DNA of 64,000 nt from Gossypium raimondii (taxonomy: Eukaryota; Streptophyta; Magnoliopsida; Malvales; Malvaceae): the NCBI RefSeq assembly GCF_025698545.1, contig NC_068575.1, positions 62,009,980 through 62,073,979 on the forward strand, read 5' to 3'. Positions 1-64,000 of this stretch are shown here, piece by piece (positions within the stretch are counted from its first letter, which is position 1; the number at the start of each line of letters is the position of its first letter). The position numbers and the translations under genes were made by a program. Below the pieces are notes generated by a model. The model was not told the origin of the DNA, ran no database searches, and was given only the letters and a program-made list of their open reading frames with translations.

Positions 1-101
1 AATTTAGAATTATTAAATTGATTAAAATATATATAAAAAAATAGTTGTGGATAGATGGACCAAACTAAAATAAATACAAAATGTGAAACAACATTCAAGC
101 T

Positions 102-3100
102 TTAAACTTGTAAACCAGCCAAGAAAGCAACTCCAGTTGATGGTAACCATGATGATCCGTAGATAAATTGTTGGACTGTAAATTTATTTGCTTCAATCTC
201 GGAAGTAATAACCCTATATCCCGGCCACCCGATTCGTTGCCCGATCGCCGCTCCTGGCCCGTAATTCATGTATTCACCGTAATATAGTGTATCCAGGGCG
301 AATGTGGTGTTCCACTCGAGCCATCCCTTGGGGTGTACATGATTATTCATGTATGATAACATGAACACAACCCTAGAGTACAATTTCCACGGACGCCCCA
401 AGTACGTCTCAAAGCTACCGTTGGATGCGACGAGATCCGATGCTGGTAGAATCCGACATGCATGGATCGAGATGCCCGTATTTTGATTCGGGTCTTTTCG
501 GTTTTGAGCAGTGATGGTGTTTTTCTGTAAGGCCATCGGTTTCCGAGCATAAATGCTACAGTTTTGGAATACCACGGCGGCGTTACCGAAAATGAAATCA
601 ACCGTCCCATAAATGTCACATTCCCGGTAGAATTGCCGGTTGGAGTGAACGTAGAGAGTGTCTTGGTATCCGATGATGTTACAACGGTAAACCACGGCAT
701 GATCTGCCCCGACACGAAGAGCCACCGCTTGGTGCTTAGCTGGTCCGGCCCAGTTCTCGAATGTCATGTCTCTTGCAATAAAACCGGCCCCGGTTGCAGC
801 TGAAACAATCAATGAAATCCATACAAGTTGCAAACATTAGTACATGGTCATTCAATGATCCTGAAAATACATAATAAATTTTTTTAAAGAAGTTTTAAAC
901 ATATCCATATTGGAGATAGGGAAATGTCATTAGAGCTGATTATTTGACAATAACACATGCACAACCAATAATGGTAGATAACACCGTGACCCACTTTCAA
1001 TAATGTCACTATTTTAGCTACAAATTGTACCCATAAACATAACATTTCCAATCATTTCAGCACTTTCCTATTGAAAAAAACATTGTATGTATTTATTACA
1101 TTTTTGGCACCTTGCAAGTTAATTTTCATCAATTCAACTTGTAATTATATATATTACAATTTTTATGTATTATGGATCCATTAAAAGTTCATTTTCATCC
1201 CAATTTGACTTTAAAAAATAAAACAACATTTTTGTCCAAAAATTTCAAATATCACACCTTAAAAATTGAAAATTTTGAAAAAAAAAATAGAGAGGATAAG
1301 GTGCAAATCTCTAGTGCTTTTGTCCCTCTAGAATAACTTCCCATGTGCATGGTTTAAAAGGTTTTTTGGTCCCATTTTTCTTTTTTGAATGAGGATTTAA
1401 AGAAAAATACTAAAAATAAAAGGTAAATTTTTTAGATTTTATAAATGAATTAAAAGCGTGACAAATGTTTTATAAATATAAAAAATATTAAATTAATAAA
1501 TAAATACCTAAATTTGTTGATAAAATTCAATAATTTTTTATAAATAAGAAAAAGGTAAAAGGAATTTACCAAAGGCAGCCGTGTGGAAAGTGGTGATGTT
1601 GTCAAAAATACTTTTTCCACCTGAAATTATTGTTTTACCCTTCCCGTCCCCTATGAACATCAAGTTTATTTTCTTTCTCCCCACCTTCAAATCTTTCTCT
1701 TCGTACCTGTCAATAAAATCCATTACTCAATTTACTGATTTATCCTTACACCAAACTTCTAATTAAACTTATTATTATAAAAGTGTTTTTTTTATATATT
1801 TTAATACAAACTTAATAAAAACAAAAATTAAACTTATCACACAATGCATTTTAAATAATTTAATCTAATATAAAATATACTTAATAATACATTAAATATT
1901 AATTTTAAAATAATATGGTGAAATTTTTATAGAAAACACATATTTATTAGAAAATTATATAAAATCTAAAGTTCTAATTTAAATGTTAAAACTGAAATTT
2001 TTAAAAATATGTTAATTTTATATTTAAAAATGGAAAAAACCATTATAATAATACAATTTAATTTTATCAAAACATAAAATTTTCATTTTTCAATTTAATT
2101 AACGCCAACTTTTAAAATTAAATTCGCTTTTAAACTTTAAAAGGCCGAAATGGTATTATATTCCTTATAACCATAAATTTACCTTCCTGCCCTCACGTAA
2201 ATGATGATCCGCCGAGTACTATTCTCCGGCGCCTTTTTAATTGCCTCGCTGATCGTCTTAACGGTACCGTTTTTCGAGACGATTATATCAGCCTGGATCG
2301 CCGACACGGGGGTGTTCAACAGTACCCTCTCCTTCCTCCCTAGCCACTTCGGGAATTTGTCCTCGTCGACATTTTCTCCCGATAAATCGTCACCCGACGC
2401 CAGCAACCTCCTGTTCTGCACCGGCACTCCACCGAAATCGTCTCCGCCGCTCGCAGCGAAAATCGACAAGCAATTACTCACGAGCTCCGCCAAGTCGTTC
2501 AGTTTCGCCGCCACTTGGTCCTTCACCGTCCCGCTCACTCCCTCGAACCCCTCCGTACACGTGTCGTGGTTCGTCAAGGCCGCGCTCAGCCAAGTCATCA
2601 CGTCTTGGGACGAGCTGCCTTTATAACCGCCGTCTTGCGAAGGCACGACGGAGGAGAGAGAACGGGAGAGTGCGTCGACGGAATCTTCTAGAAGCTCGAG
2701 GCAGTCATCGAACGCTGACCGTACTCGTGGATCCATTTGAACGTAGGAGATCGACGCTGTCGTATAAAGAGCTTGACTAAAGTGCCGTAACGTCATATTG
2801 AACGAAATGTGGACAAGGTCTTGCTCACTAGCAGCGAGTGAGCCAGGGAACTCGAGGAGTGAGTTAACACAGAGACTCGGGAACCGAGCTTTACTACACG
2901 TCTTGGATATAGCTCGAGTGGGTTTCCGGTGGACCAATACGCCTCCTCCACCGCCGCCGCCAACACGGTCGGCAGCTCCTTCACGGAGCACGATTGCAAG
3001 CCCAGCACAAACAGCTGACACAACGATCATACCCAAAGCAATAACCGAAACGATAACAAGCCTGTTCTTCTTGTTGTCAGGTCTGGGTTCTTCTCCTTCT

Positions 3101-3168
3101 TCTTCACGTTGTTGCCGGTGATCACCGGAACTTTCAAATTCCGGTCGTCGGAGTAAGTCGTATCCCAT
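102..3168 (-). CDS. Pectinesterase/pectinesterase inhibitor (type I PME, PMEI-PME), 3 exons, 606 aa
   Basis: Removes methyl esters from cell-wall homogalacturonan. Exons on the minus strand are 3168..2183, 1706..1570 and 799..102; all junctions are GT-AG, and the lengths (986+137+698) give 607 codons with the stop. Residues about 34-62 are a hydrophobic membrane anchor or signal after a charged N-terminus. Residues 85-240 form the PMEI pro-domain with Cys91, Cys100, Cys156, Cys204 and Cys233. RRLL at 253-256 matches the subtilase processing site of group-2 PMEs. The catalytic domain runs from about 291 to the end, with all expected active-site residues: Gln398, Gln420 and Asp421 (GYQDTL), Asp442 (GTVDFIFGNA), and Arg510 and Trp512 (LGRPWK). 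One oddity is that the usual strand at the start of the catalytic domain is about two residues short (SKNGTVKTI). The N-terminus resembles the Arabidopsis PME34/PME61 group, from memory only. The gene looks functional. Confidence 0.95.
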
Positions 3169-3284
3169 TGATCTTTTCTTTTTTTCAATTTGGGTCAGTA
3201 ATGAGAGGAAGATAAAAGCTATAAATACTACTACAACTACTTACATGATCATATATGAATGTTCATAAACAATGAGTAAAGTGT

Positions 3285-3300
3285 GTGGGGTTATATAAGA
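3285..3300 (-). promoter_or_regulatory. Probable TATA box of the pectinesterase gene
   Basis: A TTATATAA block lies at about 3291-3298, 120-130 bp upstream of the minus-strand start codon. That fits a transcription start near 3265 and a 5' leader of about 100 nt. Position and sequence are the only support. Confidence 0.5.
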
Positions 3301-3432
3301 AGAAAAAATGGTGGAAAATTAGAGAGAAGAAGGTCGGTGTTGAAGGCTTATGTGGGCAACCATGAGCTGTCCTCTACTTTCAGCACTTTTTGGTTTTTGC
3401 CCATTGAAATTAGACTCCCATTGAAAAAAGTA

Positions 3433-3982
3433 CGGATAAATTTAACTTGAGGTAATAAATTATTAGTAAATTTATATTTTGACTATCGTACTTTAAAAAG
3501 TTACAAAATAGTTGCTAAATAATTCGAAAGTTTTTATTTAAATTATCGAACTATTCAAAAGTTTTTAAAGTCACAAAGTTGTTAAGTTTTTTAAAAGAAT
3601 TAAGTTTGGCTAATAAGCGCCAAACGACGATTCAACAATTTGTACAGTGGATTAGAATCAATATGCTTCAACGAATACAAGAACATATCTTAGATTTAAG
3701 TCGATTTGATATTTAGTGTTAGAGATTGAAGATGAAGGTTATTTAGATTTTGATTTGTAAATCAGTGATGCTCAAAGCTATTTTGAGAAAAAAATAACCG
3801 TAGAAGAGAAGGAAAATGATAGCTTTCGATGCAGGCAGTGCGAATTGAAAAGGCTATACAACAATGATTTTAACAGCCTAATGATTTAAATAAAAACTTT
3901 CAAATAATTCAATAATATTTTATATTTAAAAAAAAAAGTTAAATGTTACTAACAATTCAATAATTTTGGGTGTAGTTTAGTT
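3433..3982. repeat. Foldback MITE, GGGTAAA family (copy 1)
   Basis: About 550 bp with long imperfect terminal inverted repeats. The left arm reads like 'cactaaattattagtaaa... aactattcgaaagtttt' and the right arm is its reverse complement. The centre shares the phrase 'acatatcttagatttaagtcgattt' piecewise with other copies in this window (13528, 16717, 18835, 21685, 31711, 52930, 59356). No coding capacity. This copy is degraded at both ends. Confidence 0.75.
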
Positions 3983-4314
3983 AGATTTCTCACTTTGTTT
4001 TACTTTTATCATCTTTTGGATTTTAAAAGTAGAAGTTAAAAATATATAAATAATGATAAGATGCATTAAGTATAAACGATTGAGATATGATTAAGGAATT
4101 AAGAAAGTTCATAGAACTTTTTGATTAAAATTTTAGTGGATTTGTGGGGTTTTCTTTTCTTTCTTTTTTCTTCTTTTTACTCTTTTAAATGGATTTTTTA
4201 TTAACTTTTTTATGGTGATTGATGAGGGATTTTATAGAGTGAAGACCTTGATGTGGACTTTTTTGATGAATACCTTATATAAACTAAATTTGTTAATGAG
4301 TTGGGTTATGTGTT
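3983..4314. other. A+T-rich intergenic stretch
   Basis: No ORF, RNA gene or recognisable repeat is seen here. It contains poly-T/poly-C-T runs at about 4150-4185. Confidence 0.5.
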
Positions 4315-4796
4315 CAGGTTTAAATGTTGGTTCGAAATTTGAAAAGATTTAAGAAAAAAATATTAGGTCTGAAAAATAAGCTTGGGCAAAAAAATTAAGC
4401 CTATTTAAAATATGGGTTGAACTTGGGCTTAAACCTGATCCGTTTTTAAGTTTATAATACTTTATATTATGTTATTTTTATATGTTATGTAATTTATAAC
4501 CCATTAAAAATAAATTTATACTCTAATGTAAACATTAAAATAATGTTAAGATGACTATATAGAAAATTTCAATACATAAAAAAATAAAAATATTAATATT
4601 AAAATAAAATAAATATTTTTAAAAAATATTTAAAATATAATATGGGCGGGCCTAAAATAAATATGGATTAATCTTTTGTAAATATGAGCGAGTTTGGACA
4701 AAATTTTAAGTCAATATTTCAGGGCGGGTTAGGCTTGGGCGAGTATAAATTATGTTAATATCATGTTTAGACCCAACCCGACCTATAAACACCTCT
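4315..4796. repeat. Dispersed repeat with GGGC/GCCC-rich ends, probable degraded MITE
   Basis: The left half carries 'gggttgaacttgggctt' and the right half 'gggcgggttaggcttggg' followed by 'aacccgacc' and 'aaacacctc'. The A+T-rich centre has no ORF. A similar right end ('actcgacccataaacacctcc') occurs at 27620-27645. Ends are approximate. Confidence 0.4.
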
Positions 4797-4807
4797 AGGT
4801 CAGAGAT

Positions 4808-7436
4808 TATAACAGTCCGTTTTCAGTGAAATCGAAACAGTGATTTTGGGACCACAAATTCGAGGTCGAAAGAAAATTTATTTTAATATTATTTTATGGT
4901 CTATGGTATGATAGAAATGTTGTATAAAAATATCGTTAAGAAATTTTACCGATTACATGTCTAATTTGTTAAAAAGGACTAAATTGAAAACGGTACAAAA
5001 CTTGTTAATTATAATAGTTAAGTGATTAAATCACTTAACCAATAAATAATGGAGGACTTAAGGCATAAATATGCCTAAAGTAAATGGCTAGGCGGCATAA
5101 CATAGGAAATTAATAAACTAAAACCAATAAATGGCAAAATTGTAAATTTTGCCAAATTAAAATGAAATAAAATTGGAATTAAAGATTTTCTAGACATTTC
5201 CTCATAAAATTCGGCCAAGAACAGCCATGGGAGAGAGAGGGTTTAAGGTGGTTCTTCAATTTTTGCTTGATGTGAGTGTAATTCTTACTCATTTCTTAAT
5301 TTTTTTATGTTTTTGAGATTATTACAATTAGGTCCAAGTAACCTTTACTTTAGTTTTTTATTTTATTGAAAGTTACCATTGATGATTTTATATGATTTTA
5401 GTTATTAGATGATGAATTTGAGATGTTGTTGTGTACTTAGAAGTATTTTGTTAAAGAATTTTGATGAAATCATGATTTAGGGATTAAATTGAAAAGATGT
5501 TGAATTCATGGAAAATTCTGAAATTTTATGGAATTAATGGGCTGCTGTTGATATATATAAATTTTCTAGGCTTGGAATAAGGATTAAATTGTATGAATTT
5601 CATTTTTCGAGCCTAGGGATAAAATTGTAATTAATTAAAATATAAGGGTAAAATGGTAATTTTTCCAAAGATGTGTATTGGTTGAATTGAATATTAATTG
5701 TAAAAAATTGATGTTAAATTCATTCATATAGATCTAGATAGACCAAATACGGAGTTAGATCGAGGAAAATAAAAAAGTCAGATTAGTAGATTTTGCGTAC
5801 ACGAACACTTGTTGAGGTAAGTTCGTATAATTAAATTGTATGTTTAAATGTTAAATTGAATTGTATGTATGTGATTGTATTCTTGTTCTATATATAAAAG
5901 TAAACACATATCCGACGATGATCGACAAGCATTAAGTCCCATTTGAATAAATGAAATTCAATGGATACAGGGTTCCCGTATTGGTTGTGGTCCTGCATGT
6001 GTTGCGGACACACCACAGCTTGAAAGAGTGTCCTGTTATTAGCTCTCATGAGCTTCTCGTTAAATGGTTCTTGTTAGCTTCCCCTTAATAGCTCTTCGGA
6101 GCATCCCGATTGGTTGTGATACTGCATGTGTTGTGGACACACCGCAGCTCTTATGAGAGTCTTGATATATGGCTCTTCGGAGCGTCCCGATATTGGCGCG
6201 CTTGAATTTCCCAATTATGGCTCGAAAGAGCTTCCTATTTACATGTTTGCATAAGCATTCATGTATATGAATTGACGGATTATAGTTTTGTACACCTTGT
6301 GTGTACTACCCGTGTATCCATCGACATTTTAAATGATTCAACGAGCAAAATCCTAACATGAGAAAATATATAAATTCGAAATGAATCATTATCCGTATAT
6401 ACACGAAATAAATGGAAAATTGATATTTGATGAGCTCATACATGTTTTTTTTTATATTCATATGAAATAAACGACTTACATGTTTGATGAAGTATGTGTT
6501 TAGGCTATTAGCCAAATTGCTTTGGATGTATTTTGTATGCTTACATTAGATGTAAAAGAGTGGTAAGTTAATTTCCCATTATATGAACTTACTAAGCTTA
6601 AAAGCTTACTCTGTTTTATTTTTCTTGTTTTATAGTAATTCGGAGGCTCGAATTGGTTGGAAGCTGGTCGAAGCATCATTACACTATCCTTCGGCTCATT
6701 TCGGTATAAATATTAAATTACTTTTGATTATAATGGCATGTATAGACTAAATTTGGCCAATCATGGCATGTATATATGTATGTGTTTGGTTGAAAACTAG
6801 CCATTGGTATGGCTTGTAAATGGTATGTTTTGATATGTAAAAATGACCTTAATATGTTTGATGTGTATTTGAAATGGATGAATGTAGAAAATCATATAGA
6901 CATGTTAGTGATTGGTTTGTGATGGTATAAATGGTAAAATATGCCAATATGTATGTATGGTTATTTTAGTAAATTGGATTGTTAAACATATGTATTGATA
7001 ATTGGTATGTCATGCATATGACTTAGTTTTGACTTGATTTGAATGTTTTGTATTGGCTTGTGAACGTGTTAAAGTGTTAATGTAGGTGGAAGACAAATTG
7101 GGTGAGAAATGTGACCTTAGAAATGACCTAATTTCATCCACACGGGCGTGTGTTTCAGTCGTGTGTGACACACGGTCTATCCCACGGGCGTGTCCCCTGT
7201 ACCTTGGAAAATTTTTGAAATTTTCTGAAAAATTTTCCGAGTTTTTGGTTTGGTCTTGATTTAATCATAATGTGTATTTTGGGCCTCGAGGGATAATATA
7301 AGGGACGATATGAGTGATTATGATTGTTTTCTGATATGAATGTAAAATGATATGAAATGTCTGTATTTGAGTCTGTAAATTTCGGTAATGCTTTGTAACC
7401 CTGTTCTGGCGACGGATATGGGTTATGGGTGTTACA
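4808..7436 (+). mobile_element. Solo LTR (long-LTR retrotransposon family), 2629 bp, 5-bp TSD
   Basis: The element starts TATAACAG (a TG to TA change from TGTAACAG) and ends GGTGTTACA. It is flanked by a perfect 5-bp duplication, gagat, at 4803-4807 and 7437-7441. There is no gag or pol coding and no internal domain, so it is best read as a solo LTR left after LTR-LTR recombination. Its start and its end (GGTAATGC...GTAACCCTG..GGCGACGGATATGGGTT) are shared with the copies at 28600, 53814 and 61789. At 7140-7195 it carries the ACACGGGCGTGTG palindrome block, and at 5980-6240 a hairpin array. The Ty3/gypsy (Del/Tekay-like) assignment is inferred from length and genome context. Confidence 0.8.
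5980..6240 (+). repeat. Tandem stem-loop array inside the 4808 LTR
   Basis: Short hairpins recur about every 24-26 bp or multiples of it. They are AGCTC-TCAT-GAGCT (6041-6054), GCTC-TTCG-GAGC (6091-6102), AGCTC-TTAT-GAG (6146), GCTC-TTCG-GAGC (6172-6183) and GCTC-GAAA-GAGC (6220-6231), with decayed units between. A block containing 'cctgcatgtgttgcggacac' at about 5980-6020 is repeated at about 6109-6148, giving a higher-order repeat of about 129 bp. Role unknown. Confidence 0.7.
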
Positions 7437-7441
7437 GAGAT

Positions 7442-8550
7442 AAAGTTGTAGAGAACCTTGATAAAATGCTACCATATATGACGTGATGGAACCTAGCGTG
7501 GTTGTGTTTAAGCTTAGGGAGTTGGTCACTGGACTTTTGGAAGTGATAAGAGTTAACACAAACCTATACAATGCGAATTTTCTTGGGATTTTGTAGTGGC
7601 CATGTGGTTCCTAAGTTGGGCGAGATTTTAGAATGGCAAGTCATCATTTCGACACTCCTTTTGAGTGATATGGTGATTAATAAAAAAAAAACACTATTCA
7701 ATCGATTAATATTGATTCTCGACACAATCAGTTTAATATAATTTTTTGAATTAATACTCAATTTAACTGATCCGACTGACACGGTTCAAATATGATAGTG
7801 AATTTGGGGAAATGCATTTTTAGATGAAGCGAGCTTTATTTTGTATAACATGTATGGTAACCGAGCATGTGAAATGCTTCAAATAGTATAGAGATATTAG
7901 TTACTTTACTTTAATGCTTCACAGGGAAGAAAGTTAGGCTATATTTTCATTTTTCGTGATTAAAATTCTAAATTTATATTAAATTTGACCATTTTCTTTC
8001 TTAATAATGTGTATTAACAATTAATAGATTTTGACATGTGATAAAAGTAAAAACTAAAAGGAAATATTTAAAAGATTTTGCCACATGTCAAGATGTAAAG
8101 TTATTACGTGTCACCATGCTATCGGTTGTTAATGCATGTCAACTTTTTTTAACAGTGGCAATCAAGTATTTAAAAAAAATTCCAAATCGACTTGCGGTTT
8201 TCAAATTTAAATACCAAATAAATAAAAAAAATTCAAATTCCAAATAAAGACTATATTAACCTAATAAAAAAAATAAAGTTAGAATCCTTTTTTTTCAAAA
8301 CTTTTGGTGAATATTGGAACTGAAAAAGGGTAGATGAGGCAGAATGAAGAAACAATAATTATGCAATTGCTTAGCCAACAAGATATAGTAAAACACTTTC
8401 TTTCATGGCTTTGTCACTCGTACCATGTAAATTTTATAAAGTATGTCCTTATGCTCTTTGCTTTATGCCGCCCTCTTTTTAAGTAAAGTAATCAAAGCAA
8501 TACTATAATTTAGTGCTTCATGAAGTTTACATGTATAATGCCAAAATGAG
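7442..8550. other. A+T-rich intergenic DNA, no gene seen
   Basis: Only short chance ORFs occur (for example at 8038-8247, Lys-rich, no recognisable domain). No RNA gene or clear repeat boundary was found. Confidence 0.5.
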
Positions 8551-9565
8551 TAAAAATATCATGGAGTTTTTTATATCGAGAATTAGGGGTACTTGTTCGA
8601 TCGAATTAAGTCAAATTGAATAAAAATTTTTGAGTTAATCGAGTTGATGAGTCCTATTTTATCATCCTAACTCGATTTGATTTTTTTTCGAATCGAATTA
8701 TGTGAAATTTTTCGAGTCAAATTAAAAAATTAAAATGTTAAATAAAAATCTTGTTACAAGATAACTACTTCTATGTTAGAGCATATAAATTTGAAATTAT
8801 ATATATTTGAATTTTTTCAAACCAAAATAGAAAAAATACTTCAAAGATGACAAACTTGAATCATTAATCAACTTATTTAGGTCCCAAAATTATTAATCTA
8901 ATTTTTTAATTTTTAATTTTCTTTATATATTTTTAGTTTTTTTGAAATTTTATAATTTTTAAAAATATAGATTTTGGAATTTTATAAATATTTTTAATTT
9001 TAAAAATTATTTTGATTTTTTTTTTTGTAATTTTTGTTGAGAGAGACCAAAAGAGTATTTACACCAATCTGTTATTCAAATTATTTGAGTTATTCGAATT
9101 GAAAATTTTAACTCGATTCGAATTCGAAACTTGAATTACTTATTCGAGTTGACACGTATAATTCAAATAACACGAATAACTTGATTCGATTAACTCAAAA
9201 TTTTAAAAAAAAATTAATTTTTTCGAATCGAATTGAGTTTTGCTCACCCCTATCGAGAATTAGATTGCATTTTGTTCATTTTATTCAAAAAAAATTAGTT
9301 CTTGTATATTAGATAAAAATTAAATTTGCCCTATTCTTTTCTTTTTTTCATTTCTATTGTCAAAATCTAGTCCATGTACAACAGAATGAGGTACACATGG
9401 TTATTATGTCAAACACGTTAGTTTTTAACAATAGATTTGGATGAAATTTTTAACTGAAAGGATCATTTTGTTCTTTGATCCAACTTACAATGACTAATTT
9501 ACCCCTTTTTTCTGAGTAAACAAGACAAATACAATCTAACTCTTTGTTTCCATAGTACTTTTACC
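8551..9565. mobile_element. Foldback MITE (TAAAAGTA family, copy 1), split by a later insertion
   Basis: The left piece (8551-8584) and right piece (9252-9565) together match the elements at 17692, 18059 and 32385. It opens with 'atcatggag', continues with 'gattgcattttgttc', has a middle 'gatgaaatttttaactgaaa', and ends in the inverted copy 'catagtacttttac'. The 667-bp element 8585-9251 sits inside it. Confidence 0.65.
8585..9251. mobile_element. Foldback transposon with AGGGGT...ACCCCT ends and 10-bp TSD, Mutator-type size
   Basis: The terminal inverted repeat is AGGGGT...ACCCCT, and the sequence next to it is rich in TCGAATCGAATT/AATTCGATT. It is flanked by the exact direct repeat atcgagaatt at 8575-8584 and 9252-9261. 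A 9-10 bp duplication fits Mutator-like elements. There is no transposase ORF, so it is non-autonomous. A fragment of the same family is at about 43680-43830. Confidence 0.8.
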
Positions 9566-10240
9566 TATCAAAATGCTTTGAGAATAAAAATTTTATAGGC
9601 TAATATATATATATTTAAAACCCTTAAACCACTACTCTTTATTTAAAAAACACTTGTGCTATTAATTTATATATTATTATTTGATACATAATTGGTGGAA
9701 TTTCATTTAATTCTACAAACGAGATTAAAAATCTGTCATTTATCTCATTTATGTTTTAAAATATAAATTAAGAACACTAACCACCTTTTAACCCTATTTG
9801 TTATATAATTAAAAAACCCCACAACTTGAAATAATTATCTTAATTTAGTACTTAATTATTTGTAATATAATGTTTTAGATTATGCCTTCTCCAACATTCT
9901 ATGCATGCATTGTCAACTATTTTAATTATTATCCTTTCCACATCTTTCAATTTCATCCATTTCTTTTCTCCACCTTTACAATATGTATGTAATTTAATTT
10001 TTTTCATTACATTAGTTTAAAAACGAGTTTTTATTATTATTTTATTTTACGATTCAACTTATTTTAATTAAATTATATTAAATAAATTACATATTTTTTA
10101 ATTTAAGCCAGCTGGATGTAAATTATATTTTCAGCTAATAAAATATTTATTGTTTTAATATTTCTAAAAAAATGAAACAAGCATCTTGGATCCTATGGGT
10201 AAAAAGCAATTTGCTTTTTCTTATGTACTAATATATTTGC
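9566..10240. other. A+T-rich intergenic DNA, no gene seen
   Basis: Very A+T-rich with poly-A/T runs. No ORF of interest and no repeat boundary was recognised. Confidence 0.5.
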
Positions 10241-10243
10241 TTA

Positions 10244-10388
10244 GGGTGAGTTTGGATGAGCGGTGCGTTTACCTGCGGTTAGTGTAAAAACAGCGGTGGC
10301 GGTGAGATTAGATACTGTAGCAACACTGTAACGTGAGACAAAAAGTAGGTTAAACGCACCGCACCCAATCGCCCATCCAAACCCACCC
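10244..10388. mobile_element. Tourist-like MITE (PIF/Harbinger type), 145 bp, TTA TSD
   Basis: The ends are inverted repeats of about 24 bp: GGGTGAGTTTGGATGAGCGG at the left, against the reverse complement of the right end, GGGTGGGTTTGGATGGGCGA. TTA lies on both sides (10241-10243 and 10389-10391), the typical 3-bp Harbinger target duplication. It is much richer in G+C than its surroundings and has no coding. Confidence 0.85.
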
Positions 10389-10391
10389 TTA

Positions 10392-12700
10392 GTGGTGATC
10401 TTTAGACAAAAAAGATGATGCTTATAAACAGACAAAATAAGATTTGAATAGTTTATCTGGTAAAGAGAAAAAAAGGAAATGGCACGCAACCCTAAGAGAA
10501 TTATTCATGTTTTTAAAATGAAATTGATGGTCAAATCGATCAAACTATTAATTTTTAGTTTGATTTATATGATCGATCTAATTAAAAAATTATTAAAAAA
10601 TAATCCAATCAGTTCAATCTCATTCTCCTAATTAATATTCTAATTGATTCTTAATCCAATCAATTGCTTCCATGGCTAATACCAAGTCATGTATAAATAT
10701 ATATTAAATACATGAAATGGAGATTCAACATACCTAAATCCTAACAATTAAAATAGTGGAAGCACTAATTATAGAAATTAAAAATAACACATAAGGATAA
10801 TTTTAGTTTTTAATGTTTTTTTATTACGTTGGTCTTTTTTTTATATTTTCGTCTTTAATCTTTAAAATTTAGTTAGTTTATTTTTTTAATAAAATAGTTG
10901 ATTGAATAATTAAAATTGATAACTCACATCACATTTTATGCGTATTTCATTGTTAATGTAAATATATTTTTTAAAAGCTTAACGAACCTTTTAAAATTTT
11001 AAATTATTTTTATAAATACACATAGACCATCACGTGAGCACATCAAGGCAATTAAAATTATAATTATTCGGTCAACTTTTTCATTAAAAAAAAAACAAAT
11101 AGATTATCTTTGATTTTGCCAATGGATCATTTAGAAAAAAAAAAGAATCAATAGGGTTTTATGGGCTTTTTGAGCCCATCAATTAAGCCTCAGCAGAAGC
11201 CTAGAATTATAAGTGCTTGGCCCAGGCCTTCAAGGATGTCCACTTTTGTAAGCGACCCACCCATATCTAGCCACTATGTTTAAGGTCATATTTTGCTATT
11301 AGTCCCTATATTATGCATAAGTTATAGATCTAACCTCTTTATTCTAATTTGGTCAGTTTTAGTCTTATTTCTTTTTGAACTCAGTTCTAACCAAAACTGT
11401 AGTAGTTAAATTCATTTAGCTAAATTCTGTTTTTAATTTTGTACTATGCGTAAGATTTGGATTTAAACTCGTTCTTCAATTTAATCATTTTTTATTCTTT
11501 TGTACTTTCAAATTTCAGCCATGTTCTTGACATTATTATCCAATACATATCTGAAAATAAGTATGAAGAAATCTCTCTCAATTAAGGTACTTGGGAGAAT
11601 CCTATATTATAAAGATTAGATCAAATTAGTCTCTATTATTATATGTATCAATTTAGTCCCTACACCATTAAAATGAATCAAATAATTTCAAATCGTAACA
11701 TAGTTAACATCTACTATAAAAAATTACTTGAAACTTATCTTTTTCAATTGTAGCTCAATTCCAAACAAAAGATTGCATATATCGTATACTGAACCATAAA
11801 AACTTTAAAAATATTAATCCGTTCAAAAAATAATTGATATTTTTAAAACAATAAATATTAATTTCATTCCAATTAAAAAAATCATAAACTAAATTTATCC
11901 TTAAATTAGAGACTATCCTATGAATAATGGGGACAGAACACAGTACTTCATGTCCTTTTAGTGTGTGCACACTGAAAGTAAAAAGAAGAAGAAGAAGCCA
12001 TAATCAGACGTAATCTTTTATTTATTTTTATTTTTTTATTGCACAACATTCAATCAAGGTTTAGCAGAAGCCCAGAAATCTTAAAAGGGTCTTTATTACA
12101 ACGGGGATATATATTTTCTATGTTCCAAGAAAATTATGAATACTCAGCCCAGCCCTTCAAGCTGTTTGTAAGCTATCAATCCATATTTAGCTACTCTCTT
12201 CTTATGCAAAGAGCCGACAATTTTACCGGATACATACACGGTGGTTGGTACCGATCTTACCGATCAATATTTACCGGTTTTAAGATAAAACGGAATAGTA
12301 TGATACCAGTTTGCAGTTCACGATACATACTATGTATTATAGATATCGATTTTATTTAGGATTTAGGATTGAAGATTTCATACATTTTGATGACATTTTT
12401 TGAGGCCTTTTGACAACATGACCTACTACAGTAGGAAGCACGTATGTTGATTTGCCTCGATTAGTTTTGGTTCTTTTTTTTTTCGTGAAAAATATGTAGT
12501 ATATTATTAGTGAAGTTTTTAAATTCTACAAGTAAAATCAAATCAATTGATTTGTTGATTCAATTGATCTGATCGACCAATTATTCAATGACAAGCGAGC
12601 CCACTTGTCATCTAACGCTCTAAGGGATGGCAATGTTAAAACAGAATAACCTACAACACAAATAGGTCCACGCAACACAAACCATAACGACAATTAACTT
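10392..12700. other. Gene-free intergenic DNA with two copies of a dispersed ~125-bp repeat
   Basis: The blocks at 11170-11290 and 12058-12195 are alignable: 'cagcagaagcctagaa' and 'gcccaggccttcaag' match 'tagcagaagcccagaa' and 'gcccagcccttcaag', and both continue with 'catatctagccact' or 'catatttagctact'. A further block at 11924-11960 matches the promoter region of the CCT gene (see 33087). No gene was recognised. Confidence 0.5.
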
Positions 12701-12779
12701 GCAACAATAGTGCTTGTTTGGCACCTAACCTCTGACTTGTCTGCACCACCATACAATTCACCATGTGACACTATGAAGG

Positions 12780-12950
12780 GCAATTCCCTATATAAGACCA
12801 AACGCACGAGGGAACAAGTATTCTTTTACAAATCATTTTCTCCCTCTTCTTCCTTTCCTTTTTCTTTTTCTTTGTCGACTCTCCACCTTATACCAGTAAA
12901 TCAGACCTTATCCCCTCCGCCTTCTCGCCTATCAACAAGTTAAAATGATA
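12780..12950 (+). promoter_or_regulatory. Promoter-and-leader-like sequence without a recognisable gene
   Basis: 'cctatataagacc' (about 12787-12800) looks like a plant TATA box. About 30-50 bp later comes a long C/T-rich tract (12828-12890) typical of plant 5' leaders. The open frame through it (12710-12943) has only Ser/Phe-rich low complexity, and no conserved coding exon follows. It may be a promoter displaced by transposition or a non-coding transcript start. Confidence 0.3.
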
Positions 12951-13527
12951 TTAATAATGGTGATTTATTAAATTAAATTGAGTCAACTACAACCGAAATA
13001 TTAACGGTAAAATATATTTAATTTCAAATTTGATTAAATTTTATTTTTAAAACTCGAATTTCATAGAAATAAAACATCAAATTCTTCAAATTTAAGTTTA
13101 CATTAAAAATATTTAAACTCAACTTGCGAGCTGTACGAGCGTCATTAAATAAGACCCCAACTAAATTCTATTTTCCTTTTTCAATCAAATAATTAATGAG
13201 AGAACAAGTCTTAGTGAATCACTACTTGCACCCGTTGGACCACAAAATTATCAACTATGCCTTGTAATTTGTATCGAGTTCTTTGAATCGTAGTGTTTTT
13301 TAAAATTAAATTAAGTTATATTTTAATTTAAATAATTATACAAAGTAATGCGAATGTATCATCGATTAAACCCAAACTTTTATGCTACACAATACAATAA
13401 TTTTGTCATTAGTTTAAAAGATTGTTGATAAACTACATTTAAACACCATTGGGTTTCACCATTAATCTTTAAAAGAGGTAAAAGCTGGGGCTGAAGTCTT
13501 GTATTCAAGCTTAACTCATATTTTAAA
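12951..13527. other. A+T-rich intergenic DNA, no gene seen
   Basis: No ORF, RNA gene or bounded repeat was recognised. Confidence 0.4.
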
Positions 13528-14092
13528 GGGTAAATTATATTTAATGTCATTAAATTATTAATAATTTTATATTTTGGTCGCATAATTTTAAAAAATTATA
13601 AAATCATCACTAAACTATTCGAAAGTTTTTATTTAAGTCGGTAAATTATTCAAAAGTTTTTTTATTTAAGTCATTGGGTTGTTAAGTTTTTTTTTTAGAG
13701 TTTGGATAGCGAGCTCCAAGCCACAATTTGACAATCATTTCGGTGAATCAGTACCCATTGACGAATAGAAGAAAATACCTTAAATTCAAGACGATCTGAT
13801 GATAAGTGTTGAAAATTAAAGAAGAAAGTTGTTTAAATTTTGATTCGTAGAATCGTGACGTTCAAAGCAATTTTACGAAGAAAAAAATGAAATGTAGAAA
13901 AAAAAGAAAATGAGAGCTTTCGATTGGTGCAGGAAATGAGAACAAAGAAGGCTATATAACAACAATTTTAACAGCCCAGTGATTTAAATGAAAACTTTCG
14001 AATAATTCAGTAACAATTTTATAACTTTTTAAAATTGAGTGATCAAAACGTAAACTTACTAATAGTTTAATGACCTTGAGCGAAATTTACCC
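13528..14092. mobile_element. Foldback MITE, GGGTAAA family (copy 2), 8-bp TSD
   Basis: It starts gggtaaatt and ends aatttaccc, with arms of over 100 bp that fold back ('actattcgaaagtttttatttaag' against 'tgatttaaatgaaaactttcgaat'). The flanks attttaaa (13520-13527) and aatttaaa (14093-14100) match 7 of 8. An 8-bp duplication suggests hAT-type mobilisation, though A+T-rich flanks make this tentative. Confidence 0.75.
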
Positions 14093-14876
14093 AATTTAAA
14101 CATGTCTTTAGAACGGCAAACCCAGTTTAATTCTCAAGAAATTAAATAAATTTCGAGCTAAAATTCATCTTAGCTCTCCATCGACCGTGTTCTGAAAATC
14201 TAAAAGCCAAGAAACGTCTCGTCATGATCGTGAGTCATGAGCACTCCTTCACTAAAACTTGTCTCCCATTGAGGAATTTCGTCGAACACGATAATGATAA
14301 AATAGCACAAGCAGACAAAAAATGCTAGAATACGACAAACATCCACTTCAATATTCAACCAAGCAACAACACGTGCCCCATAAAAGCCCATATCGATCAC
14401 CCTTTCACAAGCCCTTTTCGATAAAAAGTTAGTCGGGACCCTCACTCCATTGTCCGATTTCGGGGCAGGTTTTTATCAGATGAGCTGCTCTGGTCCTTCC
14501 CCCCTCCCCCTTTCGAAGAGAATATTGCCATTACCATTCCCATCGCCATTGCCCTAAGCTAATGGTCTCAATATTTCAGCAGCCAACACCTGTAATGGTC
14601 CCATCTTTTTTTGTCTGTTCTGTATTTACTAATTCCTTCGCTTAAAACAATAAACTATTGTCTTTTTACAAAGGGAATATGAGAAATAATTTCATCGAAC
14701 ACCTTACCTTCATTATTGAATCCTTCGTTAAAAAAAAAAGGGTTTTCAATTACGGATAGGATTCAACCATGGATACTAAAAAAAAGGAGACATTCTACAG
14801 TCTTCTGGTGTTTTTCGATTTGGATACTTTTACGAATTAGATTAACGTGTCGTTTCCCGTTTGATGTAAATTTTTT
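14093..14876. other. Intergenic DNA, no gene recognised
   Basis: A minus-strand open frame at 14200-14445 (81 codons) has a hydrophobic middle but no family signature. Otherwise the stretch is A+T-rich. Confidence 0.4.
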
Positions 14877-15492
14877 GGGTAAATTATATTGTTAGTCACT
14901 CAATTAATTGATAAGTTTTTGTTTCGATCACTTAATTAAAAAAAAAGTTAGATTTAATCATTAACGGTGACATATTTTAATTGGTGTAATAACAATTTTA
15001 GTCGTTAGTTTTATATTTTTTTATTAATTTAACTCTATTTCTATATAAAACTATTAAAAAATTTTAAAAAATTCTATATAAAACTCTAAATCTCAAATGT
15101 GTTGTTGTTAAAAACTAATATGTATAAAAAATAAATAAAATATGATTTGGGTGATGAAGAATAATCCCTAAACTCCAAAAAGATGATGATGATGCACCGG
15201 AAGCAGCCAGGTAATTGCAACAACAAATCTCCACCATTGCCATACATATTAGCTCTTCAGTAACATGGATTTTGATTTTTTTTAAAAATAATTTTTAGTT
15301 TTTTTATTATTTAATACAGAATCAGGGTTAAATGTAAGTATAAAAGTAGAGGATTAAAATTGTCACTATACCAACTAAAAAAACCGACCCAATTAATTAC
15401 TTGATGAAGAGTGATTAAATTGTAACTTTTTTAATTAAATAATCAAAATTAAAACTTAACTATAATTGAGTGATTAATGATGTAATTTGCCC
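14877..15492. mobile_element. Foldback MITE with GGGTAAATT ends (second subfamily), 8-bp TSD
   Basis: The left end gggtaaattatattgttagt and the reverse complement of the right end (gggcaaattacatcattaat) match, and both continue into 'cactcaatta'. The flanks aatttttt (14869-14876) and aattcttt (15493-15500) match 7 of 8. The 616-bp interior is not coding. It shares its termini with the other GGGTAAA elements but not its interior. Confidence 0.7.
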
Positions 15493-16716
15493 AATTCTTT
15501 CCCTCCTCCTTAGGCCCCAATTGTCAGTGCATGGAGCAATAGGGTTACTTACAAAGGAAACTGATAAATCTAAATTCATATAAAAAAAATTGGGTGTAAA
15601 ATTCATTCAATTATTGAACTTTGTTTGATACAATAATTTTTTGTCATTATCGCAAACGATGATAATGGACATGACTTTGATATTGGAAACTAAAGTACAA
15701 AAAAGAATTTATTACATCACTAATAGCAAAAAAACTAGATTTAAGGCTTATGTAATAATGTTGCTAGCTTGAAGTAAAAATTCGTTTTTAAACAAGGTTA
15801 AGAGAAAATAAAATAAAACCCTAGTTTAATGTTTATATAAAAGCATAATATTTACTCATTTATCATTTTAGTCTTAATTATTTTTATTACTTTGATTCAC
15901 AACCTTCAATATTTAGATAAATCGTCTCTTGTTTCCTTTAATGAGAGATTTTTTTTCAAAATACGAAAAATCGAGAGGATAAATCTCTTTTTAGTGAAAG
16001 AAACGGATAAATTAAACATAATTATTTAGTAATATCCAACGGATTCTCTGCGAACAACTACAAACCCTCATTCATGTTAAAAGTCATCTTGATGATGTAG
16101 TTAGCTTCCAAGTTCTCTTCTTTGGGAATATGATCTCGATCTCATTGACCTATTTCCAACAAAATTTGTTAAATATGTCTGATAAGTACTGAATTAGATG
16201 TCGATAAAAATACTTCTTGAATGACCTAAATAACCTCCATACTGTTCGTCTGAATCAATATTTTGTCACATTGCCTAAATTTCAATTCTTCAACTCTAAA
16301 ATAATTTATACAATTCAAGAATCCCACCATGGGAACTGACAAAAAAAAAACTCAGAAAATGGGTGGGTAGGAACTCAAAACAAGAGCCTTTAAAGTCAAT
16401 ATCAAGTGGTTTTGTTGAGAAGAACTCCCATGAAATAGAGGCTTGCATCCAAAAGGCAAAAAAAGAATCCAAAAAAAAAAAGTGGCATGGTGCATTGGGC
16501 CATGTAAGAGAGGGTTGAAATGCAAAAGGGTCCCATTTTACCTAAAAAAAAAAAAACAAATTCTACAATTCCATTTCACATTATAATGACAAGAAACAAA
16601 AGGCACTATCAAACAATCCCCTCCAGCTGTTTTCTTAAACAACTCTCTCAACACATCTCACATTCATATTTTTCTGGTTCCAGCTCTCCAAATTCCTCAA
16701 TTTCGCATTCTATGTT
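15493..16716. other. Intergenic DNA, no gene seen
   Basis: A+T-rich, with several poly-A tracts (16340-16550). No conserved ORF or RNA gene was recognised. Confidence 0.45.
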
Positions 16717-17165
16717 TACGTTTTAATCATTTAACTTTGAAAAAAAATTAGAAAATAGTTATTGATTATTCAAAAACTTTCATTTAAGTTATTGAACTGT
16801 TAAAATCATTTTTATATGGTTTTTTTTTTGTTCTCACTACTTACACCAATAGAAAATTTTTCTTCTATTTCTCTACTACAATTCCATTTTTTGTTCATGA
16901 AATAGATTTGAATATTACGAATCCGTGAACCAAAATCTAAACAGCTTTTTCTCCAATCTTCAACATTGATCGTCAGATCAACTTAGGTCTAAAGTATATT
17001 TTTTTACTCGTTAATGAGTAGTGATCCACTGTACCAATCGTTGAATCAGGGTTTAAAGCTTGCTAGCCGGACTTTAAAAGAAAAACTTAACAATTCAGTT
17101 ACTTAAATAAAAAGTTTAGAATAATTCAATCATCATCCAATAACTTTTTGAAATTAAATAAATAT
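16717..17165. repeat. Foldback MITE, GGGTAAA family (copy 3, end-truncated)
   Basis: Internal sequence ('ttaggtctaaagtatatttt', 'aatgagtagtgatccactgt', 'gtttaaagcttgctagccgg') matches the copies at 18835 and 59356. The terminal gggtaaa is missing at the left. Confidence 0.65.
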
Positions 17166-17691
17166 TTTTTTTGTCAAACATTTTTGACAAATTTTAGTAT
17201 CTTTAAAATGCAAAGTTATATTAAAATTTATTACTGTAATAGATGCTAAAGCTACCCAATAAAATGTGTGGATTCTTTTTCACCTTATGCCTCCATTAAC
17301 TTTCTTTTTTACTTTTTCCCAAGTCAACTAAGTGGATTTTGGGTATTCACAAGAGGCAAATTCCCTTCAATTTCAATGCTCTTCCTTTGAAAATTTGTGG
17401 TTTTCCTTTTTGCATTAAAACCATGAATTTTTATACCCATTATTTTTTTGTCTAATAAAACAAAATGAAATAGGATGGATTCAACCAGCTGGTGTAACTA
17501 GTCCGATAAAATTGGGCCACGTGTAGATATATAATTGGTTTCGAGGTGTTACTCCGTGACAGAAACGTCAACAAAGTGCGACACATATAACTCAAGTGTT
17601 TTTTGTTTTTTGTTTTTTGGAACCATGCATACCTATATGCAAGTCGACTGACCATAATCGTTTTTCTTTAATTCATATCAATATTAATTTG

Positions 17692-18041
17692 GTAAAAGTA
17701 TCTTGAAAATTTTATATTAAGAGATAGATTGTGTTTTATTTTATTTATTTAAAAAATAAGTAAATTAATCTTTGTACATCAGATCAAATAGCAAACAGAA
17801 GTACATAGACAAAATGTGAGCATACAGTATACATACACCAGACAGTCATACATGACGTGCTATATACATCTCATGCTAATGTACAAGGACCAATTTTTAT
17901 AATGAAAATTGATGGAATTTTTAATAGAAAAACCCGTTTGCTCTTTAACCTTACATACATAGACTAATTTGCCTATCTTTTTAGTAGGAAGGGGCAAAAT
18001 GCAATCTGACTCCTAGTAAAGGGGCTCCGTGGTACTTTTAC
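17692..18041. mobile_element. Foldback MITE, TAAAAGTA family (copy 2)
   Basis: It opens 'gtaaaagtatcttgaaaa' and closes 'gggctccgtggtacttttac', which are inverted copies. The middle contains 'tacatcagatcaaatagcaa' and 'gatggaatttttaatagaaa' in inverted order. No ORF. Confidence 0.65.
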
Positions 18042-18058
18042 ATATCAAGTTTAATCTT

Positions 18059-18432
18059 GGTAAAAGTATCATAGAGGACCTTATATTAGGAGCCAAATTA
18101 CATTTTATCTCATCTACTCAAAAAATTGGCAAATTAGTCATTGTACGTTAGATCAAAGAGAATATTGACCATTTTGTTAAAATTTCCATCAAATTCTATT
18201 ATTAAAAACAAGTCCATATACATCAAAATAAGGCACATGTGGCACGCCGTGTGCAGTTGTCTGGTTATTCCATCAACTACGTCAATTTTTAATAGTAGAA
18301 ATGGATGAAATTTTTAACAGAAATAACCAGTTTGCTCTTTGATCTAACATACAATGACTAATTTTCTTAGTTTTTAAGTACAAGGAACAAAATGCAATTT
18401 GACTCCTAAAACATGGGCCTCCATGATATATT
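18059..18432. mobile_element. Foldback MITE, TAAAAGTA family (copy 3), next to copy 2
   Basis: Same plan as the element just upstream: 'gtaaaagtatcatagagga' at the left and 'gggcctccatgata' at the right. The palindromic centre is around 'ggcacatgtggcacgccgtg'. The two copies lie in tandem 17 bp apart. Confidence 0.65.
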
Positions 18433-18649
18433 GATATTTATATACATACTTATATATTAGGGTTAATGTAATTTTTAGCCATTTAGCTCAACAAGTAAGG
18501 TTACTTTGTTATATGTATTTTTTTTTCAGTTTTGTACTTGAACTTAGTAATTAAGTTTATTTTAGTTCTTAAACTTTGCAAGTAAGTCCACTTTGATATT
18601 ACTGAAATGGAGTAGAAATGTAATGGAATAGAAATGTACATACATCAAA

Positions 18650-18780
18650 ATGGACCTAATTGTTGAAATAACTCTAGGTAAGAACTCACAATTACACGAG
18701 GTGAGATTCAAACTTGAGATCTCAAAATTCATAGTGTCTCAACCTTGCCTTTGAGCCGAGACCTCATTACCAAAATATAG
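18650..18780 (-). repeat. Possible tRNA-derived SINE fragment
   Basis: On the minus strand, 'caagtttgaatctcacctcg' resembles a tRNA B box (GGTTCGAATC) with flanking T-arm context. Upstream is a weak A-box-like segment around 'ggctcaaaggcaaggttgag'. No 3' tail or target duplication was confirmed. Confidence 0.3.
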
Positions 18781-18834
18781 TTTATTAGATATATGAAAAT
18801 TTTAAAATAAAATTAAAATTGGGAATTAATTTAA

Positions 18835-19375
18835 GGGTAAACTACACCTAGTGTCACTAAATAGTAAATTTACGTTTTTGTCACTTAACTTCAAAATTGT
18901 CACTGAACTACTCGAATGTTTTCATTTAAGTCACTAGGCTGTTAAATTCATTGTTGTGTGGCCTTCTCTGTTCGCACCCCTTGCACTAAATAAAGCTCAC
19001 ATTCCCCTTCTCTTTTACAGTTCATTTTTTTCATGAAATAACTTTGAATGCCACTAATATGTGAATCAAAATCCAAACGACTTCTTCTCCTATCTCTGGC
19101 ACTGACCTTCAAATCGATTTAGACCTAAGGTATGTTATTCTACTCATTCATGGGTACTAGCCTACTGTATCGATCATTGAATCTTCACTTGTAGCTTGCT
19201 AGTTGGACCTTATAGAAAAACTTAATAGCAAATGGCTTACATAAAAACTTTTGAATAGTTTAAGGACTTAAATGAAAACTTTCAAACAATTCAATGACCA
19301 TTTTGCAACTTTTTGAAGTTAAATAACTAAAATGTAAACTTAGTAATAATTAGTGACATTAGGTATAGTTTACCC
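18835..19375. mobile_element. Foldback MITE, GGGTAAA family (copy 4), 541 bp
   Basis: It has complete ends: gggtaaactacacctagtgt at the left and 'cattaggtatagtttaccc' at the right. The flanks taatttaa (18827-18834) and taatttat (19376-19383) match 7 of 8. This is the best-preserved copy in the gene-poor stretch. Confidence 0.8.
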
Positions 19376-20046
19376 TAATTTATATTTAATATTCACTTTG
19401 GTCCTTGGAGTCCGACATGAGAGTTTTCCTCACAATTTTGCCAATGTACTACTGTTTGGTATTTTAAGTTCCTTTGTACTACCAGAGTAGTCATCCAAAA
19501 ATGGATAATACGATATACGGTCCCTCACTCATTATTGTTCGTTTTTAGAATAAAAGAAAGAAGGATTTAGTTGAAATTCTCACTTTACAGCCCAACTCTA
19601 TTTTAATATTCCACACTTTATGAATCTTTTTTTTTTTTTGACGAAACATTGAAACTGGAGCAGAACTTGTGAAAGTGAAATCCTTTTTTGTGGGTGTTTC
19701 ACTGTTTTTTTCTGAATTTTCGTCTTTCTCTTTTACATCTCAGATACAACCAATCGCCACTAATTTTAATGTCGACTGTTTTTTCTTTTATTGAAAATTT
19801 TTAAAAAAATTAAATGTTAAATTTCGAGTTTAAATTTAGTGTAAATTACAGTAGACATCATTTAATTATGATTTTTTTCCGTCACCTGTTATAAAAAGTT
19901 TTAAAACAATCATCCAATTTTATTTTTTTATCATCATTGATTAATGTAAAAATGAAACACCTGAAAATTCAAAATAGTTATTTGACTAAAAAATATATAA
20001 TTAAATAATTAAAAAATCATTTTGTAACTTTTAAACATTTTAGCTA

Positions 20047-20960
20047 GCGGGTGAAATTATGAAATTTTGGGTTAAATTTGTAAATTATGAGCAAATCCAC
20101 CAGCATGACCAGCCGATTCGCTCTACAAAAAGCCAGATTGTTACTAAAGCTGATGGCACCAGTGAAATCAAGTTTGATCACAGCCACTTAAAGCAATTAC
20201 CAACTCCTCCAATCTTTTCTACACAGATGATGTTACAACCACTTGATGGCCCAGACCTCGGCCCTGAAGCTCCTCTCATACAAAGCTCCTCTCATACAAA
20301 GCTTTCAATCTAATGGAAAGCCTTTGTATTCTTTTAAAGATCCTAAAGGACACCGTCCTTGGGATATCAATTGTTCATGCAAAGGATGCCAAGATGCAGT
20401 TTACGCATTTTCTGTCTGCCAATTTAGAGTGGCTTCGGCTGCCGCTATCTTTATCTGTTTGCCTTCTGCATCTACTTGCAATTTTGTCAGAATTTTAGGG
20501 GCATGAAGATGCTCCTTCTTTGAAAATTCTTCTAACGGTGGGAATTCATGCTCATATGAAGAAGTTGATTCATACATCTGTACTTCCGGAATCTTTTGTT
20601 GTGGAACAACAACCTTTTCTTCTTGAGCGCATGTCTGAAATTGATTATGCTTCTGGACCCATTTGTTGATCCTTTTATAGCAAGGTTGCTTCAAAGGTTT
20701 TGCCAACCATCTTTGTTCTGGATCCTCTTTAGGTGGAGGTGATGAAAATGAAGGAGAATAATCTTGAAGTGTAGGAAGTTCTACTCCCGTCTTTCTTGAT
20801 TGAAAGCTTTGTATGAGAGGAGCTTTAGGGCCGGGGTCTGGACCATCAAGTGGTTGTAACATCATCTGTGTAGAAAAGATTGGAGGAGTTGGTGATTGCT
20901 TTAAGTGGCTGTGATCAAACTTGATTTCACTGGTGCCATCAGCTTTAGTAACAATCTGAC
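20047..20960. mobile_element. Broken, inverted-duplicate coding fragment, possibly endogenous pararetrovirus
   Basis: Coding-like sequence runs on both strands. A plus-strand frame (20059-20313, and about 20290-20420 in the next frame) includes a short Cys-rich stretch CSCKGC. A minus-strand frame runs from 20865 to 20401, with open sequence upstream to about 20960. About 155 bp at 20135-20290 recurs almost unchanged and inverted at 20803-20960, so this is a rearranged fragment in a head-to-head arrangement. The Pro-rich, Gln/Lys-rich protein with FPPLEEF recalls the region between movement and coat domains of plant pararetroviruses (Caulimoviridae). That is a resemblance from memory. It has no intact gene and looks dead. 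Confidence 0.4.
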
Positions 20961-21684
20961 CTTAAATTGAATTATTAATTTTTGAATTTTTTTTAAAAAT
21001 TGATTTAATTAAAAGGACAAGAAGACTTAAATTGAATTATTATTTTTAAGAATTGCTAGAACCACAATTTTTTTCATTTACCCATAGGGGCCCATAAGGT
21101 TAAAGGTGTTCATGCCTCGAATTACAACTTGATTTAAAAAAATGAATTCAAGGTCCGGACTTAACTTGATCAGTCCAAATAACAATTTTATTATTTAGAA
21201 AGTGATAAAATATTAAATATATATTTCTATATTATTATTAAACTTAAATTATAAATATATTTATTGAAATTTGTGTAATTTCTTTTATATCTTTAGTTCA
21301 AATTTTACCGTGACGTAAATTTTTATAAATTTTATATAAAATATAAAATGATACAAAGACTCTCATAATAATATAATTTATTCTTATATAAAATATTTTA
21401 ATAATTTCTAATTGAATTGATGTCTAATTAATTATTTTTGGCAAAATCTAATTTAAATAAAATTATCTCATTCATTATAAAATCTATCAAATTAAACGAA
21501 TAGATCCAATAATTTAAAACAAAATGTCTACCGTCAATGCACCGTTTTATTTAAGACAATTCCATCATCTCATATGCGAAAATTTGTCCCAAGAAAGTGA
21601 CAATCAGCTTCAATTTTCTGCAAAGCTTTGAGAACAAATTATTATTATCATTAAACAATTAAAATGGAGGGATTAAGAAATTAT
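20961..21684. other. A+T-rich intergenic DNA, no gene seen
   Basis: The phrase 'cttaaattgaattatta' appears twice (about 20963 and 21029), possibly marking the edge of an insertion. Nothing else was recognised. Confidence 0.4.
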
Positions 21685-22204
21685 AGGTAAATTGCACTTA
21701 AAGTCACTAAATTGTTAATAAATTTAAATATTAGCCATTTAATTTAAAAAAGTTACTAATGGTCATTGAGCTATTCAAAAGTTTTTATTTAAGTCATTGG
21801 CCTGTTAATTTTTTTTTTTAAAGTTTGGCTAGCGAGTTTCAAGAGACGATTTGACAGTCGGTACCTATTGATGAGTAGAAGAACATACCTTAGATTTAAG
21901 TCGATTTGACGGTCAGTGTCAAGGATTAGAGAATAAACTTGTTTAGATTTTGGTTTGTAGATTTATGATGTTCAAAATTGTTTCATGAAAAAAAAACGAA
22001 TTTGTAGAAGAGAAGAGGAATGAAAGTTTTAGATTGGTATAGATAGTGTGAAAAGAGATGGCCATACGATAACGATTATAACACCCCCAATGACTTAAAT
22101 GAAAACTTTTAAATAGTTCAGTGATCATTTTGTAACTTTTTAAAATTGAGTGACCAAAACATAAACTTACTAATAGTTTAGTAATCTTGGGTGCAATTTA
22201 CACA
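21685..22204. mobile_element. Foldback MITE, GGGTAAA family (copy 5)
   Basis: The left end is 'aggtaaattgcacttaaagtc' and the right end 'cttgggtgcaatttacac', with long folding arms and the usual centre ('gatgagtagaagaacatacc'). The flanks gaaattat (21677-21684) and taaattat (22205-22212) match 7 of 8. Confidence 0.75.
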
Positions 22205-23022
22205 TAAATTATTAATTTTATTGTTGTTATTGTATATTTATTTATTTTAATCTGCCAAACCTAAATGTGAATTGTTTGAAGTTTTATCCCATTGCTTTCA
22301 GCTTGAATCTTCTCTTGTTTTAAAGCAAGGGCCTGTTCAGAAAATTTTTTTAGGAGGATCGAAATTAAATTTTAATTTTTATGATGATAGGAATATAATT
22401 TCATCATTTTAATAGTTCATATCTTTATAATTCTTAAATGATTAAATTATTCTTTTTTCATTTTAAGAGGTCAAAGTGTAATTTTATTTTTACTAACTTA
22501 AATTTTTAAAAAATTAAGAGCCTAAATAAAAAATTTATATTTTAAAAGGGTTTAGCCGCTGCCAGCCCACTAATTGTTATCCTAGGAAATAAAGTAAAAT
22601 AAATAAAATATTAATAGTTATGGTTTAATTTTGTCCAGGTCCATGTACTTCTTTGGACTCTTGAAATTTAGTTCATCTCTTTTTAGTTTTGAGAATTTAG
22701 CCCTTCTATTTGTCTAATTTTAAAATTAAAATCCGATTGATAAACTTGTTAATACTCTGATCTACAAAGATTTGGTTTAAATAGGGCAGTAGACTTTGAT
22801 ATTAATTAAACTTATCTTTCCTCATTAAACAAAGTAATTTAACATTTGATGTTACTGTTTCAAAGACAGGACAAAAGTAGGAAAAATTATAAAGAAAAAC
22901 ATAGTCTTTGTTAAATTCAATTTGGTAATGTGGAGAAATAGGGCTAACCAATTTGATAGAGAATTTGAATAATCTCTTTTTTTATCAGAATCTATCCATC
23001 CTTTTTACAGCTATTTTTCATC

Positions 23023-23025
<3 letters not shown>
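22205..23025. other. Intergenic DNA with a degraded dispersed repeat
   Basis: 22330-22575 ('gaggatcgaaattaaatttt' to 'gggtttagccgctgccagcc') resembles a dispersed plant repeat, and related wording is seen at 25370-25590 and 26225-26400. There is no ORF of note. Confidence 0.35.

Positions 23026-23059
<34 letters not shown>
23026..23059. repeat. (AT)n microsatellite
   Basis: About 34 bp of uninterrupted AT dinucleotide repeats. Confidence 0.95.
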
Positions 23060-23061
<2 letters not shown>

Positions 23062-23149
23062 ATTCAATTTCTTGAATTTACCCAGACTCTTTTAAAGCTT
23101 TCATCAAAGGGATAGAATATTCAACATGCTTTATTTCAGGCTCGATGTT

Positions 23150-23560
23150 TTATGTATTTTTGTATAATGATAAATTTAGTCTTTAATATTCATATATTCT
23201 ATCAATTCGGTCTTTATTCTTTTCTTTGAGTTAAATTTGATCTTCAGTCTTTAAACAAAATTTAAATTTGATCATTAATCTTTTAAAAAGAGTCGAATTT
23301 ATTTTCTTAATAGAAATCTTGACTAAAACGTAAAAATTTTAAACATGGAAACCTATATGCTAATTTTTTGGATTTTTAATAATTTTTAGTTATTTGTTGT
23401 CGCGATAGTACTATGTCAGCATGAAGTGCACATGGATTGTCACGAGAGTTGCCACACCAAAATCGTCAAAAAACTAATATTTTAATTATGAAAGTTAATG
23501 GTCAAATTTAACTAAAAGAAAGGGTGAAATTGACAAAAATGTAAAAGCTAAGAAATAATA
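23150..23560. repeat. Degraded foldback element
   Basis: 'gttaaatttgatcttcagtc' and 'ttaaatttgatcattaatc' on the left are mirrored by 'gttaatggtcaaatttaac' on the right, around a centre 'catgaagtgcacatgg'. This is the plan of a foldback MITE. Ends were not resolved. Confidence 0.4.
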
Positions 23561-24724
23561 TATCGCATTTAAGATATGTTAAAATAAAGAAATAATGTAA
23601 TAAGATTGGGCTTAGGGTTAATGACGGCTGAAGCTTATCTTAACAACTAATAAAAATTATATTATATTCATACAATTTTTATAATATGTTATATTATTAA
23701 TATGGATCTTTCGGATTTTCATCTCAATTATGTTTTGACCGAGAAATAAACACATTTATTATAAAATCAATATCACATGAATTTTTTAAATAATTATAAT
23801 TATTTATTGATTTTATAAATATCAAATCAACGGAAACACGTTTTAATCTATTGTCTTTAATTTTATTGATGCATTCAAACTCAAAGACACATTTTGTTAT
23901 TACCAAATTTAATCTCACCGTTATTATTATTTTGAGATGAATTTTAATATAATATGTGCAATAACCATGAATTATTTTATGGACTCTTTTATCACATTAT
24001 TTATGGTCCATTTTAATTATTTAAAATATTTTAATAAATTTTTCATATTATTGACACATAATTTTGGTAATTTTTTTACCCGAACCCTTTTAGGGTTCAA
24101 GATAAAGAAATTATCAAAATTGTTGAAATGCGATTAGATAATTGAAAATAAACAATAGATGATGTGGTGAGAATGACCCATAAAATAATTTCTCATGCAA
24201 TAACACACGAATTTTGATTTTGTGTAATTCTGTATATGAAATTTTAATTTTCGAATTAAAACGTATGTGGCCAACAAATTAAGGTAGGCATAGGATTAAA
24301 ACTGTAGAAAAAGATGGAAGTAGGTCAATTTGAGATTCTCATAGCCTGTGAATTATTTTTTGTTTTTTGGAGACAGATAATTACAAGCTTGGATTAAGAA
24401 GTATGATTTTGATTGATTTGATCTAATTTTTGAACCCACAGCCACCAAAAGCAAACAACTTGCTGTTTAAGTAATAAACAAATAATTAAAATAATATTAG
24501 TATCAATACTAGTGCAAGTGCAAGTAGCTAATAAAGTCCACAGCAAGTTGGTTTTGTTGACGGATTTGACCTGCAACTTGAAATCAAATTTAATATTCTT
24601 TTTTCTTATCATTCATCTTTCTTTATTTTCAAACTACCAATGAATTTAAATATATATATATCAATAAACAATAAGTATAAAGTTATTTATAAATATAGGT
24701 TCTCAGGTGAAAGTTGCGGCGAAG

Positions 24725-24726
<2 letters not shown>
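23561..24726. other. A+T-rich intergenic DNA, no gene seen
   Basis: Short A+T-driven ORFs only (for example 23724-23918, 23937-24137, 24394-24612), with no family signature. Confidence 0.45.

Positions 24727-24764
<38 letters not shown>
24727..24764. repeat. (AT)n microsatellite
   Basis: About 38 bp of AT dinucleotide repeats. Confidence 0.95.
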
Positions 24765-24768
<4 letters not shown>

Positions 24769-24999
24769 AGTTGGTGTTTGAAGTTGGATTTTAGAAATTT
24801 TCCATGTATAAATCAGTAAAACATGTTATAATTAACCTGAATTTGTATTAAAAAAAGGTAATTTATTGAGAGAATTTAAATTCTTTAAAAAAAGTATTAT
24901 TTATTGGGTCATCGATTGAACTTTCGATAATAATTAATATTGTCTCTGATAAAGTCTTTGTCTCTTATCTCCGTTGAGAAAGTCTTTAAAGGTTTATAG

Positions 25000-25200
25000 A
25001 GGAAGAGCGTCTCAATTGGTGGAGAGATGCTAGCAATTGTACCCTACTTGCATGTAAGTTCCTTATATCTTTTAGATTGGTGGTTCGAGTCTCCCATGCA
25101 CAAGTGATTTACATCATTATATTCATACTTATCCTTTGAACCTTGCAAGTCGTATCTCTATTAGTCAAGACGCTGTTCAGGACTCTCGACGAAGGCAAGA
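25000..25200 (+). repeat. Possible tRNA-derived SINE
   Basis: 'attggtggagagatgc' (about 25015) resembles a pol III A box, and 'ggtggttcgagtctccc' (about 25080) matches a B box. The spacing is longer than in a tRNA, and there is no cloverleaf, so a SINE head is likelier than a tRNA gene. The 3' end was not found. Confidence 0.35.
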
Positions 25201-28030
25201 AACAGAGCTTCACCGGCTAGCTACTTGACAGAAAACACTTTGAAAACTTCTTCCAAAAGAACTATAAGTTCCCTAAACACAATTAAAAGGCTGTTAGAAC
25301 ATGAGTTCCATGCATTGTCATTGAACAACAATATCACATTTTATCAAATGTAAAGAGACAAGGGCCTGACCCTTCGGAAAAATGAAAAAATTTAGTTCAC
25401 TCCTTTAAGAATTATTAAACTATAATTTTATATGTACTAAATTTACACTTTAGTCCCAAAAATAATAATAAAAAATATGTTTAATTCTTTAAAAAAAATA
25501 TGAAATTATAAATTAAGATATGATAAAATTATATTTTAACCTCTCAAAATTTATAATTCGATTTCGATCCTCTCTAAAATTTTTTCTAGATTCGCCATTA
25601 TTGATATTCACTGATAATACATGAAACTCATACACTAATAGTGCATCAAATATTATTTTTATACGTAAAATGACAAAAAATTTATGTTCAAGTTTCAATT
25701 CACACCCATCTCGATTCAATCTCTAACCTTATTGGTTATGATAAAGATTAAACTGAAACTCGATTGGCCTTTTGTTATCCATTACTCAGGATTAGATTAT
25801 TGTTGCTTCCCTTTAGCCTACAAATTCTTATTAGGAGCTGTAAAGTTGATTACTTTCCTTAAAGATATGGCTTGCAAGGTTTATCTTGATGGATATGTTT
25901 TTTTTCAGGTTCAAATCAACACTCACATTAAGCTTCTGTTTATATTGCATGCTTAATTATCATTTTTTGATAATATTAAATATTTATATTTTAATATTAC
26001 TTTCTTTGATTAATCATTTGAACATGTAATCTATTAAAAAAAACAATATATCATTTGGTATATGAGTTTGATAATTTTTTTTACACGATATTTTGGTACG
26101 TACAAGTTGATTTGGTGACAATTAAATTCTAATATTATTAGCTAATTATGAATTATCATCAAGTCAACTCTAAAACCCGAATCAAATACTAAATAGTTAA
26201 CAATGTTGCCTTCAGGTACAAACAGGGATGACTTTAGGGGAGCCCTCAAATGGAAAAATGGTCTCTTAGTCTTACTAAATGGTAAAATTACACTTTGGTC
26301 CTTTCAAAAATGAAAAAAATTGTATTTAGTTATTTCAAAGGTGATGAAATCATAAGTTAATATAATATAATTTTCACTTTACCCAAAAATTTATTCACCC
26401 TTGAGTACAAAAACATATAACAAAAACAAAAGTCATGTATTAAAAAATCAAATTCAACTCCAAAATTACATATTAAACCTTAAAAATTACAATAAAAATT
26501 ATGCAAGTTGGGAAAAGATTGTGGACAGTCCATAACTCCATATGATTGGCACATATATTTGTCTGTTTCAAGCCTGGTATAATGTCATCTTTGATTACAA
26601 ATTAAAGTGAAAAAAGACAATATGATGAAAAGAAAGATGTAATAATAATATATATAACATTAGCTTATTGCGTCCTTTTTGTTGCCAAAAGCTAATCTAA
26701 GTGTTACTAAATTATTATATGTAATATCACTTCATGGAGTATGTGAACTTCTTATTAAAACGCTTCAACCTCAATTTATATTAATTTTTATTTAAATATT
26801 TATGCGGGAAAATTTGTGTAGTTTAAAGTTTAATTTTAATTTAATTATATATATACACATGTAAGGTTGGGGTTTGAGAACATGAAAATGTCACCTTTTA
26901 AAAGTAAGTAATATTTTTTATTAAAATCAAAAATTTAAATTTAAATCTATTAATTTTAAAAATAAATAAATAAAGTTAAGAATTAAACTCATAGTTCAAA
27001 TACTTGGACACAAAATTATATACTTTATTGATTAAGCCTTCAAACCAGTTGTTGATTGGGCTTTGCTTTTAAACAATTAAAACTTTCCATTAATTTCAAT
27101 CTAAATTTTTATTTAATTAAAACTAATTTTCTTTAAATTTTTTTTATTTTCTAAAAGGTTTAGAATTTTTTTAAAATATAATAGATCAAACAAAGTTCAA
27201 CCTTGAGTAAGCAAAATCCAAGGATGTTTGAATCAGGCCTGTTAATATTGTCGGTTTGACTGGGGTATATCGATTCGAAGAATGATTTTGAATTGGTTAG
27301 ATTAAAAATCGATACAGACCGGTTGAATCGAAAAAAAATAAATTATAAAGACTAAAAAATCTTTCATTATAAGATTTCTTTTAAATTCAATTTATTTTAT
27401 TTTATTTAAAAGTATTGATGGGCTAAATCAGAACTAAATTTTAATTCTTAAAAAAATCAAGTTTGAGTTCAACTCAGACCAATTAAATAATTGGCTTTAG
27501 TGTTTAAAAATAAAAAATAAATTTAATTATAAAATAAATGAATATTAGTGTAAAAATATTTTTATTATTTAAAAAATAAAATAAACTAAATCGGTACAAC
27601 GTAAATTAATTTAAATTCAAACTCGACCCATAAACACCTCCAACCCATTTCAATTCTAGATATAAAAATATAGCTTTGCTTTCTTGCCTACAATAATTGC
27701 AGTGATGATGAAGCAAAGCTAAATTTATTTTTCTTTAAATAGATTCAAATTCCTTTCTAGTTTCAGTAACATTCCCATTTAAGTAATGTTAAATTCTGAA
27801 ATAATATACAAGGAAAAAAGGTTCTATTCTAAAATATATACAAAATTTTTAGAACTTTTCAATTTTAAGTGCAATCATTTTTATCCATTTTGCATGTCTC
27901 CAAACTTTAGATCAATAATTACTTTAGATTTAAGTAAATTTTAGTTATTTTAATTTTATCTTTTTTTGATATAAAAGTGTTGAAACCTTCTAACTTTGTA
28001 TTATTTTTAAAAAAATTCGATTGAGTATTA
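25201..28030. other. Gene-free A+T-rich DNA with degraded repeats
   Basis: It includes a dispersed-repeat remnant at 26225-26400 and another at about 27230-27645. The latter ends 'actcgacccataaacacctcc', as does the element at 4315. The open frame at 25684-25956 has no recognisable domain. Confidence 0.4.
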
Positions 28031-28034
28031 GTTT

Positions 28035-28150
28035 GATTGATATTGTTATTGTTGTCAGTGCAGGAAGACGTGGATTCGAATGTACTGAAGCACATTATCC
28101 TCCTATTTAAGAGTTGAGGAGGAGCTATGGGTAGTTCTAGGCATTGAAAT
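28035..28150 (+). repeat. Possible SINE (tRNA-derived)
   Basis: 'gaagacgtggattcgaatgt' carries a B-box-like GGATTCGAAT. It is followed by the G+C-richer tail 'gttgaggaggagctatgggt', which stands out from the A+T-rich surroundings. No clear A box or target duplication was found. Confidence 0.35.
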
Positions 28151-28599
28151 TAATGTTCAAAAATAATATTTTAAAAAAAATACTTTTACGATATAAAAAT
28201 TAAAATATATTCAAAAAATCAAATTCTTATATCAAAGCTATACATAAAACTTTGATTTTGTGCAATTCTATATATGGAATTTTAATTTGATTCAGTTTTT
28301 ATAATCATTTTATGTTGATATATCACATACACAAACACTTATATTAATCTAATATGAAAATAAACATATGTATTTATTTCTTTAAATGTGTACAATTAAA
28401 TAAAAAATAATTTTTTTTTACAATATTCATATGAAACATGATTCAAATTTCACGTATATAATTACACCAAATTAAAATTTATATATCAAATTGTACGTTG
28501 TAAATATGATATTTACACCAAGAATATATTATCATAAAAAAACAGATTATTTTTAGTACATCGTGTATTTATGTTCAAGAGATTAATGAAGAGATGTGA

Positions 28600-31213
28600 T
28601 GTAACAGCCCGTTTCTTAGTGGTGTCAAAAACAGTGGTTTCGGGGTCACCAAATTCGATGAGTAAGTTCGTATTATTTAATATTTACGAGTCAAATGTGA
28701 TTTTTAAAAATGTTTTTGATTTGATAATTTATGTTATATAAGTGATTTATTAAGTTCAAGTGGTTTTAGAAAATGAGAGGTATCGGGACCTTGTTTTTAT
28801 AAACTAACCCGTAAATATTTTTACAAATATTTACGGAGTGTCATTAAGGTGGTATTAAAGTTTCGTTAAGAAATTTTAACGTTTCAGTAGTTAATAGTTA
28901 ATTAAGAGAAAATGACCAAATTAAAAAAAGTGCATTCCCGGGACTCCGTTCCCATAAATCGAACTCATAAATATTTTTAATAAATATTTACGAAGCTAGT
29001 TGTGTAGTTAATTAGGTTTCGATTAAGTGAATTTGCTTGAATTAAAAGTAATTAGGTATAAGGACTAAATTGCATATAGGGGAAGTAGAATTATAGATTA
29101 AAGAAAATTTAAGGGACTAAATAAGCAATTATGCCATTGGCATTAAATGAGCCGGCACAAGAATGAAGATATTTATAAAATTTAAAGTTAAAATATATAA
29201 TATTATATCTTTATTATTAGGTATATATATTATATTATAATGATAAAATAAAGAATAAATAAAAAGAAAGAAAGAAAGAAAGAAAAGAAAAAGGAAAGAA
29301 AGGAAGGAGAAAGCCACGACCTTAGGGTTTCAATTGTTCAAAGTTCAATTAGTTAGTCAGTTTAGTCCATTTTTCTTGTAATATTTATGTTTTTAGAATT
29401 TCGGTGTTAAATACTACCCGACCCATGTCAAAATTTTAGAAATTATTGAGTTTTTAAGTGTTTTCTATGTTGAATAATTTTAGTATATGGACTAAATTGA
29501 TAGGTTTTAAGCTAGAAATGAACAAGGATTAAATTGTAAAACAAATTGTAAATTTTGAGTAATAGGGACTAAATTGTAACAATTTTGAAATTTAGGAATT
29601 TAAGTAAAATTAGAGAGTTAAATCTAGTTTAAAGTGGAAATTGAATAAAAATATAGGATTAAATGTAAATAAATAAAGTTAGTCTTGGTTTAGGGACTAA
29701 ATTGAAAATTAGGCAAATATTGAGAAAAAATTGAAATATGCAATATGAAATTGAATTGTGTTGTATGATGAATTTTAATTATTTTAATTTCGTAGCTAAC
29801 GTCGTACCGGAATCCTCGATTAAAAAGGGGAAAGATAAAGCCGACGTGGAATAGCTCGAAATTCCTAATTTGTATTTCTATAATCCGAATATAGTTATTA
29901 ATTATTGTATTTTGATTTAATGCTCATGGTAAGTGGTTGAGGTGAGTATTTGTTATTTTGATATTGAATTGAATTAAATTAAAGTTGATGGAAATTGATT
30001 GAATTGGTATATATATTATGATTGTATTGATTATTTGATTTGAATTGAATTTATGTGATTATATGAAAAAATGATATTGGTTATTGATTGTTTTTGAAAT
30101 GTGAAATTTAAACCCTATTAACTGTATCGGGCTAAGTCGGATATAGATGGCATGCTATAGGATTGGAAGAGTTCAGGGATTTCTTCGACTTCGAGTCGAC
30201 GAGACACTAGGTGTCAAATTATTACTTCGGATTAATTCTGTGAGGCATTGGGTGCCAATTTACTTCGGTTTAGCCAATGAGACACTAGGTGTTAAATTAT
30301 TCTTTCGAATTATCCGATGAGACACTGGGTGCCAAACTGATGTGTTTTGGTTGGATCCGTGTATTCGTCTGAGTTCAAGTCGTGTTAATAGGGGTAATTA
30401 AATGAAATGACACTATGATCGGTGTTGGATGATATTATATGTGAAATGAAAATGGGGCTGTGAATTGAAATATGGATTGAGACACATGAATGTAATCATG
30501 AATTGGACATGGAATGAACATTATTGTTGTTTAAGTGAAATGTGTATTATATTGTGAGAAGCTATTTTATGGCAATTAATGAGAATTGAGTATGGTATAA
30601 AATGATGTATTTATGATTTGAGTATTGAATGATTAATGCTGTTGTATAAATAAATGTGAATTTTAAATATTCAATTGTGCCTATTATATAATTTTGTCTT
30701 TAAATATTCGGATTATAGAAATACCACAGAGTTTTACTCAGCGTACGGTTTTGTTTCCCGTGCGCAGGTTAGGTACTTAACTATTGATCGCCGATTCAGC
30801 ATCCAACAACGATCCCGAACTCAAATGTGGTGATGTTTATCCTTTGTGCCAGCATGTACCTAGGGTGTCTAAATAATAGTTATTTTGTGGTTTGATTGTA
30901 AATGAGGTTATAAGTTTAATTTTGGTTGGTTTTATACATGTAAATATGTGTTTGTTTTTGAAGCTATATTATGGCATGGTAAATTGAACTAAATCTAGAT
31001 AGGTGCATGTGAATTTTAATTCTACGTTTAAGTGCTCATGAACTAGGCAAAATTGATTTGGATTTGATATGTTTATAATTTGGACTAAAATGATGCTTTG
31101 ATGACTTGTTTTGATGATATGAAATGTTTGAAATTTTTGTCTATTTGATCTGTAAACTCAGGTAATGCTCCGTAACCCAGTTTCGGCGAGGGATACGGGT
31201 TGAGGGTATTACA
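28600..31213 (+). mobile_element. Solo LTR, 2614 bp, near-perfect 5-bp TSD
   Basis: It starts TGTAACAGCCCG and ends GAGGGTATTACA. The flanks tgtga (28595-28599) and tggga (31214-31218) match 4 of 5. There is no internal coding domain. The ends match the LTRs at 4808, 53814 and 61789 (end block GGTAATGCTCCGTAACC..GATACGGGTT). It contains an AAAG/GAAA-rich microsatellite (about 29262-29310) and a hairpin array at 30186-30333. The start is closer to that of the 53814 copy ('agtggtgtcaaaaacagtgg') than to the 4808 copy. Confidence 0.78.
30186..30333 (+). repeat. Tandem stem-loop array inside the 28600 LTR (~40-bp period)
   Basis: Perfect or near-perfect short hairpins: CGACT-TCG-AGTCG (30186-30198), GACAC-TAG-GTGTC (30203-30215), GGCA-TTGGG-TGCC (30244-30256), GACAC-TAG-GTGTT (30281-30293) and GACAC-TGG-GTGCC (30321-30333). 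The last four start 37-41 bp apart, with 'ttcgg' or 'ttcga' in the spacers. Confidence 0.7.
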
Positions 31214-31710
31214 TGGGAAGACAAAATAGACACAAAAATCACATCACCAATTGCTTGTTCTCTCCCTCTTTGCAGTCAATATATTGCATGTACTTTTATG
31301 TATTTATTTTTTAAATATTAAAAATATTAATTATTTTAATAATTTAAATAATTTAAATATTACAATAATAAAAATTCAAAATATAATTAAAGATTGAAGA
31401 AAATAATAGAAGATTTTTTTTGTAATTTTTAATTACTAATTGATTGAAAAGAAAAGCTTAAATGTTAAAAGGTTGAATTATTTATTTTATACTGGTAAAT
31501 CCTAATTTTATAAATGTATTCACCACTCAAGAATAAAATTAAATATTATTTAATAATATAATTAATAATTTTTAATATTAAATATATTGCATGTGATTTT
31601 ATGCATTTCATTAAAGAATTTTTAGAATAAGATAAAAAAATGATTATTGTGAATGAAACAACAAAAACAATTAATTAACTTACATGTATTTAATAGTACG
31701 AGATTTTAGT
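31214..31710. other. A+T-rich intergenic DNA, no gene seen
   Basis: Mostly AT runs. No ORF or bounded repeat. Confidence 0.45.
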
Positions 31711-32073
31711 TGTATTTTAAAAGTCCAACCATCGTGCTTCAAGCAATGATTCGACGAGCAGTATGGTGAAACAATACCCATCGATTAGTAGAATAACATA
31801 TCTTAGATTCAACCTGATTTGATGGTTGGTGTCAGAGATCAGAGAAGAATTTTTTTTTTTTTGATTTTATTCATTAAACTGCAACATTTAAAGTTGTTTT
31901 ATGAAAAAAAACTAAATTATAGAAGAGGAGGGGAAGTTTGCCCCTTGATTGGTACCAGAGGTGAGAACGAAAAAGGCTATACAATAATAATTTTAATAAC
32001 TTGATAACTTAAAATAATTTAATGACCAGTTTATAAGTTTTTAAAGTTCAGTGACCATTTTGTCAGCCTACTA
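31711..32073. repeat. Foldback MITE, GGGTAAA family (copy 6, left end missing)
   Basis: The centre ('gattagtagaataacatatc', 'gatggttggtgtcagagatc') and right arm ('cagtgaccattttgtc') match the family. The left arm is largely lost. Confidence 0.6.
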
Positions 32074-32384
32074 TATTCATCTTCATAATTCTTTTGATAA
32101 TTTAAGGCTATTGTAACTTTTTTTTTTAATAAAATGTTCATTTACTACTTTAGCTTTTTTCCCTAAAATTACAACAATTCCAATATGATTAATCATTATA
32201 AGTAATGAACGGAATAACCAATTCAACAAGTAGCTTAACTCTAACTAATTTCCTAACTAATTAACCAGAACAAATCTACAAAAGAATACATACATTTATA
32301 TAAGTGGGGACTAAAACTTAAGATATTAAAATTTCTAAAATCTCAACCTCGTTCAAAATATCAACGTTTATTTTTCATTCATAG

Positions 32385-32750
32385 ATCAAAGTACTATGAA
32401 GACCTTTGTATTAGAAGTAGGATTATATTTAGTCCTCTCTACTAAAAAATGGGTAAATTAATCTTGTATATTAGATTAAAGAGCAAACTAGTTTCGTTAA
32501 AAATTTCATCCATTTTATTGTTAAAAATTATCCTTACATGTTATAATGAGACACATGACACACCACGTATATATTTTTAATTATTTTATCACCATGCCAA
32601 ATTTTAATTGTTAAAATGGATAAAATTTTTAACTGAAGAAATTAATTTATTTTTTAATAAGTATACAAAAGTTTATTTATTTATTTATTTTTGAATAAAA
32701 TGAGACAAAATTCAAATTAACTTGTAGCAAACACGCCAAATGTACCTTTT
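32385..32750. mobile_element. Foldback MITE, TAAAAGTA family (copy 4, degraded)
   Basis: 'aagtactatgaagacctttg' opens it. The middle 'ttaaaaatttcatccatttt' and 'ggataaaatttttaactga' are inverted copies around 'atgagacacatgacacacc'. The right end is eroded. Confidence 0.55.
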
Positions 32751-33205
32751 AATAAAATTATTTGTTTATACTTATATAAAATGAATAAAAATAAAATTAC
32801 AAAAAAACAATATTCTTATGGACACGCGCACAAAAACCGCGTGATAAAAAAATTGTTCTAACCAGACATATGATATTATATTATAATATAGTTGAGAGCG
32901 ATGAGCACTGACTCCAGCCCACACCACAAACATGTCGGAACTCGGGTTCAGTGCATTCATTTGTATAATAAAATTCCACCTACAATACTACCAAAAATAA
33001 ATTTCAATTAATTAATATTACTAAATTAATCAAAATAATAAATTTATAATTCTGACGAAGTTATATAAAAGAGCATGATTAAGAACAATGAGGACAGAAC
33101 ACAGTACATGTCCTTTTACACCTTGTCCTTATTATAGTATTACATCACTTTACTTTTTTCTTTCTAAAAATCTTACAACTAGCTTAATAGTACCCTTCTG
33201 ATTCT

Positions 33206-33216
33206 TATAAATATAT
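33206..33216 (+). promoter_or_regulatory. TATA box of the CCT-motif gene
   Basis: TATAAATATAT lies about 180 bp before the start codon, with a transcription start expected near 33240. An inverted block GGACAGAACACAGTACATGTCC (21-22 bp, with arms GGACA and TGTCC) lies upstream at about 33092-33112 and is also present at 11924-11960. Confidence 0.55.
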
Positions 33217-33386
33217 ATAAATTTCGCATTCTTCTTTTAGTCCTTAATTCAAAACCCCCCAAAATTTCTCTCCTTTCTTGAATTGTTTGAACACTCTTTT
33301 GTAAAAAACAAAAAAAAAAAACACAAGTTGTGTTCTTTGAAAAATTAAGGAAACTGTGTTTTTTATTCTAGCTGGAAAAAAAAAAC

Positions 33387-35455
33387 ATGTATGCCGACAC
33401 AGGGCTGTTTTTTCCTTACATGCAGAACTTTGCTCAAGATTTTCAGCAGTTTGAAGGTTACTGTAAAACCCAGAAACCGAATGCTTCAATGGTATTGAAT
33501 ATCTCAAATCTGTCTCTGAATCTTTGCTTCTTTTTGTGTGTGTGTGTGTGTAAGCAGACAATTTTGTGTTTTATGTTAAAATTTCGATTTTTTTTGGAAG
33601 TAGTTTTTTTATAATGGAACTTCATTTTTCCCTTGTTAAAAGATTTCATTTTTTAGGAATATTTGTTTTTTTTCCCAAAATTATGTATTTTGGTAGCTTT
33701 AGAGCTCACGGTTTATGTTTTCCGGGTGGGTGAGAAAATTTTTCTCTGTAACCAAACATGGCTGGAAATGGGAAAAAAGGCAAACTTTAAATGGTGGAAA
33801 CTGGAAAAAGGGAAAGAAAAGTTGGGAATATAATTGGAAAATGATTTCCATGTCATGAAATTCAGTGTTCTTGAAGATTTCTACCATGTTATTCAACTTT
33901 TTTGATATGGGGTTTTCACTTTTTAGCCCACTTTTATACATATATATATAAACTGTCACTATTAGTAATTTGTTTGTCTTAAAGACATAAAAGCATACTA
34001 AAAGTAGAAAGAAACCATTACCAGACATAATCCTTTTTAGTGATAATTTTGTTGGTAAAAATATGACCTTATTTTTTGGTTTGTGTTGGTCTGAATTAGG
34101 TATTGTATATTGAACATATATGTTTTAAGATTCAGTAAGTTGTTATAAAATCGAATCCGGAAATGGTAAGATGCTAACATTTGTGCTATAAACTTCAAGT
34201 TCGAGTTTAATATGTCCCATGTGCGGTGATTTGTTCGATTGTACTCGTGTTATTGAATGGTTAATGATACTTGTTTCGTATTTGTTTTTATCGTAGAACA
34301 ACATGGTTCCGACCTCGACGATATCGGAATATGATTTGGGAGGAGATGGTGATTTGTTCAAAGCTCCGGAACCGATCATCGAAGAACCAATTGTAAGCCT
34401 TGATCCGATGACTGCAGCCATATCATCATTAATCTCGTGCGGTGAAGATGTTATTACTTCACAAGAACTTAAAGCCGCAGATATCGAATCATTTCAAAAC
34501 GAGCAGCTTTTAGAGGTTTTGTATGAGTGCGAGAAGGATATGATGGCACAAGCAGCGATTGAAACGCCGTTGGTGGCGGAGGTCATTGATGTCAAGATTC
34601 CCGTGGATGAAAACTGGAATCAAGAAAATGAAATGTCGTGTGATGTGACATTCTCGAAAAGTATTAGCTCAGGCAGTTTAAGCTCGATGGAATGGATGCG
34701 ACAGGCTGCTATCAAGCCTAATTTCCTTGATTTTACCGGAATGGATTTCAGTTCTGTTTACGGAATGAGGAGAGCGTTTAGCGAAGGAGATATGAAGGTC
34801 AGCCTTAATTGTTTTCGCATTGTTTTCTTATTACGATCATAAAAACCTACCCGGATCAAGTGATTGTGAAACTTTAGTTGATCACCGTGCATGTATTGTC
34901 TTTGTAAAAACGTCTAGTAGCCAAAAAAATTTAGATGTTTCTGGCCATTTCCACATGATGGGGTTGGTTATTAATACCAAGTTTTTATGACAGACTCTCG
35001 GCAACGGTAACGTGAGCATCATCCACTCTCCGGTCGAGAGACCATCAATTGTCAGCTGCTGTTCTAATGAAGATAGAAGGGAAAAGCTCTCGAGATACCG
35101 CAATAAGAAGACAAAGAGGAACTTTGGAAGGAAAATCAAGGTATAAAAAACACATATTCACTTGCATTTGTTACTTGCGTCTCTGGTACCAGTGTTAGAT
35201 ATAAGTATATCTGGCTTGGGTTTGGAGGATCGTATCATATCCTCAAAACCCATGCTGAAAATGTATCAAACATGCATCGTCGGGGAAACAAAGTCCATGT
35301 TATTCAATTTCTATCCTTTCGTCTCTTGTACCGAAACTCATCATATACAGTCTTCTTTTGTACAGTATGCTTGCCGGAAGGCTCTTGCCGATAGTCAACC
35401 AAGGATCCGTGGAAGATTCGCAAGGACCGAAGAATCCGACCACTCCAAGAGGTAA
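33387..35455 (+). CDS. CCT-motif family protein (CMF type, no B-box), 4 exons, 280 aa
   Basis: A probable nuclear transcriptional regulator. Exons are 33387..33491, 34297..34797, 34994..35140 and 35366..35455 (105+501+147+90 = 281 codons with stop), and every junction is GT-AG in phase 0. The N-terminus MYADTGLFFPYMQNF is typical of a small clade of plant CCT proteins. The middle is acidic and Ser-rich. The CCT motif spans residues about 230-273 (REKLSRYRNKKTKRNFGRKI, then the YACRKALADSQPRIRGRFAR half in exon 4). It is split by the last intron at the conserved KIK/YACRK point. There is no B-box zinc finger or receiver domain, so it is neither a CONSTANS-like nor a PRR protein. The donor of intron 2 is unusual (AAG|GTCAGC). 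Confidence 0.92.
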
Positions 35456-35628
35456 TAAAACGGTTACAGAGTAAAACGGGAAGGAAGTAGCTAGGATCAA
35501 TGAGGTTAATTAAAGAAGTAATGCTAAAATAAACAAGAACCCAACTCTTGAGAAATAGTTGTTCTAGTCGTGTTCGCCGTAATAACGGAGAGATGGCCAA
35601 CCGAGTCGGATGTACATAGTGTCTATTC

Positions 35629-35634
35629 AATAAA
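35629..35634 (+). terminator. Possible polyadenylation signal of the CCT-motif gene
   Basis: AATAAA lies 174 bp after the stop codon, followed by a T/G-rich stretch (35655-35700). Confidence 0.4.
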
Positions 35635-36417
35635 CTGGCAAAGCAGAAATTTGGACTTGTTAATATAAATATGTGTGTGTATAAAAATCATGATGTTTTG
35701 GCTCCATCTTTGATCCTGTGTGTATCGAGTTTTGTTCTTATTAAGTTGCCCTTTTCCATATTTTTGGTATAATATACCTTGCCTTTTGGAATCATAACAA
35801 AACCAGATCTAAGTTGGCTTTTGACATTTACACACCATAACCGTCTCTCATTGCAACTTCTTTTAATTTTAGTTTTGCTGTCATCAATCAACGATTCTGA
35901 ATTCAATTCTGGGTTGGAATTCGAATCTCAATAATTTCAATTACATCCCATTACAAGGGATGAACCGTGGAGCAGTAGGAAGGAATTTGGGTAAAAGTAT
36001 TTCCGCATATGGACTTGAATAACCAATAGAAGTAGAGCATAATTCACGAGTGAAGACACAAACATCTACATTCTGTAACTAAGGCAAACTCACAGGAGAT
36101 ACTAACGGATTTCATGACCGTCCAAACACAATTATATGTCCAGCCCCAACATAAATATTATAAAATGCAGAGCATTTCCTTCATCCTATCTTAAATCATG
36201 GCAATTTATAACGGCAGTTTACCGGAAATGATAAATGCATCAAAATAGAATGTAGCAGAGAAAGCAGATCAGGAATGAAGATGCAAGGATATGCCTAATC
36301 CAGGAAACCAGATGGCATATATCTCATTTTATTTGTTTCATAACCATAGGCAACAAAAACAGGGAGAGCAAAAATAAAAATGCGCATTATAAAAAGAACA
36401 TGGATATAGAAATTGTC

Positions 36418-39400
36418 TCAATGTGTATTTTCAGGAGAATGATGTATCCGACTTAAAATTACGGACTCAGACCCAGACTCATTTGACTCAGGAATCAAAG
36501 CCCCTGATTCCTTAGGAAAATCATTTATGGAACCACTAATTGCATCGCCAAAAGCATGTCTTTCCTCAGCACAGTACACAGAACTATTACCTTCAGTTTT
36601 GTTTATATCATTTGAATTTTCATCATCCGCAGCCAAACCAATGGCCTCTGCTGTATTATCAAGAGACCGCAAAGAACCTTCAACTACATCCTCTGAATTC
36701 ATCTGTTCAGTCTCGGTGTCTGTCTCTTCCGCCTTATTGCCATCCAAAGCTGGTTCAGGCACCTTCGGGTTTATGTCACAAAAACCAGCATTTGGCAGTT
36801 CTGATTTCTCTGGAGAAAGGCTATCCAGATGATCAGGTATCTCCCTTCTTTGGATTGAAACTAGCTGTTCCGTATTCTCGTCAGATGTAACAGATGGAAC
36901 AGCTTCTTCCGGCTGATCTGAATCTAGCATTGCTGAATCCACCATTTCTGCATCAGAAATCAAAACTGCCTCCTCTACTTCGTCTACAACATGATCAGGA
37001 CTTTGCTCCTTTCCCTTTTCCTTGGACGCTGAAGCAAATGCCAATATTCCACCTTTGACATCTAATATAGCACCCATTTGTAGCCTCTGTTTCTTGTAGA
37101 GGTCCATGGCTTTCTGCAAGTCAGAAAGCATTCGTGAATCACCATCATTAGTTTAGAATCAGTTTCCAAAATAAGGAGCACTACCATAAAAGATCTTCTA
37201 CGTTCCCTTCCCCCAAAACAATTCAAACCTAAACTATTCCCAGAAAAGAAAGATCTTAGATACAGTCAGGCTGATATACAGATATGAGCTTCACTAAGTA
37301 CCTGAAAAACAGAAGCATTAGTTGCTGGAATCAGTGAAGGGCTCAGCACAGCAAAGGAAGCATTTTGCACAGGTCGTGCATCATTCTGAAAAATACAAGA
37401 GAATGGGTATTTTAAGTCAAAGATCAGATAAATTAGATATTGAGAGACAATTATGTAGAAAAGGGTCCTCTCTACCTTTGAATTGACAAGCATTGTTACA
37501 TCTTTAGCCAAATCTTTACTTTGCTCCACATTCAGTAAACCCATACACTGACCATATAAATCAGAACCAGCTAGTTCTGCTGAAATGTCAAGCTTAGAAA
37601 GATAAAGCAGACAATAGTGAGCATCACCATCTTGACTTGATACTTTGGAAGAATCAGGTGCCTTGTGTGGAACCATGGGTGAAAGTCTAGAAGATTCTTT
37701 AACTGGTGACATGTCATCAGATCTTGTTTCAAGACCTTTCACCTGAAGACCATTATTGCCATTTTCATATTGATACCTCCGACGTTCCTGTCCATCATAA
37801 ACATCCTCAGGAGAGGCCTGCAGAGGATTCTCCTCCCTCTGAGATGTTGAGGGCAAGTCAACGTCACCATTTTGTCCTTTCCACACATCTGAACTGGGAT
37901 CCCATCCCCGACCATTCACTGGATGCCTATTCTGGTCCCATTCGGGACCCCCGAACATGTGCGCTTCATCCCTAAAAATAATATTGTGACCATCCCAACC
38001 ATGAAAATGGGCTGGACCGGAGCCATCCATCGTATTCTGCCAGCCCATTGGCCGTAAATGATTGTTAAACCTTTCAGCATCAGGTATATGATATGGAATC
38101 CCAGAGTGATTAATTTCCATTGAGGGTCTACCACCAAACAGAGATGGAGAAGGAAACTGTGGCATCATAGCTTGAAAAGCACCATGGGGTGGCCCAGGTT
38201 GGAAAGGGATGAAACTATTTGGAACAGGTGCTGGCCAGTTTGGGGCGACCCTCCAAGCATTTGCGTGCCCTCTTCTAACATTCAGATCACCACTCCTCTT
38301 GTAGCGACCACTGTTATTGAATCTATTATCTTCTTCTAGAGAACCCATGAAAGAAGGGCTGCCAATTCCAGCCCTTAAACCAGGAGGTTGTGAAATCAAA
38401 GATGAGTTGCCCTGACCAGCTCTATTATAAAACACAGAATCTGCTTGAGAGGATCCATCCAAAAGAGGCTTCTCAGGAGGCAAGTCTCGACTAAGTCTAT
38501 TATCCTCTTCTCTGCCACCAGCAGAGGCACTGCTCCACCCCGTCTCCTCTGTGTCAAGACCCCGCCTAACACTTCTACCCGTATATCTACGCTCAAGACT
38601 TGTTGAAGGAGATTTTTCCATCATACTCATTGGGGAAGCTTTTAAACTTGAGGACCTCTCAATTGGTAACTCCCCAGAATGGTCCTCATCCGCCCTACTT
38701 GATTTCTCCATGGATCTGTACTTAGCACCCCTCTCAGAGGTTTCAGAAAAACTAGTCACCTCTCTTGACAAAGCTGCTTTGGACCGCTGCTCTGTCATTG
38801 GATCTCTATAATTCGAATCTTCTTGCTTCAAATGTCTGTAAGAGAAAATAAGTCTATTACACTCAAGAAAGCACTAGGGATAGTGGTGGGGCCATACCCC
38901 CAAGCACCAGAAATTAGTAGAATGCCACAGAGAATGAGAAAATAAAATCAGTATAAATTGTCAAACAATAATCTGAATATCTGACAGAAATTACTGACTT
39001 AATACCGTACATTGTTTGCTGCTCAGTTTACCATTTAAACCATAGAATATGGAATAAAAAATATTGAAGAGGGTGTGATAAAAGCAAAAGAGTACCTATA
39101 CTCATCAGTCCCACCATGAGAACTTGAGCTGGGAGAAGCCCTCCTCCTGTTGCTGCCCATAGCAGCATCTAAATTGGTTGGGCGTGACTGACACCTTCCC
39201 CTATCAGCATCTACCTCGAGTCTACCAGAAGCTGATTTATTTTCCATGTCAGAATACTGTAGTTTGGCACCTCTAGATTTAGTATCATTACCGTCATCCC
39301 GATCATCAGGAGATCGCTTCCTTCCCTTACTATCTTTGTTTCTAGCACTCCTCCGCTCATCATGTAACTCATCACGCTCACGATCTCTATCCTTGTCCCG

Positions 39401-42400
39401 ATAACTGTAACGGAGATCACGTTCTCGATCTCGATCCCATTGAGAATCATAATCACGATCATTGTCATGATCACGATTGCGGTCACGTTCCCGATAATGG
39501 TCACGATCAAGATCACGATAACGTTCTCGCTCTCGGTCGCGTCCAATATCCCGCTCTCGATCACGCTCCCGCTCCCTATAGCGCTCACGGTCTCTATCAC
39601 GATCACGCTCTCTATCATGGTCACGATCACGCTCAAAGTCACTATCTTGAACCTTGGACTTCTTCTGCCGAATTTTACCGTCATCTTTTCCATCCCTTAA
39701 ATGCTTCTCACTAGACTTACTATTAGCATGATCGCTTGCCACTTGGTCATCTTGGCACTTATCTTCACAGTTAATGTCTTCCCGATACTTGTCTTTGTAT
39801 CTTTCATCCTTATGCTTCTCATCTCTTGCTCTTACATCTTTGCTAGTATCATTGCTTGCAGACAACCGCCTGTCCAAAATGTCTCCATTATCTTCCAGAT
39901 GCTTATCCACATCACCAGAAGCATCTCTCTTTTTCCTAAGTCGTCTCTCAAGCTGGCTCTCTGATTCAGGACTTTGCAACCGATCTGGTACATCAAAATC
40001 TGAAATACAGAAAAAGGAAAAGGAAAAAAAATGTTACCAAGAATATCTGACAGTCTACTTACAGAAAACACCTCGAAAGCTATAATTTGATTTCAGCAAA
40101 TATTACTAAAACTCCTCTGAAAATCCGGAAATCTGGACTCGATAATGACCATACAGTTTATCATTTTCCGCAAACAGAAGACAAGATCCTCTGGAAAGTG
40201 CATGTAATAATATACCAAGCAGAGCAATGACATATAACACTGAAAATGTAAAGCAATCCAAAACAGAAAACTGAAAGATCACAAACTTAATATTTGAATT
40301 CATAAAGCAAACAAGTAAACTTATCTAGTCTACTATAAGCTAATAATAACTTTAAATCTGTGAAAAGCAGATACAAAGAGAAAGTGCCGAAAGACTGACG
40401 CATCTAGACATAGCACTGATATATTTGAGCCAAAGCAGCATGAAAATTTTATATTAGGCCTCAAACGAAGGTAAACTCACCGCACTGAAACATCATCCCC
40501 AAGCCAAAACAGAAGTGGATAGATGACAGTAGCCAGATAACTATCCACAACCATGACAGCTTATGAAAGAAGGAATTCTTCCATTACCAGTTGAGGATTT
40601 AGATGGAGTATTTATTAGAAATATTTTTAAATACAGAACTATTTATAAAACGGTCAGCACTTCTCATCATATTTTATCAACTTCCAAAACTCCCTTCAAA
40701 GTCCAAACATGCCATTTATTGAAATTTGAAATACCACGATCAAGGCAATACATTCATTACCTTCAAGTTATTCAAGGCTCCACTGGAAAATATAATCAGG
40801 ACCATGGAACTTATAAGTACAAGGGATCCTTGCGGGCTCTGACCAACCTTGGCTAAACAAGATTACCTAAGTTGGGAAATTGACTTCATATACTTAGAAA
40901 AACACATGTAAATGCACTTCTAAGTGTACAAGAAGTGTGGCAGCTTCAAGCTCAACCAAGTAAATTCTCCACTCAATATACATATAAATTGTTCTCTTAT
41001 ACAAAAAAGGGAACCATGTATGGGAAAGTACTTCTATAATAACACTTTGAAGCTAATATAAAATTAAATATTGGAGACTCCACAGAAATTTTCAAAATTC
41101 GATTCCTTTCAAACCGATACCCAGAAACAGGAAACCAGCCAAAAGAAATATTCACTGCAGAAGGCTAACCGACAATTTCAATTTGATATTGAAGATAAAG
41201 GAAATGGAAAAGATAAGCAATCTTATCCTGGTCCATACACCACTGTTCTAGGAACTCAGACACAAGGTGCATGTCTATGCAGAAAAAGTGTAATACACCA
41301 GGTTTAAGGTCAGACATTAGTTTCTTCATAACAGTAGTTAAGAAGGCTATAAAACAATGAAAAAGTCACACCTTCCCAACACCATAAGACCTGATCAGTA
41401 GAAACTATCTTCTCAACTATGTCACCTAATCTTTAAATTCCTCAACCCAGCCTCTCATCCTGAAAACAGACATCTACTTTTCTTCTTTGGCTCATGGAGC
41501 AAATAAAAGTTGCAAAATTAGATAACTCTTAACACTTAAAATTATTTGGCTTGAAGTTAAACTTCCCCAATCAACTTAACATGGTTCTGAGAGTTTGTAG
41601 ATATATATTATATATAGACTTAACCATGGATGCATTCGAAAGAATAGCTTTCCTCTGAAATCTATAGTTTAAAAGTTTGCAAAAGAGGAAATTAGAAATC
41701 TAGCACAGTCCAACAAAAAGGGCAACTCGAAGTTATATATCAATAGATAGAGTCCCTATTCAATGCAGTATGTATTAACTCCTAAAAAACAAAAATGGGA
41801 AAATAAAATGACAATCAATCTTAATATACCATACCTAACAACAAAAAAGGGCACCAAAATAATTAGAAATGTACATGCTAAATTGTCACTAAACAACCAA
41901 CAAACAGTAAGTTATCTTACCAGTTCTTTCGGTGGATTGTTTCACAGAGCGGTGTTCTTCATTCTCAATGAACCTATCACTCTTGCCTTCTTTACCTTTC
42001 CTTTCTCTCTCCCTTTCCTCTTTTCTACTTGATTCTCGATGCTTCCCTTCACTCTTACTCCTCTTTGTATCATCCCCTTCAATATCCTCTCGTCTCTTAC
42101 TCTTCGATTCACTTGAAGCCTTAGACTTCTTCTCTCCTTTACCATCATCATCTTCACCACCATTCCACCTATCGTTTACTCCATCATCTGCCTTTTCTTT
42201 GCGCCGCTTCGAGGAACTGTACTCCTCAATATAATCTCCATTCCCCGAAATCCATATTTCCTTGCTGGTATCCTTAGCGTCAAGCTTTCTCTTGTCACCG
42301 GATCCAAGCTCCTTTGAAGACCTAACACTACTCTCCTCCTTACTCTTCTTTTCCTTCTCCTTTAAGCCCGAATCTTTCTCCGAATCCGAGTAATCCCTAG

Positions 42401-42440
42401 AACTGTGCTTACTGGATTTATGCCTTGAACTTCGCGGCAT
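36418..42440 (-). CDS. Arg-Asp/Arg-Glu-repeat nuclear protein, tandem copy A, 5 exons, 1187 aa
   Basis: Exons on the minus strand are 42440..41921, 39999..39096, 38835..37476, 37385..37302 and 37113..36418. All have GT-AG borders, the sum is 3564 bp, and the frame is open throughout. Residues 1-173 are Lys/Ser/Glu-rich (MPRSSRHKSSKHSSRD). Residues about 295-390 are a long RD/RE/HD repeat as in splicing and RNA-processing proteins. Residues about 660-800 are a conserved Pro/Trp-rich block (RGHANAW, APNWPAP, GWQN, FGGPEWDQNRHPVNGRGW). Residues about 850-960 include the helix LYLSKLDISAELAGSDLY, and the C-terminus is acidic. In plant databases such proteins are, from memory, often labelled zinc finger CCCH domain-containing protein 13-like, but I see no CCCH finger. 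A nuclear RNA-related role is inferred from composition. Confidence 0.88.
40000..41920 (-). other. Large first intron of copy A (1.9 kb)
   Basis: Bounded by a GTAAGA donor (41920) and an ATTTCAG acceptor (40000). It can be aligned over much of its length with intron 1 of copy B (50492..48457), for example at 'gaccatacagtttatcattt', so the duplication included the intron. No separate gene is seen inside. Confidence 0.75.
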
Positions 42441-43000
42441 CACCGGCACCCAAATTACAACACCTCAAAAAAACCCTAACCAGAAAATGAAAACAAAAAT
42501 GAAACACCAATCTCTCAAATCAACATTGAATACAAAAACCCTAACATCGAATCTTCCAATAACGTCGATTAACGAAAAGCAGGAAGAAATGAATGTGGAA
42601 ACCCTAACTGGAAGGAATAGGAGTGGAGGCGGTGGGAAGGTTTACGGCGGACGGAAAGAAAAGATTTTTAGAGGAGAGTGGGGGCGGTTTAAGGGATGGG
42701 ATCGAAAAAATGAGAGGGAAATTACGAGGGAGGGTAGGGTGGAAGAAATTTGGGGGTTTGAGTTTGACGAAGGAAGATGGGGGTGTTTTGGGGATAGCTG
42801 CTAAAAAGAGCATGTGATGTTGAAGAAGTGAAGAAAAGAGGGTATATGCCTTTAGTTTTCAATAATGAGCTTTATTTATTTATTTATTTATTTATTTATT
42901 AGGAATCGGAGTTAACAGTAGGACTTGAAGTAGACTTGGGGATAACTTTGCCCATCTCACACGATTAACCCTCCTATTACCGTCTTGTCTGACTCATCCA
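42441..43000 (-). promoter_or_regulatory. Upstream region of copy A (5' leader and promoter)
   Basis: This region is alignable with 51016-51610 upstream of copy B, including 'agagcatgtgat', 'ttgaagaagtgaagaaaagag' (part) and 'gtttgagtttgacgaa'. 'accctaa' boxes (telo-box-like, common in leaders of translation and cell-cycle genes) occur near 42473, 42537 and 42600. No clear TATA box was seen. A (TTTA)n tract lies at about 42866-42900. Confidence 0.5.
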
Positions 43001-44540
43001 AATTTTGATTTTTTTTATATTAGTTTGGTCCCTCAACTTTTTTGAGTTTAAAATTTTATTTCGTGGGTATCAAGTAAAAGGAAATTCTGAACTTTTTTAT
43101 ACTAATTTGAGTATATTTTTTGTTATATAATTTGGTTTGAGAAAAAAAAACTCACATTACTTTCTATTTTTAAAATATATTTTAAATTTTAATCCAGAAA
43201 TTCGACTCTAATTCACCCAGAATTTTATTTTCTCCAATGGTTACACTAAAACCTCATTTAATGTTAATAAATAGATTTTCTCATGATGTAGATAAAAAGT
43301 TGTTTAAAATGCTTGTTTTCTCATATAATAAGAAGACCCGAGAGTTGTAGGATAAGATGACTGCTCTGCTTTTTCTCGCATGAAATAAAAGAACCATATC
43401 TCGGTATGAAAAATAAATCCACGTACAAATGAGCTTTTCAGCTATTATTAAATGTTTCATTTTCACTCTTCTTTTATTATATAATATGCTTTCAATTTTT
43501 ATGTAACTATAGCTTTTATATTATTTTTTTTGTTTGTGGAAGAAACAAGCATAAAAGAGATTATTAAAATAATAGTCATATAAATAAAATAATAACAAAA
43601 TTAACTTGAATTTAACAAAAGAGTTTAACAACATTAACACTTGAAACTGTATTTTAAAATTAAAAAACAAAATAAACATTCAATTGAATCGAATGAAAAA
43701 TTTCAAGTTAATTGAGTTTATGAATCTTATTTTTCATCCTAACTCAATTTTAAATTTTCTCAAATTGAGACGAGTGAGATGAAATTGAATCGAATATATT
43801 TGTTCGAGTTAAATTAAAAAATGATTTCGGATCCTTGTAGTCACTATCACCTAACCTAATCAAATTTATTATTAACTTTCATCCCTCATAATTTATTTAT
43901 TAATTTTTATGTAATTTGCTTAATTGCTTCAATTATTTTCTAATTCTTGTCACTATGTATTTTGAAATTAAAATATATACTAAATGTAAAAATGTGATTT
44001 TTTAATAAAAGTTATCTTAAAGATAAAATGTAAAATTGATACCAATGTAAAATTTTAACACGAATATTTTATAACATCAACAATAATTCAATTTTAACAA
44101 AATATTATAAATGTTCAATATGATTAAACAATTCAATAATAAAAATAATACTAATTGTAGAATTTAATTTAATAATATAAATAATATTATTTTTAAAAAA
44201 AATCGGGGGATAGGTTTGGGGTAGAAAGGGGTGGGATGGAAGTAAAAGTATTGGAGGAAAATAAAAAATTTTAGGGGTGGAGGTAGTAAAATTTTGTTAG
44301 AAAGCAAATGGGAAAGTAAAATTTTAGGGAAAGTATTAAAAAAAAATTGTGTGGGGAGGTGGGTTTGGGGTAGAAAAGGATGAAATGGGAGGGGAGTAAA
44401 AGTTTTGAGAGAAAGTAAAGAAGTTTAGAAATTTGGGGTGAAATTTGGGGTAATTTATAAACACTGATCCATATACAAGTATCATAATTCATAATTAACC
44501 CATTTCATGACAATTCAAACTCGATCCGACATGAAATATG
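43001..44540. other. Spacer between the tandem gene copies
   Basis: Not shared with the flank of either copy. 43680-43830 is a fragment of the AGGGGT...ACCCCT foldback family ('caagttaattgagtttatga', 'catcctaactcaatttt'). 44195-44470 is strikingly G-rich on the plus strand, with an imperfect direct repeat: 'ggtttggggtagaaaggggt' near 44213 and 'ggtttggggtagaaaaggat' near 44363. No gene. Confidence 0.5.
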
Positions 44541-44818
44541 TATACAATTATACGTCCAGCTAAATGCAGAGAATCAATAGGAAAACATAAAAACAAAATC
44601 ATGGCAATTTATAAAAAGCAGTTTTACCAGAAATGTTAAATGCATCAAAGTAGAATGTAGCAGATCAAGAATGAAGAAGATGCAAGGATATGCCTAATCC
44701 AGGAAACCAGATGGCATGTACCTCATTTTATTTGCTTCATAACCATACGCAACAAAAAACAGCAAAAGTAAAAAATAAAAATGCGCATTATAAAAAGAAC
44801 ATGGATATAGAAATTGTC

Positions 44819-47800
44819 TCAATGTGTATTTTCAGGAGAATGATGTATCCCAGTTAAAATTACCAACTCCGACCCAGACTCATTTGACCCGGGAATCAAA
44901 GCCCCTGATACCTTAGGAGAATCATTTAAAGAACCACTAATTGCATCATCAAAAGCATGTATTTCCTTGGCACAGTACACAGTACTATTACCTTCGGTTT
45001 TGTTTATATCATTTGAGTTTTCCTCGTCAGCAGGCAAACCAACTGCCTCTGCTGCATCATCAAGAGACCGCAATGAATCTTCAACTACATCCATTGGATT
45101 TATCTGATCAGTCTCGGTGTCGGTCTCTTCTGCCTTATCACCATTCAAAACTGGTTTAGGCACCCCTGGCTCCATGTGACCAGAATCAGTACTTGGCAGT
45201 TCTGGTTTTTCTGGAGAAAGGCTATCCAGATGATCTGGTAACTCCCTGCTTTGAATCGAAACAAGCTGTTCCATATTCTCATGAGAAGTAGCAGTCAGAA
45301 CAGCGTCTCCTTTCTGCTGATCTGAATCAGCCATTTCAGCATCAGAAATCAAAACTGGCTCCTCTGCTTCATCGACTACACGATCAGAACTTTGCTCCTC
45401 CTTGGGCACTGAAGTAGATGCCAACATCCCACCATTGGCATTTGGAATAGCACAAATTTGTAGCCTCTGTTTCTTATAGAGGTCCATGGCTTTCTGCAAG
45501 TCAGAGAACATAAATGAAACACCATCATTAGTTTAGAACCAGAAGTTGAAAGTTGAAGTAGAAATGACTATGTTTGATCTGGGGGAAAATAAGTAACAGC
45601 ATTCCCCAGGTCATATATTTTTATACATGCTTTTATAACCATTATTAAGCATTTCATAATTCTATTTCTCCCACCAAAGAAGTAACAGAAAAAAGATCTT
45701 AGATATACTCAAACGCATATACAGATACAAGCTTCACAAATACCTGAAAAACAGAAGCATTAGTTGCAGGAATAAGTGAAGGGCTCAGAACATCAATAGA
45801 AGCATTTTGTACTGGTCGTCCACCGTTCTGAAAAATACGAGAAAAAGGGTACTATAAGTCAAAGATCAGATAAATTAACTACTGAGAGAAAATTTTGAAG
45901 AAAAGGGTTCTCTACCTTCAAATTCACAAGCATTGTTACATCTTTACCCAAATCTTTACTTCGCTCCACATTCAGCAAACTTGCACACTGATCATACAAA
46001 GCAGAACCAGCTAGTTCTGCTGAAATGTCAAGCTTACAAAGATAAAGTCGACAACAGCGAGCATCATCATCTTCACTCGATATTTTGGAAGAATCAGGTG
46101 CCTTGTGTGGAATCTCAGGTGAACATCTAGAAGATTCTTTTGCTGCTGGCAAGACATCAGATCTTAATTCAAAACCCGTCACCTGAACATCATTATCGCC
46201 ATTTTCATATTGAGACCTCTGACGTTCCTGTCCATCATAGACATCAAGAGGGGCCTGCAGAGGATGGTCCTCTTTCTCAGATGTTGAGGGCAAGTCAACA
46301 TCACCATTTTGTCCCTTCCACACATCTGAACCGGTATCCCATCCCCGACCATTCACTGGATGCCTATTCTGGTCCCATTCGGGACCCCCGAACATGTGCG
46401 CTTCATCCCTAAAACTAACACTGTGACCATCCCAACCAGGAAACTGGGCTGGACCAGAGCCATCCATCGGATTCTGCCAGCCAATTGGTCTCAAATGGTT
46501 GTTAAACCTTTCGGCATCAGGTATATGATATGGAATCCCAGAGTGATTAATTTCCATTGAGGGCCTAACACCAAACAGAGATGGAGAAGGAAACTGTGGC
46601 ATCACAGCTTGAAAACCACCATGAGGTGGCCCAGGTTGGAATGGGATGAAACCATTTGGAAGAGGTGCTGGCCAGTTTGGGGCACCCCTCCAAGCATTTG
46701 CATGCCCTCTTCTAACGTTCAGATCACCACTCCTCTTGTACCGACCAGAGTTATTAAATCTATGATCTTCTTCTAGAGAACCCATGAAAGATGGGCTGCC
46801 AATTCCAGCTCTTAAACCAGGCGGCTGTGGAATCAAAGATGAGTTGCCCTGACCAGCTCTATTATAAAATACAGAATCTGCTTGACAAGATCCATCCAAA
46901 AGAGGCTTCTCAAGAGGCAAATCTCGACCAAGTCTATTATCCTCTTCTCTGCCACCAACAGAGGCACTACTCCATCCTGTCTCCTCTGTATCAAGACCCC
47001 GCTTAACACCACTTCTACTCGTATATCTACGCTCAAGACTTGTTGAAGGAGATCTTTCCATCATACTCATTGGGGAAGCTTTTGAACTCGAGGACCTCTC
47101 AATTGGTAACTCCCCAGAATGGCCCTCATCCGCCCTACTTGATTTCTCCATGGATCTATACTTAGCACCTCTCTCAGAGACTTCAGAAAAACTAGTTACC
47201 TCTCTTGATGAAGCAGCTTTGGACCTCTGCTCTGTCATTGGATCTCTATGCTTCGAATCTTCTTGTTTCAAATGTCTACAAGGGAAAATAACTCTATTAT
47301 ACTCAATAAATCACTTTTTTTGGGAGGGAGGGGGGGTGCAGCCATACCCACAACCACCAAAAGTAAGTCATATGCCACAGGCAATGAGAAAATAAATTCA
47401 GTTTAACTCATCAAACAATAATCTGAAATCTGATAGACACTAACAGCTCATTGAGATCCCTTATTTACTCAGTTTACCATTTAAAATATTGAATAAGGAA
47501 TTGACAATATTGAAGAGGGTGTGATAAAGAAACAAAGTACCTATACTCATCAGTCCCACCATGGGAAATTGAGCTGGGAGAAGCTCTCCTTCTGTTGCTG
47601 CCCATAGCAGCATCTAAATTGGCTGGTCGTGACTGAGACCTTCCCCTATCAGCATCTACCTCAACTCTCCCAGAAGTTGATGATTTATTTTCCATGTCAG
47701 AGTAGTGTAATTTGGTACCTCGAGATTTAGTATCATTACCATCATCACGATCATCAGGAGATCGTTTCCTTCCCTTACTGTCTTTGTATCTTGTACTCCT

Positions 47801-50800
47801 CCGTTCATCATGTACCTCGTCACGGTCATGATCTCTATCCTTGTCCCGATCACTGTAACGATGATCGCGATCATGATCTCGGTCTCGATCCCATTGAGAA
47901 TCATAATCACGATCATGGTCGTGATCACGGTTGCGGTCACGTTCTCGATAATGGTCACGATCAGGATCACGATAACGCTCACGCTCACGCTCTCGATCCC
48001 GCTCCCGCTCCCTCTCCCTATAACGCTCACGGTCTCTATCACGATCACGGTCTCTATCATGGTCACGATCACGCTCATAGTCACTATCTTGAACCTTGGA
48101 CTTCTTCTGCCGAACTTTCACATCATCTTTTCCATCCCTCAAATGCTTCTCACGAGACTTGCTATTAGCAAGATCACTTGCTGATCGATCATCTCTCAAT
48201 TTATCATCTTGGCACTTGTCTTCACAGTTCATGTCTTCTCGATACTTTTCTTTGTATCTCTCATCCTTATGCTTCTCATCTTTTGCTCTTCCATCCTTGC
48301 CGATATCATTGCTTACATACAACTGTTTGTCCAAAATGTCTCCATTATCTTCCAGATGCTTATCCCCATCACCAGAAGTATCTCTCCTTTTCCTAAGCCG
48401 TCTCTCAAGCTGGCTCTCTGATTCAGGACTTTGCAACTGATCTGGTACATCCATATCTGAAATGACAAAAAAAAAAAAGGAGAGATATAAAATTTTCCAA
48501 CATGACCAAGTTATTCACAATGAGTATTTCCCACAACATAAAAGGAATACCTTGTACAAGAAATTATTGGGTTAAAAAATAAATAAAACTTAAAAGACTT
48601 CTGGTTCCAGTGCACGAAATACAAATAATAACAATAATAACAACTAGATGATACCGAGAAAACACTACAAAAGTTAAAATTTTCATTTCAGCAAAAATTA
48701 CAAAAATTCATGAAATTCCCCACTTGACAATGACCATACGGTTTATCATTTTTCACAAACAGAAGACAAGAACCTATGGAAAGTGCATGTAATGATATAG
48801 CAAGAAGAGCAATGACTACATATAAATACAACAACAAAAATGTAGAGCAATCAAAAGCTTAATAGGAAATCTGAAAACAAGACAGAAAACTGAAAGATCG
48901 TTAACTTAATATTAGGATTCATAAAGCATACAAGTAAACTTATATGGTCTACTAAAAGCTAACAACAAGTTTAAATCTGTATAAAGTATGAAATAAAGCG
49001 AAGGTGCCAAAATCCTGACACATCTTGACATAGCACTGATATATTTGAGCCAAAACAGCAAAACCTTTTTATACTAGGCCTCAAGCAAAGATCAGCTCAC
49101 CGCACTGACAAAAACATCTTCAGTAAAACAGAAGTGGCTACATGACCTTAGTGAGATGAAATTCTTTCATTACCAGTTGAGGATTTTGAAGGTGTATTTA
49201 TTGGAGATATTTTTTAATACAGAACTATCAGTAAAAAGTTAAAACTTCTCATCGTATTTTATCAACTTTTAAAACTCCCTTCAAACTCTCTTCTTCCATT
49301 AATTTTGAGGCAATAACTTCATTACCTTCAAGTTATTTGAGGCTCAACTGGAGGATGCAACCAGGACCATGGAATTTATATGCACATTAGATCCTTGCAG
49401 GCTCTGACCAAATTTAGCTAAGCAAGATTTCCTAAGTGGGGAAATTGATTTCATATACTTGAAAAAACATATTTAAGTGCACTTCTAAGTGTACAAGAAG
49501 TGTGACAACTTCAAGCTTGCACCAGTAAATTCTCCTCTGAATTTACATAAAAATTATTCTCTCATCCAAAACAGGGAACCATGTCTGGAAAAGTACTTTC
49601 AAAATAACACTTTGAAGCTAATAAAAAACCTAAATACTGGAGACCCCGCTGAAATTTTCAAATTTTGATTCCTTTCAAACAAATACCCAGAAACAGGAAA
49701 CCTTGCAACATAGGGAAAATTTTCAAATTATTGCTCTAGAGACTCAACATAGGGTGCATGTCAATTCAGAAAGAGAATAACACACCAAGTTTGAAGGCTG
49801 ACATTAGTTGCCTCGTAACATCATTCAGAAGGCTATATAAAACCTTGCAAAAACCACACGTCCCAATATCATAAACACTAATTATTGGAAAAAATCTTCT
49901 TCCATTAATTTTGACTGTGTTAACTATTCTCTAAATTGCTAAACCCAACCTCTCATCCTGCAAAAAAAGAATCTACTTTTCTTCTTTGCCTCATGCAGCA
50001 AATAAAGTTCCTAAATCAGATAACTCTTAACATTTAAAATTAAGTGGTTTGAAGTTGAACTTCCTCAAAAAACAAGAATCAACTTAGCATGTTTTCTTAG
50101 AGAGAGTGTGTAACCGTAGATGCATTTGTGAGACATTAATTAAGACTAGCTTTCCTCGAAATCTGTAGATTAAAATTTAGCAATACTAGAAATTCCAAAT
50201 TTATTATTTCTAACAATGACTAGCCATTAATTACAAACGCAAAAGGATCTGAAGATCCTTTAAAAATAAGCACGGCTCAGTGCTTATTAAGTTAAACAAG
50301 TTAGAAAGGTTCTGAAATCACATAAATATTGTCCCTATTCAATTCAGAAGGTGTTAACTCCAAAAACCAAATAAAAAACTTATAAAAAAATTGGGGAAAA
50401 TAATAATATAACAATGAATTGCAATATACACTACCTACAACAAAAAACAGCACCAAAATAATCAGAAACGCACATAGAATAAGTTATCTCACCAGTTCTT
50501 TCGGAGTATTGTTTCACAGTGCGGTGTTCCTCACTCTCAATCAGCCTATCACTTTTGCCTTCTTTACTTTTCCTTTCTCTATCCCTTTCCTCCTTTCTAC
50601 TATATTCCCGATGCTTCCCCTCACTCTTACTTCTCTTTGTATCATCTGCTTCAACATCGTCTCGTCTCTTACTCTTCGATTCACTTAAAGCCTTAGACTT
50701 CTTCTCTCCTTTACCATCATCTTCACCGCCATTCCATCTATCGCTTACTCCATCATCTGCCTTATCTTTACGCCGCTTCGAGGAACTGTACTCCTCAATA

Positions 50801-51015
50801 TAATCTCCATTCCCCGAAATCCATAGTTCCTTGGTATCCTTAGAGTCAAGCTTTCTCTTCTCACCGGATCCAAGCTCCTTCGAAAACCTACCACTGCTCT
50901 CGTCCTTACTCTTCTTTTCCTTCTCCTTTAAGCCCGAATCTTTCTCCGAATCCGAGTAATCCCTAGCGTCCCTAGAACTATGCTTGCTAGATTTGTGCCT
51001 TGAACTTCGCGGCAT
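44819..51015 (-). CDS. Arg-Asp/Arg-Glu-repeat nuclear protein, tandem copy B, 5 exons, 1185 aa
   Basis: Exons on the minus strand are 51015..50493, 48456..47541, 47275..45916, 45827..45744 and 45493..44819 (sum 3558 bp, open throughout). Exon 3 (1360 bp) and exon 4 (84 bp) have exactly the same lengths as in copy A. Indels in exons 1, 2 and 5 keep the frame: for example, 'DAR' is inserted before DYSDSEKD in exon 1, and exon 5 is 21 bp shorter. Domain order is as in copy A: a Lys/Ser-rich head, an RD/RE/HD repeat, the Pro/Trp-rich block and an acidic tail. There are no stops or broken splice sites, so both copies appear functional. Function is not established from sequence. Confidence 0.88.
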
Positions 51016-51665
51016 CACCGGAGCCCAACTACACGACCTCAAAAAAAACAAAAAAAAACCCTAACCGGAAAATAAAAATAAAACCGTCCGGATACAAAAA
51101 TGAAGCACCAATCTCAAATCAACATTCAATATAAAAACCCTAACATCGAATCTTTCAAGGTAACTACAGTCGATTCTCGAAACGGACGGAATAAAAACGA
51201 CAGTGGAAACCCTAATTGCTCTGAATGGGAATGAAGGCGGTCGGAACCCTCACGGCGAAAAAGGAACGGTTTAACGGACAGTATAGATTTAGAGGAGAGT
51301 GGAGGCGGAGGCGGTGAAGAGAATGAGATCGAAAATGAAGGAAATTACGAGGGAGGGTAAGGTGGAAGAAATTTGGGGGTTTGAGTTTGACGAATGAAGA
51401 TGGGGGCGTTTTGGGGATAATTGCTAAAAGAGCATGTGATTTTGAAGAAGTGAAGAAAAGAGGTGCGTCTTTGTGTTTTAATGGGCTTTTTTCGGGTTTC
51501 AAATAATCTGGAGTTACTAATAAGACTTGGAGTAGACTTGGGATAATTTTGTTGATCTGACAGGATTTACCCTCGAGATTTGTTTGTATTACAGTCTTAT
51601 CCTTGACTTTGTTGAGTGGAGGATTCCCGTTTTATGGGTTAAACAAAACCAATTTTACTTTTACC

Positions 51666-52911
51666 GGGTCTGTTTGATTGACGGAATTAATTTTCCGGAA
51701 AATCATTTCTAACTTTTCCAGCGTTTGATTAGAGGAAAATATTTTTCATTTAGAAAATGAACTCTAAAACACGGGAAAATGGGTTACATTTTAGGAAAAA
51801 TGTCTTACCAATTTCTAAGGGGTAAGACATTTTCCACAGCTCATCTCCACTCTCTTCACCCTTTCCACAGCTCCTCTTTTCACTCTCTTCACCCTAACGA
51901 TTGCAGCTCATCATCTCTGCCTCATCTTCTCTGCTAGTTCACCTCTTCTCTTTGCTTGCCTCGTTAGCGTCTTTGGTTCACCTCTATTTGGTTTATCGAA
52001 GGTAAAATTGCAAGCTCTAGGTTAGGGGTTTCAATACCCTTTTTGCTCTTGATAAGTTTTTCTTGAGTAATTTCTGAAATTTCAAGAGTAATGTGAATTA
52101 GGGTTTTTTTTTCTATTTTTTTCTTCCTCTTTTTTTTTGGGTTTTGAAACTTCTTGTCAGTGATCGGATTTCATCGAAATTTCCAGGTAACGAAAGAATC
52201 GGGTTGGATTTTTTATTCACTGAAGGTGACGACTGACGATGACTTTGGTTTTTTTTTTAAGCTGAATTTTGTTGCATGTTAAGATCTGCTCTTTTTTGAA
52301 GAAGGATTTGATGATGACTTCTTGTGTTCTGTGTTTGATTATCTAGTGAGTCATGAATCCGAGGCCAAAGTTTTTTTAGTTAAAAGTAAGAAGCATAAAA
52401 AAATTTAGCTTCAAAAATTTTCTCAAGGTTGAAGATATTGATACTTTTATGTGGTGTAATATTATGCACTTTGACAATGTTGTTACCATGTGGTGTACTA
52501 CTAATTATGTATTTGGATAATATTATTAATTTTTAGTACTCATTGTGGTTTCGAAGCAATTTATAATTATTCAATACTTGTTTTTTAACACAATTACAAA
52601 TAATTTATTTGATATTAGTTTTTTCAATTTATAACGATTAATATTGTAGCTTAAGAATTGAGTATTATTATAAATAAATCATTGCAATATATGTAAAAAC
52701 AATTTAAAATATAAAATTTATTAATATATATTAATATATGGAAAACAATTTTTCCGAAAAATATTTTCGGAAAGTCGCCAAAGCAATGAAAATATTTTAC
52801 AGATTCAATCAAACACCGTAAAATATTTTCCAAGAAATCATTTTACGAAAAGTAAAACATTTTCCAGAAATCATTTTACGTAAAACATTTTACTGGCAAT
52901 CAAACGGACCC
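51666..52911. mobile_element. TIR element (GGGTCYGTTTGATTG ends), 1.25 kb, with leader-like cargo
   Basis: The left end gggtctgtttgattgacgga matches the reverse complement of the right end (gggtccgtttgattgccagt). Both are followed by subterminal repeats of 'ttttccggaaaat' and 'aaaatattttcc' type. The interior (about 51840-52060) is C/T-rich and unlike the surroundings. It resembles a plant 5' leader with a possible splice donor in 'tttatcgaaggtaaaattgc'. No transposase ORF. No convincing target duplication was found, so the superfamily is open. Confidence 0.6.
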
Positions 52912-52929
52912 TAAGTTTAAGTTTGAATC

Positions 52930-53411
52930 CTTTTAATCTTCAAAGATTTATAAAATAATTATTGAATTATTAAAAAAATTATCTAAGTCATTAGTTGTTA
53001 AAAACATTATTGTATGAATTTCTTTCTTCGTACCGCATGTACCGATTAAAAGTTTTCTTCTCCTTTCTTCTGCAGTTCAGCTTTTCTCATGAAACAATTT
53101 TGAACGCTATGAATTTGTGAACAAAAATTTAGCTTTCTTCTCTGATATTTAACACTGGTTATTAGGTTGACTTGTATCTAAGGTATGTTTATGCGTTGAT
53201 AGGTATGGTTCACTATATTGATCATCGAATTATCACTTAAAGCTCGCTAGTCAAACTTAATAGCCCAATAACTTATAAAAACTTTTGAATAGTTTAGTGA
53301 CTTAAATGAAAACTTTTAAACAGTTTAGTGATCATTCTATGACTTTTTGAAATTAGTGTCTAAAATCTAAACTTATTAATAGTTCAGTGACCTTGGATGC
53401 AGTTTACTCAA
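52930..53411. repeat. Foldback MITE, GGGTAAA family (copy 7, left end missing)
   Basis: The centre ('gtatctaaggtatgtttatg', 'cactatattgatcatcgaat') and the right arm up to 'cttggatgcagtttactc' match the family. It lies directly after the 1.25-kb TIR element. Confidence 0.65.
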
Positions 53412-53813
53412 TAAATAATCTACTTGTGATTTGCTACTTAAATGATCTCATGGCGATTCCTCGTCAAATTGCCTCTTGCCTCTTGCCTCTTCTCTCTCCC
53501 CCACCTCAATCCCATCCTTTAGTTCCTGTCCTTCTCTTTCTTTGTTATACCTCACAACTCATATAATGTGCTCAAGTTCTTATGAAACTCTATTTTAGGA
53601 ACACTTTGTGGATGCAACAATATTTGGTAAATAATAAAACACCTCGCTAAACATGATCCTAATAGAATGCCTGTCCACTTCAAGTGAGACCCAAGAACAA
53701 ATATCCTTATCCAATCAAACGAGTCATTTACATTCCTCAACATCACTTATTTGTACATCAACCTATGTCTATTGGTACAAATATTCTAGTCAAGCATTTT
53801 TGAATTAAGGGAG
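53412..53813. other. Intergenic DNA, no gene recognised
   Basis: It contains a triplicated 'cctcttg' run (53470-53495) and a C/T-rich tract. The open frame at 53552-53746 on the minus strand has no family signature. Confidence 0.4.
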
Positions 53814-54054
53814 TGTAACACCTATAACCTTTATCCGTCGTCGAAACAGAGTTATGAAGCATTACCGAACTTTATGAAATAAACACGGAGATTTTATAAC
53901 AATTAATAAAATATATCAAAAATCAATCATAAAATACTCATATTGTCCCTTGTATGAGCCCTCGAGGCCCAATATACACCTTAGAAGTGAATCGGGACTA
54001 AACAGAATACTCAAGGAATTTTTCCCAAAATCTCAAAATTTTTCTTAAGAGCAG

Positions 54055-54360
54055 GGGACACACGCCCGTGCGGCTAGCCGTGTGGCTCACATGGCCAGGA
54101 GATACGCCCGTGTCTTAGGCCGTGTGGGCATTCGATGTAAGGCACACAGCCGTATCTCAGCTCGTGTCTATACCCGTGTAACTCTCTGACTTAGGTCACA
54201 CGCCCAAGCCACACGCCCGTGTGTTAGGCTATGTGCAAAAACCTGGGAATTCTGTTTCAAAATTTTAAGATGCAGGGGACGCACAGCCAGACCACGTGCC
54301 CATGTGATAGGCCGTGTGTCACACACGGCTGAGACGCACACCCATGTCTCTGCCTGTATG
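54055..54360 (-). repeat. Cluster of CACGGGCGTGTG-type palindromes in the 53814 LTR
   Basis: At least six variants of 'acacgcccgtg', 'ggccgtgtg' or 'cgtgtgtcacacacggc' lie in 300 bp. The same motif is present once or twice at 7140-7195 and at 62030-62060. It is markedly richer in G+C than the rest of the LTR. Confidence 0.7.
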
Positions 54361-55095
54361 AACGAAAATAGGCCATTTTATGGCCTATTTTCTCACCTAT
54401 TCTTGACTTCAGCCTACACACTTCAAATTTCATACATATAGGTCATAACAGGGTCACCAAAATAACTAATTCCTAACTTTAATATGATTATATTATCACA
54501 TATATTCTAACATTTTAATTAGAACATAAATCAATTCACACATGTAACTACCTATATCAACATGTTTTACCAGTTTATTCATTATTATGCCTAGAAACTA
54601 TCCATCCATTAACCACACTAGTACTTATACCAAACATGATAAAACCATACATATATAAGTTAACTTGAAAAATAAACAAAATGTAATTCTTGACATTTAC
54701 ACAACCATTTCAATCCCTATACATGCCATATAAACTATAATATGTATTGCAAAATCTATCGGAATAAGTTGGATAGTGTGGCTCGATGTGTTGATCCGAT
54801 CTCTCGACTTATCAAAAATCTACAAAGAACATTAAACAACACAAGTAAGCTTATTGAAGCTTAGTAAGTTTGTTGGCTTTAAACATAAATCTTACCGAAT
54901 ATACTATAACAACTCATTTAAATAAAGCATTCAATACACATTTCCTGCCAATCACAACTTCAATTGATGAATTCACTTATTTAAGATCAATATCAATAAT
55001 AACTTTAAGTATTCAAACATTAATTCTATATGTCACTTACCAACCCTTGTCAAATCAGAGAACGTCTTACGGATATGAGTACATCGTATACAGAA

Positions 55096-55232
55096 GCCCG
55101 AAGGCTGCACAGAAGCACATAAGTGCTGAACCGAAACCCGTAATGGTTGAATGGAAGCTTATAAGAGCTGAACGGAAACCTATTAGGGTTAAACGAAAAC
55201 TCATATGAGTTAACTGAAGCTCATGAGAGCTA
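55096..55232 (-). repeat. Seven-unit tandem hairpin array, 19-21-bp period, in the 53814 LTR
   Basis: Plus-strand stems start at 55096, 55115, 55136, 55157, 55178, 55199 and 55219. They are AGCC/GGCT, AGCAC/GTGCT, AACC/GGTT, AGCT/AGCT, AACC/GGTT, AACTC/GAGTT and AGCTC/GAGCT. Loops are four nt in four units and longer in the three four-pair ones, and a spacer like 'gaacgga' or 'taaacga' separates the units. In LTR-sense orientation the first unit has a C(TTCG)G loop. Stem sequence changes while pairing is kept. Confidence 0.8.
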
Positions 55233-56633
55233 AACGGAAAGCAAACACCAAAGTTCGCAACAAATGTTGAACCTCGATTTACTTGGGCAATTTGCCGTCA
55301 ATTCCTCCTTTGCACTGAACGAATGTACTCAATCCCGCGTTCCATTCGTTTCGAACGTTCAATTCAATTTCATAACTTTAATAATAATTTTATTTTCAAC
55401 AAATGATATGAATAAATACATAATATCATTCATCAATTTAACATATAACATTAAATTTTAGCCATACGAACTTACTTGGGTTAAATTGTGGAATTTGTAG
55501 TAGTTCAGGGACTATTTTGCTAAATTTTTTTTCACGATTATCCACATGCTCTTGATCTAAAATATAAAATTATTCATTTTATCATATTTTTCAATTCTAA
55601 TTCACTTCACAATTAATACCCTTCATTTTTGAAATTAAATAATTACCCTAACTTTTATAGTTTTTTGCAATTTAGTCCCTCACCAATTAGTCTATCAAAT
55701 GAGCTAATTTTTCTCAATTGACAATTTATCTAAATATTCTAAACTATCATAAGACCTTTGATCAATATAATTTTAGTATCAAACCCTAATATTTAATCTT
55801 TTCACAGTTTGGTCCTAAAACCAATTTCTATTGAAATCACTTGATAAAATCATCATATAATAAAATTAAAGCTCTAAATACATGTTAATTCATCACAAAC
55901 ATCCAACAATCATCAATGGTAACTTTCAAAATTACCCATAAAATAAAAACTAATGACATAGATAGTTGGACCTAATTGTAAAAGTCTTAAAAATACAAAA
56001 TTATAAGAAATAAGTAAAATTGAACTCACTTGTAGCAATATAAAAGGAAAACCAGCTTTATAAGCTTTCCCCATGCCGTTTTTACCAAAGTTACAAAGAG
56101 AATGTCTAGAAATCTCTTTCAATTTCTATTTGTTTAGTTAGATTTCACGTAATTTACAATTTTACCCTTCATTTGTTTTATTTATTATTTTTCATTAGCA
56201 TGCCGTCCAACTATGTTAGTTTAGGCATATTTGTCCTTTAAATTCTCCATTATTTATTATTTATACCATTTACTCACTTATTTTCTTTAATTAGCAAGTT
56301 TTGCATATTTTCAATTTAGTCCTTTATATTTAATTAACTATCAATTCGTTAAAATTTTGTAACGAAACTTTACTACTACCTTAATAGCACTCCGTAAATA
56401 TTCATAAAAATATTTACGGCTCGGTTTATGAAATCAAGGTCTCATTACCTCGTTTTCAAAATCATTTAACTTAATAAATCCTTTTAAAACACAAATCACT
56501 AATTCAAAAATCTTTCTAAAATCATATTTAACTCGTAAATACTAAATAATAAAATTTACGAGCTCACTCGTCAGATTTAGTGGTCTCGAACCACTGTTTC
56601 TGACACCACAGAAAATTGAACTGTTACAGGGAA

Positions 56634-57774
56634 CCACTAAAAAAGGCGAGCTATCAAACCCTAAGCACCTTATTGCCACCATCAAGTTAATCTCAACTTT
56701 GACCAAATACCTTCGATCATTATGTAACTCTTTGTATGCCTTTAATTTGAATTGAGTGAATTGTTTTAAAACATCACAACCTCTTTTATGTATCAACACT
56801 CTTCGACGGTTTTTTAGCTTTAGTCAATTTCTGGTTCAAATTTACTTCTTATGACATATCAATTTTTGCCTCGATGCATATCAATGGCTCTCCTCCATCG
56901 AAGTTTTAACTGAGGTGTGTTGTTGTCATATTTTGTTTCTACATGATTTGAAGGTTTGATGGGTTGTGTTTGATGCTGTGCCACTTTATATTTGGCTTCA
57001 ATGTCGTAGGAATTTACTGTCGATGTTCACCTTTGCTTTTATTTTTAACCTACATGGTTTAACTTTTGTCAAACGTTTATACTATTTTTCTTAATGTGGT
57101 TTGCTTCAGAGGTATAACTATGTTGAGTGAAACTTGAATTGTAATGAGCTTGAGCTAAAGCTCAAGTCAAAACTGGAGGTTTGATATTTGTCATTTGACT
57201 CAAACTTTATTAAATATAATTTATTTAAATTAATATTATGTTTGTTATTTTCAAATAAAATTTTATAAAAAAATTAAGAATGTTTGTCGATAAATATTTT
57301 TATATAAAATCATTTAAAACCAAAAATTAACACATTTCTTCAAAAAATAAATAAAAATTTGAAAAATCATTTTTCTCGAAATTATTGGTTATTTAGTTTT
57401 TCATTTTAGTGTTGTTTTTGAAAGTATAATAAATTTATAATTTCACTAGTAAAAGATGAAGATGGATTGAATTTTAATTTAATTGACATTAATTTTATTG
57501 TAACAACATAAAATATTTAAGTGCTTGAGGAATACATGTATTTTAGAATATTTCTTTCAAAGTTACAATTATATTAACAATTTCAATCACAATAAATCAA
57601 TGTAAATAATAAATGGAATAAGTTGAAAGTAACTCAAAAATCACAATACAATAGGTTTAACATTTCTTCGAACTATAGTGTTGAATGCATCTCGGCTTTC
57701 TTCGATAACAAATTTATATATAGTTGTAGCCATAATTATTTCAATCAGACTGAATTAATTGGGTCGAGAATCAT
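56634..57774. other. Intergenic DNA, no gene recognised
   Basis: Of moderate composition at 56640-57180, then A+T-rich. No conserved coding, RNA or bounded repeat was recognised. Confidence 0.4.
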
Positions 57775-58640
57775 GGGTAAAATACTAAAAAAAGTTTATT
57801 TTTTTTAAATTTATCGAAATAGGTCCGATATTTTATTATTTATTGGAATGAGCCCTTTTTCCCTAAATCGCGTCCACGTCGATCTGAAGTCGGGGACATG
57901 TCGAAAATCGCGTCACGTCGGTAGCGCTTTCTCGACGTGGACACAAATAAGCGCTTACGTGACGCTATTTGTGTCAACGTCGACAAAGCGCTACCGACGT
58001 GGACGCGATTTGCTGACACGTCCCCTGACTTCGCGTTGACATGTACGCGATTTAGAGGAAAAAGGGCCCTTTCCGGTAAATAATAAAATATCGGGCCCAT
58101 TTCGGTAAATTTTAAAAAAAGTGGCTTTTTTTGGTATTTTGCCATTTCATTTGTTTGACGGATATGTGTTGCTTATCAAGACGAGTCAATTCTCCGGCCA
58201 TTGCTGAAATCGTACAAATTTTTACGATTTAAAAAAAATTTAAAAATATATTTTTTAAATTATTTAGAAATAGAGATTTCAGAGAAATTTAAGAGCAAAT
58301 TGAGAGTAAATTGAGAGGAAATTGAGAGGAAATTTGAGAGATGATTAGTCTGTGAAAAAAAATAAAGGATGGGGGTATTTATAGATTTTTTTGACCCGTT
58401 GGGGGGGCAACGGTAAAAAAAAAGATAGTTGCACTGTTCATGCGCGGGGAAATCACGTCCCCAGAGACGCGCTACGTGGCAGTAAATCGCGTCCACGTCA
58501 GCGCGCTTTGCTGACACATCCCTTGACTTCGCGTTGACGTGGACGTAATTTAGGGGAAAATGGACCATTCCGATAAATAATAAAATAATAGGCCCATTTC
58601 GATAAATAAAAAAAAGGCTTTTTTTTAATATTTTGCCCAT
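57775..58640. mobile_element. CpG-rich foldback element, 866 bp, probable 9-bp TSD
   Basis: It opens gggtaaaatactaaaaaaag and closes tttttttaatattttgccc. The flanks gagaatcat (57766-57774) and atgaatcat (58641-58649) match 7 of 9, suggesting Mutator-type duplication. Next to the ends are 'aaatcgcgtccacgtc' and 'gacgtggacgtaattta'. An internal right-end-like copy at about 58020-58142 makes the first 368 bp a near-complete hairpin on its own. It is very rich in CpG (cgcgtccacgtc repeats) against an A+T-rich background. The interior 58265-58345 has 'gagaggaaattgagagg' tandem repeats. No transposase. Confidence 0.7.
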
Positions 58641-58945
58641 GAATCATCTGAAATACTAATCTGGAAAAAGGTTTTAAACCGATTAACCGATTTTTAATAT
58701 TTTATTTTAATAAATTTTTAATTATTTATTTAATTAAATCGATAGACGAAATCGATTCCGCTCCAGTTTTAAAAACCTGGGAAAATTGTTTTCTCTTTTC
58801 GTTTTAGAATAAACCGTCGTCGTTCTAGCCATCCCTGACTTGGCATGTGATGATTAGTTAATTTAATTACAATAAAACAGAAAATAAACGGCAAAAAGAC
58901 AGGGAAAAAGAATCTGAAGAACAGTCAAGAGTCTGAAGTTAAAAA

Positions 58946-61535
58946 ATGTGGAAAATGGGGAATGATGAAGAAGACAGAGCTGAAAGCTTCCTAGATGAAG
59001 ATTCTGAAGGCATATGCTCACTCTCTACTACGCAGGTAATAATTCGTTCATTCATTTTCTTTTTACGGACACTTTGAATTTTCACTTTCTATGTTTCTTT
59101 TCAGTAAATTCAAATTTTGGGTATTTCTTGTTTGATGCAGAGAATATACGCATCCGCCGCTTGTTTACTTTCGGGTCTTGTTCTTATGTTTCTGGTATGA
59201 TCATTCAATTCTTAAGCATTTTTTCTTTTCTTTCATTTGAAATTTAGATGTATAATAAAAAATCACAAATTGGGGATCCAACACGTATTCTAGGGTTCGA
59301 TGTATATTAGCATTTTTGATTGGTGATACTTACAGTTCATCGATTGAAATAAAATGGGTAAACTACACCTAAGGTCACTAAATTAGTAGTAATTTTACAT
59401 TTTGGTCACTCAACTTCAAAAAATTACAAAATGGTCATTGAACTATTCGAAAGTTTATGTTTAAGTTATCAGACTATTAAAATCACTGTTTTATGGCATT
59501 TTCTGTTCGCATCAGCTATAGCAATCGAAAGCTCTCATTCCGCTTCTCTTTTACATTTCAACTTTTTTTATGAATAGCCAAAAATCCAAATAGCCTTTTT
59601 CCCCCAACCTCCGACACTAACTGTCATATTGTCTTGGATGTAAAGTATGTTTTTTACTTGTCAATGGATACTAATTTATTGTACTGATCTTCGAATTGTA
59701 GTTTGGAGCTTGTTAGTCGGACTTAAAAAAAAACTTAACATCCCAATTACATAAATAAAAACTTTCAAATAATTCAAAAACTTAAACGAAAACTTTCGAA
59801 TAGTTCAATAACCATTTTGTAACTTTTTGAAGTTAAACCAAAATGTAAACTTACTAATAGTTTAGTGAACTTGGGTGTAGTTTATCCGATCCTTTATTAC
59901 GCAAAGAAAGAACAAAGAAGCCCTATTATGATTTCAAGTTCAATAGCTGCATATAGCAGCAAAAGAGGAAAGTTAAAGATGAAAATATTATGTTTTGAAT
60001 AAGTCTTTTTCACTCGTTTCCCCATTTAGAGCAAATATCCTTATTGATTGAGTCACTTGAAGAAATCATAATGACATTCTCTCCAATGCAATTTACAAGC
60101 TCATCCATAGTTTTTTGTTCCTTCTTATATATTCTGCCATTTATCTCTATCCAGATCATGTAGATACAGTCACTATAACAGATTCTTTGAGCCCAAATGA
60201 ATTCACGAGACTGGTTGAGGAACACCGCATGCTTTTAGAACTTATTCTTGTACTTATTAGCTAAAAGCACAAGCGAAAAAAAACATATGATCTCTAGTTT
60301 CCTCCTCACTTCCACAAAAAAGAGCACGCTGTATCAAGTTGTCTCTTACGCATGTTTTGTTGGTTCATCTTGGGGAACGATATAGTGCGGTAGCAATTGT
60401 AAAAGCAAGTTCCGTATTTGATATATGTATGACATCATCTAGCAACTTTTTTGTTTCCTTTTGCAGTCACTTATTGTGTTTGCCATACCAATCAAATTCG
60501 CATTATTGTTCACCTTTGGCAATGTCTTGGCAGTCGGAAGGTAGGTCGATTGGTGCCTTCATCTCAACATTATGCTCTCAACACATGATTTGGTTTACTT
60601 GAGTCATAAATGCTGCTTATGGACATTGTAACTAAGGAATAGTCTTTCAACCATTAGTGATCCTTCTCCTCGAGTGTTGCATAATTGGCATAACTGTGTC
60701 TTGACTTTCATATATCATGCTTTTGAAACCAGTTTTACCAATCCAGGCAATCTAGTAGTTTAATGTCTGTTCGATTCCGGAACTTTTAACCTATCCATTG
60801 CAGCTTTAGTAATGTTCAGTCGATGAAAAGGTCTCCATGAGTTCCTGTTAGTACAGTTCAACTTCTACTAAATTGTTTGCTTCTCAACTTTTCTTATATT
60901 TGAACTTTGTGGCACCCTTGGGCAGCACAGCATTCCTCATGGGACCTGAGCAACAGTTACGAATGATGTTTGATTCCGTTCGTGTTTATGCAACAGTGAT
61001 TTACATTGGATTTGTCGTTCTTGCTCTCATTTGTGCTCTTTGGGTAAGTTTGAATCTATGATAGGGTAGATCAATTCTGGCAACCTTTAGTAATTGAAGT
61101 AAGTTTGAATCTATGAAAACCCCATACTCCGATTATATCAAATCCTGAGTTTAAACCTCCTTTACTAAGTTTGCGAATACATCATTGCTATTCGTTCAAG
61201 TTTCTGTGTTACTTTCAAGTGTTTTACAGTATCGGAACTATCTGGCCTCACATTCCATTTTCTTAAACTTGTCATCTGGCAGATTCAAAGCAAGATTTTG
61301 ACATTACTTGCAATCATATGTGAGATTTGTGCCCTTATTTGGTAAGTTGGCCTTCGACATTTATCACTTAAAGTTCAAGGCTCTATTCTTACAGTAAGAT
61401 CCCAGACAAACTTTTCTAGGCTGCTGCTTATATCAGTGTACTTTGAGCATTTTCAGGTACTGTCTGAGCTACATTCCATTTGCTAGGAGAATTGTTTCCG
61501 ACCTAATGGTCCGATTCTGTGACACTGAGCTTTAG
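58946..61535 (+). CDS. SFT2-type vesicle transport protein (Got1/Sft2-like), 6 exons, 157 aa
   Basis: A small Golgi/endosome tetraspan membrane protein, related to yeast Sft2p, thought to act in retrograde vesicle fusion with the Golgi. Exons are 58946..59035, 59141..59194, 60467..60540, 60926..61043, 61283..61341 and 61457..61535 (sum 474 bp). All introns are GT-AG. An acidic cytosolic head (residues 1-22, ESFLDEDSEG) is followed by the family motif GICSLSTTQRIY. Four hydrophobic segments come next: about 33-55, 58-81 (IKFALLFTFGNVLAVGS), 95-118 (VYIGFVVLALICALW region) and 121-141. The tail YIPFARRIVSDLMVRFCDTEL is typical. Intron 2 (1.27 kb) holds a MITE and an antisense LINE piece. An LTR begins 254 bp after the stop. 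Confidence 0.94.
59356..59887. mobile_element. Foldback MITE, GGGTAAA family (copy 8), within intron 2 of the SFT2 gene
   Basis: It has complete ends: gggtaaactacacctaaggt at the left and 'cttgggtgtagtttatcc' at the right. Inverted arms are of about 110 bp ('cactcaacttcaaaaaatta' and 'taactttttgaagttaaac'). It is inside an intron, so the pre-mRNA should form a long hairpin. No target duplication could be seen. Confidence 0.8.
59990..60360 (-). pseudogene. LINE (L1-type) reverse transcriptase C-terminal remnant, antisense in SFT2 intron 2
   Basis: The minus-strand conceptual translation from about 60350 reads RDNLIQRALFCGSEEETRDH followed by FFFACAFS, the zinc-binding (zf-RVT) end of plant LINE reverse transcriptases. 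After a stop or frame change, 60225-60010 reads ...CIYMIWIEINGRIYKK, equivalent to the usual YHIWxERNxRIF. It has stop codons and frame shifts and is truncated at both ends, so it is dead. Confidence 0.65.
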
Positions 61536-61788
61536 ATTTTGTAAAGAAAAAACAGCATTCATCTAAGTTCTTTGGAGTGCATTAATTTTTTTGCTTTGCT
61601 CAAGTGTGTACTGGTCTTAGTTGCCACAAAATATTGTTTTTCAGGTTGCTTTGGCAATCAAACATTGTTTATATCTCAGATTTTTATTTTTTTTATCTTT
61701 GTGATAGATTTCGAATTGATTTCTGTTGATTGCACTCATCTTAACTTTTTAGGTACTACCGGCAGTGTTGTGAGAACCGGATTGGTCT

Positions 61789-64000
61789 TGTAACACCCCT
61801 AACCCGTACCCGTTGCTGGACTAGGGTTAAGAGGCATTACCAAACAATTCACGTCTATATACAAACATTTCATATACATTGATCATGTATCATCATATCA
61901 CATTCATTCATAATCACATTGTCCCTTAAATAGGTCTACGAGATCTAAAACATGCTTTTAAAAAGGTTCGGGACTAAACTAGTTACACATAAAAATTTCC
62001 GAAACTTTAAGAATCTTTTAAGTAACAGACGCCACACGCCCGTGTGAACAGTCGTGTGGACGAATATAGGCCATTTGCAAGGCCAATTCGCCAATCATAA
62101 AGGTCAACCCTACACAAGCACAAAATATACCATTTTTATACACAATAGGCAACTTAAACATTGTGAATTCATGCATCAAACATTAACCACAATTGCATCA
62201 AACATGCCATACCAATTCAACCATTTCATCTATTCATATACAAACTTTTGTCTAACCACAAACATACTAAATCGATATGATTTATTATTTAACCAAACAA
62301 TCATCATTTAAACCAATTTAACAAGACATGAAAATCAATGTCTTTTAGACCTAAAATACTCAATTCCTTTTTCATTATCTCAATTACAACATAACCTCTC
62401 AATACCAATATAAACAAACACATAAATACCATTATTCATCAATCGTGAATATCAATTTGGACACTTCCACTAATGCATCAATAACTTTACTAAAGCTTAC
62501 CACATAACCACAATCATATACAAATTATAAGACCATCTACATATCAAACCTCACATTATAAACAAGCCAAATCTCATGGCTCAATACATTTCAAACATAT
62601 AGGCACCAATAGCCAAAATCACTTATACTTTTAACAAACCAACTAGCCTATACATGCTACATAATCAAAATTACAAATCTTTTAAGTACCGAAACTATAG
62701 CTGGATAGTGTGATAGGATCTCCGACGACTTCCAACCCGAGCAAGCCTTTGAAACACTATAAACATAGAAAAATAACACAAAGTAAGCTATAAAGCTTAG
62801 TAAGTTCATACGACTAATAAACTCATATTAGCAATTAAACACATTTACGTAATTACATAAAATATAACACAATTCATATGATCTCACAATTCAATCACAT
62901 AATCACTTACATAGCTAACCTTAACTTTCACAAGTTTAATCAATTCAATTATCATATAACATTCAATTCATACTTCCATATAGCCAAATGAGCACATTTT
63001 GGTATATAACATATTTAAACACATATCTTTCTCATTTTCTATACATGATAAGGTATGAATTCACCAATTCACTTTCATTCGATTCTCACATAAATCCTGT
63101 ACGTACCTGTCTTGCTTAACTCGATCGTACTTTCATTCTCAACTTTCACTTACTTGTTGATTCTGTCACGAATACTTTGCTTTCGTTGTACCATCACTTA
63201 TAACCATGTTTCATCCACTTTTCCTATTGAACCATTTGGAATACTAAAGGATACTCGGGGATCTCGTACACATAGTACCGTAACAATGCCATATCCCAGA
63301 TATGGTCTTACATGTAATCTTGTATCGATGCTAATAGCCCAGCCATGGTCTTACACGAAATCACATATCGATGCCAATGTCCTAGACATAGTCTTACACG
63401 AAGTCTCATATCGATGCCATATCCCAGATATGGTCTTACACGTAATCTCGGTAACGCTAATGTCATGACATTTGTATCCTATCTATTCCTAAGTTTCAAC
63501 CGAGACTTTTACTTTATCAAATCTCTGTCAAACATTTTCAAAGCATTGTAATCACAATTACATTTAATATTTAAGTATTCACCATAATTATCTCAATAAA
63601 ACATTTAAACATATATAATTTAATGCTTATTAAACATACGAACTTACCTCATTCGCTGAAACGACGAATTAGATCGACTAATCCGATACTTTGATTTTCC
63701 CTCGATCTAGATCCAAATTCCACTTTTCTCATCTATATAATATCAAAATTAAATTATTTAATTATCTTCTATTCACTTTAATCAAAATTTAGTTTAAAGT
63801 ATATTTACACTTTTGCCCCCATAATTTTACATTTTTGCAATTTAGTCATTATAACATAAAATCACAATATCATGAAATTAAACACAAACTCAAGCTAGCC
63901 GAATTTTCCATATATTACCATAATTTCAATTTATTTCACATTTTAAACACTAAATTTTCACATTTCACAATTTAGTCCAAAATTAACATTTTTCTCAAAA
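61789..64000 (-). mobile_element. LTR (minus orientation), running off the window
   Basis: Starts TGTAACACCCCTAACCCGTA, the reverse complement of the shared LTR 3' end (GGTTAGGGGTGTTACA). 62030-62060 carries an ACACGCCCGTGTG palindrome, and 63289-63472 the hairpin array. No coding. The other end lies beyond 64000, so it could be solo or one LTR of a longer element. The 5 bp before it are ggtct, the expected duplication to look for. Confidence 0.75.
63289..63472 (-). repeat. Five-unit tandem hairpin array (~42-bp period) in the 61789 LTR
   Basis: Hairpins are CCATATC-CCA-GATATGG (63289-63305 and 63417-63433), ATAGC-CCA-GCCAT (63334), ATGTC-CTA-GACAT (63377-63389) and AATGTC-AT-GACATT (63459-63472). 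Unit starts are 41-45 bp apart, with the spacer 'gtcttacacgaa' and 'catatcgatgc'. Confidence 0.75.

Follow-up and report, generated by a model that had tools for sequence, protein, structure and literature searches.

LTRs in the window and their relatives

The window analysed here, a 64,000-nucleotide stretch of Gossypium raimondii DNA, contains four long terminal repeats (LTRs). LTR1 (4808..7436, plus strand, ends TATAACAG...GGTGTTACA), LTR2 (28600..31213, plus strand, ends TGTAACAG...GGGTATTACA) and LTR3 (53814..56628, minus strand, with minus-strand ends) are apparently solo LTRs, complete as judged from their ends and 5-bp flanks; LTR4 (61789..64000, minus strand, 3′ end at 61789) is truncated by the end of the window. 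The 5-bp target-site duplication is exact for LTR1 (GAGAT on each side) and agrees at 4 of 5 bases for LTR2 (TGTGA/TGGGA) and LTR3 (GGGAG/GGGAA). The flanking repeat places the true start of LTR1 at 4808; our computations on this LTR began at 4812. Its first letters are TA, not TG.

Further copies came from the 751-Mb host assembly and were chosen by likeness to an array query. We scored 40 of 1881 first-look candidates for LTR1, 40 of 622 for LTR3 and 40 of 2991 for LTR4, and in each of these families retrieved 20 of the 39 scored places, the window's own place aside. The LTR1 alignment comprises 15 of 21 rows (L010, L011, L015, L022, L025 and L026 were left out), and the family evidence for LTR2 consists solely of the window copy and L025. 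Two of the 20 retrieved loci carry a tRNA-primer binding site (PBS): in L018, TATTGGTATCAGAGC stands directly after GTGTTACA, and L023 has the same arrangement with one change. This tRNA-Met-like site behind the LTR end sets the sense strand. The sequence that continues L018 (L069) encodes a Gag CCHC zinc knuckle (PF00098) and a retroviral protease (RVP_2, PF08284); shorter pieces of the element matched nothing in Pfam. From the knuckle and the protease, we provisionally assign the array-bearing families as Ty3/gypsy elements, probably plant LTR retrotransposons of the Tekay/Del type.

Hairpin arrays

Each of the four LTRs harbours an array of small hairpins, located as originally described. 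The LTR1 array (5980..6240, plus strand) has stems that are mostly GCTC/GAGC and the loops TTCG (6091-6102 and 6172-6183), GAAA (6220-6231), TCAT (6041-6054) and TATG/TTAT (6148-6159). In LTR2 (30203..30333, plus strand), four hairpins at 30203, 30244, 30281 and 30321 bear TAG/TGG triloops, with a G.U pair in hairpins 2 and 3 and an A.C mismatch in hairpin 4. The LTR3 array (55095..55231, minus strand) is built of six hairpins with 5-bp stems and 4-nt loops, plus AGCC-TTCG-GGCT (55095-55106), and that of LTR4 (63289..63433, minus strand) of four hairpins (63417-63433, 63377-63389, 63334-63346 and 63289-63305) whose loop is mostly TGG. Loops thus fall into the classes UUCG, GAAA and NNAY in LTR1 and LTR3 and URG triloops in LTR2 and LTR4. 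The hairpin AGCTC-TCAT-GAGCT, said to be common to two LTRs, is present in LTR1 and LTR3, and the linkers of these two LTRs resemble each other. The arrays occupy 44-54% of the length of LTR1, 61-66% of LTR2 and 49-54% of LTR3; arrays of the different LTRs do not align mutually, yet their position is similar. By a loose motif count over 21 LTR1 loci, the number of units ranges between 5 and 17. An Rfam search at the gathering score gave no match to the arrays, the sole hits being MIR7502, outside them.

Spacing differs by family, and the proposed common quantum of about 21 bp had to be abandoned. Among LTR1-type units, 96 of the 156 spacings below 70 are 24 or 25, and 26 more are 48-50; the values are 20-21 in LTR3, 42-43 in LTR4 and 37-41 in LTR2.

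Hairpins with at least 4 Watson-Crick (WC) pairs and a loop of 3-6 were counted against 500 dinucleotide shuffles. The observed number exceeds the shuffle mean in LTR1 (7 versus 1.84, reached in 1 of 500), LTR2 (4 versus 1.04, 2 of 500) and LTR3 (6 versus 0.71, 0 of 500), and marginally in LTR4 (3 versus 1.25, 50 of 500), where a stem of at least 5 gives 3 versus 0.55 (3 of 500). The four strict-WC hairpins of LTR2 include TCGACT-TCG-AGTCGA (30185-30199) and an alternative ATTGG/CCAAT pairing, which leaves just two that belong to the repeated TRG-loop type. When the whole window was scanned in 160-base tiles (stem of at least 5), 24 of 3192 tiles held three hairpins, compared with 0-8 in five shuffled windows; eight of these tiles overlap the LTR2, LTR3 or LTR4 array and none overlaps that of LTR1. 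The window is hairpin-rich overall (137 versus 87-102 in shuffles).

Pairing is kept while letters change

Tandem units of LTR3 and LTR4 differ from one another by two-sided stem changes. Across 21 copies of LTR3, a WC pair is the most frequent one at each of the 30 stem positions in the six main hairpins (the hairpin set being defined on the window copy); 575 of 630 pairs are WC, and the true pairing of arms is the best of 720 permutations, with 2 reaching the value. In LTR4, 375 of 420 pairs are WC and the true arms are the best of 24 permutations (2 reach the value, so p can be no better than 0.08). Permuting arms proved uninformative in LTR1, where the stems are alike (2648 of 3000 permutations reach the observed value). 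When LTR1 units were placed by their linker only (143 units, 21 loci), 56.8% of 715 cells were WC, against 14.7-31.2% in slid registers. Over 90 stem positions, the commonest pair is WC at 79, G.U at 7, A.C at 1 and other at 3. Of the seven G.U positions, four fall on the outermost pair of LTR1 hairpins, which is unpaired in three other units; at one G.U position, the pair is the commonest in only 7 of 15 copies, and in one LTR1 unit 11 of 15 copies show a C.A mismatch. The fifth pair of three LTR3 hairpins, mismatched in the window copy, is WC in 16, 19 and 13 of 21 copies, and the mismatches therefore look like decay of the window copy. At every LTR4 unit, the TGG loop is found in 16-20 of 21 copies.

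The check originally proposed, for covariation between the members of a single family, came out nearly empty: decayed LTR3 copies almost lack two-sided changes (2 T-A cells versus 17 G.U and 18 A.C). Such a comparison is nearly uninformative, because the decay of the copies is neutral and the stems of any one family are almost uniform.

Variants common to at least 3 copies are scarcer in stems (12 of 190 positions, the mispaired LTR1 unit included here and in the counts below) than in loops (21 of 72, p 3e-6), linkers (37 of 235, p 0.003) or the rest of the segment (328 of 1730, p 3e-6). The choice of copies by array likeness biases the comparison of array with rest; those of stem with loop and stem with linker are free of that bias. 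With CpG sites removed, the counts are 7 of 182 for stems, 10 of 60 for loops (p 0.002), 18 of 196 for linkers (p 0.04) and 255 of 1615 for the rest (p 1e-6), and at a threshold of 2 copies the contrast of stem with linker is lost (p 0.21). Removing CHG sites as well leaves a marginal contrast with loops (p 0.037) and p 0.11 with linkers, or 0.15 and 0.33, respectively, at threshold 2. LTR4 by itself has no stem deficit (stem 3 of 48, linker 4 of 72, rest 21 of 565; CpG excluded). Of the suggestion that selection maintains the architecture under changing sequence, the part resting on a spacing quantum falls away; the two-sided changes between units, the fewer stem variants and the similar position speak for the remainder. 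The hairpin shape was thus probably useful to the element, in a capacity considered in the Discussion.

The array looks intronic

The putative LTR1 intron (5817..6635, plus strand, 819 nt) runs from GAG|GTAAGT to TTTTATAG, and its borders, AG|GTAAGTT and TAG, are each present in 15 of 15 aligned copies. A motif search found the donor in place in 17 of 21 rows overall; among the rows dropped from the alignment, L015 and L022 have the motif, and L010, L011, L025 and L026 are without a donor at the expected place. A tentative LTR2 intron (29929..30767, plus strand, ATG|GTAAGT ... CCGTGCGCAG, 839 nt) comes from direct reading of the window copy, its donor being seen there and in one relative, L025. 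For the putative LTR3 intron (54820..55475, minus strand, 656 nt), GT is found in 20, GTAAGT in 19 and TAG in 21 of 21 copies, with high conservation at the donor and the branch block. The putative LTR4 intron (62757..63647, minus strand, 891 nt) has a GT donor in 20 of 21 copies and the branch/TAG block at a like distance in 9 of 21, with TAG in 9 of 9. In three copies followed among the other 12, the block lies further downstream and ends in TAG once and TAA twice; the acceptor of two of these three long-form copies is TATAA.

The arrays start 163 (LTR1), 214 (LTR4), 244 (LTR3) and about 274 nt (LTR2) behind a donor-like site, a conserved AG|GTAAGT in LTR1, LTR3 and LTR4, and the arrays of these three precede a conserved branch-point/U-tract/TAG block. 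On both strands of the window, AGGTAAGT occurs only twice, at matching points in LTR1 and LTR4, and TACTAAGCTT only three times, in LTR1, LTR3 and LTR4. Since a donor-like site upstream and an acceptor-like block downstream are both conserved in LTR1, LTR3 and LTR4, the array looks intronic. This position between splice-like borders is newly recognised; the splicing itself is putative, and the exon map is not unique because the LTRs contain further donor-like sites (28662, 6562, 55041 and 63156).

Strand preference of folding

Global minimum-energy folding of entire arrays mixed the arms of separate units and was replaced by span-limited folding. The sense strand has the lower local energy in 14 of 15 LTR1 and 19 of 21 LTR4 copies, but in 7 of 21 LTR3 copies, and for LTR3 and LTR4 the antisense strand gives the stronger z-score against shuffles (for LTR4, only -1.1 sense and -1.8 antisense). 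Strand evidence for RNA as against DNA action is mixed.

Discussion

Our leading, still tentative, explanation is that the arrays act in cis as RNA structures in a set of related LTR families of Ty3/gypsy type and would form a multivalent psi-like platform in unspliced RNA. Its most specific version is more doubtful: an intron within the LTR would hold anything from four to more than ten tiny hairpins, and this multivalent array with recurring loops would tag unspliced genomic RNA for the Gag that the element itself encodes, with letters turning over fast while geometry and place stay. The LTR transcript would be spliced at the donor-like and acceptor-like borders, and the array would therefore be present only in unspliced, genome-length RNA. 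The many like loops may give a single protein, in the simplest case the element's CCHC-type Gag, a series of binding sites, and the bound RNA would be marked for export, dimerisation or packaging. Tandem duplication would change unit number easily and could therefore permit fast sequence turnover with kept architecture. The splice borders, transcription start and protein binding in this scheme are what we infer from sequence.

Retroviral psi, as in the HIV-1 and MLV leaders, is a stem-loop cluster behind the major splice donor. The arrays share with it the grouping of small hairpins, tetraloops among them, after a donor-like site in a CCHC-Gag element. They differ in lying inside the LTR before the PBS, in consisting of many similar tandem units and in following the donor-like site at a distance of 160-270 nt or more; Gag binding and packaging by the arrays are putative.

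Less likely than the leading explanation is the view that the hairpins control splicing itself or translation of the long leader, through an intron-retention switch, a shunt or an IRES-like action, and do not bind Gag. Their location 163-244 nt (about 274 in LTR2) behind the donor-like site and ahead of the acceptor-like block would suit such control, although a translation shunt typically relies on a single large stem and not on a series of 5-bp hairpins. In plant pararetroviruses, translation is reported to be governed by leader structure (PMC5902531). The present evidence does not separate this view from Gag binding.

Action at the DNA level, with tandem palindromic protein sites or cruciforms serving an enhancer-like function and intron signals arising by coincidence, is unlikely. 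Palindromic arms are strand-symmetric, and folding z-scores in LTR3 and LTR4 are at least as strong antisense; tandem repeats in the LTR U3 can regulate transcription (PMC3601003). A fixed half-site would, however, forbid arms that change between units with pairing kept. The ratio of G.U to A.C among the commonest pairs, 7:1, also counts against action at the DNA level, with the caveat that four of the seven are the outermost LTR1 pair and one is commonest in 7 of 15 copies. The loops C(UUCG)G and C(GAAA)G, which are RNA-stable forms, stand on the sense strand, and the array is placed between splice-like blocks.

It is rather improbable that the arrays are a mutational by-product with no selected role, in which a hairpin was duplicated during reverse transcription and its arms were matched by templated quasi-palindrome correction. 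Hairpins make reverse transcription slippage-prone, and unit number is indeed variable; nevertheless, stems hold fewer common variants than loops, some G.U positions persist and the TGG loop recurs in most copies of each LTR4 unit. The near absence of two-sided changes from decayed LTR3 copies also counts against it, bearing in mind that such correction would be confined to elements that are still live. Least probable of all are AT-rich repeats with chance palindromes and common array ancestry, over-read by eye: the linkers suggest that the LTR1 and LTR3 arrays may be homologous, the LTR4 excess is marginal and the window is generally hairpin-rich, but the comparison with shuffles, the permuted arms and the constraint on stems count against this.

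The elements resemble plant Ty3/gypsy LTR retrotransposons in their Met-tRNA-like PBS, CCHC knuckle and RVP_2 protease, and differ from those described, as far as titles and abstract openings tell, in the hairpin array between splice-like borders. Short tandem repeats within the LTR are shared with U3 repeats such as those of tobacco Tnt1 (PMC3601003), which are promoter-type, whereas the units of the arrays form hairpins, change on both sides of the stem and probably lie 3′ of the promoter. Conserved long R regions of retroviral LTRs are linked to stem-loops (PMC3601003); the arrays are similar in conservation via pairing inside the LTR, and that source does not present the R-region stem-loops as tandem repeats of a common unit. 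The titles and abstract openings of the open-licence literature describe no hairpin array or array-bearing intron for plant LTRs.

How plant LTR retrotransposons pick out genomic RNA for packaging, and leave spliced or host RNA aside, is little understood. A conserved array between splice-like borders would be a compact cis element open to testing; the LTR families that bear it yield hundreds to thousands of first-look candidates in this one genome, and conservation of structure may be readable from tandem units and related families inside a single genome.

Results

Copies were taken from the host assembly (750.8 Mb, 281 contigs). Three of the four related long terminal repeats are complete, namely LTR1 (4808-7436, plus strand), LTR2 (28600-31213, plus strand) and LTR3 (53814-56628, minus strand); LTR4 (61789 onward, minus strand) is incomplete and runs into the window end. 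LTR1-3 look like solo LTRs, because identical or near-identical 5-bp repeats directly flank each of them at both ends. The sense strand is fixed by copies in which a PBS stands behind the 3' end: at one fetched locus, L018, GTGTTACA is followed there by a TGGTATCAGAGC-type PBS, and L023 has the same with one base changed. In L069, the continuation of L018, lie coding sequences for a CCHC knuckle (PF00098) and a protease of retroviral type (PF08284). Elsewhere in the window, MIR7502 precursors match above the Rfam gathering score at 18175-18319 (on both strands, a pattern expected of an inverted repeat) and 32495-32634. A stretch of about 6 kb is present twice (36370-42159 and 44771-50731; spacing 8.4-8.6 kb), with most blocks 84-92% alike and one 73%, and CGATCACG-type short tandem repeats lie within the copies (39456-39646, 47906-48077); it is possibly a duplicated gene.

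On the sense strand, we see two classes of hairpin array. Tetraloop arrays, with similar linkers, occur in LTR1 (GCTC/GAGC stems; loops including TTCG, GAAA, TCAT and TTAT) and LTR3 (six hairpins of 5 bp and 4 nt, plus AGCC-TTCG-GGCT), and triloop arrays in LTR4 (stems closed by TGG or TAG) and LTR2 (GACAC/GTGTC-type stems with TAG or TGG loops). Hairpins exceed dinucleotide shuffles, clearly in LTR1, LTR2 and LTR3 and weakly in LTR4; two of the four LTR2 hairpins so counted are not of the repeated type. In a whole-window scan at stems of at least 5, 24 tiles hold three hairpins; only 8 of these overlap an array, that of LTR1 not being one of them, and clusters also lie outside the arrays (e.g., 37801, 47461 and 56461). 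The proposed common spacing quantum of about 21 bp is not supported: spacing is mostly 24-25 in LTR1 copies, 20-21 in LTR3, 42-43 in LTR4 and 37-41 in LTR2.

The suggestion that structure is conserved over sequence is supported in part, by LTR3 and LTR4. Across 21 LTR3 copies, the commonest pair in the six main hairpins is Watson-Crick at 30/30 positions (in 13-21 copies each), as are 575/630 cells; with the seventh hairpin, 650/735 cells are Watson-Crick, versus 107-304 in slid registers. Between units, pairs 1, 3 and 5 are constant, and pairs 2 and 4 are altered on both sides (G-C/A-U; U-A/C-G/A-U). When arms are permuted, the true pairing ranks top of 720, with 2 reaching its score (mean 450). 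In LTR4 (375/420 cells; stems ATATC, ATGTC and ATGGC around a TGG loop), 2/24 permutations reach the true score, the lowest possible with so few units. The LTR1 permutation (2648/3000 reach the observed score) says nothing, because its stems are alike; units located by linker alone are 56.8% Watson-Crick over 715 cells, versus 14.7-31.2% when slid. Separately, on the minus strand of L026 an array resembling that of LTR4 lies close to a copy of LTR1 type, from roughly position 3900 in the reversed orientation, with stems CCATGTC/GACATGG, CCATATC/GATATGG and CTATGTC/GACATAG around TGG, a further two-sided change.

Stems are constrained, partly through CpG. Pooled over LTR1, 3 and 4, a minor base is present in three or more copies at 12/190 stem positions, versus 21/72 in loops, 37/235 in linkers and 328/1730 in the rest of the segment; thresholds of 2 and 4 point the same way. 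Within arrays, the contrast is strongest at G/C sites (11/110 stem versus 42/125 non-stem; A/T sites, 1/80 versus 16/182), and CpG is abundant in loops and linkers. With CpG excluded, the counts are 7/182, 10/60, 18/196 and 255/1615 (p 0.002 for stem versus loop and 0.04 for stem versus linker; 0.047 and 0.21 when the threshold is 2), and with CHG also excluded 4/169, 5/53, 11/174 and 216/1548 (0.037 and 0.11; 0.15 and 0.33), all p-values being guides, since sites and copies are non-independent. LTR4 alone has no stem deficit (3/48 versus 21/565 in the rest, CpG excluded).

BLAST matches LTR1 to LTR3 in parts of the 5' third, at the 3' end and in two short inner blocks, one at GTAAGTTCGTRT and one at TACTAAGCTT..AGCTTAC; LTR4 matches LTR1 in both inner blocks and at the 3' end. 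The array of LTR1 aligns with neither that of LTR3 nor that of LTR4. In all three LTRs, the array lies between the inner blocks and starts 163 (LTR1), 214 (LTR4) or 244 nt (LTR3) behind a donor-like GT; after the second block come a U-rich tract and TAG. An intron would have this appearance. Donor and acceptor are each kept in 15/15 aligned LTR1 copies (donor in 17/21 of all rows), in 20/21 and 21/21 LTR3 copies, and the donor in 20/21 LTR4 copies. The LTR4 acceptor block stands at the same distance in 9/21, with TAG in 9/9; the other 12 diverge downstream, and in the 3/3 followed the block lies further on (TAG in one, TAA in two). At the LTR4-type loci L051, L057, L064 and L068, copies read without the block at its usual distance have a different, longer array-to-block stretch, which suggests recombinant LTR subfamilies. 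AGGTAAGT occurs in the window, on both strands, only at corresponding places of LTR1 and LTR4. Against an intron, the 12-mer GTAAGTTCGTAT, identical to the donor-like block of LTR1, 3 and 4, also stands at 28662 (plus strand), near the 5' end of LTR2, and in LTR1, 3 and 4 further sites reading GGTAAGT or AAGTAAGT are present downstream of the array. LTR2 has a donor-like ATG|GTAAGT, retained in L025, and an acceptor-like site found by eye only.

Discussion

From these sequence features, we favour action of the array as RNA rather than as DNA palindromes. The sense strand has C(UUCG)G and C(GAAA)G loops, which are stable. Also counted for RNA, of 90 stem positions 7 have G.U as their commonest pair and 1 has A.C, although four of these G.U positions are the doubtful outer LTR1 pair and one is commonest in only 7/15. 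Counted against it, local folding energy is lower on the sense strand in only 7/21 LTR3 copies, though in 14/15 of LTR1 and 19/21 of LTR4, and shuffle z-scores (sense/antisense; window mean -0.25) are -3.3/-2.4 for LTR1, -5.0/-5.6 for LTR3, -1.1/-1.8 for LTR4 and -2.6/-2.4 for LTR2. Decayed LTR3 copies have 17 G.U versus 18 A.C, as expected for dead DNA.

The reading to which we commit likens the array to psi, the retroviral packaging signal. Array, pairing, position, a constraint on stems that CpG partly drives, and the CCHC knuckle in one copy's element are observed; splicing, RNA folding in vivo, ligand and effect we infer. The putative intron would be excised with the array from spliced RNA, so that the array would mark genome-length RNA, and its repeated hairpins would give one protein several sites to bind, the simplest candidate being Gag. 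The array might instead control splicing or translation, act as palindromes in DNA, or owe its pairing to templated correction and have no function. Among the open-licence papers that the searches listed, no title or abstract opening describes hairpin arrays of this kind. A tandem array inside an LTR would be a form of structured retroelement leader RNA, which is itself known.
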